64,000 bases of DNA from positions 434,001-498,000 of the forward strand of contig NZ_VRMG01000005.1 of NCBI RefSeq assembly GCF_008040105.1, read 5' to 3'. The stretch is from Lacisediminihabitans profunda. Lineage in GTDB: Bacteria; Actinomycetota; Actinomycetes; Actinomycetales; Microbacteriaceae. Under the pieces are notes generated by a model. It made no database searches, was not told where the DNA came from, and was given only the letters and a program-made list of their open reading frames with translations. Shown piece by piece: positions 1 through 64,000 of this stretch. Position numbers and translations under genes: made by a program. Every line of letters starts with the position of its first letter. The stretch's first letter is position 1.

Positions 1-478
1 GCCCCAGGCGCACGGCCTCGTCGCCGAACACGACAGGCAGGTGGGGGAGGTCTCGGCCCAGCCAGCGGCCGTGGAGCCCTGGCGGAATCACGTACCCGGC
101 GACGATCACGACGAGGGCCGTCTCGTCGCCGTCGGGGACCACGGCCACGTTCGAGCGGCGCAGCAGGTGCGCGATGTGCTCGGCCGCCGGTCCGTCGCCC
201 ACGATCGTGACTCTGCCCTGAGGGGCGGCGTCGGTGGCCGGGACGAGCGCCGGCCCCAGGCGGTCGAGCAAGAGCCCCACCTCGCCGTGGCCGCCGCCCG
301 CCGACGCGGCGATCATCTCGAGCCCCGATCGGCTCACGCCCACGCGCAGGGCGGCGATCATCCGCTCGTCGGCGCCGGACACCTCCTCGAGCACGACTCG
401 CGGCGCGTCGACGCCGAACTGAAGGCTCGACGGAGTGCGCCAGAGCAGGGGAAGCCGGGGATCGAGTCGCAGAACCAT
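1..478 (-). CDS. Partial ThiF-like / leader-peptide-binding family protein (C-terminus cut by window edge)
   Basis: A reverse-strand frame opens at an ATG at 478 (MVLRLDPRLPLLWRTPSSLQF...) and stays open for 159 codons to the window edge, so the C-terminus is missing. The N-terminal part resembles the small fold placed before ThiF/E1-like domains in cyclodehydratase or leader-binding proteins of actinobacteria. A Rossmann-like stretch follows (RVTIVGDGPAAEHIAHLL), then VVIVAGYVIPPG. Genes of this kind are often found beside the DUF2342 metalloprotease in Microbacteriaceae, which is the neighbour here. No adenylation function can be shown from the fragment, and the family name is tentative. 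Confidence 0.6.
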   Translation of the reverse strand, partial: MVLRLDPRLPLLWRTPSSLQFGVDAPRVVLEEVSGADERMIAALRVGVSRSGLEMIAASAGGGHGEVGLLLDRLGPALVPATDAAPQGRVTIVGDGPAAEHIAHLLRRSNVAVVPDGDETALVVIVAGYVIPPGLHGRWLGRDLPHLPVVFGDEAVRLG

Positions 479-600
479 CCGCCCATGATGCGCGGACGCT
501 CCCCCCGGCGTCGCCCGCAGTCCACAGGCCGCCCCGCCGCGCGGCCCGCCTTGCCGGCCCGCCTCCTCCGTCGCCTCCGCCGTCTCCCGTCGCCCCACCC

Positions 601-683
601 TCCGAAATCCATGCATTCCTGCCCGACTCGCCGCTCAACTACCCCGTCGAGGGCGCGTCGTCGAGAAATGCATGGATTTCGGA
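601..683. repeat. Cruciform-forming inverted-repeat element, copy 1
   Basis: Left arm 601-617 (tccgaaatccatgcatt) is perfectly complementary to right arm 667-683, with a 49-base middle. The flanks extend the dyad loosely: pyrimidine-rich DNA lies to the left (about 541-600) and a purine-rich tract of repeated ggggaa lies to the right (681-730). A second copy with almost identical arms is at 37787-37872. It fills most of the 264-base gap between two reverse-strand genes. It has no coding character. Confidence 0.75.
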
Positions 684-742
684 AGGGGAAGGGGAAGGGG
701 AAGGGGGAAGGCGGCAGGGAAGGGGCGGGGCCGGCCCGGGGG

Positions 743-2122
743 TTAGTGCGAGGGGTCGTCGGCCGAGCCGTCACGCGCCTCGTGCGGTCGATCGTCCGTC
801 GTGTCGTTGAGCAGGTCCTCGATGGCCTGGTCGATGTCGTCGGGTTCCGGCGAGGGGCCGGTGAGTCGAGCGACGAGGGCGGCCGGGTCGTCGATGTCCT
901 CCGACGTCGGCACGAGGTCCGGATGCGACCAGAGCTCATCGCGAGCCTCCGGACCGACCTCGTCGGTAAGTTTCTGCCACATCGCGGCGGCCTCACGCAA
1001 CCGTCGCGGCCGAAGCTCGAGGCCGACGAGGGTGGAGAACGCCGATTCGGCCGGGCCGCCCGCCGCGCGCCGACGTCGAACCGTCTCGGCGATCGCCCCG
1101 GACTTCGGCAGCCGGGTGGTCGCCTTGGCGGTCACGACATCCACCCAGCCCTCGATCAGGGCGAGCATGGTCTCGAGGCGCCCGAGGGCGGCGAGCTGGG
1201 CCTCGGACTTCGGCGGGATGAGGGCCCCGCTCACCATCGCCTCGCGCAGTTCCTCCGGATTCGACGGATCGAAGTCGGTCGCGAGCTGCTCGAGCCGCTC
1301 GGTGTCGATCCGGATGCCCTGGGCGAACTCCGAAATGGAGGTCATGAGTTGCAGCCGCATCCACTTCGCGTGCCGGAACAGCCTCGCGTGGGCGAGCTCG
1401 CGCACGGCGAGGTAGAGCTGCACCTGGTCCTGCTCGATGTCGAGCCCCGCGCCGAAGGCGGCAACGTTCTGGGGGAGCACCGCCGCCTGCTGGTCGGCCT
1501 CGGTGCCCGCGCTGAGCAGCGGGATGCCGACGTCGCCGCCGGAGACGACCTCGCTTGCGAGCTGGCCCACGACCTGGCCGAGCTGCATGGCGAAGAGGGT
1601 GCCGCCGACGTTGCGCATGAGCCTCGACGCGCCGTCGATCATGCCGGACATCTCCTCCGGCGCCTGGTCGCGCAGCACGTCGGTCAGGGCGTTCGCGATG
1701 CTGAGGGCGACCGGCTCGGCCAGCTGCGTCCAGATCGGCATGGTGGCGGTGATCCACTCGGTGCGGCTGAGGAGCCGCGGATGCACCGTCAGTTCCGAGA
1801 TGTAGGTCGCCTCGTCGAGCCACAGGGCGGCGATGTGGAACGCCTGCTCGAGCGCGGCACGCTCGGCCGGGGTGGTGGCGACGACGTCCTTGGCGGCGAT
1901 CGCCTTCGCCTGCTCGAGGGCGAGTCCCCAGTTGATGCCGTCGCCGCTCGACTGCAGCGCGTTCTGCAGCTGGCCGATCAGGTTCTTAATCATTTCGGGG
2001 TCGTTCGGCAGGCCGGCCGCGGCGGCGAGACGCTCAGGGTCGATCTCGCCGTCACCGGAGAGAAACTTGTTGAGCATGTCGCGGAATTCGTCTTCCGGGT
2101 CGTGCGCCGAATCTTCAGACAT
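743..2122 (-). CDS. Zinc-dependent metalloprotease family protein (DUF2342)
   Basis: A 459-residue protein starting at ATG 2122. It has an acidic N-terminus, then the family's conserved helical region with AVRELAHARLFRHAKW at about residues 230-245, and an acidic, low-complexity C-terminus (EPDDIDQAIEDLL...). The protein matches the actinobacterial DUF2342 putative hydrolase or zincin-like family; related proteins were noted in F420 biosynthesis contexts, but no such genes are seen here. No signal peptide is visible, so it is probably cytoplasmic. It is divergent from the PDZ protease gene across about 100 bases, a common arrangement in this group. Substrate unknown. Confidence 0.85.
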   Translation of the reverse strand: MSEDSAHDPEDEFRDMLNKFLSGDGEIDPERLAAAAGLPNDPEMIKNLIGQLQNALQSSGDGINWGLALEQAKAIAAKDVVATTPAERAALEQAFHIAALWLDEATYISELTVHPRLLSRTEWITATMPIWTQLAEPVALSIANALTDVLRDQAPEEMSGMIDGASRLMRNVGGTLFAMQLGQVVGQLASEVVSGGDVGIPLLSAGTEADQQAAVLPQNVAAFGAGLDIEQDQVQLYLAVRELAHARLFRHAKWMRLQLMTSISEFAQGIRIDTERLEQLATDFDPSNPEELREAMVSGALIPPKSEAQLAALGRLETMLALIEGWVDVVTAKATTRLPKSGAIAETVRRRRAAGGPAESAFSTLVGLELRPRRLREAAAMWQKLTDEVGPEARDELWSHPDLVPTSEDIDDPAALVARLTGPSPEPDDIDQAIEDLLNDTTDDRPHEARDGSADDPSH

Positions 2123-2224
2123 AGCAACTACGCTAGCCGCTGCGCGCTCGACGCGGCTTGTTTTGACCTGTGCCTTGGCCCCGAAGATGTGCGCCTGTGG
2201 CGAACATCACGCGAAAGGACAGCG

Positions 2225-3337
2225 GTGGCGATCTTCACCGACGATTCTCCGGTCGGCGCGCCCGCTCGGCGCCGTTCCCGCTGGGTCGGCTGGACCCTGC
2301 TCGCCGGCGCGCTCCTCGGGTCCTTCGGCTTCGCCATGGTCCCGGCGCCCTACGTCATCGAGCAGCCCGGGCCGGTCTTCAACACCCTGGGCACGGTCAT
2401 CTTCGACCACAAGCAGGTTCCGCTCATCGAGATCCCCGGCGAGAAGACGTACCCCACCACGGGAGCGCTCGACATGCTCACGGTGAACGTCGTCGGTGAC
2501 CGCCAACAGTCGCCCAGTTGGTTCGAGGTGGCTCAGGCCTGGCTCGACAGGAGCAAGGCGGTGCTCCCGCTCGATTCGATCTACCCGGTCGGCGAGACGG
2601 TGAAGCAGTCGAACGAGCAGGCAACCGTCGACATGCAGAACTCCCAGAAGGACGCGATCGCCGCGGCGCTCACGCGGCTCGGCTACACCCTGCCGAGCAC
2701 CCTGTCCGTCGCCGGCTTCTCGCCGGACTCGCCGTCGAAGGGACGCCTCCAGAACGGTGACACCATCCTCAGTGTCAACGGCACGAAGACCGACAGCGTT
2801 CTCGGGCTGCGGGCCATCATCGCCAAGTCGGGTGCCGGCGTTCCGCTGACCATCGCCATCGCGCGAGGCGGCCAGACGAAGAGCGTGGAGGTGACGCCGC
2901 AGCTGAGCGCCGGGCCCCGGCCGGCACCCATCATCGGCATCTTCCCGGCGGTGTCGTACACCTATCCGTTCACGGTCAAGATCCAGCTGCAGGATGTCGG
3001 CGGCCCGAGCGCCGGACAGATGTTCGCGCTCGGCATCATCGACAAACTGACCCCCGGGTCGATAACCGGAGGCGCCAAGGTGGCCGGCACCGGCACGATC
3101 GACGCCGACGGAAACGTCGGCGCCATCGGCGGGATCCGGCAGAAGCTCTACGGCGCGAAGAACGCCGGCGCGACCTGGTTCCTCGCCCCCTACAGCAACT
3201 GCAACGAGGTGACCGGGCACATCCCGAGCGGTCTCCGGGTGCTCGCAGTGAAGACGCTCGACGACTCCCTGGCCGCGCTCAAGGCGATCTCCACCGGAGC
3301 GAGCACGAAGTCGCTGCTCGCCTGCCCGGCCGGGTGA
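2225..3337 (+). CDS. PDZ-domain Lon-like secreted/membrane-anchored serine protease (YlbL type)
   Basis: The GTG start at 2225 has AAAGGA at 2214-2219, giving 370 residues; the same frame is open far upstream only because it is antisense to the previous gene. An N-terminal membrane anchor (WVGWTLLAGALLGSFGFAM) is followed by an extracytoplasmic region. A PDZ domain (around FSPDSPSKGRLQNGD) and a Lon S16-type catalytic domain come next. The expected Ser-Lys dyad is present: Ser at about residue 262 in GGPSAG and Lys at about 307 in GGIRQKLYGAK, about 45 residues apart as in Lon. There is no ATPase domain, as in Bacillus YlbL. It lies 75 bases upstream of the UPF0182 gene. Confidence 0.9.
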   Translation: MAIFTDDSPVGAPARRRSRWVGWTLLAGALLGSFGFAMVPAPYVIEQPGPVFNTLGTVIFDHKQVPLIEIPGEKTYPTTGALDMLTVNVVGDRQQSPSWFEVAQAWLDRSKAVLPLDSIYPVGETVKQSNEQATVDMQNSQKDAIAAALTRLGYTLPSTLSVAGFSPDSPSKGRLQNGDTILSVNGTKTDSVLGLRAIIAKSGAGVPLTIAIARGGQTKSVEVTPQLSAGPRPAPIIGIFPAVSYTYPFTVKIQLQDVGGPSAGQMFALGIIDKLTPGSITGGAKVAGTGTIDADGNVGAIGGIRQKLYGAKNAGATWFLAPYSNCNEVTGHIPSGLRVLAVKTLDDSLAALKAISTGASTKSLLACPAG

Positions 3338-3367
3338 CCGGCGCGGTGACCACGCAGAACCACCCCT

Positions 3368-3373
3368 TAAGAT
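3368..3373 (+). promoter_or_regulatory. Candidate -10 box for the UPF0182 gene
   Basis: TAAGAT lies 40 bases before the GTG start of the UPF0182 gene. The upstream -35 region (about 3346-3351, GTGACC) is weak. It falls in the short gap after the protease gene, so the membrane protein may have its own promoter. Confidence 0.35.
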
Positions 3374-3412
3374 GAGGGACCACAGCATCCGCCACAAAAC
3401 AGGAGCAGTCTC

Positions 3413-6310
3413 GTGACGTCCAGCCGTACAGAAGAGCGCCAACCTGCGTCGCGATCGAGGGTCACCGTTCTGGTGACGATCGCGGTTCTCGCCGTTCTGG
3501 TTGTCCTCTTCTTCATCTTCTCGAGCCTGTACACCGACTGGCTGTGGTTCGACCAGCTGGGCTTCCTCAACGTGCTGACCACGCAGTGGGTGGCGAGCGC
3601 CGTGATGTTCTTCATCGGCTTCTTCGGCATGGCGGTGCCCGTGTTCGTGAGCATCGATGTCGCGTTCCGTTTCCGGCCCGTGTACGCCAAGCTCAACCCG
3701 CAGCTCGACCGCTACCAGCAGGTGATCGAGCCGCTCCGCCGGCTCGCGATGTATGGCATCCCGGCCGTGCTCGGCCTGTTCGCCGGGGTGGCGACCTCCT
3801 CGCGCTGGCAGCTCGCCCTCGAATGGATCAACGGCGTGCCATCGGGCAAGGTCGACCCTCAGTTCGGGCTCGACATCTCCTTCTACCTCTTCGCGCTGCC
3901 GTTCTACCAAGCGGCGGCGGCCTTCGCCTCGGCCGTCGTGTTGATCTCCGGCATCGCGGCGCTCGCCACGAGCTACCTCTACGGGGCGCTGCGATTCAAC
4001 GGCCGTGAGGTGCGCATCTCGCGCTCCGCGCGCATCCAGCTCGCGACGATCGGTGCTGTCTATCTCGCGCTGCAGGCCGTGAGCATCTGGCTCGACCAGT
4101 ATTCGACTCTCAGCAGCCAGACCTCGAGCACCCTCTTCGAGGGAGCGTCATACGCGGACGCCAACGCCGTGATCCCCGGCCGGCAAATCCTCGCCGGCAT
4201 CGCCGCGGTCGTGGCGATCCTCTTCGTGATCACGGCGATCGTCGGCCGCTGGCGCCTGCCCATCATCGGCACGGCGCTCCTGCTCGTGAGCGGCCTGCTC
4301 ATCGGGTCGGTGTACCCCTGGATCGTGCAGAAGTTCCAGGTGGAGCCGAACGTGCGCACGCTCGAGGCTCCATACATCGACAGGAACATCGCGGCGACCC
4401 GAGAGGCCTACGGTGTCGCCGGCGTCAAGGAAGAACCGTATTCCGCCACGACGACGGCCGCCCAGGGTGCCCTGCGCAACGACGCGGAGACCACCGCGAA
4501 CATCCGCATCATCGACCCGGCCCTCGTCTCGGACTCCTTCGCCCAGCTCGAGCAGATCAAGCAGTACTACCAGTTCGCCCCGCACCTCGACGTGGACCGC
4601 TACAAGATCGACGGCAAGTCGCAGGACACCGTCATCGCGGTGCGCGAGCTCAACCAGGCCAACACCGGTGCCCAGCAGAGCTGGTACAACAACACCCTCG
4701 TCTACACGCACGGCTACGGCGTCGTCGCCGCTTACGGAAACCAGCGGTCGAGCGACGGCCTGCCCGTCTTCCTCGAGTCCGGCATCCCGAGCACCGGCGC
4801 CCTCGGCAAGTTCCAGCCGCGCATCTACTTCGGCGAGGACTCCCCGACCTACGCGATCGTCGGCGCCCCCAAGGGCGGAAGCAAGATCGAGCTCGACTAC
4901 CCGGCCGGCGACCAGGGCAACAACCAGAACGCCACGACGACGTTCTCCGGCAACGGCGGGCCCAAGCTCGACAGCGTCTTCAAGAAGCTGATCTACGCCA
5001 TCAAGTTCCAGTCCGAGCAGATCTTCCTCTCCAACGGCGTGAACAACGACTCGCAGATCCTCTACAACCGCAAGCCGGTCGATCGCATCCAGAAGGTCGC
5101 CCCGTACCTGACGCTCGACAGCGATCCGTACCCGGCCGTCGTGGACGGCAAGGTCGTCTGGATCGTGGACGGCTACACCACGAGCGCGAGCTACCCGTAC
5201 TCGGCGATCCAGCAACTCAGCAACGCGATCTCCGACACCTACACGCCGGCTCCGGACTTCGCGCTCGACAACATCAACTACATCCGCAACTCGGTGAAGG
5301 CCACGGTCGACGCCTACAGCGGAAAGGTGACCCTCTACGCCTGGGACGACAAGGACCCGATCCTCAAGACCTGGCAGAAGATCTTCCCGTCCACGGTCAA
5401 GCCGGTGAGCGCGATGAGCGCTCAGCTCATCAGCCACGTGCGCTACCCCGCCGACCTCTTCAAGGTGCAGCGCGAGATCCTGGGCACATACCACGTCACG
5501 GACTCGAACACCTTCTACTCGTCGACGGATGCCTGGATCACGCCGAACGACCCGGTGTCCGACGCGGCGACGGCGAAGCTCCAGCCGCCGTACTACCTCA
5601 CGATGAAGCTCCCGGGGGCGAAGCAGCCCGCGTTCTCCCTGTACTCCACCTACATCCCGAACTCGAAGGGCGTCGGCACGAGGAACATCCTCACCGGCTA
5701 TCTGGCGGCGAACGCGGATGCCGGCAGCACGGCGGGAAAGATCGACTCCGGCTACGGAAAGCTCACCCTTCTCGCGCTGCCGAAGCAGGACACGGTGCCG
5801 GGCCCCGGCCAGGTGCAGAACAACTTCAACACCGATACGGCCGTCGCCAACCAGCTGGCACTGCTCCAGCGCGGTGACACGAAGGTGAAGCGCGGCAACC
5901 TGCTGACGGTGCCCGTCGGTGGAGGACTGCTCTACGTGCAGCCGATCTACGTCGAGTCGACGGCCGAGACGAGCTACCCGGTGCTGCGTAAGATCCTCGT
6001 GTCATTCGGCGACAAGATCGCCTTCGAGGACACCCTCAACGCGGCGCTCGACTCGCTCTTCGGCGGGGACTCCGGGGCGAGTGCCGGGGACGGCGGGGTC
6101 GCGACGACACCTCCGGCCACCGGAACTCCCACGCCGCCGACCACCCCGTCGACGGGCACCGACGCCACGCTCAAGGCGGCGCTGGCCGACGTGCAGTCGG
6201 CGCTCACCGCGCGCGCCGCGGCACTGAAGTCTGGGGACCTGAGCGCGTATGCGACGGCCGACCAGGCCCTCGTGACGGCCCTCAACAAGGTATTCGCCCT
6301 GGAGAAGTAG
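3413..6310 (+). CDS. UPF0182 family large membrane protein
   Basis: A 965-residue protein with GTG start at 3413 and AGGAG at 3401-3405. About seven hydrophobic helices occupy the first 330 residues (for example LVTIAVLAVLVVLFFIFSSL). They are followed by a roughly 550-residue hydrophilic domain with family landmarks such as RNIAATREAYG and NINYIRNSVKATVDAYSG. The C-terminus has a Pro/Thr-rich linker (about 890-915) and a short helical tail. This matches the COG1615/UPF0182 family, conserved in actinobacteria and cyanobacteria with no established biochemical role. The gene ends 4 bases before the methyltransferase start, so the two are probably co-transcribed. Confidence 0.93.
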   Translation: MTSSRTEERQPASRSRVTVLVTIAVLAVLVVLFFIFSSLYTDWLWFDQLGFLNVLTTQWVASAVMFFIGFFGMAVPVFVSIDVAFRFRPVYAKLNPQLDRYQQVIEPLRRLAMYGIPAVLGLFAGVATSSRWQLALEWINGVPSGKVDPQFGLDISFYLFALPFYQAAAAFASAVVLISGIAALATSYLYGALRFNGREVRISRSARIQLATIGAVYLALQAVSIWLDQYSTLSSQTSSTLFEGASYADANAVIPGRQILAGIAAVVAILFVITAIVGRWRLPIIGTALLLVSGLLIGSVYPWIVQKFQVEPNVRTLEAPYIDRNIAATREAYGVAGVKEEPYSATTTAAQGALRNDAETTANIRIIDPALVSDSFAQLEQIKQYYQFAPHLDVDRYKIDGKSQDTVIAVRELNQANTGAQQSWYNNTLVYTHGYGVVAAYGNQRSSDGLPVFLESGIPSTGALGKFQPRIYFGEDSPTYAIVGAPKGGSKIELDYPAGDQGNNQNATTTFSGNGGPKLDSVFKKLIYAIKFQSEQIFLSNGVNNDSQILYNRKPVDRIQKVAPYLTLDSDPYPAVVDGKVVWIVDGYTTSASYPYSAIQQLSNAISDTYTPAPDFALDNINYIRNSVKATVDAYSGKVTLYAWDDKDPILKTWQKIFPSTVKPVSAMSAQLISHVRYPADLFKVQREILGTYHVTDSNTFYSSTDAWITPNDPVSDAATAKLQPPYYLTMKLPGAKQPAFSLYSTYIPNSKGVGTRNILTGYLAANADAGSTAGKIDSGYGKLTLLALPKQDTVPGPGQVQNNFNTDTAVANQLALLQRGDTKVKRGNLLTVPVGGGLLYVQPIYVESTAETSYPVLRKILVSFGDKIAFEDTLNAALDSLFGGDSGASAGDGGVATTPPATGTPTPPTTPSTGTDATLKAALADVQSALTARAAALKSGDLSAYATADQALVTALNKVFALEK

Positions 6311-6314
6311 ACAC

Positions 6315-7175
6315 GTGAACGACGGGATCGCGCTCGACTCGGGCGATTGGCTCGACGCCAATCGAGCGAACTGGGACGAGCGGGTTCCCGTGCACGTCGC
6401 GAGCGAGTTCTACGACCAGTCGGGGTTGCGAGCCGGCCGGGGCGCGCTGTACCCGATCGAGGAGGCCGAGCTGCCGGTGGTCTTCCCCGAGGGGGTCGGC
6501 GGGCTTCGAATCCTTCACCTGCAGTGCCACTTCGGTGCCGACTCCCTCGTTCTCGCGCAGCGCGGGGCAACGGTCGTCGGCATCGACTTCTCGAGGCCGG
6601 CAGTTCGCCGGGCGCGGGAGCTCGCGGCGGAGGTGGGGCTTTCCGGGCGCTCCAGGTTCATCGAGGCGAACCTCTACGACGCGCGGCACGCCCTGCCGGA
6701 GCCGGAGTCGTTCGACGCCGTCTACACGACCTGGGGCACCATCGGTTGGCTCCCGGATGTCGCGGAGTGGGCCAGGATCGTGGCCTGGTTCCTCAAGCCG
6801 GGAGGCCGCCTGTATTTCGCGGACGGGCATCCGACCGCCTTCGTCTTCAGCGACCGGACCGACTCCACCGTGCTCCCGTCGTTCACCTACCCGTATTCCA
6901 CCGACGGTGTCGCCGATGTCGTCGACGAGAACTACGACTACGCAGACCGGGACGCGCTGTTCGAGAACACGGTCACCTACGAGTGGCAGCATCCGCTCTC
7001 CGAGACCGTGACGGCGCTGCTCGACGCCGGGCTGCGCCTCGACTTCTTCCACGAGCACTACGAGCTGCCCTGGCGCATGTTCGAGGCGCTCGAGCCCACC
7101 GGGACGGGCCTCTGGCGCTGGCCGGAGAAGAAGTGGCTGCCTCTGGGGATGAGCATCGCGGCCACCCGACTCTGA
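6315..7175 (+). CDS. Class I SAM-dependent methyltransferase
   Basis: A 286-residue protein with GTG start at 6315. Rossmann motif I is visible as ILHLQCHFGADSLVLA, with the acidic residue of motif II in VVGIDFSRPAVRRARELA. Later motifs include FDAVYTTWGTIGWLPD and LKPGGRLYFADGHP. This fits small-molecule methyltransferases of the Methyltransf_25/11 type. The acceptor substrate cannot be deduced. It follows the UPF0182 gene by 4 bases and precedes tRNA-fMet. Confidence 0.88.
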   Translation: MNDGIALDSGDWLDANRANWDERVPVHVASEFYDQSGLRAGRGALYPIEEAELPVVFPEGVGGLRILHLQCHFGADSLVLAQRGATVVGIDFSRPAVRRARELAAEVGLSGRSRFIEANLYDARHALPEPESFDAVYTTWGTIGWLPDVAEWARIVAWFLKPGGRLYFADGHPTAFVFSDRTDSTVLPSFTYPYSTDGVADVVDENYDYADRDALFENTVTYEWQHPLSETVTALLDAGLRLDFFHEHYELPWRMFEALEPTGTGLWRWPEKKWLPLGMSIAATRL

Positions 7176-7223
7176 CCGCTCGCGACCCGCGCTGGCAAGC
7201 TGTGGTAGTGTTACTTCTTGTGC

Positions 7224-7297
7224 CGCGGGGTGGAGCAGTTCGGTAGCTCGCTGGGCTCATAACCCAGAGGTCGCAGGTTCAAATCCTGTCCCCGCAA
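7224..7297 (+). tRNA. Initiator tRNA-fMet (CAT anticodon)
   Basis: A full cloverleaf can be drawn: acceptor CGCGGGG (7224-7230) with CCCCGCA (7290-7296), D stem GAGC/GCTC, anticodon stem CTGGG/CCCAG with loop CTCATAA, and T stem GCAGG/CCTGT with loop TTCAAAT. The C1-A72 mismatch and the three G-C pairs at the base of the anticodon stem are hallmarks of the initiator rather than elongator tRNA-Met. CCA is not encoded. Its 3' end is the left boundary of the probable genomic island. Confidence 0.95.
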
Positions 7298-7344
7298 CAG
7301 AGAACGACACGAAAGGCCCGGAATCATTGAGATTCCGGGCCTTT
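7295..7344. repeat. Left direct repeat of the island (candidate attL)
   Basis: Bases 7295-7344 recur at 21354-21403 with one mismatch (C at 7319, A at 21378). The repeat begins with the last three bases of tRNA-fMet and covers its terminator hairpin. A long direct repeat at a tRNA 3' end bracketing about 14 kb of unrelated accessory genes is what tRNA-targeted integration leaves behind. Confidence 0.7.
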
Positions 7345-7350
7345 TGTTTT
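7311..7350 (+). terminator. Rho-independent terminator of tRNA-fMet
   Basis: A perfect hairpin with arms aaaggcccggaatc and gattccgggccttt around the loop attga, followed by a T-rich run (tttgtttt). It sits 13 bases after the tRNA. It lies within the duplicated segment. Confidence 0.9.
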
Positions 7351-7511
7351 GCTCGGACCTCCGGTGCCTCCGGTCCAGACTCCGGTCCAGGGGTGGATTT
7401 CCTGCACCAGTCCGTTACCGTCCCGTTTGCGGGCGGTCTCAACTGACCGCTGTTCTGCAGGCTGTTTCGATGGCTCGGCCATGTGTGAGGCATCGCGATT
7501 ACGGTTGGAGG

Positions 7512-8168
7512 GTGCTCACAAACGATCCGCTGCCCGAACGCCCCGCTCCGGACAACCCTTCGGGGAAGTTGGTTTTGTTGCGCCATGGGGAGACGGAGTG
7601 GTCCAAGGAAGGACGCCACACAGGACTCACGGATGTTCCGCTCACTGCTCGAGGTGAGGAGCTTGCCCGCGGCGCAGGTCGGTTGGTCGCTGGCTACGAT
7701 TTCTCACTGGTCCTGAGCTCGCCTCTGCAGCGCGCGCAGCGGACCGCCGAACTGGCGGGCCTCCATGCCGAGGTCGATTCGCTCCTCGTGGAATGGGACT
7801 ACGGCGGATACGAAGGGCGTACCTCGCGCGACATTCGCAGCGAGCTCGGCTACAACTGGAGTGCTTTCACCCACGGCGTGATTCGCGGGCGGACGCCCGG
7901 CGAGACAGTGGAAGAGGTCGCCGCGCGCGCCTCGCGCGTGCTTACGCGAGTGCTGCCTGCGATGGCGGAGGGAGATGTCGCCCTGATCGCGCACGGCCAC
8001 TTTCTGCGCATCCTGACGGCCGTGTTCCTGCGGATGGCCCCACGTTTCGCGGCCCAGATCACTCTGGATGCGGGATCAGTGTCCGTGCTCAGTTTCTACC
8101 GCGAGCAGCCGGCCATCCTTTCTTGGAACTACGGACCCGAGCTACCCCTGGTCCCCTCGGAGTCCTGA
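7512..8168 (+). CDS. Histidine phosphatase (phosphoglycerate-mutase-like) family protein
   Basis: About 218 residues from GTG 7512 (VLTNDPLPERP...). ATG 7470 in the same frame is an alternative start; neither has a well-spaced ribosome site. The catalytic motif LVLLRHGETEWSKEGRHTG supplies the phosphorylated His, and ALIAHGHFLRIL supplies the second His. The intervening Glu region (LLVEWDYGGYEGRT) fits phosphatase rather than mutase members. Substrate unknown. It is the first gene inside the island and the following 600 bases have no firm gene. Confidence 0.85.
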   Translation: MLTNDPLPERPAPDNPSGKLVLLRHGETEWSKEGRHTGLTDVPLTARGEELARGAGRLVAGYDFSLVLSSPLQRAQRTAELAGLHAEVDSLLVEWDYGGYEGRTSRDIRSELGYNWSAFTHGVIRGRTPGETVEEVAARASRVLTRVLPAMAEGDVALIAHGHFLRILTAVFLRMAPRFAAQITLDAGSVSVLSFYREQPAILSWNYGPELPLVPSES

Positions 8169-8769
8169 GCTCTTCATGAAATGAGCCATCCGGGAAACGT
8201 CTGTCGACGTGTTTGCCCGGGTTGAGGTTCCCTAAGTGCGGCAGGCGCGGTGACTATGACGTCTTGACGTTTTCAGGTAGCGCTGGTCGATGACGTGGAA
8301 CAGTCTCGCGGTTAGTCCACCTATCCAGCGGGACTGCTGACGCCGAGGAGAAGGAATCAGAGCTTGGCCGGAGATCGTGGCATTCGTCGCAAGCGATCGT
8401 TCCAGCTACATGATCGTCGCAATTGTGGCGGCCCCGACGGCCGGACGGCCATCTAAGGAAGGTTTGCGCAGGGCCAGGTGAGCAAGCGGAACGGCCAGCT
8501 CGCGGAGTCGAAGGGCAAGGGTCTGCTCGGTGGCGCAATCGCCGGGTTGGCCCACACCGCCGAGTTCATCGAAACAGCCGCCGCGGGGAGTCGGCCCGCA
8601 TCACTTGGGTGGCAGAATCGCAGCAACCTTGGCATCGACTTCGGCGCAGGTCACCGTGTGGTGCACGGGCCGAGACTGCCGCTACCATGCCATCACCTCG
8701 GCGGGCCTAACGGGTGATCTCGGTCTTGAGCGGATTTCGGGAACGCGCGCTCGCCCATCTGGGCATCAA
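8169..8769. other. Gene-poor stretch, possible decayed genes
   Basis: About 600 bases separate the phosphatase and the MFS gene. A forward frame from GTG 8478 to 8717 has a protein-like beginning (GKGLLGGAIAGLAHTAEF) that degenerates into Pro/Gly-rich text, and a reverse frame near 8600-8660 has a short plausible piece. Neither has a clear ribosome site or recognisable family. I read this as debris from rearrangement of the island but cannot prove it. Confidence 0.35.
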
Positions 8770-10206
8770 CTACCGAACCGCGGTCACTGGTCTGCGCGTT
8801 GTCCGTATCCTTGCTCTTCCGGGCAAGGCGAACGAAAGCACGACCGCCATGAAGGTGAAGCCGATAGACCACCAGAACGCTTCGTCGAACGCGGAAGAGA
8901 CCGACCGGGTGCTTGCGGCGACATGTGCGAGGGCGCCATCGAGGATGACGGCGAGGAGCGCGACGCCGAATGAGCCGCCAACTTGCTGGGCGATGCGGGT
9001 GATGATGCTCGCGTGTGCCACATCCGATCGGTCGAGTCCGACGAAGGCGGCGGTCATGAGTGGGATGGTGACTGCGCCGAGCCCGAAACCGCGGACGAGG
9101 AGTGCGGCCATCAGGATCCAATCGTTGGTGCTCGCGGTGGCAAACGCAAAGGGCACGGTTGCGACGCCGACGATTGCGAAGCCGATCAGAGTGACCCACT
9201 TGGCTCCGAGGGTGTCGGTCAACCGACCGGCGAGCGACCGGCTGAAGAAGGTGCCGATGCCCTGCGGCACGAGCAGAAGGCCTGCACCGAGCGCGTCGAC
9301 GCCGCGGACTTGCTGGAAGTACAGCGGCAGCAGCAGCATCGCTCCGTACAAGGCCGCGCCGGAGAGGAACAGCAGGGCGGATGCTGACGCCACGGCGCGG
9401 TGGGTGAAGAGGCGAATATCAACCAGGGCGCTGTCACCACGCCGCAGCGCATGGATCACGAAGGTGAGCAGCAGCGCAGCGCCGGCCAACAGCGGCCCGT
9501 AGACATCCGGCCGGGCGAATCCATTCGTGTTGCTGGCATTGGAGAGCCCGTAGAGGATTCCGACGATGCCCGGGGAGAGGGCGATGAATCCCAGCACATC
9601 GAGCGGTCGTTGCGCCATCCTCGGGTCGGTGGGCAGCATCTTCCAGGCCAGAAGGAACCCGACTACGCAGAAGGGAATGTTGACGTAGAACAACCATCGC
9701 CAGTCGAGCCAGTTCAGGATCACCCCGCCCAGGACCGGGCCGAGGATCGGCCCAAGCACCGCGGGCAGGCTGACCACCGACATCGTCCGTCCCAGCGACT
9801 TGCCGGCCGCGGCCTGCATCACCAGCGTCGTCATGAGGGGCAGCATCAGTCCGCCGCCAACTCCCTGAACGATCCGGAAACCGATCAGGCTCGGCGCGCT
9901 CCAGGCCAGGCTGGAGCCGATCGAACCGGCCAAAAAAACCATCAGGGCGAACATCCAGAGCAGCTTGCCGCCGAAGCGGTTCTGAGCCCAACTCACCAGC
10001 GGAATCGTAACGCCGAGTGCCAGCAGATACCCTGTGCTCACCCACTGGATTGTCGCCACAGAGGAGTGCAGCTGGATGGCGAGGGTGTGCAGGGCCACGC
10101 TCACGATGGTCGTGTCGAAAACAACCGCCAAACCGCCGACGATGAGCACCATCGCGACCCGCATGACCTTCGGGTCGACCTTTTCCTTGGTTGGTGCGGT
10201 GCTCAT
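8770..10206 (-). CDS. MFS multidrug exporter, DHA2 (EmrB/QacA) type
   Basis: A 478-residue protein whose ATG at 10206 is preceded by GGAG with good spacing; the frame is open further upstream but that part is antisense to the TetR gene. Many hydrophobic helices fit the 14-helix DHA2 family. The signature VVFDTTIVSVALHTLA lies in helix 1. GYLLALGVTIPL and the long GIVQGVGGG-like motif C region (PAVLGPILGPVLGGVI) are also present. It is divergent from a TetR regulator, a standard arrangement for an inducible drug or metabolite pump. Substrate not predictable. Confidence 0.9.
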   Translation of the reverse strand: MSTAPTKEKVDPKVMRVAMVLIVGGLAVVFDTTIVSVALHTLAIQLHSSVATIQWVSTGYLLALGVTIPLVSWAQNRFGGKLLWMFALMVFLAGSIGSSLAWSAPSLIGFRIVQGVGGGLMLPLMTTLVMQAAAGKSLGRTMSVVSLPAVLGPILGPVLGGVILNWLDWRWLFYVNIPFCVVGFLLAWKMLPTDPRMAQRPLDVLGFIALSPGIVGILYGLSNASNTNGFARPDVYGPLLAGAALLLTFVIHALRRGDSALVDIRLFTHRAVASASALLFLSGAALYGAMLLLPLYFQQVRGVDALGAGLLLVPQGIGTFFSRSLAGRLTDTLGAKWVTLIGFAIVGVATVPFAFATASTNDWILMAALLVRGFGLGAVTIPLMTAAFVGLDRSDVAHASIITRIAQQVGGSFGVALLAVILDGALAHVAASTRSVSSAFDEAFWWSIGFTFMAVVLSFALPGRARIRTTRRPVTAVR

Positions 10207-10273
10207 GCTCTTCTCCAATAAGATACGAACTAGTACCTTGGGCCAAAGTATCACCGGGCTGTACGATACGCAA
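10207..10273. promoter_or_regulatory. Divergent promoter/operator region between MFS and TetR genes
   Basis: Only 67 bases separate the two starts. For tetR, TTGGGC (10238-10243) and TACGAT (10262-10267) are 18 bases apart and place the transcription start almost exactly on the GTG at 10274. The transcript is therefore probably leaderless, which fits the absence of a ribosome site. Inverted GTATC (10248-10252)/GATAC (10265-10269) half-sites lie over the same region and could be the repressor site. Confidence 0.5.
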
Positions 10274-10879
10274 GTGGATCTAGAGACTGAGAGCATTGCC
10301 AGGCGGCGCCGCGGCCGCGAGCTGGAGGACGCCCTGCTGGATGCCGCCTGGGCGCAGATGGTCTCGGGCGGGTACGGGGCGTTCACATTTGACGCCGTGG
10401 CTGAGCGAGCGGGCACGAGCAAGCCGGTGATCTACCGCCGCTGGCAGAATCGTCAAGAGTTGGTCGTCGCAGCCATAAAGCATTTCTTGACCCGTACCTC
10501 GCAGCCCATCCCGGACACGGGCAGTCTTCGCGGGGACGTGCTTGCCCTGCTGACGCAGGCCAACGAGACGCGTTCGACTATTGCTGCCGTCATAAGCGTG
10601 CAGCTTGCCGCCTATCACCAGGAGAGCGGAACGACGCCCGCCGAACTGCGCGAACAGATTCTCCGAGATCGCACCCTCGTGATGGAAACCATCGTGCGGC
10701 GAGCCATCGAACGCGGTGAAATTAGCACCGCGCGGGTGACTCCTCGAATCATTGCCCTGCCGCTCGATCTTTTCCGCCACGAAGCGCTGATGACGCTCAA
10801 GGCCATCCCTGCCGAAACCATGATCGAGATCGTCGACACCATCTTTCTCCCCCTCATCAATCAGGGGTCCACGCCGTGA
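10274..10879 (+). CDS. TetR family transcriptional regulator
   Basis: A 201-residue protein from GTG 10274. The N-terminal helix-turn-helix is clear: RGRELEDALLDAAWAQ, then FTFDAVAERAGTSKPVIYRRWQNRQELVVAA. The C-terminal ligand domain resembles TetR_C_16/AcrR-like sequences and ends with a run of hydrophobic helices. It presumably represses the divergent MFS exporter and itself. The open frame extends upstream, but that part is antisense to the exporter and out of keeping with the family's length. Confidence 0.88.
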   Translation: MDLETESIARRRRGRELEDALLDAAWAQMVSGGYGAFTFDAVAERAGTSKPVIYRRWQNRQELVVAAIKHFLTRTSQPIPDTGSLRGDVLALLTQANETRSTIAAVISVQLAAYHQESGTTPAELREQILRDRTLVMETIVRRAIERGEISTARVTPRIIALPLDLFRHEALMTLKAIPAETMIEIVDTIFLPLINQGSTP

Positions 10880-10959
10880 GCGAATTCGGCCAGGCCGCCA
10901 TCTGGAGAATCCAGGACGCTGTTTGCTGAGGCGAATCCAGACCTGTCCGGCGCCCTCAA

Positions 10960-11109
10960 GATGCGAAGGTCGCTGGTGAGTTCCGCGGCGGGATTCAGAC
11001 TTTCGAGATCGACCGGCTGGCCCAGACACGGCTGGAAGCGACGATGCACGACTTCGAACCCACCGCCGAAATCGCTCACGCTCTGCGGAAGCGTGGGTCT
11101 GCAATGTAA
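10960..11109 (+). pseudogene. 3' remnant of an unidentified gene
   Basis: From 10960 to the TAA at 11107-11109 the frame reads as convincing protein (EFRGGIQTFEIDRL then AQTRLEATMHDFEPTAEIAH) ending ALRKRGSAM. No start or ribosome site is present. Just upstream, about 10917-10960, another frame continues in the same style (LFAEANPDLSGALK), as if a single-base frameshift divides them. Family not recognised. This looks like decayed coding DNA inside the island. Confidence 0.35.
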
Positions 11110-11281
11110 TTCAAGAGGCACTGCGCATCTGATCGGATCTCTACCCGCACCGCACGGGGCTTGACCGATTCGGAACCTCCAACAACCCCGGGGCAATTCA
11201 CAACGACAATCACTGAGAACCGCCAAAAACTCAGAGCGACGCCTTTGACGATCGTGAGCATCGTTCCCTGAGCGGCCGCAG

Positions 11282-12073
11282 CTACGGAATGTGAACTCCC
11301 GAATCCTCGCCGTGAACGTCTTCAGGCGGAAGCATCGAAAATTCGTGTTCTTGAACGGTCACGAGTTGTTGAGCGATGATGTCTGCGATGGTGTTGGCCC
11401 ACTCTCGGTAGGTTCGGCCGTCGCGTACTTTCGGGGCGTTTGTCGTTTCCAGGCCGGCCAAAGGGACGTATGTTGCGCTGAGTGCGGAGTTGCAAACTCG
11501 AATCGTCGTGCTGTTCATCTGCCGGGCATGGGCGGCGACGATCATGCCGATTCGTGTCTCAAAGCCAGGCACTGATTCGATCGGGGGGATGCCGGTCACA
11601 AAGGTAGGTAATGGGGGCGACGATCTCTGGCAGATGTAGCTAAGTATCTCAGAGAGTCGGTTCTGCCATTTCGCCAGTGGAATCAACCTGACGGCGTCGT
11701 TTGCGCCGAGTATGAAAACGATCGCATCGAAACGGGATACGTCGATCTTGCACAATATCGGCAGTGCGTTTCGTGCGGTGATCCCCATGTCGGCGACGAG
11801 TTCGACCGTGGTTCCGCGTCCGGTCCTGCGAGATAATGCGCGGCCGAGCGAGCCAGGTAGGGCAATTTCGTTTGTCACCACACCCCACCCGACTGCTGGA
11901 CCGGAACCGAAGATCAGCACTCTGTAAGGCTCGAGACCGGTGATGGAGATTGTCGTCGCGTCGCGTGGACGCGGTGTCCATTGATTGTTGTTTGCCTGCT
12001 GAAAAGCCAACCAAACTCGCATGATCAGGGCCAGAAGGAGGCGACGTCGGGGAGACAACCTATTCCCGCTCAT
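11282..12073 (-). CDS. SGNH/GDSL-type hydrolase family protein
   Basis: A 263-residue protein from ATG 12073. After a short basic and hydrophobic N-terminus (RRRLLLALIMRVWLAF) comes the first SGNH block in altered form (VLIFGSGPAVGWGV). ELVADMGITA carries the conserved Gly region, and VFILGANDAVRL gives the Gly-x-Asn block. The usual C-terminal Asp-x-x-His block appears as VRDGRTYREWA, with no histidine where the catalytic one is expected, so activity is uncertain. Base composition is lower in GC than the core genome. It points towards the inside of the gene-debris region. Confidence 0.65.
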   Translation of the reverse strand: MSGNRLSPRRRLLLALIMRVWLAFQQANNNQWTPRPRDATTISITGLEPYRVLIFGSGPAVGWGVVTNEIALPGSLGRALSRRTGRGTTVELVADMGITARNALPILCKIDVSRFDAIVFILGANDAVRLIPLAKWQNRLSEILSYICQRSSPPLPTFVTGIPPIESVPGFETRIGMIVAAHARQMNSTTIRVCNSALSATYVPLAGLETTNAPKVRDGRTYREWANTIADIIAQQLVTVQEHEFSMLPPEDVHGEDSGVHIP

Positions 12074-12218
12074 ACGACGGAGAGTGCGGTGGGAATGTGC
12101 GCGGCAGATTCACCGAGCCTCCGGGAGCACCACATGTGATCGACTCTCTTCGCGGTTCATGGGGCCTTTTCGCTTTGCCGGCGAACTCTGCTGACGAGCG
12201 CCCTCCGGACCGGCCCTG

Positions 12219-13004
12219 TCAGCCATTGTTAGGGGGGACTGTTCGCCGGGTCGCGCTCATCGCGGCACCCTGAACTGACGGTCTGACTATGGAGAGACCT
12301 GCCTCCTCGGCGATCAGCGCTGCGGCCGCCCAATCGTATTCGTACAGATCGGATTCATGGAATGCGTCGAGTGTTCCTTCGGCAACGCAACAGATTTCTA
12401 GAGCTGCCGACCCAAATCTTCTTAGGTCCGAAAACGTCGTCATGAGTTCCGGTAACTGCGCGTATTGATTTTCGCGCACGGTTCGCGAGTACGAAAATCC
12501 GGTTCCGAGGAGACGACTCGCTCTGCCCGGCGGCGGGCCACTAATGCGCACGGCGTCGCGGCCGCCGCGCGACATCCAGGCGCCGCCCCCGAGCGAGGCG
12601 AAATAGGTCACTCCTAGGGCTGGAGCGACGACAGCGCCTACGAGCCACTTGCCCGTTGACGTTGAACAGGCGGCTACTGACGTGCAGTAGAACGGCAAGC
12701 CGCGAATGTAGTTGGTGGTTCCGTCGAGTGGGTCGATACTCCAGCGGACCGTAGCGCGGGCGCCGGGGGAGTCTGGCAATTCCTCTCCACTGACGAGGTC
12801 ATCTGGACGTCTCGTCGCGATTGCGTTCCGAACTCGATGTTCTGCCGCGACGTCAACGTCGGTGACGAGATTGCCGATTTCGCCCTTGGTGTGAGTCTCA
12901 AAGGGCTCCCCAGACTGAGCTGTGAGTTCCTCCGCACCAGCGGTCGCGGCAGTGATCGCGATCTGCAGCAGATCCGCTAGCTTCGGCAGCGGTTCTAACG
13001 ACAT
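12219..13004 (-). CDS. Inositol monophosphatase family phosphatase
   Basis: About 261 residues from ATG 13004 (GTG 13007 is the base-adjacent alternative). The metal-binding signatures of the IMPase/FBPase superfamily are present: GEE at about residue 74, WSIDPLDGTTNYIRG at about 87-102, and the C-terminal YEYDWAAAALIAEEAG. It starts within 12 bases of the end of the BtpA-like gene and so belongs to the same operon. A role in dephosphorylating a sugar or polyol phosphate within this locus is inference; inositol itself is not indicated. Confidence 0.85.
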   Translation of the reverse strand: MSLEPLPKLADLLQIAITAATAGAEELTAQSGEPFETHTKGEIGNLVTDVDVAAEHRVRNAIATRRPDDLVSGEELPDSPGARATVRWSIDPLDGTTNYIRGLPFYCTSVAACSTSTGKWLVGAVVAPALGVTYFASLGGGAWMSRGGRDAVRISGPPPGRASRLLGTGFSYSRTVRENQYAQLPELMTTFSDLRRFGSAALEICCVAEGTLDAFHESDLYEYDWAAAALIAEEAGLSIVRPSVQGAAMSATRRTVPPNNG

Positions 13005-13013
13005 CACTGTTGT

Positions 13014-13832
13014 TCAGTGGAGTGTGGACCGGAACGCGCGGGCTTCTGACATGAGCTCCTCAACACGTGACTTCTCGACCCTGTTCTCGAACACGCCGTC
13101 CTTCTTGAAGTAAGTGCCTACAATGGCGCCGTCGGCGACACTGAGTTGCTCCGCCACGTTGTGCGCGCGGACGCCGGTGTTCACGAAGACGGGAACAGTG
13201 CCCGCTGCGGCCTTGACGAGCGCGAGTGACTGCGAATCGGTTGGTGCTCCGGCTGTCAGTCCTGAGACGCACAGCGCATCCGGCAGAGTGGCGAAGACGG
13301 TGGTCTGGGCGATAGAGGCCAGATCCCGTCCCGAGAGATAGGTCGCGGATTCGGGCACGATGTTGAAAAAGAGTTTGACGTCGGAACCCCCGATGCGTGC
13401 CCGGTGCCTGGCCACCTCTCCGATGTTCGTGTTCCACAGGCCGAAGTCACTGGCATATACGCCGGTGAAGATTTCACGAACGAATTTGGCACCGGTGGCC
13501 ACGGCGAGGTCGATCGAGGCGCGCCCGTCCCAGAGCACGTTCACTCCGAATGGCACCTGAATATCAGGGAGCAGTTGGCCAATGATGCGTGCCATGGTGA
13601 TCGCGGTGATCGGTTCTGTTTCGGTCAGGTAAGGCAGGCTGAATTCGTTGGAGATCATGATCCCGTCGACGCCACCACCCTGGAGAGCATCGAGTTCCTC
13701 CTTCGCGCGTTCAATGACGGCAGTGAGACCTGTTCGGCTGTCGAAACCCGGATCACCGGGCAGCGCGGTGAGGTGGAGCATCGCGATGACTGGTTTCTGG
13801 GGGGCAAACATTTCGTCCAGCCAGTTGCTCAT
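13014..13832 (-). CDS. BtpA/SgcQ family TIM-barrel protein
   Basis: A 272-residue protein from ATG 13832. VIAMLHLTALPGDP near the N-terminus, GGVDGIMISNEFSLPY, and the C-terminal VFVNTGVRAHNVAEQLSVADGAIVGTYFKKDG match the BtpA family. That family includes cyanobacterial BtpA (photosystem I biogenesis) and E. coli SgcQ of a sugar operon. The reaction is not established for the family. Here it is divergent from a DeoR gene and upstream of a phosphatase, so a role in sugar-phosphate metabolism is more likely than photosynthesis. Confidence 0.85.
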   Translation of the reverse strand: MSNWLDEMFAPQKPVIAMLHLTALPGDPGFDSRTGLTAVIERAKEELDALQGGGVDGIMISNEFSLPYLTETEPITAITMARIIGQLLPDIQVPFGVNVLWDGRASIDLAVATGAKFVREIFTGVYASDFGLWNTNIGEVARHRARIGGSDVKLFFNIVPESATYLSGRDLASIAQTTVFATLPDALCVSGLTAGAPTDSQSLALVKAAAGTVPVFVNTGVRAHNVAEQLSVADGAIVGTYFKKDGVFENRVEKSRVEELMSEARAFRSTLH

Positions 13833-13990
13833 GTCAGTGCCTTTCGTAGAGTTTCGCGTCCGCCGTATCTTTTGGGGGACGCATTCGTTATGTTAGTGTT
13901 TCACATCGTTCGTCGTCAATCTGATGACAATTTACACTTCTGAAACAAAAATAGTGTGAAGATGTAACAACTTGACCTTAGGGTGTAGCT
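13833..13990. promoter_or_regulatory. AT-rich divergent promoter/operator of the sugar locus
   Basis: The 158-base gap between btpA-like and deoR genes is strikingly AT-rich for this window. It contains inverted half-sites ACATC (13903-13907) and GATGT (13961-13965), and another pair ACACT (13934-13938) / AGTGT (13953-13957). These are candidate binding sites for the adjacent DeoR repressor, controlling both operons. Confidence 0.45.
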
Positions 13991-14791
13991 ATGGAAGCTA
14001 AAACGCGGCGGGCGTTGATCGAGACTCGTGTGCTCGCCACTGGTGAGATCGATTTCGTGTCGCTGGCCTCTGAGTTCGGGGTTTCAGAGATGACCATTCG
14101 GCGCGACGTAGACAATCTTGAAAACAAGGGGGTTGTCAGGCGAATCGTCGGCGGGGCGATCGCCCTGGTCGGTAAGTCCTCTGAGCCGCCGTTCGAAGCG
14201 CGCTCCGCTGCTGCGGCGATTGTGAAAGTTCGTCTGGCTGAGGCCGCGGTCCAACTCCTGCAACCGCACGAAACCGTCATTTTGGACAGTGGCAGCACCG
14301 TCCTCGCAGTCGCCAGAGCGATCAAGGGTCGTGGACTGGGATTGACCATCGTCACTCCAAGCATCCTCGTGGCGATTGAGCTCGCTGACGAACCGGACAC
14401 CACAGTCCTTTTGACCGGCGGTCTCGTGCGTCCCGGGGAGCTCAGCCTGATTGGCGCCGAGACGCAAGAGACTTTCGCGCGTTACAACTGCGACACCTAC
14501 GTAATGGGCATCGCCGGCGTGGACATGGATCGGGGGGTCTCTGAGTATCACCGCGAGGAAGGCAACGTCAAGAAGGCAGCCGCGAAATCGGCTGATCGCG
14601 TGATCGTCGTTGCCGACCAGACGAAACTGGGTCGCGTCCAGCTGATGAGCGTGGCTCCCCTCAGTGCGATCGGCGTGTTGGTGACAGACGGTGATCCAGC
14701 GGATCCAACCCTCGTCGCGGCAACGAACGCCGGCGTCGAGGTCGTGTGCGTTCGCAACTCAACGACGACGAGCCAGGGGAAGATGAAATGA
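13991..14791 (+). CDS. DeoR/GlpR family transcriptional regulator
   Basis: A 266-residue protein from ATG 13991. The N-terminal winged helix-turn-helix is typical of the family (VSLASEFGVSEMTIRRDVDNL, then GVVRRIVGGA). The C-terminal DeoRC sensor has the sugar-phosphate loop LDSGSTVLAVARAI and later DQTKLGRV. DeoR proteins normally respond to phosphorylated sugars. Its stop overlaps the kinase start by ATGA (14788-14791), placing it first in the kinase-SDR-ABC operon. Confidence 0.92.
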   Translation: MEAKTRRALIETRVLATGEIDFVSLASEFGVSEMTIRRDVDNLENKGVVRRIVGGAIALVGKSSEPPFEARSAAAAIVKVRLAEAAVQLLQPHETVILDSGSTVLAVARAIKGRGLGLTIVTPSILVAIELADEPDTTVLLTGGLVRPGELSLIGAETQETFARYNCDTYVMGIAGVDMDRGVSEYHREEGNVKKAAAKSADRVIVVADQTKLGRVQLMSVAPLSAIGVLVTDGDPADPTLVAATNAGVEVVCVRNSTTTSQGKMK

Positions 14792-16272
14792 GCCGATACA
14801 CGATTGGCATCGACCTCGGTACGACTGGCACGAAGACCATCCTGCTCGACACGGAAGCGGGCATTGTGGCCCAGGCATCGCGCGAGTCTGCCCTCTATTC
14901 ACCGCGACCAGGTTTCGCCGAGGCCGACCCGGCTCAGTGGCTACGCAACGTACAGGAATCGATCCGACAGGTCGTTGTCGAGGCGGGCATCAGCCCCCGG
15001 GATGTCGTCGCAATTTCTGCTTCCGGCATGGTTCCCGCCGTGATCCCGGTTGACCGGGCTGGGCGACCGCTCCGCCGGGCAATCCTGCAGAACGACGCCC
15101 GTGCCACCGTCGAGATTGGCGAGCTGACCGAATTGCTCGCAGTCATCGATCTGGTCGCCCTTACTGGCTCGGCACTCACTCAGCAATCCGTTGCTCCAAC
15201 AGCAGCATGGATTCAGGCCAACGAGCCGGACGTATGGGCCAAAACCACGCACTTGATGGGCTCGTATGACTGGATCCTGCTCGCTCTCGGAGCTCAACCC
15301 CATGTTGAGCTCAACTGGGCGCTCGAATCCGGGCTCTTCGGCCTCGACACGCAACCCCTGGCCAGCGTGCTCGACGCCGCAAAGGTCGAAAGAGACATTC
15401 TTCCCGCGGTGCTTTCTCCGGGGGATCGAGCAGGGGTGCTCAGCGCGACCGCAGCAAACGATTGTGGGCTGATTGCCGGTACAGCATTGATCGTCGGAGG
15501 AGCTGATCATGTACTCTCTGCGTTCGCTGCCGGAGTTGAGAAGGAGGGCGACTGGTTGGTCAAGCTCGGCGGTGCTGGCGACATTCTCGTAGCGAGTGAT
15601 CGCGTGATCGTCGATCCCCGTCTGTACCTGGACGCTCACCCTGTGCCCGGACGCTGGCTCCCCAACGGCTGCATGGCCACTAGTGGCAGCCTGATTCGCT
15701 GGTACCAGTCGCTTATCGGTGGCACGGACCTGCTGCGTCTCGATGAAGAGGCCGCCCTTCGACCGCCGGCGGACCTGCTGTGTCTTCCGTACTTCCTTGG
15801 CGAGAAGAGCCCCATCAACGACCCAGACCTCCGCGGTACGTTCGCCGGGCTCCACCTCGGGCACACCCGTGCAGATTTGTACCGTTCCGTTCTCGAGGCG
15901 ATTGCCTTCGGGTTCCGACACAATGCCGACGTGTTCCGAGAAATCGGCATGAAACTCGACCGGGTGATGATCACTAACGGCGGCAGCAAGTCCACCCTCT
16001 GGAAGCAGATTCACGCCGAGGTCCTCGGGACGGAAATGTACCCAGTCCTCGACCATCCGGGGGCATCGCTTGGCGCAGCGCTTATCGCAGCAGTCGGGGT
16101 CGGCGCGATCAGCAATTGGGAAGACACGAAACGTTTTCTCAGGCTTGGTGAGCCAGTTGTTCCGGACCCGGCAAAGGTCCTCATTTACGGCCAGGCCTAT
16201 CAGGAATGGCTCGCACTCGGGTCGGCAGTCGCGCCGATCTCCCACTCAATCGCAAGGAGAACACGATCATGA
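14788..16272 (+). CDS. FGGY family carbohydrate kinase (xylulokinase-like)
   Basis: A 494-residue protein from ATG 14788, preceded by AGGGGAAG. The N-terminal phosphate-binding loop IGIDLGTTGTKTILLDTE and the C-terminal GGSKSTLWKQIHAEVLGTEM / DHPGASLGAALIAAVG are FGGY signatures. The length fits xylulokinase or related ketose and polyol kinases. It probably phosphorylates the sugar produced or imported by the rest of the operon. Substrate within FGGY cannot be set from sequence alone. It ends with an ATGA overlap into the SDR gene. Confidence 0.9.
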   Translation: MSRYTIGIDLGTTGTKTILLDTEAGIVAQASRESALYSPRPGFAEADPAQWLRNVQESIRQVVVEAGISPRDVVAISASGMVPAVIPVDRAGRPLRRAILQNDARATVEIGELTELLAVIDLVALTGSALTQQSVAPTAAWIQANEPDVWAKTTHLMGSYDWILLALGAQPHVELNWALESGLFGLDTQPLASVLDAAKVERDILPAVLSPGDRAGVLSATAANDCGLIAGTALIVGGADHVLSAFAAGVEKEGDWLVKLGGAGDILVASDRVIVDPRLYLDAHPVPGRWLPNGCMATSGSLIRWYQSLIGGTDLLRLDEEAALRPPADLLCLPYFLGEKSPINDPDLRGTFAGLHLGHTRADLYRSVLEAIAFGFRHNADVFREIGMKLDRVMITNGGSKSTLWKQIHAEVLGTEMYPVLDHPGASLGAALIAAVGVGAISNWEDTKRFLRLGEPVVPDPAKVLIYGQAYQEWLALGSAVAPISHSIARRTRS

Positions 16273-17042
16273 CCAAGACCGTCGTAGTCACGGGGGCCGG
16301 GTCCGGAATCGGGCGCGCTATCGCGACCGTTCTGGCAGTCCGAGGGTGGCAAGTAGTGGTGTCGGACATCAATGAGGAGGCCGCAGAGGCAGCCTGCGCA
16401 GCTCTTGATGATTCGGCCGGCCAAAGGCATGAGTTTGCCCGGCTCAACGTGAGCGACCCCGGCGACGCTCAGCGGGTGGCCGACGACGTTGCCGATCGGC
16501 TTGGCCTTGATGCGTGGGTGAGTAACGCCGGTATCTCGTTCATGCAGAAGTTCCTCGACCTTCCGATCGAGCGCTACGACAAGACGCTGGAGATCAATCT
16601 CAAGGGGGTCTTCGTCTGTGGGCAGGCAGCAGCCCGCGCAATGGTGCGGACCAACCGCGCGGGTGCCATTGTGAACACCGCGTCGATGGCCGGCAAACAA
16701 GGAAAGGTTCCCTACCTCTCCGACTACGTCGCATCCAAGTTCGGTGTCGTCGGGCTCACCCAGGCGATGGCATTCGAACTCGCCGAACACAACATCATCG
16801 TGAACAGCGTGTGCCCCGGGTACGTCGAGACGCCCATGCAAGAGCGAGAGCTTGATTGGGAGGCGAGCCTGCGGGGGACCACTGCGGCAGGCGTGAAGCA
16901 ATCGTGGATCGACGACACACCCCTCGGGCGGCTTGAACAGCCCGAGGACGTTGCTCGAGTTGTGGCTTTCCTCCTCTCCGAGGATGCCCGATTCATGACC
17001 GGTGAATCGCTAGCCGTGAACGGCGGGGCATTCATGGACTAA
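16269..17042 (+). CDS. Short-chain dehydrogenase/reductase (sugar/polyol type)
   Basis: A 257-residue protein from ATG 16269, with AAGGAGA at 16254-16260. It has the cofactor motif TGAGSGIG, VSNAGIS, and catalytic Ser and Tyr-x3-Lys in NTASMAGKQG and YVASKFG. A PGYVETPM loop and the usual C-terminal MTGESLAVNGG complete the classical SDR layout. It overlaps the kinase stop by 4 bases. A plausible job is oxidising an imported polyol to the ketose used by the FGGY kinase. Confidence 0.92.
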   Translation: MTKTVVVTGAGSGIGRAIATVLAVRGWQVVVSDINEEAAEAACAALDDSAGQRHEFARLNVSDPGDAQRVADDVADRLGLDAWVSNAGISFMQKFLDLPIERYDKTLEINLKGVFVCGQAAARAMVRTNRAGAIVNTASMAGKQGKVPYLSDYVASKFGVVGLTQAMAFELAEHNIIVNSVCPGYVETPMQERELDWEASLRGTTAAGVKQSWIDDTPLGRLEQPEDVARVVAFLLSEDARFMTGESLAVNGGAFMD

Positions 17043-17129
17043 TGGCATGAGTATCCAAGACACAGCTACACGCAACGAGAACAACAACACGAAACCGAGA
17101 GTCGAATACCAAGAGAAAGGAAGGCACCT

Positions 17130-18422
17130 GTGTCTTTCAAGAAAAGAACCATCACAGCGCTAGGAGCGTTGGCGATCATCGGGGCCAGCGCGCTCGTGCT
17201 CAGCGGATGTTCCAGCGCCTCGACGCCGGCGCCTTCTGCCTCGAGCACCGATCCTGCCGCCATGACGGGAACAGTGCGAATCCTTATGGAAGACGTGCCC
17301 GACAGCGACATCGTCAAGTCGCTGATTCCCGAGTTCAACAAGGTTTACCCGCATGTCACGGTGTCGATCGAGAAGCTCGTCTATGACCAAATGCGGGACA
17401 AGCTCGTAGCGTCATTTCAGGCACCCACCCCAAGCTATGACCTCATAGTGGTGGACAACTCCTGGATGACGGACTTCGTCGACGCCGGCTTCTTGCAGCC
17501 AGCCGACGCTCGCATCAAAGCGACCCCCAACTACGACCCCGCGGATTTCTTCACCTCCTTGACCGACATCACCAAGGTGAACAAGGTGCGCTACGGAGTT
17601 CCGTTCTACAACTACGCACTTGGGTACATCTATAACTCCGACATCATCAAGCCCAGCGAAGTGCCCACCACCCTCGACGGACTGGTCAAACTGTCGCAGA
17701 AGATCACCACCCCGACCATGGCCGGTTTGGCCATGCAGCCTCAGACCGGCTACAAGATCATGGAGGAGTGGACCAACTTCCTCTACTCAGCAGGCGGCTC
17801 GATTTACACCGGAACGGGGAAGGCCAACCTCGACACCCCCGAAGCCAGGACTGCGCTCAACAAGTACATCGAGCTCTACAAGACTGCCGCACCAAAGAAC
17901 AGCCTGAACTGGGCGTTCGACGACGCCTTCCGCTCCGTGTCCTCCGGCGGTAGCGCTGCCATGGTGAGCTACAACTGGAACCTCGCCGCTTTGAACAAGC
18001 CAGGGTCCGGACCGTACGCTGGCAAATTCAAGCTCGCGCCGATGCCCGGCGGAAAGTCTGCCCTTGGCTCGTGGACATGGTCCGTCCCGACCAATTCTGG
18101 AAGCCCAGACGCGTCTTGGGCATTCGCCTCTTGGCTCACCTCAAAGGCAATCGATGTCAAACGTGTCGTGGCCGGTGGTGCGGCGATTCGGGCGAGCACG
18201 ATGAAGGATCCCGCCGTTCTTGCCGATGCCTACGGTGCCGACTACTACTCGACGGTCACCAAGATCCTGTCAAACGCAGCGCCACTGACCGAGGGTGCAA
18301 ACGGCGACGAAATGATCCAAAGCGTCGGTGAGCAACTGAACAATGCCGTCGCGGGAACGAAGAGCGTAAGTGACGCCCTCAAGGCCGCAAATGACGCCAT
18401 AAAGACAATCCAGAAACGATAG
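17130..18422 (+). CDS. Sugar ABC transporter substrate-binding lipoprotein
   Basis: A 430-residue protein from GTG 17130 with an excellent AAAGGAAGG ribosome site. A lipoprotein signal ends in LVLSGC with Cys at 27, followed by an Ala/Ser/Pro linker. The mature part is a family 1 extracellular solute-binding protein (IPEFNKVYPHVTVSIEKLVYD; WSVPTNSGSPDASWAFASWL). It delivers the operon's carbohydrate to the permeases encoded next. Confidence 0.92.
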   Translation: MSFKKRTITALGALAIIGASALVLSGCSSASTPAPSASSTDPAAMTGTVRILMEDVPDSDIVKSLIPEFNKVYPHVTVSIEKLVYDQMRDKLVASFQAPTPSYDLIVVDNSWMTDFVDAGFLQPADARIKATPNYDPADFFTSLTDITKVNKVRYGVPFYNYALGYIYNSDIIKPSEVPTTLDGLVKLSQKITTPTMAGLAMQPQTGYKIMEEWTNFLYSAGGSIYTGTGKANLDTPEARTALNKYIELYKTAAPKNSLNWAFDDAFRSVSSGGSAAMVSYNWNLAALNKPGSGPYAGKFKLAPMPGGKSALGSWTWSVPTNSGSPDASWAFASWLTSKAIDVKRVVAGGAAIRASTMKDPAVLADAYGADYYSTVTKILSNAAPLTEGANGDEMIQSVGEQLNNAVAGTKSVSDALKAANDAIKTIQKR

Positions 18423-18478
18423 TCAACGAACAATGGATGCCGACGGCATCGCGACGAGACGCAAGGAGCGGATCCACC

Positions 18479-19330
18479 GTGAAGTATGAACACAAACTGC
18501 TTACGCCCCTTCTGGCGGTGTTCGCGGTCGCCGTCGGCTTTCCATTGCTCTACAGTTTTTGGCTCGGCTTCACCGACTACAAGTTGGTGAATTCCGGAGC
18601 CACCAAGTTCGTCGGTTTGCAGAACTACATATCCGTACTGTCCGACGGGGCCTATTGGTCCTCCTTCGCAACAACCACGGCATACGTCCTCCTGTCAGTG
18701 TCGCTCGAACTCATCATCGGCCTGTCAATCGCTTTAGCCCTACAGAAACAAAAATGGGTCAAGGATCTCACGCGGTCAGTGCTGCTCGCCCCCATGTTCA
18801 TCACGCCGATCGCCGTCGGGCTGATGTTCCGCTTCTTCCTCAACGACCAACTTGGTGCCATTCCCAACTTCCTCAAACAGCTGGGTCTGTCCTACGACTT
18901 CTTCGGGCCCGGCAGAGCTCTCATCAGTCTCGCCTTCATCGATGTATGGCAGTGGACGCCGTTCATGATCCTGCTTCTGTTGGCGGGTCTCGAATCAATT
19001 CCCAAGCAGCCTCTGGAGGCTGCGCGAGTGGACGGCGCGAACAGCTGGTATTCCTTTCGTCGAATCACGCTGCCGATGCTTTCGCCAGTATTGGTGGTCG
19101 CTATCCTGCTCCGAGGTCTCGACGCCCTCAAGGTTTTCGAATACGTGTTCGCGACGACCAGGGGTGGACCGGGAACGGAAACGAAAACAATTCAATTCTT
19201 GGCCTATCAAACGGGAATCACCTATTTCAGGCTGAGCGAGGCAAGCGCCATGGCGTTCATCCTGCTCGTTGTTGTTCTCGCCATCATCGTCATCCTGTTT
19301 CGTAACCTCGAGAAAGCCAGCACACGATGA
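18479..19330 (+). CDS. Sugar ABC transporter permease (MalF type)
   Basis: About 283 residues from GTG 18479, chosen because AAGGAG sits at 18463-18468; an in-frame ATG at 18437 has no site. Six hydrophobic helices are visible. The EAA loop that contacts the ATPase reads LEAARVDGANSWYSFRRITLP. It ends with an ATGA overlap into the second permease. Confidence 0.9.
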   Translation: MKYEHKLLTPLLAVFAVAVGFPLLYSFWLGFTDYKLVNSGATKFVGLQNYISVLSDGAYWSSFATTTAYVLLSVSLELIIGLSIALALQKQKWVKDLTRSVLLAPMFITPIAVGLMFRFFLNDQLGAIPNFLKQLGLSYDFFGPGRALISLAFIDVWQWTPFMILLLLAGLESIPKQPLEAARVDGANSWYSFRRITLPMLSPVLVVAILLRGLDALKVFEYVFATTRGGPGTETKTIQFLAYQTGITYFRLSEASAMAFILLVVVLAIIVILFRNLEKASTR

Positions 19331-20142
19331 GCCGCATAAAGCCACTCGGCGTACTGAGAGTCGCACTACTGTGGGCAGCCGTCATCACGGTCGGCCTACC
19401 GTTGATTTGGGTCATTCTCGGCAGCTTCAAGAGTCCTGCCGAGCTGAACAACCCCAATCAGCTCCTGTTCGTCCCCACCCTGGGTAGTTGGCGTGCTGTC
19501 CTCTCCTCCGACCTCATCTTTTCGGCCGCACGCAGTCTCATCGTCGGACTCGTAACGGTCTCCATCAGCGTCATCGTCGGAACAATGGGCGCCTACGCGA
19601 TTGCTCGTTTCAGGGCCGGCGGATCGCTCACTCGATTCGGGATTCTGGCCGCCCAGGTGCTCCCACCTGCGGTGCTGGTGTTTCCCTTCCTCACCGTCGC
19701 ATATGCGCTGCGCCTCAACGGGACTCTCGTGCCAGTGATCTTTGCGCATTTGAGTTTTGTTCTGCCGGTGGTGACGTGGTTTCTGATCGGGTTCTTCGCT
19801 GCGGTCCCCAAGGAGATCGAAGAGCAGGCTCGGGTTGACGGATTCGGCCGATTCGCGGCATTCCGACTGGTCGTGCTGCCGCAGGTGCTCCCCGGAATCG
19901 GGGCCGCTGCCATCTTCGGTTTTACCTTGTCCTGGAATGACATGTTCTATGGACTCATCCTCGCTCCGAGCAACTCCACGATCCTGCCGGTCGCCATCGC
20001 CGGATTCAACACCTTCCGAGGGGTTGAACTTGGCCCGATGTGCGCGGCCATACTCATCGCCGTAATTCCGGTTCTGATCGCCAGTTTCTTCATTCAACGC
20101 AAGCTCGTGCAAGGCATCAGCGGCGGCGCAGTCAAGTTTTAG
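19327..20142 (+). CDS. Sugar ABC transporter permease (MalG type)
   Basis: A 271-residue protein from ATG 19327 overlapping the previous stop. It has six helices, the periplasmic FKSPAELNNP region typical of MalG-like subunits, and an EAA loop variant (IEEQARVDGFGRFAAFRLVVLP). It forms the membrane channel with the MalF-type partner. Confidence 0.9.
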   Translation: MSRIKPLGVLRVALLWAAVITVGLPLIWVILGSFKSPAELNNPNQLLFVPTLGSWRAVLSSDLIFSAARSLIVGLVTVSISVIVGTMGAYAIARFRAGGSLTRFGILAAQVLPPAVLVFPFLTVAYALRLNGTLVPVIFAHLSFVLPVVTWFLIGFFAAVPKEIEEQARVDGFGRFAAFRLVVLPQVLPGIGAAAIFGFTLSWNDMFYGLILAPSNSTILPVAIAGFNTFRGVELGPMCAAILIAVIPVLIASFFIQRKLVQGISGGAVKF

Positions 20143-20162
20143 GCCGAGAGACAAAGAGAGAA

Positions 20163-23307
<3,145 letters not shown>

Positions 23308-23326
23308 CGCGGGAGTTCCCGACCGC

Positions 23327-23863
23327 TCAGGCGGCCATCGCCGCCATCGCCGCGATCATGCTGCCCGAGCACACGACGTCGAGCAGCCAGCCCGGCGCCC
23401 GCGCACGCACCGCGGGAACAAGCAGCGCCGCTGCGCATCCCGCCCAGGTGAGCAGCACGACCCAGATCACCCACCAGCCGGAGGTCGCCGGTCCGTGGCC
23501 GATCATGGTGGCGGGGAGCCCGAGGGCAGGGGCCGGCCGAACGGCGAGATGCGACGGCATCACCAACACCGTCGTCGCCATGAACCCGATGTCGACGATC
23601 GAGACGGCCACGGCCGTGCGCAGCCCGGGGTGGGGATGGCGCCCGGATCGCGCCCGCAGCGCGAGTGCCGCCGCCGCGAGCGGCAGCAACAGCGCGAGCG
23701 TGATCGTCGATGCGGCTAGGCGGGAGAAGGTGGGGGCGGCGAGTACGGCGACCATGATCGCGCCCATCCCGAGAGCGGACAGCGCGTGCAGCGGGGCTCG
23801 GCGGTGCCGCGCCAGGGCCGCGCCCATCCCGCACACCGCGAGCACGAAAGCCACGACCGTCAT
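23327..23863 (-). CDS. Integral membrane protein of unknown function
   Basis: A 178-residue protein from GTG or ATG at 23863, with about five hydrophobic segments (for example VVAFVLAVCGMGAAL, GMGAIMVAVLAAP and WWVIWVVLLTWAG). A Met/His-containing segment VMPSHLAV occurs in the middle. It resembles small actinobacterial DUF5134-like membrane proteins. It converges on sufU with a 19-base gap. Function unknown. Confidence 0.65.
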   Translation of the reverse strand: MTVVAFVLAVCGMGAALARHRRAPLHALSALGMGAIMVAVLAAPTFSRLAASTITLALLLPLAAAALALRARSGRHPHPGLRTAVAVSIVDIGFMATTVLVMPSHLAVRPAPALGLPATMIGHGPATSGWWVIWVVLLTWAGCAAALLVPAVRARAPGWLLDVVCSGSMIAAMAAMAA

Positions 23864-23892
23864 CGCTGACCGCCCTTCCCATGGGGTCTATC

Positions 23893-23921
23893 TTGACATC
23901 GTCGCGGCCGCGGAGTAAGAC
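23893..23921 (+). promoter_or_regulatory. Consensus promoter of the cox (CO dehydrogenase) operon
   Basis: A perfect -35 TTGACA (23893-23898) and TAAGAC (23916-23921) are separated by exactly 17 bases. Transcription would start near 23928. The leader then contains a small hairpin, TGCCCT (23931-23936) with AGGGCA (23947-23952), just before the coxM ribosome site. Confidence 0.7.
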
Positions 23922-23971
23922 TCAGGTCAGTGCCCTTCAGCAACGCAGGGCATCTGGGCGAGGAGGGCATC

Positions 23972-24850
23972 ATGCAGATTCCGGCTCCATTCGACTACGC
24001 GCGCGCAAGCTCCGTGGACGACGCTTTGGCGTTGCTCGAGAGACACGGCCCAGAGTCCCTGATCGTCGCCGGAGGCCATAGTCTGCTGCCGATGATGAAG
24101 CTCCGGCTGGCCAGGCCCGAGTGGCTCATCGACATCAATGACCTGTTCGAACTCGACTTCATCGTGCGCGACGGCGACCGGCTGAGGGTGGGCGCGATGA
24201 CGCGGCACACCACCCTCTTCGAGTCGGATGAGGTGCGCCGGCTCTTCCCGATCATCACGGATGCGGAGCGCACGATCGCCGACCCCGTGGTGCGCAATCG
24301 CGGAACGATCGGCGGCTCGCTGTGCCAGGCCGACCCGGCCGAGGACCTGTCGACCGTCTGCATCGTGCTCGGCGCCGAGGCGGTGATCCGGGGCACGGCC
24401 GGCGAGCGGGTCGTCTCGATGGCCGAGTTCCACGTCGGCCCGTACGAGACGTCGGTCGCCCACAACGAGCTGCTCGTCGAGGTGCGTCTGCCCATCCGCC
24501 CCCGCTCGGGGAGCGCATACGAGAAGGTCGAACGGCGGGTGGGCGACTGGGCCGTCGCGGCGGCGGGGGCCTCGGTGTCCCTCGCGGAGGACGGCACGAT
24601 CGACCACGTCGCGATCGGCCTCACCGCGATCGGGCTGGACGGAACCGTCACCGAGGCCGAGGCGATGCTCCACGGCAAGGCGCCCTCGGAGGAGCTCTTC
24701 GTCGAGGCCGGCCGGCTGGCTGCGCTCGCCTGCGATCCCCTCGCCGACCAGCGTGGCGCCATCGACTACAAGCGGCACCTCGCCGACGAACTGACCAGAA
24801 GAGTCCTGCGACGCGCGAGTTCGCGCGCTGCCGAAGCACAGGAAGGCTGA
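23972..24850 (+). CDS. coxM: Aerobic CO dehydrogenase medium (FAD) subunit
   Basis: A 292-residue protein from ATG 23972, with AGGAGGG at 23961-23967. The FAD-binding motifs of the molybdenum hydroxylase medium subunit are intact: AGGHSLLPMMKLRLA at about residue 32 and RNRGTIGGSLCQADPAEDL at about 110. It is the first gene of the M-S-L order typical of form I CO dehydrogenases. It passes electrons from the 2Fe-2S subunit to the respiratory chain. Confidence 0.93.
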   Translation: MQIPAPFDYARASSVDDALALLERHGPESLIVAGGHSLLPMMKLRLARPEWLIDINDLFELDFIVRDGDRLRVGAMTRHTTLFESDEVRRLFPIITDAERTIADPVVRNRGTIGGSLCQADPAEDLSTVCIVLGAEAVIRGTAGERVVSMAEFHVGPYETSVAHNELLVEVRLPIRPRSGSAYEKVERRVGDWAVAAAGASVSLAEDGTIDHVAIGLTAIGLDGTVTEAEAMLHGKAPSEELFVEAGRLAALACDPLADQRGAIDYKRHLADELTRRVLRRASSRAAEAQEG

Positions 24851-24855
24851 ACCCG

Positions 24856-25350
24856 ATGCAGATCAGCATGACCGTCAACGGCGACGAGATCACCAGGGAG
24901 GCCGAGCCGCGCGTACTGCTCGTGCACTTCATCCGGGAGATCCTCGGGCTCACCGGCACCCATTGGGGCTGCGACACCTCGAACTGCGGCACGTGCGTGG
25001 TGCTCATGGACGGACTGCCGGTCAAGTCCTGCACCGTTCTCGCCGCGATGGCCGATGGCCACGACATCCGAACCGTCGAGGGCCTGGCCACCGGGGGAGT
25101 GCTCGACCCGGTGCAGCAGGGCTTCATGGAGGAGCACGGGCTGCAGTGCGGATTCTGCACGCCCGGGATGATGCTCACCGCTCGAGCGCTCCTCGACCGG
25201 AACCCGCACCCGGACGACGACCAGATCCGCGAGGCCATCTCCGGCCAGATCTGCCGGTGCACCGGGTACGCCACGATCGTCCGTTCGGTGCAGTGGGCGG
25301 CCGAACATCCCGCGGGGGCCGCAGCAACAGGCGAAGAGGTGAACGCATGA
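24856..25350 (+). CDS. coxS: Aerobic CO dehydrogenase small (2x[2Fe-2S]) subunit
   Basis: A 164-residue protein from ATG 24856. The plant-type cluster ligands are in HWGCDTSNCGTCVVL and LPVKSC. The C-terminal cluster ligands are in LQCGFCTPGMM and GQICRCTGY. Six bases separate it from coxM, and it overlaps coxL by ATGA. Relays electrons from the Mo-Cu site to FAD. Confidence 0.94.
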   Translation: MQISMTVNGDEITREAEPRVLLVHFIREILGLTGTHWGCDTSNCGTCVVLMDGLPVKSCTVLAAMADGHDIRTVEGLATGGVLDPVQQGFMEEHGLQCGFCTPGMMLTARALLDRNPHPDDDQIREAISGQICRCTGYATIVRSVQWAAEHPAGAAATGEEVNA

Positions 25351-27740
25351 CCATCACGGACGAGCGCGCGTCGAACCCGGCGGCGGGCGGCGCCGACCGA
25401 CCGATCGGCTACGGCCGCATCCAGCGCAAGGAGGACCCCCGGTTCATCCGCGGCAAGGGCAACTACATCGACGACATCGTGCTGCCCGGCATGCTGCACA
25501 GCGCGATCCTGCGCGCCCCGGTCGCGCACGCGACTCTCGTCTCGATTGACACCACGAGGGCCCTCGCCCACCCCGGTGTCGTCGCCGTGATCACCGGCAA
25601 GGACCTGCTGGGCCTCAAGCTCGCCTGGGCGCCGACCCTGTCGGCGGATGTGCAGGCCGTGCTCGTGACGGACAAGGTGCGGTTCCAGGGCCAGGAGGTG
25701 GCCTTCGTGGTGGCGAACGACCGCTACGCCGCCCGGGACGCCCTCGAACTCATCGACGTGGAATACGACGTGCTGCCGCCGGTGATCGACGCCCGCAAGG
25801 CGCTCGACCCCGGTGCCCCCGTCATCCGCACCGACATCGAGGGCAAGACCGACAACCACATCTTCGACTGGGAGGCGGGCGACGCGGCGGAGACCGACGC
25901 GGTGTTCGCGTCGGCGGACGTCGTCATCTCCCAGGAGATCGTCTATCCGCGGGTGCACCCCGCGCCGATGGAGACCTGCGGGGCGGTGGCCGACTACGAA
26001 CCGATCGAGGGGCACCTCACCCTGTACGAAACCACCCAGGCCCCGCACGCGCACCGCACGCTCTTCGCGATCGTCGCCGGCATCCCGGAGCACAAGATCC
26101 GCATCGTCTCGCCGGACATCGGCGGCGGCTTCGGCAACAAGGTCGGCATCTACCCGGGCTACATCCTCGCCGTCGTCGGGTCGATCGTCACCGGCAAGCC
26201 GGTGAAGTGGGTGGAGGACCGGTCGGAGAACCTCATGTCGACCTCGTTCGCGCGGGACTACATCATGCAGGGGGAGATCGCCGCCACGAAAGACGGCACG
26301 ATTCTCGCGCTGCGCACGAACGTGCTGGCCGACCACGGGGCGTTCAACGCCACCGCCCAGCCGACCAAGTACCCGGCGGGCTTCTTCCACATCTTCACCG
26401 GAAGCTACGACCTCAAGGCAGCGCACTGCAAGGTCACCGGGGTGTACACGAACAAGGCGCCGGGCGGGGTGGCCTACGCCTGCTCCTTCCGCGTGACCGA
26501 GGCGGTCTATCTCGTGGAGCGACTGGTCGACATCCTCGCCCGGAAGCTCGAGATGGACCCGGCGGAGCTGAGGATCAAGAACTTCATCCAGCCGGAGCAG
26601 TTCCCGTACAAGAACAAGACGGGTTGGGAGTACGACTCGGGCAACTACGAGCCTGCGATGCGGTTGTCGATGCAGATCGCCGGCTACGAGGAGCTTCGGC
26701 GCGAGCAGAAGGAGAAGCGCGAACGCGGCGAGCTCATGGGCATCGGCGTCTCGTTCTTCACCGAGACGGTGGGGGCCGGTCCGCGCAAGCACATGGACAT
26801 CGTGGGGCTCGGGATGGCGGATGGCGCGGAGCTGCGCGTGCATCCGACCGGCAAGGCAGTGGTCCGGCTCTCCGTGCAGAGCCAGGGCCAGGGCCACGAG
26901 ACGACGTTCGCCCAGATAGTGGCGGAGGAACTCGGAATCCCGCCGGAGGACATCGACGTGGTGCACGGCGACACCGACCAGACTCCGTTCGGGCTGGGGA
27001 CCTACGGCAGCCGGTCGACTCCGGTGAGCGGGGCGGCGGTGGCGCTCGTCGCCCGCAAGGTGCGCGACAAGGCCAGGTTCATCGCCGCGGCCATGCTGGA
27101 GACCCGGCCGGAGGACCTCGAGTGGGAGAAGGGGCGCTGGTTCGTGAAGGGCGACCCGAGCATCGGCAAGACCATCGCCGAGATCTCGATGGGTGCCCAC
27201 GGCACGGTCGAGCTGCCGGAGGGCATCGACGGAAACCTCGATGCCGAGGTGACCTACGACCCGCCGAACCTCACCTTCCCGTTCGGGGCGTACATCTGCG
27301 TCGTGGATATCGACCCGGGCACCGGTCACGTCAAGGTGCGGCGGTTCATCGCGGTCGACGACTGCGGCACCCGCATCAACCCGATGATCATCGAGGGTCA
27401 GGTACATGGCGGTCTCACCGACGGCGTGGGCATGGCTCTCATGGAGATAATCCAGTTCGACGAGGACGGCAACAACCTCGGCGGATCGTTCATGGACTAC
27501 CTGATCCCCACGGCGATGGAGGTGCCGAACTGGGAGACCGGGTTCACCGTGACCCCGTCACCGCACCACCCCATCGGCGCGAAGGGCGTCGGGGAATCGG
27601 CGACCGTCGGCTCGCCGCCGGCGGTGGTGAACGCCGTCGTGGACGCCCTCGCCCCGTTCGGCGTGGTCCACATGGACATGCCCTGCACCCCCGGTCGGGT
27701 CTGGGAGGCAATGCAGGGCCGGCCGAGGCCACCGATCTAG
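25347..27740 (+). CDS. coxL: Aerobic CO dehydrogenase large subunit, form I
   Basis: A 797-residue protein from ATG 25347. The Cu-binding active-site loop reads AYACSFR with Cys at residue 379. This matches the AYxCSFR signature that separates form I (true CO-oxidising) enzymes from form II homologues. Other Moco contacts are visible (GGGFGNKVGIYPG; SQGQGHETTFAQ; GAKGVGESATVGSPP, with the conserved active-site Glu). The sequence predicts oxidation of CO to CO2 at a Mo-Cu centre. Full length, no frameshift. Confidence 0.95.
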   Translation: MTITDERASNPAAGGADRPIGYGRIQRKEDPRFIRGKGNYIDDIVLPGMLHSAILRAPVAHATLVSIDTTRALAHPGVVAVITGKDLLGLKLAWAPTLSADVQAVLVTDKVRFQGQEVAFVVANDRYAARDALELIDVEYDVLPPVIDARKALDPGAPVIRTDIEGKTDNHIFDWEAGDAAETDAVFASADVVISQEIVYPRVHPAPMETCGAVADYEPIEGHLTLYETTQAPHAHRTLFAIVAGIPEHKIRIVSPDIGGGFGNKVGIYPGYILAVVGSIVTGKPVKWVEDRSENLMSTSFARDYIMQGEIAATKDGTILALRTNVLADHGAFNATAQPTKYPAGFFHIFTGSYDLKAAHCKVTGVYTNKAPGGVAYACSFRVTEAVYLVERLVDILARKLEMDPAELRIKNFIQPEQFPYKNKTGWEYDSGNYEPAMRLSMQIAGYEELRREQKEKRERGELMGIGVSFFTETVGAGPRKHMDIVGLGMADGAELRVHPTGKAVVRLSVQSQGQGHETTFAQIVAEELGIPPEDIDVVHGDTDQTPFGLGTYGSRSTPVSGAAVALVARKVRDKARFIAAAMLETRPEDLEWEKGRWFVKGDPSIGKTIAEISMGAHGTVELPEGIDGNLDAEVTYDPPNLTFPFGAYICVVDIDPGTGHVKVRRFIAVDDCGTRINPMIIEGQVHGGLTDGVGMALMEIIQFDEDGNNLGGSFMDYLIPTAMEVPNWETGFTVTPSPHHPIGAKGVGESATVGSPPAVVNAVVDALAPFGVVHMDMPCTPGRVWEAMQGRPRPPI

Positions 27741-27741
27741 C

Positions 27742-28650
27742 ATGACCGTCGTGGGTGGGAGTCTCGCCGAACGGGCACAGGAGCTCAGCAGTCGCCGGGA
27801 ACCGTTCGTGCGCGCCACGGTGGTGCGAGCCCAGCATCCGACGAGTGCGCACGCCGGCGACTCGGCGATCGTGCGCGAGAACGGCGAGATCGACGGCTTC
27901 GTGGGAGGAAACTGCGTCGAGGCGTCGGTGCGCGAGTACAGCCTGCGCGCGCTGGCGAGCGGCGAGCCCGTGCTGCTTCGGGTGGTTCCGGGCGAGCCGT
28001 CGCGGGTGCAGGAGGAGGGCGCCATCGAGGTGGCCAACCCCTGCCTGAGCGGCGGCAGGATCGAGATCTTCCTCGAGCCGCAGCTGCCGGCGGCCCGTCT
28101 CGTGATCGTGGGCGCGACGCCCGTGGCGCAGGCCCTCGCCGTGCTCGGCGCCGGCCTCGGCCTGGAGGTGGAGCTCACCGACGGTGCCTCGGCGATGCCC
28201 AGGGCGGACGACGCGGCGCTCATCGTCGCGTCGCACGGCCGCGACGAGGAGCCGGCCCTGGAGGCCGCGCTCCGCGCCGGAGTGCCCTACGTGGGGCTCG
28301 TGGCGAGCGGCACACGCGGGGCGGCGGTCGTTGCCTCCCTCGACGTCGACGAAGAGCAGCGTGCCCGGGTGTACACCCCGGCCGGGCTCCGGCTCGGGGC
28401 GCGCACGCCCGCCGAGATCGCCCTGTCCATCCTGGCCCAGCTGGTCGAGGAGCGGGCGTCTGGCCGGCTCGCGGCGTCCACCCCCGCCCCGCCTCCGCAG
28501 ACGGCGATCGATCCGGTCTGCGGCATGACGGTCGCCGCCGTGCCGGCATCGCTGCACGTCGAACACGGCGGGTCGACGGTCTATTTCTGCTCGGCGGGCT
28601 GCCGAACCGCCTTTCTCGCCGACCCGGAACGCTATGCCGCCGCCGGCTGA
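27742..28650 (+). CDS. XdhC-type Mo-hydroxylase maturation protein fused to a YHS domain
   Basis: A 302-residue protein from ATG 27742, two bases after coxL. Residues 1-235 follow XdhC/CoxI (VGGNCVEASVREYS; a Rossmann part ARLVIVGATPVAQALAVLGA; GARTPAEIALSILAQLVEE). Residues 255-302 are a YHS domain (DPVCGMTV, then YFCSAGCRTAFLADPERYAAAG) with three Cys. YHS domains bind metal in copper and heavy-metal proteins, so a role in supplying the active-site copper is possible but unproven. XdhC proteins protect and insert sulfurated Mo cofactor. Confidence 0.85.
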   Translation: MTVVGGSLAERAQELSSRREPFVRATVVRAQHPTSAHAGDSAIVRENGEIDGFVGGNCVEASVREYSLRALASGEPVLLRVVPGEPSRVQEEGAIEVANPCLSGGRIEIFLEPQLPAARLVIVGATPVAQALAVLGAGLGLEVELTDGASAMPRADDAALIVASHGRDEEPALEAALRAGVPYVGLVASGTRGAAVVASLDVDEEQRARVYTPAGLRLGARTPAEIALSILAQLVEERASGRLAASTPAPPPQTAIDPVCGMTVAAVPASLHVEHGGSTVYFCSAGCRTAFLADPERYAAAG

Positions 28651-29242
28651 GGCGGGTGTCGCCGCCCTCGTGCTCGCCGCCGGCGCCTCCGTGCGTCTCG
28701 GCCGGCCGAAGCAGCTCCTTCCGTACCGCGGCGGGGTGCTGCTGGATGCCGCGCTCGATACCGCCCGCGAAAGCAGCGTCGACCAGATTGTCCTCGCCCT
28801 CGGCGGGTCGGCCGGCGAGGTGGTGCGCGCCGTGGACACGAGCCTGTGCGACGTGGTGCTGAACCCGCACTTCGGGGAGGGATGTTCCTCATCGATCGCG
28901 GCGGCCCTCCCGGCGGTGCGGCCGGACATCGGGGTGCTGGTTCTGCTGCTCGCGGACGAGCCGGGCGTCGGGGCGGACACTGTGCGGCACCTGCTCGGCG
29001 GGCGGGGCGACAGCCTCATCGCGGTGTGCCGCTACGACGACGGCATCGGTCATCCGTTCGCCTTCGCGCGTCCGGTCTTCGCCGACCTCGCCGCGCTGCA
29101 CGGCGACAAGGGCGTCTGGAAGCTCATCGAGCGGCAGGCGGCCGACGTGCGGGAGGTGCGGGTTGCCGGTCGGATTCCCCTCGATGTCGACACCGAGGAG
29201 GACTACCGGCATTTGCTCGCCGAGCTCGAGGGGGCCCGGTGA
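28634..29242 (+). CDS. MobA/MocA-like molybdenum cofactor nucleotidyltransferase
   Basis: A 202-residue protein from ATG 28634, overlapping the previous gene by 17 bases. The nucleotide-binding motif ALVLAAGASVRLGRPKQLLPY and the metal-binding LLLADEPGV fit MobA-like transferases. It probably makes the cytidylated Mo cofactor (MCD) used by CO dehydrogenase. It ends with a GTGA overlap into coxD. Confidence 0.88.
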   Translation: MPPPAEAGVAALVLAAGASVRLGRPKQLLPYRGGVLLDAALDTARESSVDQIVLALGGSAGEVVRAVDTSLCDVVLNPHFGEGCSSSIAAALPAVRPDIGVLVLLLADEPGVGADTVRHLLGGRGDSLIAVCRYDDGIGHPFAFARPVFADLAALHGDKGVWKLIERQAADVREVRVAGRIPLDVDTEEDYRHLLAELEGAR

Positions 29243-30162
29243 CCATGCCGGCCCGGGCGGGGGCCGAAGACGACGTCGTGCGCCGGGTGCCGGATGTCGC
29301 CTCTCTCGTCGCGGCCCTCGACGAAGACGATTACCTCGCCGACGTGGGTCTTGCGACGGCGTTGTTCCTGGCGGTGCGGCTGCCGCAGCCCATCCTGCTG
29401 GAGGGCGAGGCCGGGGTCGGGAAGACGGAGGCGGCCAAGGCTCTGGCGCGGCTGCTCGACACGCCGCTCTACCGGTTGCAGTGTTACGAGGGCATCGACG
29501 CGGGCGAGGCACTGTACGAGTGGAACCACCAGCGGCAGATGCTGGGCATCCGCCTGGCCGAGGCGCGGCACGCCGACCTCGAGGAGACCGACCTCTTCGC
29601 CGAGGACTACCTGCTCCGGCGTCCCCTGCTCAAGGCGATCGAGCATCCGGGGCCGCGCCCGGCCGTGCTGCTCCTCGACGAGATCGACCGGGCGGACGCG
29701 GAGTTCGAAGCGTTCACCTTCGAGCTGCTCGCCGAGGCCGCCGTGACGATCCCGGAGCTCGGCACCGTGCGGGCCACGCACCCGCCCATCGTCATCCTCA
29801 CCTCCAACCGCACCAGGGATCTGCACGACGCCCTCACCCGGCGCTGTCTCTACCATTGGATCGACTACCCGCCTCCGGCCCGCATCGCCGAGATCGTGCG
29901 CCGCCGGGTGCCGTCGAGCGCCGAATCGCTCGCGTTCGAGGTCGCCTCGGCGATCACGAGGCTACGGTCGCTCGACATGGCGAAACCGCCCGGCATCGCC
30001 GAGGCGATCGACTGGGTCTCCGCCCTCGCCGTGCTCGGCGTGGATCGCCTCGATGCGAAGACCGTCGACCTCACCTGGGGGGCGGTACTGAAGAACCGGG
30101 ACGACCTGGAACTCGCCGGCGCACGGGGCGCCGACTGGCTCATCGGAGGCGGCGATGCCTGA
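29239..30162 (+). CDS. coxD: MoxR-type AAA+ ATPase, CoxD
   Basis: A 307-residue protein from GTG 29239 (ATG 29245 possible). Walker A GEAGVGKTEAAKAL, Walker B AVLLLDEIDRAD, sensor ILTSNRTRDLHDALTRRC. In Oligotropha CoxD is a AAA+ chaperone needed to build the copper-sulfur part of the active site. It overlaps coxE by 8 bases, consistent with the MoxR-VWA pairing. Confidence 0.92.
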   Translation: MTMPARAGAEDDVVRRVPDVASLVAALDEDDYLADVGLATALFLAVRLPQPILLEGEAGVGKTEAAKALARLLDTPLYRLQCYEGIDAGEALYEWNHQRQMLGIRLAEARHADLEETDLFAEDYLLRRPLLKAIEHPGPRPAVLLLDEIDRADAEFEAFTFELLAEAAVTIPELGTVRATHPPIVILTSNRTRDLHDALTRRCLYHWIDYPPPARIAEIVRRRVPSSAESLAFEVASAITRLRSLDMAKPPGIAEAIDWVSALAVLGVDRLDAKTVDLTWGAVLKNRDDLELAGARGADWLIGGGDA

Positions 30163-31417
30163 GGTGGCGAGGCGGGAGACGACGAGCATGCTCCCCCTTC
30201 CGCACGTCGAGACCGCCGCGCTCGCCGCGGGGTTCGCGACCGCCCTGCGCCGGGCCGGGCTGCCCAGTTCCCCCGACCGCGCGGCCTGGCTCGCCGAGTC
30301 CCTGCGCATCGTGCCGCCGACCGACCGCGACCGGCTGTACTGGGCCTGCCGGGTGGTGTTCGTCACCTCGAGGGAGCAGCTCCCCGTCTTCGACGCCGTC
30401 TTCGCCGCCGTGTTCGACGGGATGCTCGACCCGGCGACCAATCGGGGCGACACGAGCGGCCCGCCGCCCGTCGGCTCCGAACCGCGAACCAGGCCGACGC
30501 CCCCCGACCAGCGGCCGGTCGGTGCGGCCCGGCACGAACCGGAGGATCGCCCCCCGGCGCCGAGCTCGGGCGGCGACTCCGCGCAGGTTGAGGGCCGGGA
30601 GCGGGACGCCATCCTCGCGGTCGCCTCAGCCGAGGAACGCCTGCACGACACCGCGTTCGCCGAACTCACCGAGGACGAGATCGTCGGCATGCAGCGGATC
30701 GTGCGCCGGATCATGCTGTCGACCCCGGTCAGCCGCAGCCGGCGATCCCGGCCCTCCACTCACAGCCGGGACCGCCTCGACCTGCGCCGCACGCTCCGGG
30801 CGGCCCAGCGCAGTGGGGCGGATGTCTCCCGCCTCGTGTTCACCCGGCGCCGTGACCGCCGACGTCGGCTCGTTTTACTCTGCGACGTATCCGGGTCGAT
30901 GGAGCCGTATTCCCGGGTGTTCCTCTCGCTGCTCCAGGGTGCGGTCGCCGGCGCGCACGCCGAGGCGTTCGTCTTCTCCACCCGGCTGACCCGGCTGACC
31001 AGGCAGCTCGCCGTGCGCGACCCGGACCAGGCGCTCGCGCGGGCGGCCGCGAGCGCGCCGGACTGGGCCGGCGGCACCCGGTTGGCGGAGAGCATCCGCC
31101 GATTCATCGACGAGCACGGCCGTCGGGGGATCGCCCGCGGCGCCGTCGTGGTGGTGCTCTCCGACGGCTGGGCGCAGGACGACCCGGCCTTGGTGGCCGC
31201 CCAGATGGCGCGGCTGCGGAGGCTCGCCTTCCGCATAGTCTGGGTGAACCCGCGCAAGGTGGCACCGGGCTACCGGCCGCTCGTCGGCGGGATGGCGGCG
31301 GCCCTGCCGTTCTGCGATGCCTTCGTGAGCGGGCACAGCCTCGCCGCCCTCACCGAACTCGCCGCGGCAATCTCCGCCGAACGTACAATAACGGATCACG
31401 AACGAAGGGCACGGTAA
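30155..31417 (+). CDS. coxE: VWA-domain protein CoxE
   Basis: A 420-residue protein from ATG 30155. The N-terminal half is helical with a Pro/Gly-rich linker (about 105-145). The C-terminal VWA-like domain has the MIDAS motif LLCDVSGSMEPYSR at about 245. It partners CoxD in maturation of the Mo-Cu centre in known cox clusters. It ends with a TAATG overlap into coxG. Confidence 0.9.
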   Translation: MPEVARRETTSMLPLPHVETAALAAGFATALRRAGLPSSPDRAAWLAESLRIVPPTDRDRLYWACRVVFVTSREQLPVFDAVFAAVFDGMLDPATNRGDTSGPPPVGSEPRTRPTPPDQRPVGAARHEPEDRPPAPSSGGDSAQVEGRERDAILAVASAEERLHDTAFAELTEDEIVGMQRIVRRIMLSTPVSRSRRSRPSTHSRDRLDLRRTLRAAQRSGADVSRLVFTRRRDRRRRLVLLCDVSGSMEPYSRVFLSLLQGAVAGAHAEAFVFSTRLTRLTRQLAVRDPDQALARAAASAPDWAGGTRLAESIRRFIDEHGRRGIARGAVVVVLSDGWAQDDPALVAAQMARLRRLAFRIVWVNPRKVAPGYRPLVGGMAAALPFCDAFVSGHSLAALTELAAAISAERTITDHERRAR

Positions 31418-32115
31418 TGCAACTCGACAGCACTTTCTCCGTCGTCGCACCGATCGATGCGGTGTGGAACACCCTGATGGACTTCGAACGCGTCGCGGGC
31501 TGCGTGCCCGGCGCGCAGATCCTCAACAAGCTGTCCGAGGACGCGTACCAGGTGGGGATGAAGGTGAAGCTCGGCCCGGTGAGCATGCAGTATCGGGGCC
31601 AGATGAACGTGATCGAGCGGGATGCCGACGGGCATCGCGCGGTGTTCCAGGGCAAGGCCCAGGAGACCAGGGGGCAGGGCACGGCCGAGGCGACGGTGAC
31701 ACTGCAACTTGTCGAGTCGAAGGGCACGACCCAGGGCACGGTGAGCGCGGACGTGTCGCTCTCCGGCAAGGCCGCGGCCATGGGCAAGGGCGTGATCACG
31801 AGCGTCACCGACCAGATGATGGCCCTCTTCGCCGAGAACCTGCAGACCATGGTGGGAGAGCCGGCTCCCGCGGCCGCGACAGCCGCGGCGGAGTCGAGCA
31901 CCGCACCGTCGAGCTCGGCTTCCGGCGCGACGAGTGCCCCGGCCGCGCCGCGCGCCAGCAGCGCCCCCGCCGACAACAGCCTCAACGCGTTCAGCCTCGC
32001 CAAGGGGATGATCGCCGACCAGCTCAAGGACCCGGCCAAGCTCATCGGGGTGCTCGCCGCCGTGGCCTCGATCGCCTTCTTCCTCGGGCGACTCAGCCGG
32101 GGACGACGATCCTAG
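31417..32115 (+). CDS. coxG: SRPBCC-family protein CoxG with C-terminal membrane anchor
   Basis: A 232-residue protein from ATG 31417. An N-terminal START/SRPBCC fold (VAPIDAVWNTLMDFERVAGCVPGAQI) is followed by an Ala/Ser/Pro linker (about 150-190) and a C-terminal helix (LIGVLAAVASIAFFLGRL). CoxG is known to help attach CO dehydrogenase to the membrane, which the anchor here supports. Confidence 0.9.
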   Translation: MQLDSTFSVVAPIDAVWNTLMDFERVAGCVPGAQILNKLSEDAYQVGMKVKLGPVSMQYRGQMNVIERDADGHRAVFQGKAQETRGQGTAEATVTLQLVESKGTTQGTVSADVSLSGKAAAMGKGVITSVTDQMMALFAENLQTMVGEPAPAAATAAAESSTAPSSSASGATSAPAAPRASSAPADNSLNAFSLAKGMIADQLKDPAKLIGVLAAVASIAFFLGRLSRGRRS

Positions 32116-32142
32116 CCGCGACACGATATCGATCGGAGTCTC

Positions 32143-33288
32143 ATGCGTGACGTGCTGAACGCCCTCCGGGCGGACTGGCTCGCCGGCGGCACGGCGGGGC
32201 TCGCGACCGTCGTTCGTACCTTCGAGTCCGCACCGCGGCCGGCCGGGGCATCCATGTTCGTCACGGCGAGCGGCGAGGTCGTCGGTTCCGTGTCCGGCGG
32301 GTGCGTCGAGGGCGCGGTGTACGAGCTGGCGACCCAGGTGAAGGAGGACGGGCGCCCGGTCCTCGTGCGCTACGGCATCAGCGACGACGACGCGTTCTCG
32401 GTTGGCCTCACCTGCGGCGGCATCCTCGATGTCTTCGTCGAGCCCGTGTCCCGGAACGGTTTCGCCGAACTCGGTGACGTGATGGACGACATCGACGCGT
32501 CGAGACCGGTGGGGGTCGCGACGGTGATCGAGCACCCGGACGAGGCGTGGCTCGGGCGCCACCTCGTGGTCCGTCCGGACGGCTCCGTGGGCGACCTGGG
32601 CAGCGAGCGGGCGAACCGCGCGGTGAGCGATGACAGCCAGGGGCTCCTCGCCGCCGGCCGCAACAGCGTGTTGACCTACGGCCCGGACGGTGAGCGACGT
32701 GGCGAGGGGATGCGGGTCTTCTTCGCCAGCTATGCACCGAGACCGCGGATGCTCGTCTTCGGCGCCATCGACTTCGCGGCGGCCCTCGCGCGGCTGGGCT
32801 CGTTCCTGGGCTTCCGCGTGTCGGTGTGCGATGCCCGGGCGGTCTTCGCGACGCCCGCGCGTTTTCCGAGCGCCGACGAGGTGGTCGTGGCCTGGCCGCA
32901 CCGCTACCTCGCCGAGCAGTTCGAGAAGGGTCTCGTCGATCAGCGCACGGTGATCTGCGTGCTCACCCACGATCCGAAGTTCGATGTGCCCCTGCTCGAG
33001 GTGGCGCTGCACGCCGGTCCGGTCGCGTACATCGGCGCGATGGGCTCACGGCGCACGCACGAGGACCGGCTGGCGCGCCTGCGCGAGGCGGGCGTGAGCG
33101 AAACCGAGCTGTCGAGGCTGCACAGTCCGATCGGACTCGACCTCGGTTCGCGCACGCCGGAGGAGACGGCGGTCTCGATCGCGGCGGAGATCATCGCCAC
33201 CCAGTGGGGCGGCAGCGGCGACCCGCTCACCCTGCTCGGCGACCGGATCCATCACGACGACCAGGCCGCGCCCGACCACGAATCCTGA
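32143..33288 (+). CDS. XdhC/CoxI family maturation protein (second paralogue)
   Basis: A 381-residue protein from ATG 32143 with CGGAG at 32134-32138. It has SVSGGCVEGAVYELA and LTCGGILDVFVEP in the N-terminal XdhC domain. The C-terminal Rossmann domain has RMLVFGAIDFAAALARLG and AMGSRRTHEDRL. It is the full two-domain form, unlike the YHS fusion upstream. It probably handles Mo cofactor sulfuration or insertion for CoxL. Confidence 0.9.
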   Translation: MRDVLNALRADWLAGGTAGLATVVRTFESAPRPAGASMFVTASGEVVGSVSGGCVEGAVYELATQVKEDGRPVLVRYGISDDDAFSVGLTCGGILDVFVEPVSRNGFAELGDVMDDIDASRPVGVATVIEHPDEAWLGRHLVVRPDGSVGDLGSERANRAVSDDSQGLLAAGRNSVLTYGPDGERRGEGMRVFFASYAPRPRMLVFGAIDFAAALARLGSFLGFRVSVCDARAVFATPARFPSADEVVVAWPHRYLAEQFEKGLVDQRTVICVLTHDPKFDVPLLEVALHAGPVAYIGAMGSRRTHEDRLARLREAGVSETELSRLHSPIGLDLGSRTPEETAVSIAAEIIATQWGGSGDPLTLLGDRIHHDDQAAPDHES

Positions 33289-33305
33289 GGGGAACCGGGC
33301 GCAGA

Positions 33306-33340
33306 GAAGCGGCGCCGGCAATCCAAGCCGGCACCGCTTC
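33306..33340. terminator. Hairpin between the cox operon and hsp20 (convergent ends)
   Basis: Stem 33306-33319 with 33327-33340, 14 pairs with one C/A mismatch, loop aatccaa. No T-run follows on either strand, so its strength as an intrinsic terminator is doubtful. Confidence 0.45.
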
Positions 33341-33365
33341 CTGGACCACACCCTCGGCGACCTGG

Positions 33366-33800
33366 CTAGGAGGTCGCACCGCCGGTCGTGATGGCGATCT
33401 TCTTGGGCGCCGGCAGTTCCTTGAACGGAACGACCACCTTGAGCACACCGTCGGCGAACTGGGCGGAGATGTGCGAGTCGTCCGCCTGCTCCGGCAGGGT
33501 GATGCGGCGGTAGAAGCTGCTGCTGCTCTCACGAACTACGTACTTCTTCTTCTTGTCTTCTTCCTTTTCGTGCTTCTCCGCCTGGATGACGAGGGCGCCC
33601 TGATCGACGTCGACCGAGATGTCCTTCTCCGCGAAGTTGGGCAGATGCGCCTCGACGGTCAACTGCTTGTCGTCTTCGGTGTAGACGTCGGTCGTGGGGT
33701 ACTTGCTGCCGCGGGCCGGCAGGAAGCCGTCCCCGAAGTACTCCTTCTGCAGCGCATTCAACTCCGCGAACGGGTCGAAGCGCACGAGGTTGCGTGCCAT
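33366..33800 (-). CDS. Hsp20/alpha-crystallin family small heat-shock protein
   Basis: A 144-residue protein from ATG 33800 with AAAAGGAG upstream. The alpha-crystallin domain is clear (TTDVYTEDDKQLTVEAHLPNF; SSFYRRITLPEQAD; ADGVLKVVVPFKE). A Lys/Glu-rich loop (EKHEKEEDKKKK) is notable. An ATP-independent holdase. No CIRCE or HAIR-type operator was found upstream. Confidence 0.93.
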   Translation of the reverse strand: MARNLVRFDPFAELNALQKEYFGDGFLPARGSKYPTTDVYTEDDKQLTVEAHLPNFAEKDISVDVDQGALVIQAEKHEKEEDKKKKYVVRESSSSFYRRITLPEQADDSHISAQFADGVLKVVVPFKELPAPKKIAITTGGATS

Positions 33801-33952
33801 TTCGGTCTCCTTTTCGAGTCGTGCCCGGCGTGCAGTCGCACGTCATGTTCGACGGTAGGCACGGTCCGATATGGTCCACAGAGCCGAAGGTCCTCCTCCC
33901 CGCGGGACCAAGGTCACTAGCCCCTCGGCCGCCTGTCGGCGAGCATCGATGG

Positions 33953-34483
33953 ATGATCGCTGAGATGAACGACCAGCAAATCGACGACCTGCTCACCGAG
34001 GCGATCGTCGGGCGCATCGGTTGCGCGGCGGGGGGCGAGACCTACGTCGTTCCGGTGACCTACGCCTACGACGGAGAGAGCCTGTACGGGCACAGCGCCG
34101 ACGGCAAGAAGGTGCGGCTGATGCGACAGAACCCCGCGGTCTGCTTTGAGGTCGACCAATTCGACGACCTGTCCCACTGGCGAAGTGTGATCGCGTGGGG
34201 CCAGTTCGAGGAACTGTCCGGCGCCGAGGCAGAGGCGGCGATGGAGCGGCTGGTCGCGCGGCTCAGGCCACTCATGGCGCAGGCCTCGACGAGACCCGAC
34301 CACGGCATCGTGCCGGGCAGCGTGCCGGCCGGTTCCGTGCAGAGAATATCGGGCCGTGAGTCCTCCGCGGAACGCCCGAAGCCCCACGCTCCGACCACCG
34401 GGCAGGCCGGGCATGCCCCGCAGTCCGCCGTGCTCTACCGCATCCGGCTGACCTCGAAGACCGGGCGGTACGAGAAGCCGTGA
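33953..34483 (+). CDS. Pyridoxamine 5'-phosphate oxidase-like (flavin-binding) family protein
   Basis: About 176 residues from ATG 33953 (ATG 33965 possible). MNDQQIDDLLTEAIVGRIGC and VVPVTYAYDGESLYGHSADGKK are typical of the small split-barrel FMN/F420-binding proteins related to PPOX or nitroimidazole-resistance proteins. A Ser/Pro-rich insert occupies about 120-155. Divergent from hsp20. Substrate unknown. Confidence 0.8.
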   Translation: MIAEMNDQQIDDLLTEAIVGRIGCAAGGETYVVPVTYAYDGESLYGHSADGKKVRLMRQNPAVCFEVDQFDDLSHWRSVIAWGQFEELSGAEAEAAMERLVARLRPLMAQASTRPDHGIVPGSVPAGSVQRISGRESSAERPKPHAPTTGQAGHAPQSAVLYRIRLTSKTGRYEKP

Positions 34484-34506
34484 TCGGCGTCCTGTAGCCT
34501 GCGGGA

Positions 34507-35172
34507 GTGAACCCCGAGCCGAGACCAGCCGCCGCCGCCAGGACCGTGGGCGCGCTCGCCCTCGCGTCGATCGTGACGTTCGCCCTGCTGGGCTGCTCCC
34601 AGCCGTCGCCGGCCCCCACGGGCTCGACACGGGCCGACTCGAACTCGATCACGGAAATCCCCCCGTCGCCCGCCGCCACGGCGACCGGGGCGGAGTCGTC
34701 CGCGCCGTGGGCGGCGCCCGCTGATGCGTCGGCGCGAACGGCGGCGGCGGGTCTGCCCATGCTGAGCTCGGAGGGGACGGAGCTGCACATCCACTCCCAC
34801 CTGGTGGTCACGATCGACGGGAAGTTCGTCGCACTGCCGGCCGACATCGGCATCGACGTGGCGAAGCAGCGGATCTCGCCGTTGCACACCCACGATTCGA
34901 GCGGCATCGTCCACGTGGAATCGCCCGTGGCGAGCACCTTCACTCTCGGGCAGTTCTTCACCGAGTGGGATGTCGCCCTCGACGCGACGCGCATCGGCGG
35001 CTACTCGACAACCGGTGGCCACAGCCTCACGGCCTTCGTGGACGGCGTGAAGTTCTCCGGCAATCCGGCGTCGATCGTGTTCGCGAACCACCAGAACATC
35101 GACATCGTGTACGGACCGGCCGACGAGACGGCGGCGCCCTCGGCGCCATTCGCCTGGCCCGACGGCTACTAG
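34507..35172 (+). CDS. Histidine-rich lipoprotein of unknown function
   Basis: A 221-residue protein from GTG 34507. The signal peptide ends in FALLGC. A long Ala/Ser/Pro/Thr linker precedes a folded domain from about residue 85. That domain has ELHIHSHLVVTIDGKFV and SPLHTHDSSGIVHVESP, both spaced like metal ligands, and TFTLGQFFTEWDVALD. A surface metal-binding role is suggested by the histidines only. Family name not known to me. Confidence 0.7.
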   Translation: MNPEPRPAAAARTVGALALASIVTFALLGCSQPSPAPTGSTRADSNSITEIPPSPAATATGAESSAPWAAPADASARTAAAGLPMLSSEGTELHIHSHLVVTIDGKFVALPADIGIDVAKQRISPLHTHDSSGIVHVESPVASTFTLGQFFTEWDVALDATRIGGYSTTGGHSLTAFVDGVKFSGNPASIVFANHQNIDIVYGPADETAAPSAPFAWPDGY

Positions 35173-35187
35173 ACCTTCCCCGCACGA

Positions 35188-35226
35188 AGGAACGCCCCGC
35201 CGAACCCGGCGGGGCGTTCCTCTTGT
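35188..35226. terminator. Bidirectional terminator
   Basis: Stem aggaacgccccgcc / ggcggggcgttcct (35188-35201 with 35208-35221), loop gaaccc, then ctctt-like pyrimidines. It lies between the convergent lipoprotein and APC permease genes. Confidence 0.85.
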
Positions 35227-35239
35227 CTGTCCCGGTCGC

Positions 35240-36733
35240 TCAGGAGAGAACGTCGCGCAAGAGTTCGTCGTTCACCTTTCGACGGCTCACCGACACGACG
35301 AACCCGACGGCGAGCAGAGCGAAGGGCAGGAGAACGAGCACCCAACCGACCGGGCTGAGGGCCCAGGCCGTGACCGAGGGGTCGACGCCCGCCGCCGGCG
35401 TGCCGGCCAGCAGCCCGAACCGCGACATGAGCAGGTACTCACCGAGCAGCAGGCCGATCGTCGCGAGCACGGGAGCGATTATCGCCTCGAAGACGTTCTC
35501 GGTTCCCTTGTTGCGACGGAAGTAGACGATCACCGCGACGCAGACGAGGATCTCGATCAGCACGATCGCGACGACCGCGAGCCCGCTGAACCAGAAGAAC
35601 AGGGTGAGCACGGGGTCGAGCTGGAAGATCGCGAAGATCGCGATCACGAGGCCGGTGATCACTGAGGTGATGAGCGAGGCGTTGCTCGGGGCGCCCCGGC
35701 GGTTGACCCGGCTGAGCGAGACCGGGAGCACTCCTCCGCGGGCCATCGCGAAGATGTACCGGCTCGCCGCGTTCTGGAAGGCCAGCAGCCCGGCGAACAG
35801 GCTCGACAGCACGAGGATGCTCATGACCGTCGCCATCCACGGCCCGATGTACTGGGTGGCGAGGGAGAAGAGCACGGCCGCCGGGTCGACGAGCTTGTTG
35901 GACAGCTCGGCGGTCTTGTCGACAACCGTGGAGGCGCCCATGCCGGTGACCATCGCGAAGGAGGTGAGGGCGAAGAGCACTGTGATGACGCCGACGGCGA
36001 GGTAGGTGGCGCGGGGGACGACCTTCTTCGGGTTCTTCGACTCCTCCCCGTAGATCGCGGTGGCCTCGAATCCGATGAACGAGGCGAAGGCGAACGCGAA
36101 GGCGATGCCGGCAGACCCGGCGAGGCCGCCGACGAGGATCTTGTCCGGCGAGAAGGATGCCGCGAAGTTGAGGCCCTCCGGACCGCCGTTGACCAGGATG
36201 GCGATGGAGGTGACGACCAGGGCGGTGAGTTCCAGAAGCATGAGCCCGCCGAGCACCTTGGCCCCGACATCCACGCTCAGCAGTGAGAGCGCGGTGACGA
36301 CGATCCAGGCGATGAGCGTCCAGGCCCACCAGGGGAGCACGCCGACCTGGGCGGCGATGAGCCCACCGAAGAAGCCGTAGATGGCGAGCTGCACGGCCAC
36401 GTAGGCGAGGATCGAGACGAAGGCCGACGCGATTCCGGCGTGCCGGCCGAGGCCCCGGCCGATGTAGGCGAAGAACGCCCCCGCGTTGGTGACGCGCTGG
36501 CTCATCGCGGCGTAGCCGACGCTGAAGAGCAGGAGCGTGATGCCCACGACGAGGTAGGCGCCCGGGGCGGCGGCGCCGTTGCCGAGAACGATGGCGACCG
36601 GCACGGCCCCCGTCATGCCGACGAGCGGTGCGGCGGCGGCGACGACGAAGAAGACGATTCCGATCACGCCGAGGCGCCCAGTGTGCAGTTTGGTCCTGGT
36701 GTCTTCGTCCGACGACTGTTGGGTAAGCGCCAT
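35240..36733 (-). CDS. APC family amino acid/amine permease
   Basis: About 497 residues from ATG 36733, with AGGAG nine bases upstream; an upstream in-frame extension crosses the operator region and is rejected. Twelve or more hydrophobic helices; N-terminal LGVIGIVFFVVAAAAPLVGMTGAVP and GFEATAIYGEESKNPKKVVPRATY are typical of APC amino acid and polyamine transporters. It is the first gene on the left of the amine/aromatic cluster and probably imports its substrate. An operator-like site overlaps its promoter. Confidence 0.9.
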   Translation of the reverse strand: MALTQQSSDEDTRTKLHTGRLGVIGIVFFVVAAAAPLVGMTGAVPVAIVLGNGAAAPGAYLVVGITLLLFSVGYAAMSQRVTNAGAFFAYIGRGLGRHAGIASAFVSILAYVAVQLAIYGFFGGLIAAQVGVLPWWAWTLIAWIVVTALSLLSVDVGAKVLGGLMLLELTALVVTSIAILVNGGPEGLNFAASFSPDKILVGGLAGSAGIAFAFAFASFIGFEATAIYGEESKNPKKVVPRATYLAVGVITVLFALTSFAMVTGMGASTVVDKTAELSNKLVDPAAVLFSLATQYIGPWMATVMSILVLSSLFAGLLAFQNAASRYIFAMARGGVLPVSLSRVNRRGAPSNASLITSVITGLVIAIFAIFQLDPVLTLFFWFSGLAVVAIVLIEILVCVAVIVYFRRNKGTENVFEAIIAPVLATIGLLLGEYLLMSRFGLLAGTPAAGVDPSVTAWALSPVGWVLVLLPFALLAVGFVVSVSRRKVNDELLRDVLS

Positions 36734-36770
36734 GGAAATTACTCCTCGTTGAGTAGTGATGCCTAGATCG

Positions 36771-36782
36771 TGCGTATCCGAA
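36771..36782 (-). promoter_or_regulatory. Operator-like site A of the amine/aromatic cluster
   Basis: On the reverse strand this reads TTCGGATACGCA, 10 of 12 matches to the palindrome TTCGGATACGAA at site B. It lies 38 bases upstream of the APC permease start. Confidence 0.5.
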
Positions 36783-36862
36783 CGACTTAGACACACACTG
36801 TCGAAGGTTGGCGGGCGCGTCAAGGGCTGGAGCAAGAAAGATGTGCGGATCGAGACCTGTCA

Positions 36863-36874
36863 TTCGGATACGAA
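36863..36874 (+). promoter_or_regulatory. Operator-like site B (best match to palindrome)
   Basis: TTCGGATACGAA, symmetric as TTCG-nATn-CGAA. It is followed by the -10 candidate TACACT (36892-36897), which would start transcription about two bases before the ATG at 36906, a leaderless message. A repressor here would cover the -35 region. Confidence 0.6.
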
Positions 36875-36905
36875 CAATGACGGAAGTGGGCTACACTCTG
36901 GCGCT

Positions 36906-37715
36906 ATGACTGCTCTCCATGGCTTCCTGCCGCCGCTGACGCCTCGCGGAACCAGCGCTCTCGTTCCCAACCTGCCCTGGTACTACTCGGGCACCCTGCT
37001 CACGGTCGAATACCTCACCGACCCGGCCAACGTGCGTGCGATCCTCCCGGACGACATCGAGCTGGCCCCGGATCGGCCAGGGGCGGTGGCCATCATCTGG
37101 GCCGACTGGCAGTCCTGCAGCGAGGGCGGTCTCGAACTGCTCGACCCCATCCGCTCGCAGTATCTCGAGGCCTTCGTGGTCGTGCGGTGCTCCTACCAGG
37201 GCGAGGTCTACAGCCGGTGTGTGGCGATCTGGGTGACGAAGGACTTCGCCATGGGCCGAGGATGGTTCCAGGGCTACCCGAAGAAGCTGGGCTCGGTGCA
37301 TGTCACGCGCATCTTCTCTCGCGGCAAGGCGAGCCCGAGGCTCGAGGCCGGAGCCCGGCTGGGAGCGTCGCTCGCGGCGTACGACCACCGGCTCGCCTCC
37401 GCCCTCGTCACCCTGCGGGAGCCGTCGGAGGGCAACGGCTTCGTCAACGGGCACCGGATGCTGCACAACCGCTTCATGCCGTCGATCAGCCAGGGCCAGG
37501 GCCTCTCGATGGACCAGCTCATCGCGATGGGCGGCGTCGACGCCGACCTCGGCCAGGCCTGGCGCGGCGACGCCGAACTCTCGCTCGCCGACTCGCCCTG
37601 GGACGAGCTGCACTCGATCCTGCCCGTCGACGAGATCCTCGGCGGCTACTACCGCGAGGTGGGGGTCACCTTCGCCGGTGGCGACCTCATCGCCGACCGC
37701 TCCCGCACCGTCTGA
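36906..37715 (+). CDS. Acetoacetate decarboxylase-like family protein
   Basis: A 269-residue protein from ATG 36906, probably leaderless. YYSGTLLTVEYLTDPANVRAILPDDIE, the central EVYSRCVAIWVTKDFAMGRGW and QGYPKKLGSVHVTR match the acetoacetate decarboxylase superfamily, including the Lys region that forms the Schiff base in true decarboxylases. In this cluster it may decarboxylate or tautomerise an oxo-acid intermediate of ring-cleavage products. That role is inference. Confidence 0.8.
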   Translation: MTALHGFLPPLTPRGTSALVPNLPWYYSGTLLTVEYLTDPANVRAILPDDIELAPDRPGAVAIIWADWQSCSEGGLELLDPIRSQYLEAFVVVRCSYQGEVYSRCVAIWVTKDFAMGRGWFQGYPKKLGSVHVTRIFSRGKASPRLEAGARLGASLAAYDHRLASALVTLREPSEGNGFVNGHRMLHNRFMPSISQGQGLSMDQLIAMGGVDADLGQAWRGDAELSLADSPWDELHSILPVDEILGGYYREVGVTFAGGDLIADRSRTV

Positions 37716-37786
37716 CGCGCGGGGCCGCATCCGCCCCCGTCCCTCTCCTGGCTCCCCGCTCCCCGCTCCTCGCTCCTCGCTCCCTC

Positions 37787-37872
37787 TTCCGAAATCCATG
37801 CATTCCTTCGGCGAGGGCGGCGTGTCGGGGTGCGACACGCCGCCCTGCCCCAGAATTGCATGGATTTCGGAA
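37787..37872. repeat. Cruciform-forming inverted-repeat element, copy 2
   Basis: Outer arms 37787-37802 (ttccgaaatccatgca) and 37857-37872 are perfectly complementary (16 bp). Nested inside is a second perfect 13-bp hairpin (37815-37827 with 37833-37845). Pyrimidine-rich DNA to the left and purine-rich to the right repeat the layout of copy 1 at 601-683. It sits between two convergent genes and could also act as a terminator. Confidence 0.8.
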
Positions 37873-37911
37873 GCGGCAAGGGGAGAAGCGGCGCAGGGGA
37901 GGGAGTCGGGG

Positions 37912-39261
37912 CTAGTAGTCCTCGAGGTACTCGTCGATCTCCCACTGGGTCACGTCACGCGTGGCCGGGTCGGGCACCTCGCTCTCGTAGCGCTCGATCT
38001 CGTCGCGCTTGAGCACGCCGAACACGTCGATCACGGGGGCGCCGATGATGTCGCGTAGCGCCGAGTTCGCGTCCAGGGCGTCGAGCGCCGCCTCGAGCGA
38101 GGTGGGCAGCACCTCCGCCGCCTCGTTCTGGTAGGCCCAGCCCTCGGCCGCCTCCGGCACGGCGAGCTGGCGACGGATGCCGTCCAGGCCGGCGGCGAGC
38201 ACCGCGGCGATCATGAGATACGGGTTGGCCGCACCGTCGCCGACGCGCACCTCCAGGCGCGTGCCGGCTCCACGCTCCGGCGGCACGCGCAGCATCGCGC
38301 TGCGGTTGTCGTGACCCCAGTTGGCGCGGTAGGGCGCGAGAGTGTCCGGCCCGAGCCGCTTGAAGGCGTTGATGGTGGGGTTGGTGAGCGCGGTGAGCGC
38401 GGCGGCATTCTCGAGGATGCCGGCGATCAGCAGGTTGGCCGTGTCCGAGAGCCCGCCGTCGGCGGTGGCCATGAGGTTGCGTCCGTTCGCGTCGACGACC
38501 GAGAAGTGCAGGTGGAAGCCGCTGCCGCCCTCGTCGCTCCACGGCTTGCCGAGGAAGGTGGCGAGCTTGCCCGACCGGGCGACGATGTCCTTCACCGCGG
38601 TCTTGAATAGGAACGTGCGGTCGGCCGCCCGGAGGGCCTCGCCGTGCCAGAGGTTGATCTCGTACTGCGACGGACTGAACTCGTGGTTGCCGGCGAAGAC
38701 GCCGATGTCCATCTGGTCGAGCATCCGGAGCAGGTGCAGGAAGGTGCCGTCCGGGTCCACCCACGCGCCGGTCGTGTAGACGCGGCCGGTGCGGGTGAGG
38801 GCACGCTGCCAGCCCCGCTCGCCGCGCTCGGCGATGTAGAACTCGAGCTCCGGCCCGATGATCGGGGTGAGACCGAGCTCCGCGTACTGGGCGATCACCC
38901 GGCGGAGGGCCGAGCGCGGGGCGATCTCGCTCGCCGTCTCGTCGGGGTTGAACGCGTCGGCGACGACGAGCGCCACTCCGGGCTCCCACGGCATCATGGT
39001 GAGGGTGGAGGCGTCGAGGCGCGTGACGAGGTCGGGAAGGCCGCTCGACATGATGTCGTTGCCGTCGAGCACGCCGCCGCGGGTGGTCGTGACCCAGACC
39101 CCCTGGCAGAAGGCCGGACCGTTGGCCGCCGATCGTTCGAGCTGGCTCACGAGCAGGTCCTTCGACCTCGTGATGCCCAGGACATCGGGGTAGATGAGCC
39201 GGAGCACATCGATGCCCCTGGCCTCGAGTTGCGAACGAAGAGCAGCTACATCGGTACTCAT
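37912..39261 (-). CDS. Glutamine synthetase-like gamma-glutamyl-amine ligase (PuuA/GlnA family)
   Basis: A 449-residue protein from ATG 39261, with GGAGGT just upstream; the in-frame ATG at 39291 lies inside a palindrome and is less likely. Metal and ATP residues of the GS fold are visible (GPELEFYIAER, NHEFSPSQYEINL, FHLHFSVVD, RSAMLRVPPE, RLEVRVGDGAANPYL). The length, lack of the GlnA-I adenylylation loop and the neighbours (APC transporter, amidotransferases) favour a catabolic gamma-glutamyl ligase for an amine over housekeeping GlnA. Confidence 0.85.
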   Translation of the reverse strand: MSTDVAALRSQLEARGIDVLRLIYPDVLGITRSKDLLVSQLERSAANGPAFCQGVWVTTTRGGVLDGNDIMSSGLPDLVTRLDASTLTMMPWEPGVALVVADAFNPDETASEIAPRSALRRVIAQYAELGLTPIIGPELEFYIAERGERGWQRALTRTGRVYTTGAWVDPDGTFLHLLRMLDQMDIGVFAGNHEFSPSQYEINLWHGEALRAADRTFLFKTAVKDIVARSGKLATFLGKPWSDEGGSGFHLHFSVVDANGRNLMATADGGLSDTANLLIAGILENAAALTALTNPTINAFKRLGPDTLAPYRANWGHDNRSAMLRVPPERGAGTRLEVRVGDGAANPYLMIAAVLAAGLDGIRRQLAVPEAAEGWAYQNEAAEVLPTSLEAALDALDANSALRDIIGAPVIDVFGVLKRDEIERYESEVPDPATRDVTQWEIDEYLEDY

Positions 39262-39277
39262 GTGACCTCCGGCGATA

Positions 39278-39299
39278 AATCGTTCGGCCATGAACGATT
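39278..39299. promoter_or_regulatory. Perfect 8-bp inverted repeat upstream of the GS-like gene
   Basis: AATCGTTC, six-base spacer, GAACGATT. On the reverse strand TAGTAT at 39312-39307 is a plausible -10, which puts the palindrome at the transcription start. It shares TTCGG with sites A-D but has different spacing, so it may bind another regulator. Confidence 0.55.
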
Positions 39300-39368
39300 A
39301 GTGCGATACTAGGGCACATCGCCGGGAATCTGTCAGCCCGGCGCACTCCGGCGGCGATGAGGTGAGCG

Positions 39369-40094
39369 GTGAAGGCCCTGTTCGTGCAGCATGACCATGT
39401 GAGTCCGACCGGGCCCGTCGCAGGTCGCCTGCGGGAACGCGGCTTCGAGGTAGACGAGATCACCGTCGTCGACGAGGCCAGCTTCGGCAGCCCGAACGTG
39501 ACCTTCGATTTTCCCGATCTCGGCGAGTACGACCTGCTCGTGCCGATGGGGGCGCCCTGGGGCGCCTGGGATGACGCCTGCATCGGTCGCTGGCTGCTGC
39601 CCGAGATCGAGTGGATCGGCGACGCCCTCGCCCGCGACCTCCCCGTGCTCGGCATCTGCTTCGGCGGCCAGCTCATGGCGCGGGCCCTCGGCGGCACCGT
39701 CGGGCGGGCCGGCAAGCCGGAGATCGGCTGGACCGCCATCCACACCGACGATGCGTCAGTTGTGTCGAGCGGCCCCTGGTTCCAGTTCCACTACGACCGG
39801 TGGACGCTGCCGGCCGGCGCGACCGAGATCGCGCGAAACTCCGTGGCCTCCCAGGCCTTCGTGGTCGGTCGGAGCCTCGCCGTGCAGTTCCACCCGGAGC
39901 TCACCGCGTCGACCCTCGACGGCTGGCTGGCCCAGGGCGGGGCAGAGCAGGTGATCGCCGACGGCCAGGATCCGGTCGCCCTGCTCGAGCACACGCGGGC
40001 CGAGGAGCGCGCGGCGACGGCGCGTTCGCACGCCATGGTCGACGCCTTCGTCGAGCGGATCGCGCGGCTCCAGCCGCCCGGTTGGGGCACCTAG
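39369..40094 (+). CDS. Class I glutamine amidotransferase (GATase1) family protein
   Basis: A 241-residue protein from GTG 39369. The triad is intact: Cys in LGICFGGQLMA, His and Glu in VQFHPELTAS. Stand-alone GATase1 proteins of this type pair with GS-like ligases in aniline degradation (TdnT/AtdA2 with TdnQ/AtdA1), where they are thought to hydrolyse or control gamma-glutamyl amides. It is divergent from the GS-like gene. Its end overlaps the decarboxylase end tail-to-tail by 4 bases. Confidence 0.85.
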   Translation: MKALFVQHDHVSPTGPVAGRLRERGFEVDEITVVDEASFGSPNVTFDFPDLGEYDLLVPMGAPWGAWDDACIGRWLLPEIEWIGDALARDLPVLGICFGGQLMARALGGTVGRAGKPEIGWTAIHTDDASVVSSGPWFQFHYDRWTLPAGATEIARNSVASQAFVVGRSLAVQFHPELTASTLDGWLAQGGAEQVIADGQDPVALLEHTRAEERAATARSHAMVDAFVERIARLQPPGWGT

Positions 40095-41461
40095 CGGAGG
40101 GTCTCGAGCACGTCGATCACCCGCTGCGCCTCGGTCGCCGGGTTCACGAACGCGAGCCGCAGGACGCTGCGTCCGCGCCAGGTGGTGGGCACGCAGAGGA
40201 TCACCCCGGCGTGCGCCGCGGCGTTCGACCACTCCAGGTACTGCGCCTGGGTCCAGCCGACCCGCTCGAAGAGCAGCACGGACAGTTCCGGCTCCCGAAC
40301 CAGGCGCAGGTGGTCGGATGACCGGATGGCGTCAGCGACGACCCTGGACGTCGTGAGGGAGGCCTCCACGGCATTCCGGTACCGGTCGGTACCGTGCGTG
40401 GCAAGGCTGAACCAGAACGGCAGGCCGCGCGCCCGGCGGGAGAGGTGAAGGGCGAGTTCGCTGGGGTTCCAGACCTCGCGGTCGACGTGGTCGAGGTAGC
40501 TCGCGTGCTGGGCGTGGGTGGCGCGGGCGAGCTGCGGATCGCGGTAGACCAGCGCGCAGCAGTCGTAGGGGGCGAAGAGCCACTTGTGCGGGTCGACGAT
40601 GAAGCTGTCCGCCCGCTCGATGCCCGCGAAGAGCTCGCGAACGCTCGGTGCCGCGAGGCCGGCCCCGCCGTACGCGCCGTCGACGTGCATCCAGACCCCG
40701 AACTCCTCGCACACGTCGGCGATGTCGTCGAGGTCGTCCACGACGCCCTCGTTGGTCGTGCCGGCAGAGGCGACGACCGCGAAGACGTTGGGCGAGCGTT
40801 CGAGCACGGCGCGGAGGGCCGCACCGGTGAGGTGGCCGCGGTCGTCGACTGGGACGTCGACGATGTCCACGTCGAGGGCGCGGGCCGCCGACTGGATGGA
40901 GGAGTGCGCGTTCGAGCTGCTGGCGAGCTGCCAGCCCTCCGCCGGCCGGCCACCGCGCCTCGTGCGTGCGGTCTCCCGCGCGGTCATGAGGGCGGAGAGA
41001 TTGCCGGAGGTGCCGCCGGAGACGAAGCAGCCGCCGGCGGTCGACGGCCAGCCGAGCAGGCCGACGATCCAGGCGAGTGCCTCGTTCTCGGCGTAGATCG
41101 CACCAGCGCCGGCCTCCCAGAGACCGCCGAAGATGTTCGCGGCGCTCGTCACGAGGTCGAAGGCGATGGCGGCGCGGGTGGGCGCCGCCGCGATGTAGGC
41201 GAGGTTGAGCGGGTCGTCCTGGGAGCGGGTCGCCGGTTCGAGCACGGTGTCGAAAACCCGCAGCGCCGCCGCCCCGCCGATGCCCGACGGCGTGATCGTG
41301 GGTCCGGCATCCGCGGCGATGGCCGACGCCGGCCGCGCGGTGGAGAGCGGGTCGGTGTGGCGCACCACACGCCTCGCGGACCAGTCGACGGCGAGTTCCA
41401 CGACCGCCGACTCGTCGCCCCAGATCGGATGCGGCTCGGCGTGCAGGTGCGGTTTCGTCAT
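40091..41461 (-). CDS. PLP-dependent group II decarboxylase (aromatic L-amino acid type)
   Basis: A 456-residue protein from ATG 41461, 10 bases after the P450 stop on the same strand. The Schiff-base Lys lies in SFIVDPHKWLFAPYDCCAL; GGCFVSGGTSGNLSALMTARE and WMHVDGAYGGAG are the cofactor-binding segments. This matches aromatic amino acid or diaminobutyrate decarboxylases. It would form an amine such as tyramine or phenethylamine that the neighbouring gamma-glutamylation genes could use; the substrate is inference. Confidence 0.88.
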   Translation of the reverse strand: MTKPHLHAEPHPIWGDESAVVELAVDWSARRVVRHTDPLSTARPASAIAADAGPTITPSGIGGAAALRVFDTVLEPATRSQDDPLNLAYIAAAPTRAAIAFDLVTSAANIFGGLWEAGAGAIYAENEALAWIVGLLGWPSTAGGCFVSGGTSGNLSALMTARETARTRRGGRPAEGWQLASSSNAHSSIQSAARALDVDIVDVPVDDRGHLTGAALRAVLERSPNVFAVVASAGTTNEGVVDDLDDIADVCEEFGVWMHVDGAYGGAGLAAPSVRELFAGIERADSFIVDPHKWLFAPYDCCALVYRDPQLARATHAQHASYLDHVDREVWNPSELALHLSRRARGLPFWFSLATHGTDRYRNAVEASLTTSRVVADAIRSSDHLRLVREPELSVLLFERVGWTQAQYLEWSNAAAHAGVILCVPTTWRGRSVLRLAFVNPATEAQRVIDVLETLR

Positions 41462-41471
41462 GCCGGGGAGC

Positions 41472-42725
41472 CTACTTGGCCAACTCGACCCGAACCGGGA
41501 AGCGCTTGATGCCGTTGACGAAGTTGCTGCGCAGCCGGGAGAGCTCGCCGATCTGCTCCATGCTGTCCACCCGACCTAGCAGGTCTTCGTACATGATCCG
41601 GATCTCCAGGCGCGCCAGCGCGTTGCCCAGGCACATGTGCGGGCCGCCCCGTCCGAACGACATGTGCTCGTTCGGGTTGCGGGTCACATCCATGCGGTAC
41701 GGGTCGTCGAAGACCTCCGGATCGCGGTTGCCGGCGGCGAACCAGGTGACGACCTTGTCGCCCTCCTTGATCGCCTGGCCGTTGATCTCGGTGTCGCGGG
41801 TGGCCGTGCGGCGGAAGTGGTAGACCGGGCTCGCCAGGCGCAGGAACTCCTCGACCGCCCAGGGGATGAGCTCCGGACGCTCCTGCAGCAGCGCCATCTG
41901 GTCCGGGTTCTGCATGAGGTAGTTCATCGAGTGGGTGATGGTGTGTCGTGTCGTCTCGTTGCCGGCCACGACCAGCAGCAGGAAGTAGCTGTTGAAGTCG
42001 CGCTGCGAGAGCGGGATGCCGTCGGACGGCGTCTCGTTGACGAGCCGGGACACGAGGTCGGTCCCGCTCTTGCCCCGGCGCTGCCTGGCCAGTTCGTTGC
42101 CGTAGTCGAACACCTCCTGGGCGGCGGGGGAGCGGAAGGGAAGCAGCCGGTACTTCTCGCTCTCGGCCGAGGTGGAGAGCACGTCGGCGTGCTCGGGGTC
42201 GGTGTTGCCGACCATGCGGTTGCCCCAGTCGATGAGCTTGTGGATGTCGGTGTCCGGCACGTCGAGCATGCGAGCGAGCACGCGGATGGGGAAGTCGGCC
42301 GCGACGTCGGCGACGAAGTCGAACTCGCCCTTGGCGAAGGCGGTGTCGAGGGTCGTGGCGGTGAGTCCGCGCAGGAAGGTCTCGTAGCCGGCGACGGCCC
42401 GGGGGGTGAACTCGCCCTGCATCAGCTTGCGCAGCGCGCGATGGCGTACGCCGTCGGTCTCGAGCATCGACTTGCGGGCCTCGATCTGGTCCGCGTCGAG
42501 TTCCTCGAGGTTCACGGTCCCGCGTTCGCTCGAGAAGGTCTCGGTGTCCCGCAGCACCCCGACGATGTCGTGGTAGCGCGTGAGGGACCAGAACCCGTGG
42601 TTGGGCGCCTCCTCCTCGTCCCAGTGCACGGGAGCCTTCGCGCGCAGCTCGTCGAAGACGGCCCAGGGCTGGTCGTGCTCGAAGAGGTCGAGGTCGGCCA
42701 GGGTGACATTCGCCAGTGAAGTCAA
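41472..42725 (-). CDS. Cytochrome P450
   Basis: A 417-residue protein from TTG 42725 with a strong TGGAGG site five bases upstream. Heme-binding loop MSFGRGGPHMCLGNALA with Cys at about 365; I-helix LLVVAGNETTRHT; K-helix EEFLR. No membrane anchor, as usual in bacteria. The GGPH form of the heme loop is seen in CYP125/126-like families. The 3Fe-4S ferredoxin and reductase encoded at 47.4-48.9 kb probably supply its electrons. Likely an aromatic or side-chain hydroxylase in this cluster. Confidence 0.93.
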   Translation of the reverse strand: MTSLANVTLADLDLFEHDQPWAVFDELRAKAPVHWDEEEAPNHGFWSLTRYHDIVGVLRDTETFSSERGTVNLEELDADQIEARKSMLETDGVRHRALRKLMQGEFTPRAVAGYETFLRGLTATTLDTAFAKGEFDFVADVAADFPIRVLARMLDVPDTDIHKLIDWGNRMVGNTDPEHADVLSTSAESEKYRLLPFRSPAAQEVFDYGNELARQRRGKSGTDLVSRLVNETPSDGIPLSQRDFNSYFLLLVVAGNETTRHTITHSMNYLMQNPDQMALLQERPELIPWAVEEFLRLASPVYHFRRTATRDTEINGQAIKEGDKVVTWFAAGNRDPEVFDDPYRMDVTRNPNEHMSFGRGGPHMCLGNALARLEIRIMYEDLLGRVDSMEQIGELSRLRSNFVNGIKRFPVRVELAK

Positions 42726-42745
42726 CTCATCCTCCAGGGATATTG

Positions 42746-42757
42746 TTTGGATGCGAA
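42746..42757 (+). promoter_or_regulatory. Operator-like site C, between P450 and marR
   Basis: TTTGGATGCGAA, 10 of 12 matches to site B. It is 20 bases upstream of the P450 start and on the reverse strand follows a possible -10, TAGGTT (42765-42760). Binding here would block the P450-decarboxylase operon. Confidence 0.55.
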
Positions 42758-42864
42758 CAACCTACACCCGGGGCACTGGCGGCGCGAGAGTTCGCCGCCG
42801 TCTCGAACCCGGTGACGGCCCGTCGTTTAGAGTGAACCCACCCGCGCTTCCCGAAGGAGAATCC

Positions 42865-43365
42865 ATGACCGGTCCGCACACGCTGGTCGAGACGGAGCGG
42901 CAGGTCGAGGCGCGCCTCGGCAAGCTCCCGCTGGACTACTCGGCGATGGCCGTCGCCTCCAACCTGTTCCGGGCGGCGAACGCGGTGCGCAACCACCTCG
43001 AACGCACGGTGCTCTCCGAGAACAACCTCTCCTGGACCGCGTTCGTCGTGCTCTGGGTCACCTGGATCTGGGAGCCGATCGAGACCCGCCAGATCGCGCT
43101 CGAGGGCGGCTTCTCCAAGGCGACGCTCACCGGGGTGCTGTCCACGCTCGAGGGGCGCGGCTGGCTCGCGCGCGAGCGGAGCCAGGCGGATGGCCGGCTC
43201 GTCCTCGTGCGCATGACCGACGCCGGGCGCGAGCTCATGACGCAGCTCTTTCCGGACTTCAACCTCCAGGAGCAGCACGTGTCGAGCCCGATCGATCCGG
43301 CCAAGCGCGACGAGTTCGCCGAGATGCTGCGCCTCGTGACGGTTCACGTGGAGAAGCGGGACTAG
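42865..43365 (+). CDS. MarR family transcriptional regulator
   Basis: A 166-residue protein from ATG 42865 with GAAGGAGA upstream. Winged helix features: RQIALEGGFSKATLTGVLSTLEGRGWLARERSQADGR and VLVRMTDAGRELM. It lies in the middle of the amine/aromatic cluster, divergent from the P450 operon. It is the best candidate to bind the TTCGGATRCGAA-like sites; related MarR proteins (HpaR, for example) respond to aromatic acids. Confidence 0.92.
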   Translation: MTGPHTLVETERQVEARLGKLPLDYSAMAVASNLFRAANAVRNHLERTVLSENNLSWTAFVVLWVTWIWEPIETRQIALEGGFSKATLTGVLSTLEGRGWLARERSQADGRLVLVRMTDAGRELMTQLFPDFNLQEQHVSSPIDPAKRDEFAEMLRLVTVHVEKRD

Positions 43366-43399
43366 ACTCCGGGCACGGGCGCCCGCGGGGGCGCCGCGA

Positions 43400-44092
43400 T
43401 CAGGGCCGCGACCGCTCGACCAGCTCGGCGAAGATCGCCGCCTGGGCCGGGTCCGTCGCCGCGGTGTCCTCCGGATGCCACTGCACGCCGACGGCCCAGC
43501 CGGCGGCGTCGATCACCGCGGCCTCCGGGATGCCATCGGTCGACCGCGCGACGACCTCGATTCCCTCGCCGAGCCGGTCGAGCGCCTGGTGGTGGTAGCA
43601 GGAGGCGCGCACGACCGGGGAACTCAGGCCGAACAGCTGCTCGTCGCGTTCGAAGCGCACGTCGTGCACGTGGTTGCGGTGGTGCCGGGGAAGGTCCTGC
43701 ACCAGAGTCCCGCCGCGAGCGACGTTGACGACGTGCAGACCGCGGCAGACGGCGAGCAGCGGCAGGCCGGCCTGCAGGGCGAAGCGAGCGCTCTCCAGGT
43801 CCGCGGCATCCTGCACCTCGTCCACGTCGTAGACGTTCTCGGAGGCGACCGCCTGGCCGTAGCTGGCCGGAGAGAGGTCGCCGCCGCCGGGAAGGAGGAT
43901 GCCGCCGAAGCCGTCGAGGCGGCTCGCCCAGTCGCTGCCGGCGACCGGCAGGAGGGTGAGGGGCTCGCCTCCGGCGGCCCACACCGCCTCGAGCAGGGCG
44001 CGCGCGGTGACGACGGCGCCGTGGCGCAGGGCGGACGTGCTGGAGGCGAATCGGCCGAGGACGGCGATTCTGGGACGCTGCGAGGTGACCAC
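43400..44092 (-). CDS. Gamma-glutamyl-gamma-aminobutyrate hydrolase-like peptidase C26 (PuuD-like)
   Basis: A 230-residue protein from GTG 44092. Nucleophile Cys in LLAVCRGLHVVNV and His-Glu in GVQWHPEDTA; LPGGGDLSPASYG is also characteristic. PuuD hydrolyses gamma-glutamyl amides in the Puu pathway. With the PuuA-like ligase and APC carrier it suggests that amines are processed as gamma-glutamyl adducts. It converges on marR. Confidence 0.88.
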   Translation of the reverse strand: MVTSQRPRIAVLGRFASSTSALRHGAVVTARALLEAVWAAGGEPLTLLPVAGSDWASRLDGFGGILLPGGGDLSPASYGQAVASENVYDVDEVQDAADLESARFALQAGLPLLAVCRGLHVVNVARGGTLVQDLPRHHRNHVHDVRFERDEQLFGLSSPVVRASCYHHQALDRLGEGIEVVARSTDGIPEAAVIDAAGWAVGVQWHPEDTAATDPAQAAIFAELVERSRP

Positions 44093-44121
44093 GATGTCTT
44101 TCCCAGGTTCGGAACGGGGAG

Positions 44122-44150
44122 TTGTAGAGCCAATGGCTATTCTGTAGGGT
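44122..44150 (+). promoter_or_regulatory. Promoter of the hpaE-hpaD-like operon
   Basis: TTGTAG (44122-44127) and TAGGGT (44145-44150) with a 17-base spacer. The expected start, about 44156, abuts operator-like site D. Confidence 0.5.
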
Positions 44151-44156
44151 AACTCA

Positions 44157-44168
44157 TTAGCATCCGAA
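44157..44168 (-). promoter_or_regulatory. Operator-like site D
   Basis: On the reverse strand TTCGGATGCTAA, 10 of 12 matches to site B. It lies at the predicted transcription start of the dehydrogenase-dioxygenase operon. Confidence 0.55.
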
Positions 44169-44205
44169 TGATTTAACGGCGAGCCATTCGAGACGGGGAG
44201 TGCGC

Positions 44206-45669
44206 ATGACCAGCGTTGACGTGGCAGGAACGGCTGTCGACACGAGACACTACATCGGCGGCCAACGCGTCGCCTCGGTGTCGACGTTCACCAATACCTC
44301 CCCGATCGACGGATCGTTTCTCGGCGAGATCGCCCGCGGCGGCGCCGTCGAGGTGGACCTCGCGGTCGAGGCGGCTCGCAATGCCTTCCCGGTGTGGTCC
44401 GGCATGCCGCCGGCGGAACGCGCCGCGATCCTCAACCGCATCGCCGACCTCGTCGAGGAGAGCGTGGATTCTCTCGCGGCCGTCGAGACCATGGACAACG
44501 GGGCGCTCCTGCGCAGCCACCTGCGCGGAGTGATGCCGCGGGTCGCCCTCAACTTCCGCTTCTTCGCCGACTGGCTGGTCAACCACCTCGACCACCCGGA
44601 CTTCGAGACGCGCGGTCACGTCAACCACGTCTCCTGGGACCCGTCCGGCGTCGCCGGCATCATCACACCGTGGAACGCGCCGCTCATGCTCGCCACCTGG
44701 CGGATCGCCCCGGCCCTGGCCGCGGGGGACACCGTCGTGCTCAAGCCGGCCGAGTGGACGCCGCTCACCGCATCCCTCCTCGCCGACATCACCAAGCGGG
44801 CCGGGCTCCCGGATGGCGCCTTCAACGTCGTGCAGGGGATCGGGCGCGAGGCCGGGGCCGCGCTCGTCGCACACCCGGGACTCAGTCGCATCTCATTCAC
44901 CGGCTCGGTGCCCACGGCCAAGTCGATCGCTCGGGCCGCCGCCGACAACCTCACCCCCTGCAGCTTCGAACTGGGCGGCAAGAGCCCGTTCATCGTGCTC
45001 GCCGACGCCGACCTCGAACTCGCGGCGGAGCTCGCCATCGAGCAGTACGACAATGCCGGCCAGGTCTGCCTCTCCGGCACGCGCATCCTCGTGCACGAGA
45101 GCATCGAGGCGGAGTTCACCGAGGCGTTCCGTCGCAAGGCGGCGGCCATGCGTCAGGGCGACCCGCGGGATCCGGCGACCGACATCGGCCCGCAGGTTCA
45201 CGAGGCGCACTTCGCGCGGGTCAAGGGCTTCGTCGACCGCGCCAGGGCCGAGGGAGCGACCATCGCCATGGGTGGGGGTCCGAACACCGAGCTCGGTGGC
45301 CTCTACTTCTCGCCGACACTCGTCTACGACCCCACGCCGGGAAGCGAGATCGTCACGCAGGAGGTCTTCGGCCCCGTGCTCACCATGCAGACCTTCTCGA
45401 CCGACGACGAGGTGCTCGCTCTCGCGAACGGCACCGAGTTCGGCCTCGCGGCGGTCGTCGTCTCGGGCGACCGGCAGCACGCCGAGGCGATCACGTCCCG
45501 GCTCGTCGCCGGCACGATCTGGGTCAACTGCTTCTTCGTGCGCGACCTCCGGGCGCCGTTCGGCGGTTCGAAGAAGTCCGGTGTCGGTCGCGAGGGCGGC
45601 ACCTGGTCTTTCGATTTCTACGCGGACGTGAAGAACACGGTCGTCGCTCCCAACGGATGGAAGGAATAG
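44206..45669 (+). CDS. Aldehyde dehydrogenase, HpaE-like (5-carboxymethyl-2-hydroxymuconate semialdehyde dehydrogenase)
   Basis: About 487 residues from ATG 44206 with GGGGAG at 44195-44200 (GTG 44200 alternative). Catalytic Glu in ELGGKSPFIVLADA; catalytic Cys in NAGQVCLSGTRI. The C-terminal FVRDLRAPFGGSKKSGVGREGG closely follows E. coli HpaE as I recall it. Such an enzyme oxidises the ring-cleavage semialdehyde of homoprotocatechuate. It is the first gene of a five-gene operon. Confidence 0.88.
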   Translation: MTSVDVAGTAVDTRHYIGGQRVASVSTFTNTSPIDGSFLGEIARGGAVEVDLAVEAARNAFPVWSGMPPAERAAILNRIADLVEESVDSLAAVETMDNGALLRSHLRGVMPRVALNFRFFADWLVNHLDHPDFETRGHVNHVSWDPSGVAGIITPWNAPLMLATWRIAPALAAGDTVVLKPAEWTPLTASLLADITKRAGLPDGAFNVVQGIGREAGAALVAHPGLSRISFTGSVPTAKSIARAAADNLTPCSFELGGKSPFIVLADADLELAAELAIEQYDNAGQVCLSGTRILVHESIEAEFTEAFRRKAAAMRQGDPRDPATDIGPQVHEAHFARVKGFVDRARAEGATIAMGGGPNTELGGLYFSPTLVYDPTPGSEIVTQEVFGPVLTMQTFSTDDEVLALANGTEFGLAAVVVSGDRQHAEAITSRLVAGTIWVNCFFVRDLRAPFGGSKKSGVGREGGTWSFDFYADVKNTVVAPNGWKE

Positions 45670-45672
45670 CTC

Positions 45673-46584
45673 ATGGGTGAAGTAGTCGGTGTGGGCCTGA
45701 TCGCTCACGTACCAACCATCATGCTGCCGAAAGAGACACGGATGGAGCTCAACGAGGGCAAGGACTCGACGCTCGTCTCCGGGCTGGAGAAGCTGCGCAA
45801 GGACGTCTTCGAGTCCGACGACTACGACACGGTGATCGTGCTCGACAGCCACTGGGCGACCACCGTCGAATTCGTGGTGACCTCGCACGAGCGGCGCAGC
45901 GGAAAGTTCACCTCGGAGGAGCTCCCCCGGGGAATGCACGGTGTGCCGTTCGACTACCTCGGCGACCCGGAACTGGCCATGCTGATCGCCGACCAGGCGG
46001 AGAAGAACGGCACCTGGATCACGCCGATCGACGACCCGGACCTGCCGGTGATGTACGCCACCATCAACCTCTGGAAGTACCTCGGCGAGGGCCTTCCCGA
46101 CAAGAGGTGGATCAGCGTGAGCCTCTGCCAGACGGCCACCGACGAGGACTTCCTCCGTGCCGGCCGCGCGATCGGTGAGGCGATCGCCAAGAGCGATCGC
46201 CGGGTGATCCTGCTCGCCTCCGGAGCCCTGTCCCACACCTTCTTCAAGCTGCGCGAGCTGCGCAAGCACGAGATGGCCGACCCGAGCCACATCTTCTCCG
46301 AGGCCGCCCGGGTCGCGGACTACGAGCGTCTCGACTGGTTCGCCGCCGGCGACCACGCGAAGGTTCTCGAGACCATGCCGGCCTTCCACAAGGTGCGGCC
46401 GGAGGGCATGTTCGGGCACTGGCTGCTCGCCGCCGGCGCGATCGGCGAGGAGAACTGCACCGCCCCCGGCGTGCTGTACAGCGAATACGAGAACTCGATC
46501 GGCACCGGCCAGGTGCACGTCTGGTTCCCTCGACCGGTTGGCGGATTCCCCAAAGCCAAAGATCTGACGCTGTCCCGTGACTGA
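45673..46584 (+). CDS. LigB-type extradiol dioxygenase, HpaD-like (3,4-dihydroxyphenylacetate 2,3-dioxygenase)
   Basis: A 303-residue protein from ATG 45673, three bases after the dehydrogenase stop. The class III extradiol fold is recognisable from LIAHVPTIMLP, VIVLDSHWATTVEF, LPVMYATINLWKYL and ILLASGALSHTFF, with His ligands at the expected places, and SIGTGQVHVWFP near the end. Order and similarity to HpaD suggest cleavage of homoprotocatechuate or a close catechol using Fe(II). Confidence 0.88.
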   Translation: MGEVVGVGLIAHVPTIMLPKETRMELNEGKDSTLVSGLEKLRKDVFESDDYDTVIVLDSHWATTVEFVVTSHERRSGKFTSEELPRGMHGVPFDYLGDPELAMLIADQAEKNGTWITPIDDPDLPVMYATINLWKYLGEGLPDKRWISVSLCQTATDEDFLRAGRAIGEAIAKSDRRVILLASGALSHTFFKLRELRKHEMADPSHIFSEAARVADYERLDWFAAGDHAKVLETMPAFHKVRPEGMFGHWLLAAGAIGEENCTAPGVLYSEYENSIGTGQVHVWFPRPVGGFPKAKDLTLSRD

Positions 46585-47452
46585 GTATCGTCGCATCCTG
46601 CTGGACGGCGTCGCCACGCAGACCGTGCGCCACGGCGACGCCCTCGTCGCCGCCGACGGCCGGGAGGTGGGGCTCGACGCGGCCATCCACCTGCCGCCGA
46701 CCGAGCCGTCCAAGATCATCGCGGTGCATCTCAATTACGCTAGCCGCACCGACGAGTTCATGACCAAGCTGCCCTCGGCACCCACCTACTTCCACAAGCC
46801 GATCACGGCGCTCAACAGCCACCGAGGTTCAGTGGTGCGCCCGCTCGGCTGCAAGTGGCTCAACTTCGAGGGCGAGATCGTGATCGTGATCGGTCGCACC
46901 TGCCGCAACGTGTCGCCGCAGGATGCCGGCGACTACATCGCCGGGTACACGATCGGCAACGACTTCGGCTTGCACGACTTTCGGGACACGGATGCCGGAT
47001 CGATGCTTCGGGTGAAGGGCAGCGACACGCTCGCCCCCGTCGGACCGGGGCTCGTCACCGACTGGGACTTCCGCGGCAAGCAGATCCGCACGATCGTGAA
47101 CGGGGTGGTGAAACAGGACGACAACACCGCCAACATGGAGTGGGACATGAACTACCTCGTCGCCGACATCGCCCGCACCATCACGCTGAGCCCCGGCGAC
47201 ATCCTGTTCAGCGGCACGCCGGCGTTCTCGCGGCCCGTCGAACCCGGGGACGTCGTGGAGGTGGAGGTGGAGGGCCTCGGCCGCCTGAGCAATACCATCG
47301 TCGAGGGTCCCACCCCGATCCGCACCGACGTCGGTGCCCAGCCGACCGAGAGCGAAGAGGTCGTCTCGACCGCGCTCGGCGGGGACTGGGAGTTCCGCGG
47401 CATCCGCACGCCATCGAAAGACCTGTACCCATCCACCGTGGAGGAGAAGTAG
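46577..47452 (+). CDS. Fumarylacetoacetate hydrolase family protein, HpaG-like
   Basis: A 291-residue protein from GTG 46577, overlapping the dioxygenase gene by 8 bases. Metal-binding FEGEIVIVIGRTCRNV and YTIGNDFGLHDFR, then DILFSGTPAFSRPVEPGDVVEVEVEGLG are FAH-family motifs. In the hpa pathway such enzymes decarboxylate and isomerise the ring-cleavage acid. Confidence 0.9.
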   Translation: MTEYRRILLDGVATQTVRHGDALVAADGREVGLDAAIHLPPTEPSKIIAVHLNYASRTDEFMTKLPSAPTYFHKPITALNSHRGSVVRPLGCKWLNFEGEIVIVIGRTCRNVSPQDAGDYIAGYTIGNDFGLHDFRDTDAGSMLRVKGSDTLAPVGPGLVTDWDFRGKQIRTIVNGVVKQDDNTANMEWDMNYLVADIARTITLSPGDILFSGTPAFSRPVEPGDVVEVEVEGLGRLSNTIVEGPTPIRTDVGAQPTESEEVVSTALGGDWEFRGIRTPSKDLYPSTVEEK

Positions 47453-47644
47453 TTGATAAAGATCCAGGTCGATATGGCCCTCTGCCAGCACTACGGGCAG
47501 TGCGTCTTCGAGGCGCCGAACGTGTTCCACCTCAACGATGACGACAAGCTCGAATACCTCGCGGAGGCCGACGACTCCGAGCGCGACAACGTCGAAGCCG
47601 CCGTGGACGTCTGCCCGATGCAGGCCATCCGGATCGTGGAATAG
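47453..47644 (+). CDS. 3Fe-4S-type ferredoxin
   Basis: A 63-residue protein from TTG 47453 with GGAGGAGAAG just upstream. Three cluster cysteines: 11 and 17 (CQHYGQC) and 54 (CPMQAI), the pattern of P450-partner 3Fe-4S ferredoxins. It overlaps the reductase gene by one base. Probable electron donor to the P450 encoded at 41.5-42.7 kb. Confidence 0.93.
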   Translation: MIKIQVDMALCQHYGQCVFEAPNVFHLNDDDKLEYLAEADDSERDNVEAAVDVCPMQAIRIVE

Positions 47645-48855
47645 TGTCTGCGCCCGTCGTCATCGTCGGTGCCGCGATGGGGGGACTCCGCACCGCGGAG
47701 GCCCTCCGCCGGGCCGGCTACGCGGGCGCGCTCACGGTGATCGGCGACGAGGTGCACGCCCCGTACAACCGGCCGCCGCTCTCGAAGGACGTGCTCTCCA
47801 CCGTCGTGAGCCACGAGGCCGTGGCCTTTCCGGCCCGCGCCGCCACCGCCGACGTGGATTGGATGCTCGGAACCCGGGTGACCTCCGTCGATCTCGACGC
47901 GCACACCATCGTCACGGACGACGGAACCGTGCTCCCGTGGCGCGCGCTCGTGATCGCGACCGGGTTGCGCCCCCGACGGCTGCAACTCCCCCCGATCGCC
48001 GGACGACACTCGGTGCGTACCCTCGACGACGCCATGGCCCTGCGCGGGGAACTCGTGCCGGGCGCGCGCGTCGTGCTCGCCGGCTCCGGTTTCATCGGCT
48101 GCGAGGTGGCCGCGACCGCACGCAAGCTCGGCTGCGAGGTGACGGTGGTCTCGCCGAGCGTCGAACCCATAGTGCGCCCGCTCGGGCGCCTGCTCGCCAC
48201 GGAGCTTCGGCGGCGCCACGAGGCGCACGGCGTGAGCTTCCGGCTCGGCAGGACCATCGCCCAGCTCGACGGCGGCAACCGGCTCGACGAGGTCGTGCTC
48301 GACGACGGGGAGATCCTGCCGGCGGATGTGCTCGTCGAGGCGATCGGCTCCGACTGCAACACGGGATGGCTCGCCTCCACCGATCTCGACCTGCGCGACG
48401 GGGTGCTCGCCGACCCGGCGATGCGCGCCATCTCGATCGACGGGCGGGTGCGCGACGACGTGTACGTGGTCGGCGACATCGCGCGCTTCCCCAACCTGAT
48501 GTTCGACGACGTCCCGCGCCGGGTCGAGCACTGGAATATCCCCACCGACACCGGCAAGCGGGCCGGGTCGGTGCTCGGCGCCTGGCTCGCCGACGACGGC
48601 ACGTACGCCGAGGTCGCCGCCCAGCGGTTCACCCCGATGCCGGCGTTCTGGTCCAACCAGTTCGAGGTGAGCCTGCAGGCCTACGGCCTTCCGGGCCTCG
48701 CCGACCCCGACGGCATCCGTATCCTCGCCGGCGACATCGCGGCGGAGGTGATCGTCGGCTATTTCCGCGGCGAGCGACTGGTGGCCGTGGTCGGCCTCGG
48801 TCTCAAGGCGGCCCTGCTGCCCTACCGGGAGCAGATCGCGGCGGGCGTCGGCTGA
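47644..48855 (+). CDS. FAD-dependent ferredoxin reductase
   Basis: A 403-residue protein from GTG 47644. FAD motif VIVGAAMGGLRTAEALRRAG, NAD motif VVLAGSGFIGCEVAATARKLG, and VYVVGDIARFPN near the FAD-binding C-terminal region; the layout is that of rhodocoxin/putidaredoxin reductases. It completes the P450 electron-transfer chain with the adjacent ferredoxin. Confidence 0.93.
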   Translation: MSAPVVIVGAAMGGLRTAEALRRAGYAGALTVIGDEVHAPYNRPPLSKDVLSTVVSHEAVAFPARAATADVDWMLGTRVTSVDLDAHTIVTDDGTVLPWRALVIATGLRPRRLQLPPIAGRHSVRTLDDAMALRGELVPGARVVLAGSGFIGCEVAATARKLGCEVTVVSPSVEPIVRPLGRLLATELRRRHEAHGVSFRLGRTIAQLDGGNRLDEVVLDDGEILPADVLVEAIGSDCNTGWLASTDLDLRDGVLADPAMRAISIDGRVRDDVYVVGDIARFPNLMFDDVPRRVEHWNIPTDTGKRAGSVLGAWLADDGTYAEVAAQRFTPMPAFWSNQFEVSLQAYGLPGLADPDGIRILAGDIAAEVIVGYFRGERLVAVVGLGLKAALLPYREQIAAGVG

Positions 48856-48893
48856 CCGCGCGCGCAGGCCGACGCTGGCCCTAGGCTGGCGGC

Positions 48894-49736
48894 ATGACCG
48901 AATCCGGCGTCTCCCGCGTGGGATCCCACGGCGATTCGAGCGTCGGCGTCGCGGTGGCCCAGTTCGCCCCGGGGAACGACCCGGCGGCGAACCTCGCCAG
49001 CATCCGAGACCTCGCGACCCTGGCGGTGGAGCGCGGCGCCTCGCTTGTCGTCTTCCCCGAGTACTCGTCCTACTTCACGCCGGAGCTGGGCGCGAACTCG
49101 CTCGCCGCGGCCGAACCCCTCGACGGCCCGTTCGTGGCCGGGCTCGAGGCGATCGCGAAGGTGCTCGGAGTGCACCTCGTCGCCGGGATGCTCGAGACGA
49201 CCGCGGCGGGCGACCGGTTCTCGAACACCGTCGTGGCGGTGGGCCCGAACGGGGCGATCGTGGCGGCCTATCGCAAGATCCACCTCTACGACGCGTTCGG
49301 GCAGCGGGAGAGCGAGTGGGTGCGCCCGGGTGACATCGAGGCGCCAGAGACGTTCCCCCTCGCCGGATTCACCGTCGGCATCCAGACCTGTTACGACCTC
49401 CGGTTTCCCGAGGTCACCCGACGACTGGTCGACGCGGGCGCCGACCTCGTCGTCGTGCCGAGCGAGTGGGTGCGCGGTCCGCTCAAGGAACAACACTGGC
49501 GCACCCTCGTCACCGCCCGGGCGCTGGAGAACACCGTTTTCGTGGCGGCCGCGGACCAGGCCCCGCCCATCGGCGCGGGCAACAGCATGATCGTCGACCC
49601 GATGGGAGTCGAGCTCGCGACCCTCGGCGAGGAGACCTCCGTGGCGGTGGCGTGGCTCGCCCGCTCCCGGGTCGTCTCGGTGCGCGAGATCAATCCGGCG
49701 CTCCGGATGCGGCGATTCGGTGTCCATCCGCTGTAA
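48894..49736 (+). CDS. Carbon-nitrogen hydrolase (nitrilase superfamily)
   Basis: A 280-residue protein from ATG 48894. Catalytic Glu in VVFPEYSSYFTP, Lys in YRKIHLYDAFGQ, Cys in GIQTCYDLRFPE. It is of the amidase branch (omega-amidase/carbamoyl hydrolase-like). It is 38 bases after the reductase gene on the same strand. It could hydrolyse an amide made in the gamma-glutamyl route, though a housekeeping repair role is possible. Confidence 0.9.
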   Translation: MTESGVSRVGSHGDSSVGVAVAQFAPGNDPAANLASIRDLATLAVERGASLVVFPEYSSYFTPELGANSLAAAEPLDGPFVAGLEAIAKVLGVHLVAGMLETTAAGDRFSNTVVAVGPNGAIVAAYRKIHLYDAFGQRESEWVRPGDIEAPETFPLAGFTVGIQTCYDLRFPEVTRRLVDAGADLVVVPSEWVRGPLKEQHWRTLVTARALENTVFVAAADQAPPIGAGNSMIVDPMGVELATLGEETSVAVAWLARSRVVSVREINPALRMRRFGVHPL

Positions 49737-49751
49737 AAGTTCCACTCCGCA

Positions 49752-49757
49752 TACAAT
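49752..49757 (+). promoter_or_regulatory. Candidate -10 box for the receiver-kinase cluster
   Basis: TACAAT sits 31 bases before the first receiver start; GGGGGAG at 49774-49780 is its ribosome site. The -35 is weak. Confidence 0.4.
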
Positions 49758-49787
49758 GGAGCCAAATTCTTTCGGGGGAGTTCACTG

Positions 49788-50261
49788 GTGGATCAGCCTT
49801 ACCGCGTCTTGGTCGTCGAAGATGACCCGGACGTGGCCTTTTACACGCGCACTGTTCTCGAGAAACGCGGCTGCATCGTCACCGTGATCTCCGACCCGAC
49901 GCTTGCCCGCGCCGCACTCGCCACCTTCGAGCCGGATGTCGTGATCACGGACATCGAGATGCCCGGTCTGACCGGCCTCGACCTGCTCGACCAGATCCGC
50001 GCCGAACGCCCGGGAACGCCCGTCGTCGTCATGACGGCTCACCTCTCCCTCGACTACGCCGTAGCCGCCCTGCGCAGCCAGGCCGACGAGTTCCTCACCA
50101 AGCCGGTGTCTTCCGTCGACCTCAACTCGGTCGTCACGAGGCTCGCCGAGGAGTCCAGGCGGGCCAGGGCTGCCCTCCCGCCCCGCGAGGTCGTGCCGGC
50201 GACCGGCGCTCATCCCGACGATGTCGGGCAATCACCTTCGACTCAGACATCCAGGAGTTGA
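49788..50261 (+). CDS. Stand-alone response regulator receiver protein 1
   Basis: A 157-residue protein from GTG 49788. CheY-like receiver: VVEDDPDV acidic pair, phospho-acceptor Asp in VVITDIEMPG, Thr in VVMTAH, Lys in FLTKPVS. The last 35 residues are a low-complexity tail with no DNA-binding domain. First of three receivers ahead of a histidine kinase. Confidence 0.92.
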   Translation: MDQPYRVLVVEDDPDVAFYTRTVLEKRGCIVTVISDPTLARAALATFEPDVVITDIEMPGLTGLDLLDQIRAERPGTPVVVMTAHLSLDYAVAALRSQADEFLTKPVSSVDLNSVVTRLAEESRRARAALPPREVVPATGAHPDDVGQSPSTQTSRS

Positions 50262-50313
50262 GGCACGCCGACGCCCGGTGGGACAACGTCGAGAACACGG
50301 GGAGGGTGCTCGC

Positions 50314-50439
50314 ATGACCACGGATTGCACGGGCAGGCATGCCGAACGCGGCTCCGAGCGAGAGCTCATCCTCAAGGCAATTCTGGCGCTCGCGGTCGTC
50401 GCGGCGCTCGTCGTTCTCCGAGAGGTTGTCTTCGCATGA
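50314..50439 (+). CDS. 41-residue single-pass membrane peptide
   Basis: ATG 50314 with a strong GGGGAGGG at 50299-50305; the stop overlaps the next receiver start by ATGA. The sequence is a charged N-terminus (HAERGSERELILK) then one hydrophobic helix (AILALAVVAALVVL) and REVVFA. The ribosome site, coupling and composition make it a believable small gene. No family recognised; it might modulate or localise the signalling proteins. Confidence 0.65.
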   Translation: MTTDCTGRHAERGSERELILKAILALAVVAALVVLREVVFA

Positions 50440-50816
50440 GCATTCCCACCGCGATCAAGACGAGGGTGAAGGTTCTCATCGTCGACGACAGCGACGACCA
50501 GCGCATCCTGCTGCGCCGGTATTTCGAACGGGCGGGCTGCGACGTGACCGTCGCCGCGTCCGCCGAGGAGGCGATCCTGGCCTACAGCCGTTCGACCCCG
50601 GATCTCGCTGTGATCGACCTGGTTCTTCCCGGCATGAACGGCTGGGACCTCACCGAACGGTTGAAGGAGGATCGCCCGGAGTGCATGATCGCCGTCAGCT
50701 CGGTGCTCGACGCCGCGCAGTACCCGGCGAGCGATGCGGTGCTGCCGAAGCCGTTCACCGGGGCGCAGATCCGTAAGGTGCTCCGGGATCTCGTGCCGAA
50801 GTGGTCGGCGCAGTGA
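50436..50816 (+). CDS. Stand-alone response regulator receiver protein 2
   Basis: A 126-residue protein from ATG 50436. VLIVDDSDDQRILLRRYFE, Asp acceptor in LAVIDLVLPGMNGWDL, Lys in AVLPKPFTG. The usual Thr region reads IAVSSVLD, with Ser in its place. No output domain. It ends with a GTGA overlap into the third receiver. Confidence 0.92.
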   Translation: MSIPTAIKTRVKVLIVDDSDDQRILLRRYFERAGCDVTVAASAEEAILAYSRSTPDLAVIDLVLPGMNGWDLTERLKEDRPECMIAVSSVLDAAQYPASDAVLPKPFTGAQIRKVLRDLVPKWSAQ

Positions 50817-51202
50817 ACGAGTCGGTTCCGGCCCGCGTCGTCATCGCGGACGACGACCCGGACATCCGCGCGCTCGTCGCCATCGCGGTGAAACGGGCAG
50901 GCCTCGAGCTCGTCGAGTCGGCCGCCGACGGCACGGCGGCCTGGCACGCCCTGCAGACCCACAGGCCAGACCTGGCGGTTCTCGACATGTCGATGCCCGG
51001 TCTGACCGGCCTCGAGGTCTGCCGCCTGGCCCGGTCAGACGACTCGCTCGACGGCATCCACCTGGTCCTGCTCACCGCCGCCGTCGACGACCAGTCGAGG
51101 GCGGCAGGCGCGGACGCCGGAGCTGACGACTTCTTCGTCAAGCCGTTCAGCCCCCGGGAGCTCGCCCTCGCGCTCTCCGCCCTCATGGCCACGGACAACT
51201 GA
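50813..51202 (+). CDS. Stand-alone response regulator receiver protein 3
   Basis: A 129-residue protein from GTG 50813. VVIADDDPDIRALVA, acceptor Asp in LAVLDMSMPGLTGLEV, Thr in LVLLTAAV, Lys in FFVKPFSPREL. No output domain. 21 bases before the histidine kinase. Confidence 0.92.
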   Translation: MNESVPARVVIADDDPDIRALVAIAVKRAGLELVESAADGTAAWHALQTHRPDLAVLDMSMPGLTGLEVCRLARSDDSLDGIHLVLLTAAVDDQSRAAGADAGADDFFVKPFSPRELALALSALMATDN

Positions 51203-51223
51203 TCGCATGAAGAGAGTCATCGC

Positions 51224-52993
51224 ATGAAGAGCGTCATCCGGCTCTACGCCAGGGCCATGAAGCGGCTCTCGGTCGATGCCCCGTCGCCGGCCCTCAAGCA
51301 GTTCCCGACGGCCTCGGTCTTCACCGTCGCGGCTCTCCTCGCCTTCTTCGCGCCGGCCATCGTCGTCACAGACCGGGCGTTGATCCTCTCCGCCTGCGTC
51401 GTCATGCTCGGCGCGACGCTGCTCGCCGGGTACTTCACCCGGCTCGGCCGGGTCACCCGGTGGGCCCTCATCGTGCCCGGGTTCTCGCTGCTCGCCATCG
51501 CCCTTCTGCGGGCGGGCACCGGCGGGGCCACCTCCCTGTTCTCGGCGCTGCTCATCCTGCCGGTGCTGTGGATCGCGTCCGAGCAGGGCCGACGCTGGAT
51601 CCTCGTGGCAATCTTCGGGACGTCGGCGAGCATCATGCTGCCGTACCTCCTCTATTGGCATGCCCCGGAGACGCAGAGCGAGTGGTTCCGTGGGGTGTTC
51701 GGCCCTCTCGTCTACGGCGTCGTCGCGGCGATTGTGAACGAGCTCTCCCGGCAGGGCAGAAAGCAGATGTGGTCGATCACGAGGCTCGCGGAGGAGCGGG
51801 AGGGGATGCTGCGAGAGACCCTGTCCTTCGCCGGCAAGCTCCAGGAGAACGAGTTGAGCCTGCACGCGGCCCACCGCCTCACCCGGAGCGTGCTGGACGC
51901 CGTCACCGAGCAGTCGGTGATCGGCACCGACCTCACCGGGCTCATCGACGTGTGGAACCCCGGGGCGGCGGTGATGCTCGGCCTCGCCGCCGACGAGACG
52001 CAGGGCAAGCGCTATGTCTTCGAGTTCCATGACTCTCACGAGCTCGAGGACCGGTCACGCGAACTCAACTATCCGCCCGGTGCCACGGTTCTCAACCCCG
52101 GGTTCTCCGCGCTCGTCGAGTCGGCCAGGCTCGGGCGCGCCGAGGTGCGGGACTGGACCTACCGGCGCCACGACGGGTCCGAGCTCTCCGTCAACGTCGC
52201 CGTCACCCCTCGCGTGGACGAGGAGGGGGCGACGATCGGCTACATCTTCGTCGCGACGGATGTCACCCAGGCACTCGAGGTCGCCCGGCTCAAGGACGAG
52301 TTCGTCGGCCTCATCTCCCACGAACTGCGCACCCCGCTCAGCTCCATCCTCGGCTACCTCGAACTGATGCGCGATGACGACGAATCGCCCCTGTCGGACG
52401 AGCAGTTGATGTACCTGGGCGTCGCCGAGCGCAACGCCCATCGGCTTCTCCGCCTGGTGGGAGACCTGCTGTTCACAGCTCAGGTCGCGTCCGGCAAGTT
52501 CCCGCTCGACGTCGGCACGGTTGCCCTCAGCGACGTGGTCACGGCCGCGGTGCAGTCGGCGAGGCCGGTCGCCACCGCGGCGGGAATCGAGCTCCTGATC
52601 GAACTGCCGGGCGAGCCAGTGGTCGTTCGCGGCGACTCGGTGCGACTCGGGCAGGCCTGCGACAACCTCATCTCCAACGCCGTCAAGTTCACGCCGAGGG
52701 GCGGCACGGTCACCGTCGCGCTGGGCTCCACGGCCGAGGACGCGATCGTGAGCGTTCGAGACACGGGCATGGGGATTCCAGCCTCCGAGCTCGACCAGCT
52801 TTACGCGCGTTTCTTCCGGGCCTCGACCGCCACGCGCAACGCGGTGCCGGGGGTGGGTCTTGGCCTCACCATCACCAAGGCGATCGTCACCGCCCACGAG
52901 GGCGAGCTCGATGTGGAGAGCCAGGAGGGCGTCGGCACGCTGTTCAGCATGTCGCTGCCGTTGCCGAGGAAGTCGCTCCTCGACGCTGCCTGA
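51224..52993 (+). CDS. PAS-domain membrane histidine kinase
   Basis: A 589-residue protein from ATG 51224. About five N-terminal helices (residues 30-170), a PAS domain (VLDAVTEQSVIGTDLTGLIDVWNPGA...), then HisKA with His at 366 (GLISHELRTPLSS) and HATPase boxes (NLISNAVKFTP; DTGMGIP; GVGLGLTITKAIV). The kinase is the only output or input element next to the three receivers, so it likely phosphorylates one or more of them. The start region is a near-perfect 17-base duplication (51207-51223 and 51224-51240). Confidence 0.93.
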   Translation: MKSVIRLYARAMKRLSVDAPSPALKQFPTASVFTVAALLAFFAPAIVVTDRALILSACVVMLGATLLAGYFTRLGRVTRWALIVPGFSLLAIALLRAGTGGATSLFSALLILPVLWIASEQGRRWILVAIFGTSASIMLPYLLYWHAPETQSEWFRGVFGPLVYGVVAAIVNELSRQGRKQMWSITRLAEEREGMLRETLSFAGKLQENELSLHAAHRLTRSVLDAVTEQSVIGTDLTGLIDVWNPGAAVMLGLAADETQGKRYVFEFHDSHELEDRSRELNYPPGATVLNPGFSALVESARLGRAEVRDWTYRRHDGSELSVNVAVTPRVDEEGATIGYIFVATDVTQALEVARLKDEFVGLISHELRTPLSSILGYLELMRDDDESPLSDEQLMYLGVAERNAHRLLRLVGDLLFTAQVASGKFPLDVGTVALSDVVTAAVQSARPVATAAGIELLIELPGEPVVVRGDSVRLGQACDNLISNAVKFTPRGGTVTVALGSTAEDAIVSVRDTGMGIPASELDQLYARFFRASTATRNAVPGVGLGLTITKAIVTAHEGELDVESQEGVGTLFSMSLPLPRKSLLDAA

Positions 52994-53008
52994 GGCCCGG
53001 CCGCCCCT

Positions 53009-54205
53009 CTAGCGCCGCAGGTCGGCGAGTTGGGCGGATGCGCGCTCGAGCACGTCCACGTGCTTGCAGAACGCGAATCTGAGGAGCGACGCGTACTCGC
53101 CCTTGTTCTCGTCGCTCACGAACGCGCTGATCGGCACCGCCACCACGCCGGCGAGCTCGGGGAGCTGCCGGCAGAGGGCGGCCGCGTCGGTGAATCCGAG
53201 GGGCGCGGCATCCGCGACCACGAAGTAAGAGCCGCTCGAGCGGCTCACCGCGAAGCCCGCCTTGGTGAGTCCGGCGGAGAGCACGTCCCGCTTGCGTTGA
53301 AGCCCGGCGGCGATCCCGGTGAAGAACGCGTCCGGCAGGCCGAGACCCACGGCGATTGCCGGCTGGAAGGGCGCGCCGTTCACGTAGGTGAGAAACTGCT
53401 TCACGCTCAGGATCGGCTCCAAAAGCCGGTTGGGCGCCGTGAGCCAGCCGATCTTCCAGCCGGTGGTGTTGAAGGTCTTGCCGCCGCTCGAGATGGTGAC
53501 AGTGCGCTCCCACGCCCCGGGCAGCGTTGCGATCGGCAGGTGACCGGTGCCGAAGGTGAGGTGCTCGTACACCTCGTCGGTGACGATGATGGCGTCGTGC
53601 CGGTGGGCGAGTTCCACCACGAGCTCGAGGAACTCGCGAGAAAGCACGGCCCCCGTGGGGTTGTGCGGGTTGTTGATCAGGATGAGGCGGGTGCGGTCGC
53701 CGACGACCTGCCGCAGCTCGTCGGGGTCGGGCTGGAAGTCGGGCGCGCGGAGCGCCACCGTACGGTGCACGCCCCGGGAGAGCGCGATGATCGCCGCGTA
53801 CGAGTCGTAGAACGGCTCGAGGGTGACCACCTCGTCGCCCTCCTCGACCAGGGCGAGGATGGTGGCCGCGAGGGCCTCGGTCGCTCCGGCGGTGACCAGA
53901 ACCTCGCGGTCGGGATCGGGATTCATTCCATAGAAGCGCTTCTGGTGGGCGGCGATCGCCTCGCGCAGCACCGGGTAGCCGAGCCCGGGCGGGTACTGGT
54001 TGAATCCGTCGGTGATCGCGCGGCGGGCGGCATCGAGCACCTCGATCGGGCCGTCCTCGTCGGGGAACCCCTGCCCGAGATTGATCGCGCCGGTCGCCGT
54101 GGCGAGTGCGGACATCTCGGCGAAGATCGTCGGCCTGAGTTGGCCGTTCGATCCGAGCAGCATCGCGCCTCGTGCCGTGCGTTCCCAGGCTCCGGAGACT
54201 GTCAT
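53009..54205 (-). CDS. Class I/II PLP-dependent aminotransferase
   Basis: A 398-residue protein from ATG 54205 with GTGGAGA upstream. INLGQGFPDEDGP, NNPHNPTGAV, DEVYEHLTF and the Schiff-base Lys in SSGGKTFNTTGWKIGW are diagnostic. The sequence resembles the kynurenine aminotransferase/methionine aminotransferase (YbdL) and DapC-like groups. Monocistronic; no neighbour points to a particular substrate. Confidence 0.9.
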   Translation of the reverse strand: MTVSGAWERTARGAMLLGSNGQLRPTIFAEMSALATATGAINLGQGFPDEDGPIEVLDAARRAITDGFNQYPPGLGYPVLREAIAAHQKRFYGMNPDPDREVLVTAGATEALAATILALVEEGDEVVTLEPFYDSYAAIIALSRGVHRTVALRAPDFQPDPDELRQVVGDRTRLILINNPHNPTGAVLSREFLELVVELAHRHDAIIVTDEVYEHLTFGTGHLPIATLPGAWERTVTISSGGKTFNTTGWKIGWLTAPNRLLEPILSVKQFLTYVNGAPFQPAIAVGLGLPDAFFTGIAAGLQRKRDVLSAGLTKAGFAVSRSSGSYFVVADAAPLGFTDAAALCRQLPELAGVVAVPISAFVSDENKGEYASLLRFAFCKHVDVLERASAQLADLRR

Positions 54206-54355
54206 CCGCGGTTGTCTCCACTGTCGTCGATGGGCAAAATAACTGCTCCAACGCTACTCCGTCGCCGCTCCTCTCCACCGCACCCCGGCCGAATCGCGGT
54301 AACAGGTGTGGAAAAGGCTGGCCGCGGTGTGCCCGCGTGCCCTACCTTGTGCTGC

Positions 54356-54931
54356 ATGCGGAATTTATCTCGCGTATCCCTAGTGACCATCGCGGCCGTC
54401 GCGATGCTCACCGGGTGCGTGAGAACGGAGCCGATTGCCTCGCCGCCACCGACGTCCGCACCCACGCCGGCTGCGACGCCGCTCTTCGCCTCGGACGCCG
54501 AGGCGCTCGCGGCGGCCACCGCCGCCTATGCCGCGTACGTGGCGATGTCGGACAAGATCACAACGGAAGGCGGCGCCGACCCGGAGCGCATCTCGCCATA
54601 TGTGTCGAAAGAGCAACTCGCGAGAGATCTGGCCGTCTTCAAGACTTATGAAGACAGAGGTTATGCCAGCCACGGCGAATTGGGGTTTGATTCGGTTCGA
54701 TTGGAGAGTCTGACCGGCACCGATAAGCCTGTTGTGACGGTATTCCTCTGTGCGGATTTCTCCAAGATTCGGCTGGTCGACTCTGCGGGAACGGACATCA
54801 CTGAGAGCGATCTGCAAGAGCGCGCGCCGATGGAGATCTCATTTGTTCGGGACTCGAACGTGTCGACGAGATATGGATTGGTTATCGATTGGAGTGAGTC
54901 GTGGAGCGGCACCGACTTTTGCGCTGGGTGA
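54356..54931 (+). CDS. Lipoprotein of unknown function
   Basis: A 191-residue protein from ATG 54356. Signal peptide with AMLTGC, Cys at 21, then a Pro/Thr-rich linker. The folded part (ALAAATAAYAAYVAMSDKI; TVFLCADFSKIRLVDSAG) resembles actinobacterial lipoproteins paired with a secreted protein gene. The next gene overlaps it by 31 bases. Function unknown. Confidence 0.75.
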   Translation: MRNLSRVSLVTIAAVAMLTGCVRTEPIASPPPTSAPTPAATPLFASDAEALAAATAAYAAYVAMSDKITTEGGADPERISPYVSKEQLARDLAVFKTYEDRGYASHGELGFDSVRLESLTGTDKPVVTVFLCADFSKIRLVDSAGTDITESDLQERAPMEISFVRDSNVSTRYGLVIDWSESWSGTDFCAG

Positions 54932-55707
54932 CTGTTGTCCTTCTTCTGGCCGGGCTCTCAGATATCACAGGCGCCTCCCGCGCTCAATCTGGGGAAGTCG
55001 GGTGCACTCCGGCGCAGAAGCTGGCCGGTCTCTGCCCTACGGTCAACGCCAACATCCGCGACGGCGAGGCGGTGCTCGACGGGTCGGCGAACACCGCCGG
55101 TTCGTCCGGGGCGGGCCGCGGCGGCCCCGCGCGTCCGGGCGCGGTGTGCCGACGCGCAGCGGGTTGCGCCGGAGCCCCGGCCCCGGTTCCGCCGCCCCTG
55201 CGCGACGGCTACACGGTGACCGCACCGGTGACGCTTCGCGATCTGGTCGGCTTTCGGCCCGCATCCGGCATCGACTACATGCAACCGAACGGCTGGATGG
55301 TGGTGGGTCTCGACACCAACTTCTATGCGGTGGCGGGCGTGCAGGAGCAGCGGGGACTGCTTCTGGCTCAGGAGGCATCCGTGCGGTTCACCGCGATTCG
55401 CTACCACTGGTCGTACGGGGACGGTGCCACGCGCAGCACGACAACGGGCGGCTCGCCATGGGCGGCGCAGGGCGCCGGCGAGTTCGACGCGACCCTCACC
55501 AGCCACATCTACCGCAGTCCCGGAACGTATTCGATCGACCTCACCATCGAGTTTTCCGCTGAGTACCGTTACGCGGGCGGCGACTGGACCGCCATCGCGG
55601 GCTCGATCCCCGTGCAGGCCAACCGCCTCGTGGCCACCGCCGGCGAAGCGCAGACGGTCCTGGTCGGGTCGGATTGCGCCGCCAACCCTTCCGGACCGGG
55701 CTGCTGA
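54901..55707 (+). CDS. Secreted PKD-like protein of unknown function
   Basis: A 268-residue protein from GTG 54901. A signal peptide (WVTVVLLLAGLSDITGASRA) precedes a Cys-containing segment (GCTPAQKLAGLCP). The C-terminal half has a PKD-like pattern (YHWSYGDGATRS, then HIYRSPGTYSIDLTIEF). Two further cysteines close the protein (SDCAANPSGPGC). Probably exported and disulfide-bonded; partner of the preceding lipoprotein. Confidence 0.75.
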   Translation: MERHRLLRWVTVVLLLAGLSDITGASRAQSGEVGCTPAQKLAGLCPTVNANIRDGEAVLDGSANTAGSSGAGRGGPARPGAVCRRAAGCAGAPAPVPPPLRDGYTVTAPVTLRDLVGFRPASGIDYMQPNGWMVVGLDTNFYAVAGVQEQRGLLLAQEASVRFTAIRYHWSYGDGATRSTTTGGSPWAAQGAGEFDATLTSHIYRSPGTYSIDLTIEFSAEYRYAGGDWTAIAGSIPVQANRLVATAGEAQTVLVGSDCAANPSGPGC

Positions 55708-55835
55708 GCCTCCTGCGGGGTGCTGCAGGGCGCTCCGGCGCGAATGGAGGCAAGGGTCGGCAGCCTCACAGCGCGTCCAAATAGAATGCTCAGGTTGCCA
55801 GAGGATGCTGGCAACGCTTGGAAGGAGCAGCCCCC

Positions 55836-57308
55836 ATGACCGACGCACCGAAGGACCCAGCTTCCGGGTCCGACACCCCCGAATCTTTCTCCGAAAACGA
55901 GGCGCGACTCAACACTGCGAGCGACGGCACGCCCGCCACGGAGGCCCAGAACGAGACCACCCCGGTGGATGTCTCGTCCGGTGATCTTTCGAACCCGGCC
56001 GCCAGCCGGGCCGCCACCGAGGAACAGTTCTACGCGCCCACGGCCACGCAGCCCCTTGACCCGACCCTCCACACCACGGCGGCACCCTCCACCGCCAAGC
56101 GATCGAACACCGTGGGACTCGTCGCGGCCCTCGCCGTCGGCGCCCTCGTGGGAGGCGTGTCTGGCGCAGGCGTAGCCGCGTGGGCGATTACGTCCAACCA
56201 GGGCAGCCAGGTCACCTCCTCCACCAGCACTCCGCAGAACATCACGGTGAACGACACCGAGAGTGTGAACGTGATTACCGCGGTGGCGGCCAAGGCAGGT
56301 CCCTCGGTCGTCACCATCTCCGTCTCCAGCAAGTCGGCGGCGGGCACAGGATCCGGCGTCGTGCTCAGCAAGGACGGCTACGTGCTCACCAACACCCACG
56401 TCGTCACCCTCGACGGCGAGATCGCGGACCCCGCGGTCAAGGTCACCACCTCGGACGGCCACCTCTACGACGCGACGGTCGTCGGCACCGACCCGATCGC
56501 GGACCTCGCGGTCATCAAGCTCAAGAACGCGAGCAACCTCACCCCCGCCGACTTCGCCGACTCGAGCAAGCTCAACGTCGGAGCGACCGCCATCGCGATC
56601 GGCGCGCCGCTCGGCCTCGCCAACACGGTCACCGACGGCATCGTGAGTGCCCTGAACCGCAGCATTTCCATCGCCTCATCGGCCGCACCCAAGTCGGGTT
56701 CCGGCGACAGCTCGAGCCCGAACACGAGTCCGTTCGACTTCTGGAACTTCGACAACGGCCAGGGCAACGGCAACGGTAACAGCCAGGCTCCGGCCACGGC
56801 CGCCGCCACGATCTCCCTCCCGGTGATCCAGACGGATGCCGCCATCAACCCCGGCAACTCGGGTGGCGCGCTCCTCGACTCCAACGCGAAGGTGATCGGC
56901 ATCAACGTGGCGATCGCGAGCGCGAGCGGCTCGTCGTCCACGTCCGGCAACATCGGAGTCGGCTTCGCCATCCCGTCCAATCTCGCCCAGCGTGTGGCGA
57001 ACGAGATCATCAAGAACGGCAAGGCCACCCACGGCCTGCTGGGCGCGAGTGTCACGGATGTCTCGTCCACCGACACGAGTGCGGTCGTCGGAGCGGTCAT
57101 CAAGCAGGTCACCGGCGGCGGAGCGGCTGACAAGGCCGGGCTCCAGGCAGGCGACGTGATCACCCAGTTCGACGGTGTCGCGATCACCAGCAGCACCGAC
57201 CTCACCGCCCAGGTGCGGTTCCTTCCGGCGGGCGCCACGACCGACCTCACCTACGTGCGAGGCGGAAAGACCTCGAACGCCACGGTGACCCTCGGAGCCC
57301 TCGGCTGA
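55836..57308 (+). CDS. HtrA/DegP-type trypsin-like serine protease with PDZ domain
   Basis: A 490-residue protein from ATG 55836 with AAGGAG at 55822-55827. A disordered acidic N-terminus is followed by one membrane helix (VGLVAALAVGALVGGVSGAGV). The S1C protease triad follows: His in VLTNTHVVT, Asp in DPIADLAVIKL, Ser in NPGNSGGALLD. A PDZ domain is C-terminal (LQAGDVITQFDGVAI). A Ser/Asn/Gly-rich insert lies between Asp and Ser (about 290-320). Envelope quality-control protease. Confidence 0.93.
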   Translation: MTDAPKDPASGSDTPESFSENEARLNTASDGTPATEAQNETTPVDVSSGDLSNPAASRAATEEQFYAPTATQPLDPTLHTTAAPSTAKRSNTVGLVAALAVGALVGGVSGAGVAAWAITSNQGSQVTSSTSTPQNITVNDTESVNVITAVAAKAGPSVVTISVSSKSAAGTGSGVVLSKDGYVLTNTHVVTLDGEIADPAVKVTTSDGHLYDATVVGTDPIADLAVIKLKNASNLTPADFADSSKLNVGATAIAIGAPLGLANTVTDGIVSALNRSISIASSAAPKSGSGDSSSPNTSPFDFWNFDNGQGNGNGNSQAPATAAATISLPVIQTDAAINPGNSGGALLDSNAKVIGINVAIASASGSSSTSGNIGVGFAIPSNLAQRVANEIIKNGKATHGLLGASVTDVSSTDTSAVVGAVIKQVTGGGAADKAGLQAGDVITQFDGVAITSSTDLTAQVRFLPAGATTDLTYVRGGKTSNATVTLGALG

Positions 57309-57322
57309 TCGTTACAGGAATC

Positions 57323-57366
57323 CAGGCACGGTCCCCGCGAGACGGCGGGGACCGTGCCTGTTTCTT
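57323..57366 (+). terminator. Rho-independent terminator of the HtrA-type gene
   Basis: A 16-bp perfect stem (57323-57338 with 57345-57360), loop gagacg, then TTTCTT. 15 bases after the stop codon. Confidence 0.92.
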
Positions 57367-57432
57367 GCCGGCTGCCTGTTTCGAGTCGGCTGGTAGGCTC
57401 GACCGACCGACCACCCAGCTGTATTGGACCCC

Positions 57433-58482
57433 ATGACGCCCGAGGCACCCGCCCTTCCCGGTGTGTCCTACGTGATCCCCGTGCTCAACGAGGTGTCGTA
57501 CATCGGCAACGCGATCCGCACGGTCCTGGCCCAGGACTATGCCGGCGAGGTCGAGGTGATCCTCGCCCTCGGCCCGTCGACGGATGGCACGAATGAGGTG
57601 GTCAACGGTTTCGCGGCCGCGGACCCCCGAATCGTCACGGTCCTGAACCCGGACACCGACATCCCGGTCGGCCTCAATCTCGCGATTCGGGCGAGCAAGT
57701 ATCCGATCATCGTGCGCGTCGACGCCCACTCGGAGCTCGAACCGAGCTACACCCGCCGGGCCATCGAGACCCTCGACCGCACCGGCTCAGCCAACGTCGG
57801 CGGGGTCATGAGGGCGCAGGGCAAGACCCCGTTCCAGTCCGCGGTCGCCCGGGCCTACAACAGCCGGTTCGGCCTGGGCGGCGGGAGCTATCACGGGGGA
57901 GCGGAGGAGGGTCCGGCGGAGTCCGCCTATCTCGGGGTCTTCCGCACGGAGGTGCTCGAGGAGGTGGACTACTTCGATGAGACCATCCGCCGTGGCGAGG
58001 ACTGGGAACTGAACCTGCGCATCCGGGCCGCCGGTCACTCGGTCTGGTTCGACCCGTCGCTCGAGGTCACCTACTGGCCGCGGGAGAGCTGGACCAAGCT
58101 TGTGCGCCAGTTCTGTGCCACCGGTATCTGGCGCGGCGAACTCGTTCGCCGGTACGCCGGACGCAACCCGTGGCGCTTCTTCGCCCCGCCGGCGCTCGTA
58201 CTCGCCCTGATGCTCAGCATCGTCGTGTTCGTGCTTCAGGTGACGGGAGTGCTCACCGGATGGGCGAGCGTGCTGCTCTCCCTCGTCTACGCCGGCCCCG
58301 CCGCGTACCTGGTGCTGCTCCTGCTCCTGAGCTTCTCCCGGGCGGGCGGTCCGGCCTGGCCGGACCGCTGGCGGTTCTTCCTCGTTCTGCCCACGATGCA
58401 CCTCAGCTGGGGTGTCGGGTTCATCATCGGCGTCATCCGGGGTGCCCGGGACACGACCGACACGTCGCGCACCGGAATCTGA
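57433..58482 (+). CDS. Glycosyltransferase family 2 (ExoA-like) with C-terminal membrane helices
   Basis: About 349 residues from ATG 57433 (TTG 57424 possible). The GT-A domain begins VSYVIPVLNEVSYIGNAI, with the DxD motif in IIVRVDAHSEL and an acceptor-site ED in RRGEDWELNLRIRAAGH. Three C-terminal helices anchor it to the membrane. It resembles succinoglycan ExoA-type transferases and is likely part of the envelope polymer region to its right. Confidence 0.9.
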   Translation: MTPEAPALPGVSYVIPVLNEVSYIGNAIRTVLAQDYAGEVEVILALGPSTDGTNEVVNGFAAADPRIVTVLNPDTDIPVGLNLAIRASKYPIIVRVDAHSELEPSYTRRAIETLDRTGSANVGGVMRAQGKTPFQSAVARAYNSRFGLGGGSYHGGAEEGPAESAYLGVFRTEVLEEVDYFDETIRRGEDWELNLRIRAAGHSVWFDPSLEVTYWPRESWTKLVRQFCATGIWRGELVRRYAGRNPWRFFAPPALVLALMLSIVVFVLQVTGVLTGWASVLLSLVYAGPAAYLVLLLLLSFSRAGGPAWPDRWRFFLVLPTMHLSWGVGFIIGVIRGARDTTDTSRTGI

Positions 58483-58492
58483 CCACGCGGCC

Positions 58493-60022
58493 TCAGCCGA
58501 TGATCCGCTCCTCGAGCAGCCGCCGAACCACGCGCTCCGCCGCTCCGCCGTCGTCGCGCGGGTTGAATCGGCGTTGCCAGGCGCGGTACTTGTCCGCGTA
58601 GCGCGCGCGCACGGCGTCGCGGTCGTGCACGAGGGCGACGAGCTCGGCGGGATCCGAGACGACGGGCCCCGGCGCCACGGCGCTGAGGTCGAAGTAGAAG
58701 CCACGAAGCTTCTCGCGGTAGTGCACGAGATCCGGGGTGAAGAAGAACAGCGGCTTGCCCGTGACGGTGAAGTCGAACATCACCGAGGAGTAGTCCGTGA
58801 CGAGGGCGTCAGCCACGAGGAACAGTTCGGAGATGTCGGGGTAGCCGGTCACGTCGAGCACGTTGCGGGCCTTGAGGTCCTCGCCGGGGAGGAGGGTGCG
58901 GGAGTGCCCGCGGATCAGGGTCACGTACCCCGCACCGAGGTTCTCGGCGAAGCGAGACACATCCAGATGGTCGACGTGGTCCGGGCGGTCGTCGCGCCAG
59001 GTGGGTGCGTAGAGCAGCACCGCCACGCCATCCGGGATGCCGAGGCGACGCCGAACGGCCGCCGCATCGCCGGTGAGGAGCACGTCGTCGCGCGGATAGC
59101 CCTCCTGCCAAACCGGCCCCAGAAATGCATACGCCGAGCGGAATACTCTCGTCGAGTACGGATTCTGCGCGAGCAGGATGTCCCACCGGGCCCGCTCCCG
59201 CAGGGTGGCTAGGGCGGGTCGGGCGCCGAGGCGAAGACGGCTGAGCGCGAGCTTCTTGAGCATCGTGCCGTGCCAGGTCTGCAGCACCGTCTGGTACGAG
59301 CGTTTGCGGAACCGCTTGCGCAGCCAGTCGTTGATCACCAGCAGCCGGGCCGAACCGCGGATGCGCCACCAGTCCTCGCTGCCCTCGATCAGCGCGATCG
59401 AGCCCTCCGGCACCGCGACCGAGGCGTCCGCGACGCTCCAATACCGGGCGATGTCCGGCCGCAGCCTGGCGAACTCTCGGTCGATGGCGAGCGGGTTGCA
59501 GGACGCGTTCTGCCCGTAGAAGCTCTCGAAGAACACGGCGTCGAGCGGCTCGAACCGCGCGGAACGATAGTCGGCCTCGAGCGACGCCTGCTGCAGCGGC
59601 CCGCGTTCCCGGTCGCTGAGGGGGGCGGAGAAGCGCAGGCCGAGGCCGTCCTCCCGGTCGTCGAAGGCCACCCGGGTCACCCCCTCGATGAGCTGGGGGG
59701 CTGGAAGGGCCGCGTCGACGTCGATGCGGAGGGGCGAGCCGTCGTCGGTCAGCAGGATCGCCTCGTATTGGCCGGACCGGGGCGGAAGAGCCGGCCCTCC
59801 CCAGAGCGACTCGAGCAGGGGGAGGGTGGCGCTCCAGCGGCCGTTGGCGACGGAGACCGGGGCACCGAGCGTCTGCCGGGAGCCGCGCACCTCGAGTTTC
59901 GCCGGCGTGCCCACGCTCACCGCCCCCGCGAGGGAGACCGCAGGCGCCGGCGACGTGAGCACGGTGACCGAGTCGACGATTGCCAGCCCGACCGGAGGCC
60001 CGCCTCGCTCGCTCCGTGTCAT
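58493..60022 (-). CDS. CDP-glycerol:poly(glycerophosphate) glycerophosphotransferase-like protein (TagF/TagB type)
   Basis: A 509-residue protein from ATG 60022. The C-terminal 350 residues carry TagF/TagB landmarks: LQTWHGTMLKKLAL, LLYAPTWRDDRPD, LIRGHSR, ALVTDYSSVMFDF, FFFTPDL. An N-terminal beta-rich domain of about 140 residues is extra. It overlaps the upstream paralogue by ATGA. Predicted to build a teichoic acid-like polymer at the inner face of the membrane. Confidence 0.88.
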   Translation of the reverse strand: MTRSERGGPPVGLAIVDSVTVLTSPAPAVSLAGAVSVGTPAKLEVRGSRQTLGAPVSVANGRWSATLPLLESLWGGPALPPRSGQYEAILLTDDGSPLRIDVDAALPAPQLIEGVTRVAFDDREDGLGLRFSAPLSDRERGPLQQASLEADYRSARFEPLDAVFFESFYGQNASCNPLAIDREFARLRPDIARYWSVADASVAVPEGSIALIEGSEDWWRIRGSARLLVINDWLRKRFRKRSYQTVLQTWHGTMLKKLALSRLRLGARPALATLRERARWDILLAQNPYSTRVFRSAYAFLGPVWQEGYPRDDVLLTGDAAAVRRRLGIPDGVAVLLYAPTWRDDRPDHVDHLDVSRFAENLGAGYVTLIRGHSRTLLPGEDLKARNVLDVTGYPDISELFLVADALVTDYSSVMFDFTVTGKPLFFFTPDLVHYREKLRGFYFDLSAVAPGPVVSDPAELVALVHDRDAVRARYADKYRAWQRRFNPRDDGGAAERVVRRLLEERIIG

Positions 60023-61269
60023 TTCCGCGCCTTCTGTCTGAGAACTATCTCGGAATACACTCTCTCAGCATTCCGGCCGTCCTGAAACGTGAAGTGCCGC
60101 GTCGCGAGGTCGGCGGAGTGCGCACGCACCTCGCCCGCCCAGGCGGGGTCGTCCTCGAGCCGCCGGAGTTGGCCGAGCAGTGCCGACCAGGTGCGCACCT
60201 CTCGACCGCCACTGAATTCACGGTACGGCTCGTAGAATCCGCGGGACTCGGAGTACGACTCCTCGTCCGGGGCGAGGAACAGGATCGGGCCGCCGGTGAG
60301 CGAGTAGTCGAGCGCGATCGACGAGTAGTCGGTGATCAACACGTCGACGGCGGGCAGCACGGGGGTCACGTCGGCGAGCCCGGTCGAGTCGAGCAGCACG
60401 ACACGATCGGATGCCGCGACGCCGCCCCGGTAATCGCCGACGCCGTGCGGGTGCGGTCGCAGCACCAGGACGGAGTCGGACGCCAGAAGGTACTCGTCGA
60501 TCCGGAGCCAGTCGTCGGCGGAGGGGATGCCGGGGTCGGCCTCGCCGTCCCGCCAGGTGGGGGCGAACAGGATGATCGTCGAGTCCGTCGGGGGCAGGCG
60601 GAGCCGCGCGAAGAGCAGTTCCCGTGCTCGCGCCGACCGCTCGGCTGGAGTGCCGCGGGAGAGAACGTCGTCGCGCGGGTCGCCCGTCACGGCGATCCGG
60701 CTCGCGGGCAGTCCGAAGGCGGTGCGCAGCCGATCGGCGGCCAGGGGCGATGCCGCCGGCATGAAGGAGATGCCGTCGAACCCCGCGCGATAGGCGCGGC
60801 GGAGGGGCCCGCGCAACCTCCGCGCCCCGGGCAGACGGGTGCGCATTGTGGCCGGCGAATCGAGCTGGATGAGCTTGAGCGGGATGCCGTGCCAGAGCTG
60901 CACGACGAACCCCCCACGGGTGCCGTAGCGGTTCACATCGCCGAAGCCGTGGGTGACCACGAGGACCCGGGCCCGCAGGGTGAGCCAGAGGCCGCGGGCG
61001 CTCGACTTCAGCGTCGCGTCGAGGCCGAGCGCCCGGGCATCCGCGAGCTCCCGATCGTCGCGGGCGAGCCAGGCGAGGCGCGGCGGGGTGGGCTTCGCCC
61101 GCGCGAGAAGGAAGAGTTCGAGGGCGCCTTCCCCGACGCCGGATCCACAGCCGACCACCCAGCGATCGTCCGACCGGGGGACGGCGAGGCTGGCGAGGGC
61201 GCCGAGCGCGTAGAGCGGGAGCGACAGGAGCTTCTTCGCATTCCCTGACGCAAAGTTGAACCCGGGCAC
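60019..61269 (-). CDS. CDP-glycerol glycerophosphotransferase family protein
   Basis: A 416-residue protein from ATG 61269. VQLWHGIPLKLIQLDS, IILFAPTWRDGEAD, LVLRPHPHG, LITDYSSIALDYSL and ILFLAPDEESY are the same landmarks as in the following paralogue, without its N-terminal extension. The two genes are translationally coupled. Likely primase- and polymerase-like steps of one polymer. Confidence 0.88.
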   Translation of the reverse strand: MPGFNFASGNAKKLLSLPLYALGALASLAVPRSDDRWVVGCGSGVGEGALELFLLARAKPTPPRLAWLARDDRELADARALGLDATLKSSARGLWLTLRARVLVVTHGFGDVNRYGTRGGFVVQLWHGIPLKLIQLDSPATMRTRLPGARRLRGPLRRAYRAGFDGISFMPAASPLAADRLRTAFGLPASRIAVTGDPRDDVLSRGTPAERSARARELLFARLRLPPTDSTIILFAPTWRDGEADPGIPSADDWLRIDEYLLASDSVLVLRPHPHGVGDYRGGVAASDRVVLLDSTGLADVTPVLPAVDVLITDYSSIALDYSLTGGPILFLAPDEESYSESRGFYEPYREFSGGREVRTWSALLGQLRRLEDDPAWAGEVRAHSADLATRHFTFQDGRNAERVYSEIVLRQKARK

Positions 61270-61994
61270 GAGTGGAGCCTAGCAGCAGGCAATGCGGGCG
61301 ATCCGGGCTCGGGCGCTGCGGCCGACGGACCTGCGCGCGGTGGACGAGTTCGGTGGGGAGTCATCCCCGCTCGACTCGGAGTCGGACGACGGCTAGGTGC
61401 TGCTTTGACTTGTTACTGACGTTCGCGTGTGGCCGTCGCCGACGTTGCGGATCTCGTGGTCGTGGACCTCGACCCCGTCGCGGCTGCCCGGACGCCCTCC
61501 GCCGCATGCCGGTCGCCGCGACGACGCTCGATTGTGCCGCCCGCGTTGGTCGGGCCGCGTTCTGCAGGACGGGGCCCCGGAGGCGTGGGTGCCCACCCCG
61601 CAGACTCTGGTTGTGCAGGACAGCTTGTGCAGGACACGGCAGGGGTGTGGCGACCCGAAGGGTCCCGGTCTGCAGGACGCTCCGTCGGTTCTGCACCTAA
61701 ACGTCCTCGCTACCTGCCCGAGGCGTCCTGCACAAGCCGTCCTGCCGTCCTGCACAAGCCGTCCTGCCGTCCTGCACAAGCCGTCCTGCCGTCCTGCACA
61801 ACCTGTCCTGCACAACCAGAGTCTGCGGGGCGGGCACCCGTGGACACCCGAGCCGTCCTGCACAACGCGTGCCAGGGGCAAGGGAGTGCCGAACAGTGGC
61901 GGGGACAGGCGGGCCGAAAACGCCCTCCCGGCCTGGCCCCACGAATACCATCGCCACAGGCCCCACACCGCGATCGCAGCCCTAGCCCCGGGCA
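61270..61994. repeat. Gene-free 725-bp region with large imperfect dyad and tandem repeats
   Basis: Left arm 61587-61643 and right arm 61785-61839 are complementary over about 55 positions with two substitutions and a two-base insertion. The 141 bases between them hold more of the same word (TGCAGGAC or its complement GTCCTGCA). Outside the arms the word recurs at 61563-61570 and 61856-61863, so the dyad spans about 300 bases. No plausible gene: every open frame here is a Cys/Arg-rich repeat translation. Confidence 0.75.
61724..61811. repeat. 22-bp tandem direct repeat, four units
   Basis: Unit cgtcctgcacaagccgtcctgc. Units at 61724, 61746 and 61768 are identical; the fourth at 61790 differs at three positions. 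Each unit itself holds two copies of GTCCTGC. It lies between and partly within the arms of the large dyad. Confidence 0.9.
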
Positions 61995-62291
61995 TCAGAA
62001 ACTCACCCGCCAGAGGTATTCCCGGCCGTTCGGTCTGAACCAGCGGACAACGAGCACGGTGCACCTGGCGAGGTCCCGGCCGGACACCATGACCTCGAGG
62101 GACTCCCCGGGAAGCAGGGTCGCGGGCAGGCTGGCGGGCATCATCCCCGAACCGAGAAGGCTCACGGTCACGCCGTCCACCGGCTCCGTCCCCGCATTGG
62201 TGAGGAGGTACCGCCGTGGCCCGGTGTCCCGGTCGAGGCGGAACGGGACCGGGTAGGCGTCGTCGAGGTCAGGGAGGCTGTGAGTGGTCAT
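61995..62291 (-). CDS. Small protein of unknown function
   Basis: A 98-residue protein from ATG 62291. Compact, beta-rich composition (RYLLTNAGTEPVDGVTVSLLG; LLPGESLEVMVSGRDLA; VLVVRWFRPNG), no signal peptide or membrane helix. Ordinary codon use supports coding. Family not recognised. Confidence 0.65.
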   Translation of the reverse strand: MTTHSLPDLDDAYPVPFRLDRDTGPRRYLLTNAGTEPVDGVTVSLLGSGMMPASLPATLLPGESLEVMVSGRDLARCTVLVVRWFRPNGREYLWRVSF

Positions 62292-62376
62292 GCGGCGAAT
62301 CTAATGAGGGCGTGCGACGGCACGGCGTTGCCGGTGCACACCTCCTGACCGCTCTCGGTGTGAGGGAGGGGCGGTC

Positions 62377-63198
62377 TTAGGGTTTCGGCGGCCGCGGAGT
62401 CTTCCGAGCGCGCGGGGCCTTGGGCTCGGACGCTGTTTTCCCAAACCGGGGGAGCGCGATGCGCGAGCGGGCGGTCTGCACCCGCACCGGTCGCACCTTC
62501 GGTTCGAGCACGAGGGGGAACGACTCGGGCGGCGGTCCGAAGGCATCTCGCGCGCTGGTGACGACCTTGCGACCGAGCATGTGGTTACCGGTTCCGCCGA
62601 TCACAGCACCGATCCCGAACGGGATCGCCCGCCCGATGATGCTTGCGCCCTGGGTGGCCGCGAACCTCTTCACGAAGACCCGCTTGACCCTGTCGCCGAC
62701 CTGCCCCATCGCCGCCTGCGGAAGGCTCTTTGTCACGAGCTCGCCCCAGAAGCGTCCACGCGACGGGCCGACGCCGGCGGCCTGACCGGCGAGTTGCTTC
62801 ACGAGGTCGGAGCCGGCGGTGCCCAGCATCATGGTCATCACGAGGGTTCGCGCCCGCTCCGGATCCTCCACGGCGATGCCGTGCACCTCGGTCACCGACT
62901 GCGCGAAGAGGGCACTCGTCTCGAGGAAGCCCGCCGTCTCCACCCCGCTGAGGGCGAGGGAGATGCCGAAGCCGACGCCGGGGATCACGGCGCTCGCCCC
63001 GACGGCGGCGCCTCCTGTGGTGACCGCGGCGAGGTAGTGGCGCTCGAGGATGGTCACGATCTCCGCCGGAGTCGCCCCGGGATGCCGCTGGCGAATTCCC
63101 CGCACGTGGGCGATCACGAGGGGCCGCTGCACCGAGAGCAGCCGGTCGATCCCCGCCTCCACCGGAGCGGTCTGTCGGGCGCCGACGGGCAGCGTCAC
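62377..63198 (-). CDS. Hypothetical membrane-associated protein (EcsC-like)
   Basis: About 273 residues from GTG 63198, overlapping the ABC ATPase stop by 4 bases (GTGA). Two Gly/Ala-rich hydrophobic stretches (TTGGAAVGASAVIPGVGFGISLAL; IIGRAIPFGIGAVIGGTG) flank a helical core (ARTLVMTMMLGTAGSDLVKQL). The tail is basic and Pro-rich. Resembles EcsC-family proteins; function unknown. Its coupling to an export ATPase is notable. Confidence 0.65.
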   Translation of the reverse strand: MTLPVGARQTAPVEAGIDRLLSVQRPLVIAHVRGIRQRHPGATPAEIVTILERHYLAAVTTGGAAVGASAVIPGVGFGISLALSGVETAGFLETSALFAQSVTEVHGIAVEDPERARTLVMTMMLGTAGSDLVKQLAGQAAGVGPSRGRFWGELVTKSLPQAAMGQVGDRVKRVFVKRFAATQGASIIGRAIPFGIGAVIGGTGNHMLGRKVVTSARDAFGPPPESFPLVLEPKVRPVRVQTARSRIALPRFGKTASEPKAPRARKTPRPPKP

Positions 63199-63968
63199 GG
63201 GGTGACTCCGTACTCCTGGTTGTAGCGGTCGAGCACCTCGTCGATGGACGCGTCGAGCACGAGCGCGCCCTTGTCGAGGTACAGGCCCCTGGTGCAGAAC
63301 CGGCGCAGATCTCTCTCGTTGTGGGACACGAAGAACAGGGTACGCCCGCCCGCCAAGAGCTCCTCGATGCGCCGGTAGCACTTCTCCCGGAAGCCCTTGT
63401 CGCCCACGGCGAGCACCTCGTCCACGAGCAGGATGGGCTCCTCGAGCCTCGAGATCACCGAGAACGCGATGCGCACCTTCATTCCGCTCGACAGGTGCTT
63501 GTACGGGGTGTCGAGAAAGTCGCCGATCTCCGCGAACGCGATGATCTCATCGAACTGAGCGTCGATCTCTGCGCGCTTCATGCCGTGCAGGCCGGCCGTG
63601 AGGTACACGTTGTCCCGCACGGTGAGGTCGTCGACGAAGCCTCCGGTGATCTCGATCAGCGGAGCCACACCGGCGTGCACCCCGATTCTGCCCTCGTCCG
63701 GGTACACGACCTCGGCCACGAGCTTGAGCAGGGTGGACTTGCCCTGCCCGTTGCGCCCGACCACGCCGATCGCCTCGCCCGGAGCGACGCTGAACGACAC
63801 GTTACGCAGCGCCCAGAACTCGCCGGGGCGAGCGCGGCGTTGCGAGCCGGCGAAGAGGTCCTTGAAGCTGCGGCGCGAACGGCGGTTGCGCTTGAACCGG
63901 ATGCCGACATCCGAGACGGTGATCACGGGGGCCTGCACCGCGGTCACCGGGGTGCTGAGATCCGTCAC
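63195..63968 (-). CDS. Polysaccharide/teichoic acid ABC exporter ATP-binding protein (TagH/RfbE type)
   Basis: A 257-residue protein from GTG 63968. Walker A GVVGRNGQGKSTLL, signature HLSSGMKVRIAF, Walker B EPILLVDEVLAVGD, H-loop FFVSHNERD. The basic N-terminal insert (RFKRNRRSRRSFKDLFAG) is typical of teichoic acid and O-antigen exporters. It would export the polymer made by the CDP-glycerol-type enzymes. Confidence 0.92.
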   Translation of the reverse strand: MTDLSTPVTAVQAPVITVSDVGIRFKRNRRSRRSFKDLFAGSQRRARPGEFWALRNVSFSVAPGEAIGVVGRNGQGKSTLLKLVAEVVYPDEGRIGVHAGVAPLIEITGGFVDDLTVRDNVYLTAGLHGMKRAEIDAQFDEIIAFAEIGDFLDTPYKHLSSGMKVRIAFSVISRLEEPILLVDEVLAVGDKGFREKCYRRIEELLAGGRTLFFVSHNERDLRRFCTRGLYLDKGALVLDASIDEVLDRYNQEYGVTP

Positions 63969-63969
63969 G

Positions 63970-64000
63970 TCAGATCTCCTTCAGCACGGTGGGGATCGTG
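63970..64000 (-). CDS. C-terminal end of an ABC exporter permease (truncated by window edge)
   Basis: The reverse strand ends an open frame with ...TIPTVLKEI and TGA at 63972-63970, one base before the ATPase start. Position immediately ahead of a TagH-type ATPase gene makes an ABC-2 (TagG-like) permease the likely identity; only ten codons are visible. Confidence 0.55.
   Translation of the reverse strand, partial: TIPTVLKEI

Follow-up and report, generated by a model that had tools for sequence, protein, structure and literature searches.

A conserved gene cluster that may degrade phenethylamine-type amines by gamma-glutamyl-tagged meta cleavage into the Puu/GABA route

Several described systems share part of their genes with the cluster analysed here. 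The Hpa/Hpc pathway (hpaGEDFHI in E. coli; 4-HPA degradation in A. baumannii, PMC12718150) has in common with it a LigB-type dioxygenase, an ALDH, an FAH-superfamily protein, a MarR-type regulator and the same order of chemistry, whereas the cluster adds a P450 and a GS-like ligase and misses every Hpa equivalog cut-off. The Puu pathway (puuP-A-D-R-C-B-E in E. coli) shares the GS-like ligase, an APC carrier and PuuD and, in relatives of the cluster, a PuuC-like ALDH and GabT; it differs in its PuuB oxidase, not found in the stretches carrying the cluster, where the aldehyde would require ring opening. In the aniline and 1-naphthylamine systems (AtdA1, NpaA1) a GS-like ligase tags the organic amine before ring oxidation, a stand-alone GATase is present and Glu327 is lost; in those systems the tagged amine is the substrate of a Rieske dioxygenase (PMC11335346), where the cluster has a P450 and, as proposed, a side-chain amine, and no Rieske dioxygenase was detected among the Pfam-scanned proteins of 35240-49736. 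The mor/pip P450 systems of mycobacteria (morpholine, piperidine) and the molinate genes of Gulosibacter, all actinobacterial, also combine a P450, a ferredoxin, a reductase and a nearby glutamine synthetase gene, and are likened to the cluster by gene content; they differ in their substrates, cyclic secondary amines, and in the absence of a ring-cleaving dioxygenase (PMC9477822). Finally, the ADC-superfamily aldolases MppR, Sbi_00515 and Saccharolobus Sso1221/Sso1222 share their superfamily and a lysine with a protein of the cluster, and ADC-type proteins were already suggested as the aldolase of phenol meta-cleavage (PMC7820114); the gene described here differs from these in lying within a meta-cleavage operon, where it takes the place of the hydratase and aldolase genes.

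The cluster was analysed within a window of 64,000 nt, the whole stretch of DNA studied, to which all coordinates refer (Table 1); scores are in bits, from Pfam and NCBIfam profile models. The parts are named after the best curated models, and some have likely starts inside longer open frames. The equivalog cut-offs of HpaE, HpaD, HpaG-C, PuuA, PuuD and MppR were all missed, so the proteins are classed as related to those enzymes, not as members of their families. Every gene listed in an earlier note on this DNA was recovered by profile matches at the positions given there; its inventory was incomplete, the ADC/MppR-like gene and the MarR/HpaR-like regulator having been overlooked.

Table 1 Features of the cluster (positions within the 64,000-nt window; scores in bits, with model cut-offs where these were missed).
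Feature	Position	Strand	Profile matches and start
APC-family permease	35240..36733	-	PF00324 93.7, PF13520 87.5; open frame to 36835, likely start near 36733
ADC-superfamily, MppR/Sbi_00515-like protein	36906..37715	+	PF06314 188; best NCBIfam MppR 168.9 (cut-off 380); open frame from 36756, likely start about 36906
GS-like ligase	37912..39291	-	PF00120 308.5; PuuA 249 (cut-off 650)
Stand-alone class I glutamine amidotransferase (GATase1)	39369..40094	+	PF00117 48
Group II PLP decarboxylase, aromatic-amino-acid-decarboxylase type	40091..41461	-	PF00282 202
Cytochrome P450	41472..42725	-	PF00067 87
MarR/HpaR-like regulator	42862..43365	+	PF01047 41.8; HpaR 43 (cut-off 121); open frame from 42580, likely start about 42862
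PuuD-like peptidase C26	43400..44092	-	PF07722 132; PuuD 57 (cut-off 266)
ALDH, HpaE-like	44200..45669	+	best NCBIfam HpaE 518.9 (cut-off 638.35)
LigB-type extradiol dioxygenase, HpaD-like	45673..46584	+	PF02900 86; best NCBIfam HpaD_Fe 131.1 (cut-off 315.95)
FAH-superfamily protein, HpaG-like	46577..47452	+	PF01557 182; HpaG-C 195.3 (cut-off 276.4)
Small single-cluster ferredoxin, 63 aa	47453..47644	+	PF13459/PF13370 about 44
Ferredoxin reductase	47644..48855	+	PF07992 179, PF14759
Nitrilase-superfamily amidase	48894..49736	+	PF00795 163; best NCBIfam deaminated glutathione amidase 228 (cut-off 355)

A search with the LigB protein found 172 loci, of which the best 80 were collected, a sample which therefore leans to close relatives; 40 of the 80 had full flanks, and neighbours were counted within 10 kb of LigB. 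The genes found in these 40 full-flank loci (from the best 80 of 172) were: ALDH (40/40), the GS-like ligase and MarR (39/40 each), FAH and ADC (36/40 each), P450 (35/40), and homologues of APC (29/40), GATase1 (22/40) and the PLP decarboxylase (17/40). The P450 was absent from five of the 40 and from the fetched stretch of pSLUN1, and a recognised ferredoxin or reductase from 14 (same sample, best 80 of 172). Co-occurrence was kept across bacterial classes and phyla, the hosts being scattered soil and water bacteria, and a LigB of this subfamily was present in 36 of 396 sampled Actinomycetota genomes, the window's genome counted. This conservation agrees with the earlier note, which had read the genes as a single catabolic unit combining P450 oxidation with meta cleavage.

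The cluster is probably a module for the catabolism of an amine of the phenethylamine type, with tyramine the likeliest substrate; this amine would be degraded by tagged meta cleavage into the Puu/GABA route. The amine would be made from tyrosine by the PLP decarboxylase or brought in by the APC carrier, and the GS-like ligase, judging from its family and residues, would join the gamma-carboxyl of glutamate to it; the P450, with ferredoxin and reductase, would then hydroxylate the ring to give gamma-glutamyl-dopamine. By analogy with Hpa, LigB would cut the catechol adjacent to the side chain; the semialdehyde would then be oxidised by the HpaE-like ALDH, and isomerisation and decarboxylation would fall to the HpaG-like FAH protein. 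The ADC-family enzyme is predicted to hydrate the resulting 2-oxo-3-enoate and cleave it by a retro-aldol reaction to pyruvate and 4-(gamma-glutamylamino)butanal, that is gamma-glutamyl-aminobutyraldehyde, an intermediate of the Puu pathway. To judge from the neighbours in relatives, a PuuC-like or aminobutyraldehyde dehydrogenase would act on this aldehyde, PuuD, GATase or the nitrilase would release GABA and glutamate, and a GABA transaminase would come last. The tag would prevent cyclisation of the free amine and deliver the product directly to Puu-type enzymes. Several findings detailed here speak against this reading: loci without P450 or a recognised ferredoxin or reductase, a PLP decarboxylase in only 17 of the 40 full-flank loci, no second ALDH near the window's cluster, PuuC-like and GABA-transaminase-like proteins that miss their cut-offs, a single FAH protein, Asp50 aligned with Asp in part of the GS-like proteins, and a P450 whose nearest solved relatives are of the CYP125 type. 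We lean, a little less firmly, towards an undescribed aerobic pathway, with the tag kept through hydroxylation and meta cleavage, the ring converted to gamma-glutamyl-aminobutyraldehyde, and a one-protein ADC-fold hydratase-aldolase replacing HpaH and HpaI. Literature searches returned no paper describing a pathway with this gene set, as the earlier note had also supposed.

The LigB residues H12, H60, E244 and H188, corresponding to the iron ligands (two His, one Glu) and catalytic His of LigB dioxygenases, were invariant in 31 module sequences (27 chosen from the best 80 of 172 loci, the window and three plasmids) and in seven HpaD sequences; identity to annotated HpaD was only about 28-31%, and 28 family-fixed positions differed. 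The ALDH is proposed, by analogy, as the ring-fission semialdehyde dehydrogenase and the FAH-superfamily protein (38% identical to E. coli HpaG across 219 residues) as an HpaG-like isomerase/decarboxylase. The cluster holds just one FAH-type protein; two are reported to be needed for efficient decarboxylation in A. baumannii (PMC12718150).

We searched 85 module stretches for HpaB, HpaF, HpaH, HpaI and PuuB. HpaB, HpaF and PuuB were found in none of the 85 (HpaF, HpaH and HpaI were all recovered from control hpa loci by the same search, which had no positive control for PuuB), and HpaH and HpaI in only two (L083 and L093), both without ADC, indicating that the usual cluster would have nothing to remove the amine ahead of ring cleavage. 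Conversely, ADC was present in 58 of the 80 loci (best 80 of 172), none of which carried HpaH or HpaI, and by coordinates the HpaI family did not occur within 10 kb of LigB in any of 24 genomes. The ADC protein aligned to 6eej/4zbo and to MppR (4jm3) with a shared active-site lysine (presumably Lys156 of MppR and Lys122 of Sbi_00515), and the position aligned with MppR Lys156 was K in 59/59 ADC sequences. From this reciprocal gene swap and the lysine, the ADC-family protein is predicted to be, probably, a hydratase-aldolase standing in for HpaH and HpaI at the last ring-fragment step.

The proposed chemistry was fixed before the other neighbours were annotated; the Puu and GABA genes beside LigB were found afterwards, and this tie to the last part of the putrescine pathway (PuuC, PuuD, GABA), which follows from the ADC-family gene, had escaped the earlier note. 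Two loci carry an aminobutyraldehyde dehydrogenase over the curated cut-off of 615 (L034, 626.9 bits; L036, 623.1 bits). A second ALDH with PuuC as best model adjoins PuuD in L055 and in S. canus and S. lunaelactis plasmids; such PuuC-like ALDHs of relatives were about 50% identical to E. coli PuuC and scored 554-580 on its model, under the cut-off of 850, and in L055 the phenylacetaldehyde dehydrogenase model was a close second (523 bits). Among the 80 loci (best 80 of 172), a PuuC-like ALDH (at least 54% identical to that of L055) was present in ten, the aminobutyraldehyde type in four and a GABA-transaminase-like gene in five. PuuC-like proteins at E<=1e-150 occurred in 13 of 24 genomes, one copy each, and in none of the 11 others; nine of the 13 lay no more than 15 kb from LigB, against roughly 0.1 expected from genome sizes by our own arithmetic. 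None was found at this threshold in three of three Salinibacterium-type genomes, no second ALDH lies beside the window's cluster (the best copy in its own genome, 53%, is on another contig), and most close relatives lack one too (L015-L029, where 10 of 15 have Nit and no PuuC within the fetched flank). A GABA-transaminase-like gene lay directly beside LigB in eight of 29 further loci, all of one family (eight of its 11 loci); these proteins scored 367-385 bits on TIGR00700, missing the cut-off of 507, and GabT was found in none of the 40 full-flank loci (best 80 of 172).

It is unlikely that the amine is instead removed ahead of ring cleavage and that LigB acts on homoprotocatechuate, in one version after the P450 has hydroxylated the carbon beside the amide nitrogen to give an arylacetaldehyde for ALDH oxidation. 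HpaD, HpaE and HpaG being the best models for three proteins would suit such a route, as would the phenylacetaldehyde dehydrogenase score in L055, the resemblance of the P450 to aliphatic hydroxylases and the FAD amine-oxidase-like protein of Kutzneria L060, a locus without P450; but the absence of HpaB, HpaF and PuuB from the 85 stretches, with the PuuB search lacking a positive control, the rarity of HpaH and HpaI there (two of 85), and the low identity (about 30%) and fixed differences between LigB and HpaD argue against it, and it does not account for the genes found next to LigB (aminobutyraldehyde dehydrogenase, PuuC/PuuD, GABA transaminase). The outline drawn by the earlier note was largely right, with the exception of the homoprotocatechuate of its title, which is probably not an intermediate.

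Tagging of the amine, also anticipated in that note, is consistent with the GS-like protein, a candidate gamma-glutamyl-arylalkylamine synthetase: 64/64 such proteins have L, I, F or T in place of the ammonium-site residue Glu327 of E. coli GlnA, and all 64 retain the metal, ATP and glutamate residues of GS. Tyr179 of GlnA is kept in just 2/64, and Asp50 aligns with Asp in 36/64, the window's among them, in a poorly aligned stretch. Glu357 is retained in 64/64 and in PuuA; it was named among the lost ammonium-site residues of organic-amine gamma-glutamyl ligases (GoaS; PMC11335346). The window's ligase and PuuD-like protein are each ~29% identical to their E. coli counterparts, PuuA and PuuD. 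For removal of the tag there are three candidates: GATase1, a putative gamma-glutamyl-amide hydrolase (Cys motif GICFGGQ in 32 sequences and GVCFGGQ in one, QFHPE retained in 33/33); the PuuD-like peptidase, proposed as a gamma-glutamyl-GABA hydrolase, whose C114, H222 and E224 positions (the catalytic residues of E. coli PuuD, as we assume) are retained in 33/33 module sequences, and which at an identity of at least 46% has 12 places in 24 genomes, 11 of them at the cluster; and the nitrilase-superfamily protein, possibly an alternative gamma-glutamyl-GABA amidase, whose gene was present in 12 of the 80 loci (best 80 of 172), all 12 without PuuD.

Upstream of the tag, the APC carrier is a probable importer of an amine or amino acid, and the PLP decarboxylase is proposed as the amine source (tyrosine to tyramine); among its solved relatives are decarboxylases of DOPA and tryptophan, but also of diaminobutyrate. 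The P450 is proposed as a ring hydroxylase acting on the tagged amine; its closest solved chains are CYP125MRCA (387 bits) and CYP125 (about 242 bits), and CYP125-type P450s carry out aliphatic hydroxylation. The C-x5-C..CP spacing of the ferredoxin suggests the 3Fe-4S type. As these solved relatives leave the substrate of decarboxylase and P450 unfixed, the same chemistry might serve another amine (hordenine, synephrine, 3-methoxytyramine, hydroxybenzylamine or an aniline-type amine), with the P450 perhaps acting in O- or N-demethylation. In S. canus, aminomethyltransferase, FolD-type and purU genes lie a few kb downstream of PuuD, and a member of a VanA-type Rieske protein cluster sits beside the P450 in L041, L051 and L058; however, demethylation-like genes are confined to few loci, the four-carbon amino-aldehyde end (GABA) suits a two-carbon side chain, and aniline or benzylamine types would end in glycine- or beta-alanine-type products, which makes another amine rather improbable.

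That two unrelated pathways, Puu-type amine use and aromatic meta cleavage, merely adjoin, as the halves that E. coli keeps apart in its puu and hpa operons might suggest, is very improbable: GS, P450, ADC, ALDH, LigB and FAH occur together within 10 kb in 31 of the 40 full-flank loci (best 80 of 172), all from other genomes and including distant groups, they form a single co-directional run in the Rhodospirillum-type locus L066, and GS, P450 and ADC were found at none of five control HpaD-type loci. The gene set is a conserved module, beyond chance. A biosynthetic cluster is the least credible explanation: enduracididine is a product of MppR, the NCBIfam model that scores best on the ADC protein (168.9 bits), LigB enzymes can supply precursors of pigments or antibiotics, and SARP regulators and a condensation-domain gene are found close to the pSLUN1 copy, but an HpaR-like regulator and an importer, together with PuuD and GABA transaminase, favour catabolism, the distribution is wide, and biosynthetic neighbours are absent in the annotated loci.

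If the proposed pathway is correct, homoprotocatechuate meta cleavage and the use of gamma-glutamylated putrescine would be united in a single pathway for biogenic aromatic amines, and the ADC-fold family, named after acetoacetate decarboxylase, would gain a hydratase-aldolase role. Labels assigned automatically, for instance catechol 1,2-dioxygenase or glutamine synthetase, would be corrected, and the recurrent P450-GS-ADC gene set would acquire a role, and its recurrence an explanation.

All the genes that the earlier note had named at 35240-49736 were present, as judged by open frames, codon-position GC and Pfam/NCBIfam scans, together with two cluster members it had missed, a gene of the acetoacetate-decarboxylase superfamily (ADC) and a MarR/HpaR-like regulator. 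On the plus strand, the genes for the ALDH, LigB, FAH, ferredoxin, reductase and nitrilase form a single tight series; on the minus strand, the PLP decarboxylase and the P450 form a pair. The draft genome containing the window is 4.0 Mb. Just upstream of the cluster is a set of accessory genes (XdhC-, CoxE(VWA)-, CoxG- and AAA-type) for a molybdenum hydroxylase resembling xanthine or CO dehydrogenase, and the window also holds a stretch of lower GC (0.58-0.62 vs about 0.69 around), possibly an island, with a tRNA-Met not far from it. Directly downstream of the nitrilase are three single-domain response regulators and a PAS histidine kinase, homologues of which follow the cluster only in a few Microbacteriaceae relatives.

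Positions of the features discussed, in the window and in related loci (L-numbers, fetched by similarity to the window's LigB or as plasmid loci and controls)
Feature	Stretch	Position	Remark
tRNA-Met	window	7224-7298	
Low-GC stretch	window	10001-22000	
Molybdenum hydroxylase accessory genes	window	27742-33288	
ADC-superfamily gene	window	36756-37715	best relatives MppR, Sbi_00515
GS-like ligase	window	37912-39291 (-)	
MarR/HpaR-like regulator	window	42580-43365	Pfam/NCBIfam scans
PuuD-like hydrolase	window	43400-44092 (-)	
Nitrilase	window	48894-49736 (+)	
Response regulators and histidine kinase	window	49788-52993	
Rieske protein	L041	18504-20597	
HpaH and HpaI matches	L083	687 and 1	
HpaH and HpaI matches	L093	3741 and 2974	
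One-carbon genes	L096	24181-27041	S. canus plasmid
hpa operon	L101	2104-9947	Ruegeria

Scanning the contigs with the window's LigB gave 172 coding places; the analysis used the best 80. Within 10 kb of LigB in the 40 full-flank loci among these best 80 of 172, the genes found were: ALDH (40), GS (39), MarR (39), FAH (36), ADC (36), P450 (35), APC (29), ferredoxin reductase (26), GATase (22), PLP decarboxylase (17), PuuD (16) and nitrilase (11). All six core genes (GS, P450, ADC, ALDH, LigB and FAH) were present in 31 of the 40; over the whole set of 80, in which many stretches are truncated, the figure was 46. In this set the LigB proteins nearest to the window's came from Frigoribacterium and Salinibacterium, with 81-92% identity for the closest loci, so that the window probably belongs to one of the Microbacteriaceae. 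Carriers of the module include Actinomycetes, Acidimicrobiia- and Nitriliruptoria-type MAGs, Rhodospirillales (L063-L066), a Novosphingobium plasmid, and plasmids of two Streptomyces and one Embleya; two gammaproteobacterial MAGs have partial sets. Among the carriers available in culture is Salinibacterium amurskyense DSM 16400 (L022). Two MAG contigs (L044, L053) are titled Bifidobacterium breve, probably wrongly, the module there adjoining freshwater-type sequences. GS, P450 and ADC were absent from five HpaD-type control loci (L099, L100, L101, L103, L104). In the sequence comparison of LigB with HpaD, the HpaD set did not include the Sphingobium TomTYG64 protein.

A plain glutamine synthetase was set aside as a reading of the GS-like protein, the position of GlnA Glu327 being replaced in all 64 sequences (L 59, F 3, I 1, T 1; matches with coverage below 85% left out). 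The Tyr179 position held V in 58, A in 3, Y in 2 and R in 1, and Asp50 was Asp in 36/64; E129, E131, E212, E220, H269, R321, R339, E357 and R359 were conserved in 64/64. This residue pattern fits an amine ligase without ammonium binding, but the Asp50 and Glu357 positions do not clearly agree with it. PMC11335346 names Glu357 as lost in aromatic-amine ligases; unlike these, the module proteins keep it, as does PuuA, and the ligase criteria based on Asp50 and Glu357 in that paper gave an outcome that was not clean.

The preferred reading is that a tyramine-type amine would be gamma-glutamylated, hydroxylated by the P450, and its ring opened by LigB, ALDH and FAH with the tag still on, the ADC protein replacing HpaH and HpaI. 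The outline in the earlier note is kept; its homoprotocatechuate label is probably wrong. E. coli HpaF, HpaH, HpaI and HpaB were searched for in 85 stretches (the best 80 of 172 loci, four plasmid loci and the window). None of these stretches matched HpaF, HpaB or PuuB, the PuuB search having no positive control; HpaH with HpaI occurred in two, the gammaproteobacterial L083 and L093, both without ADC. On these counts a homoprotocatechuate intermediate was set aside and retained as a rival. L093, with the order GS, HpaI, HpaH, FAH, ALDH, P450, LigB, seems from its gene content to run the same pathway with the classical hydratase and aldolase. Because L083 and L093 are related, the exchange of ADC for HpaH/HpaI may be a single evolutionary swap. 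PMC7820114 already suggests ADC-type proteins as the aldolase of archaeal phenol meta cleavage. The ADC lysine aligned with MppR Lys156 was K in 59/59 sequences (coverage of at least 75%), and neither ADC nor HpaH/HpaI was found in the full-flank groups L068 and L081/L089. In Ruegeria (L101), the hpa operon combines a PLP decarboxylase with a class III aminotransferase, and no hpaI is annotated within that stretch; it may represent a further decarboxylase-first variant.

The Hpa route turns the ring fragment into pyruvate and an aldehyde that retains the side chain, now two carbons longer. With a CH2-CH2-NH-gamma-Glu side chain, this aldehyde would be 4-(gamma-glutamylamino)butanal, the substrate of PuuC. 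The prediction was fixed before second ALDHs and GABA transaminases came to light; knowledge of PuuD and the GATase predates it, so these two do not count as tests. PuuC was the best model for an ALDH in L055, L067, S. canus and S. lunaelactis, below the strict cut-off every time; L034 and L036 each have an aminobutyraldehyde dehydrogenase that passes the curated cut-off, and that of the incomplete L047 comes close (586 vs 615); class III aminotransferases reached 367-385 bits with GABA-transaminase models, below the 507 cut-off, their best model being PRK08117. Among the best 80 of 172 loci, 10 had a PuuC-like ALDH (at least 54% to that of L055), 4 an aminobutyraldehyde-type ALDH, 5 a GabT-like gene and 18 at least one of the three; the second ALDH of L048, without family or homologue match, was excluded. 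Thirteen of 24 genomes had one PuuC-like protein each (E<=1e-150), nine of them at most 15 kb from LigB against about 0.1 expected by our own arithmetic, in a search that favours cluster copies, its query coming from one such cluster; seven of the nine lie inside fetched loci and two (L020, L021) were placed by coordinates, the contig being inferred. GabT adjoined LigB in 8/29 loci of a second set (flanks of about 1.5 kb), all of one family, in which 8 of 11 fetched loci have GabT. No second ALDH was found near the window's cluster; of the 22 ALDH-type matches in the genome, the one nearest to the L055 protein (53%) lies on a different contig, and two GABA transaminases that pass the cut-off are encoded away from the cluster. 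The HpaE-like ALDH may perform both oxidations; an A. baumannii HpaE-type enzyme also accepts succinic semialdehyde, according to PMC12718150.

The PuuD residues were conserved in 33/33 sequences (for PuuD, GATase and ADC, matches with coverage below 75% were left out). Nitrilase was present in 12 and PuuD in 29 of the best 80 of 172 loci with no overlap, which suggests that one can substitute for the other; the 12 are close relatives, and the window itself holds both genes.

No P450 was found in five full-flank loci (L060, L068, L079, L082, L085), L060 having a FAD amine-oxidase-like gene in its place, and no matching ferredoxin or reductase in 14 of the 40 full-flank loci (best 80 of 172); P450, ferredoxin and reductase were likewise not found in the fetched stretch of S. 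lunaelactis pSLUN1. The window's P450 is closest to CYP125-type chains, and another amino acid may be the substrate of the decarboxylase. The identity of the amine, the P450 reaction and the point of tag loss are therefore proposed as putative. Beside the P450 of L041, and also of L051 and L058, lies a Rieske protein whose C-terminal domain is of VanA type; it belongs to a protein cluster with members in these three loci. Near PuuD on the S. canus plasmid, genes for an aminomethyltransferase, PurU and methylene-THF dehydrogenase hint at a methylated substrate.

LigB occurred in 6/198 genomes of an order sample (E<=0.001), with no match in the 13 other same-family genomes among those listed, and in 36/396 of a phylum sample (E<=1e-70), the window's own genome included in both; the distribution of the module is therefore patchy. 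No paper describing the pathway was found in the literature searched, which left out most subscription journals and all preprints. The cluster is a real, conserved catabolic module made of known enzyme families and, as far as searches show, new to the literature.
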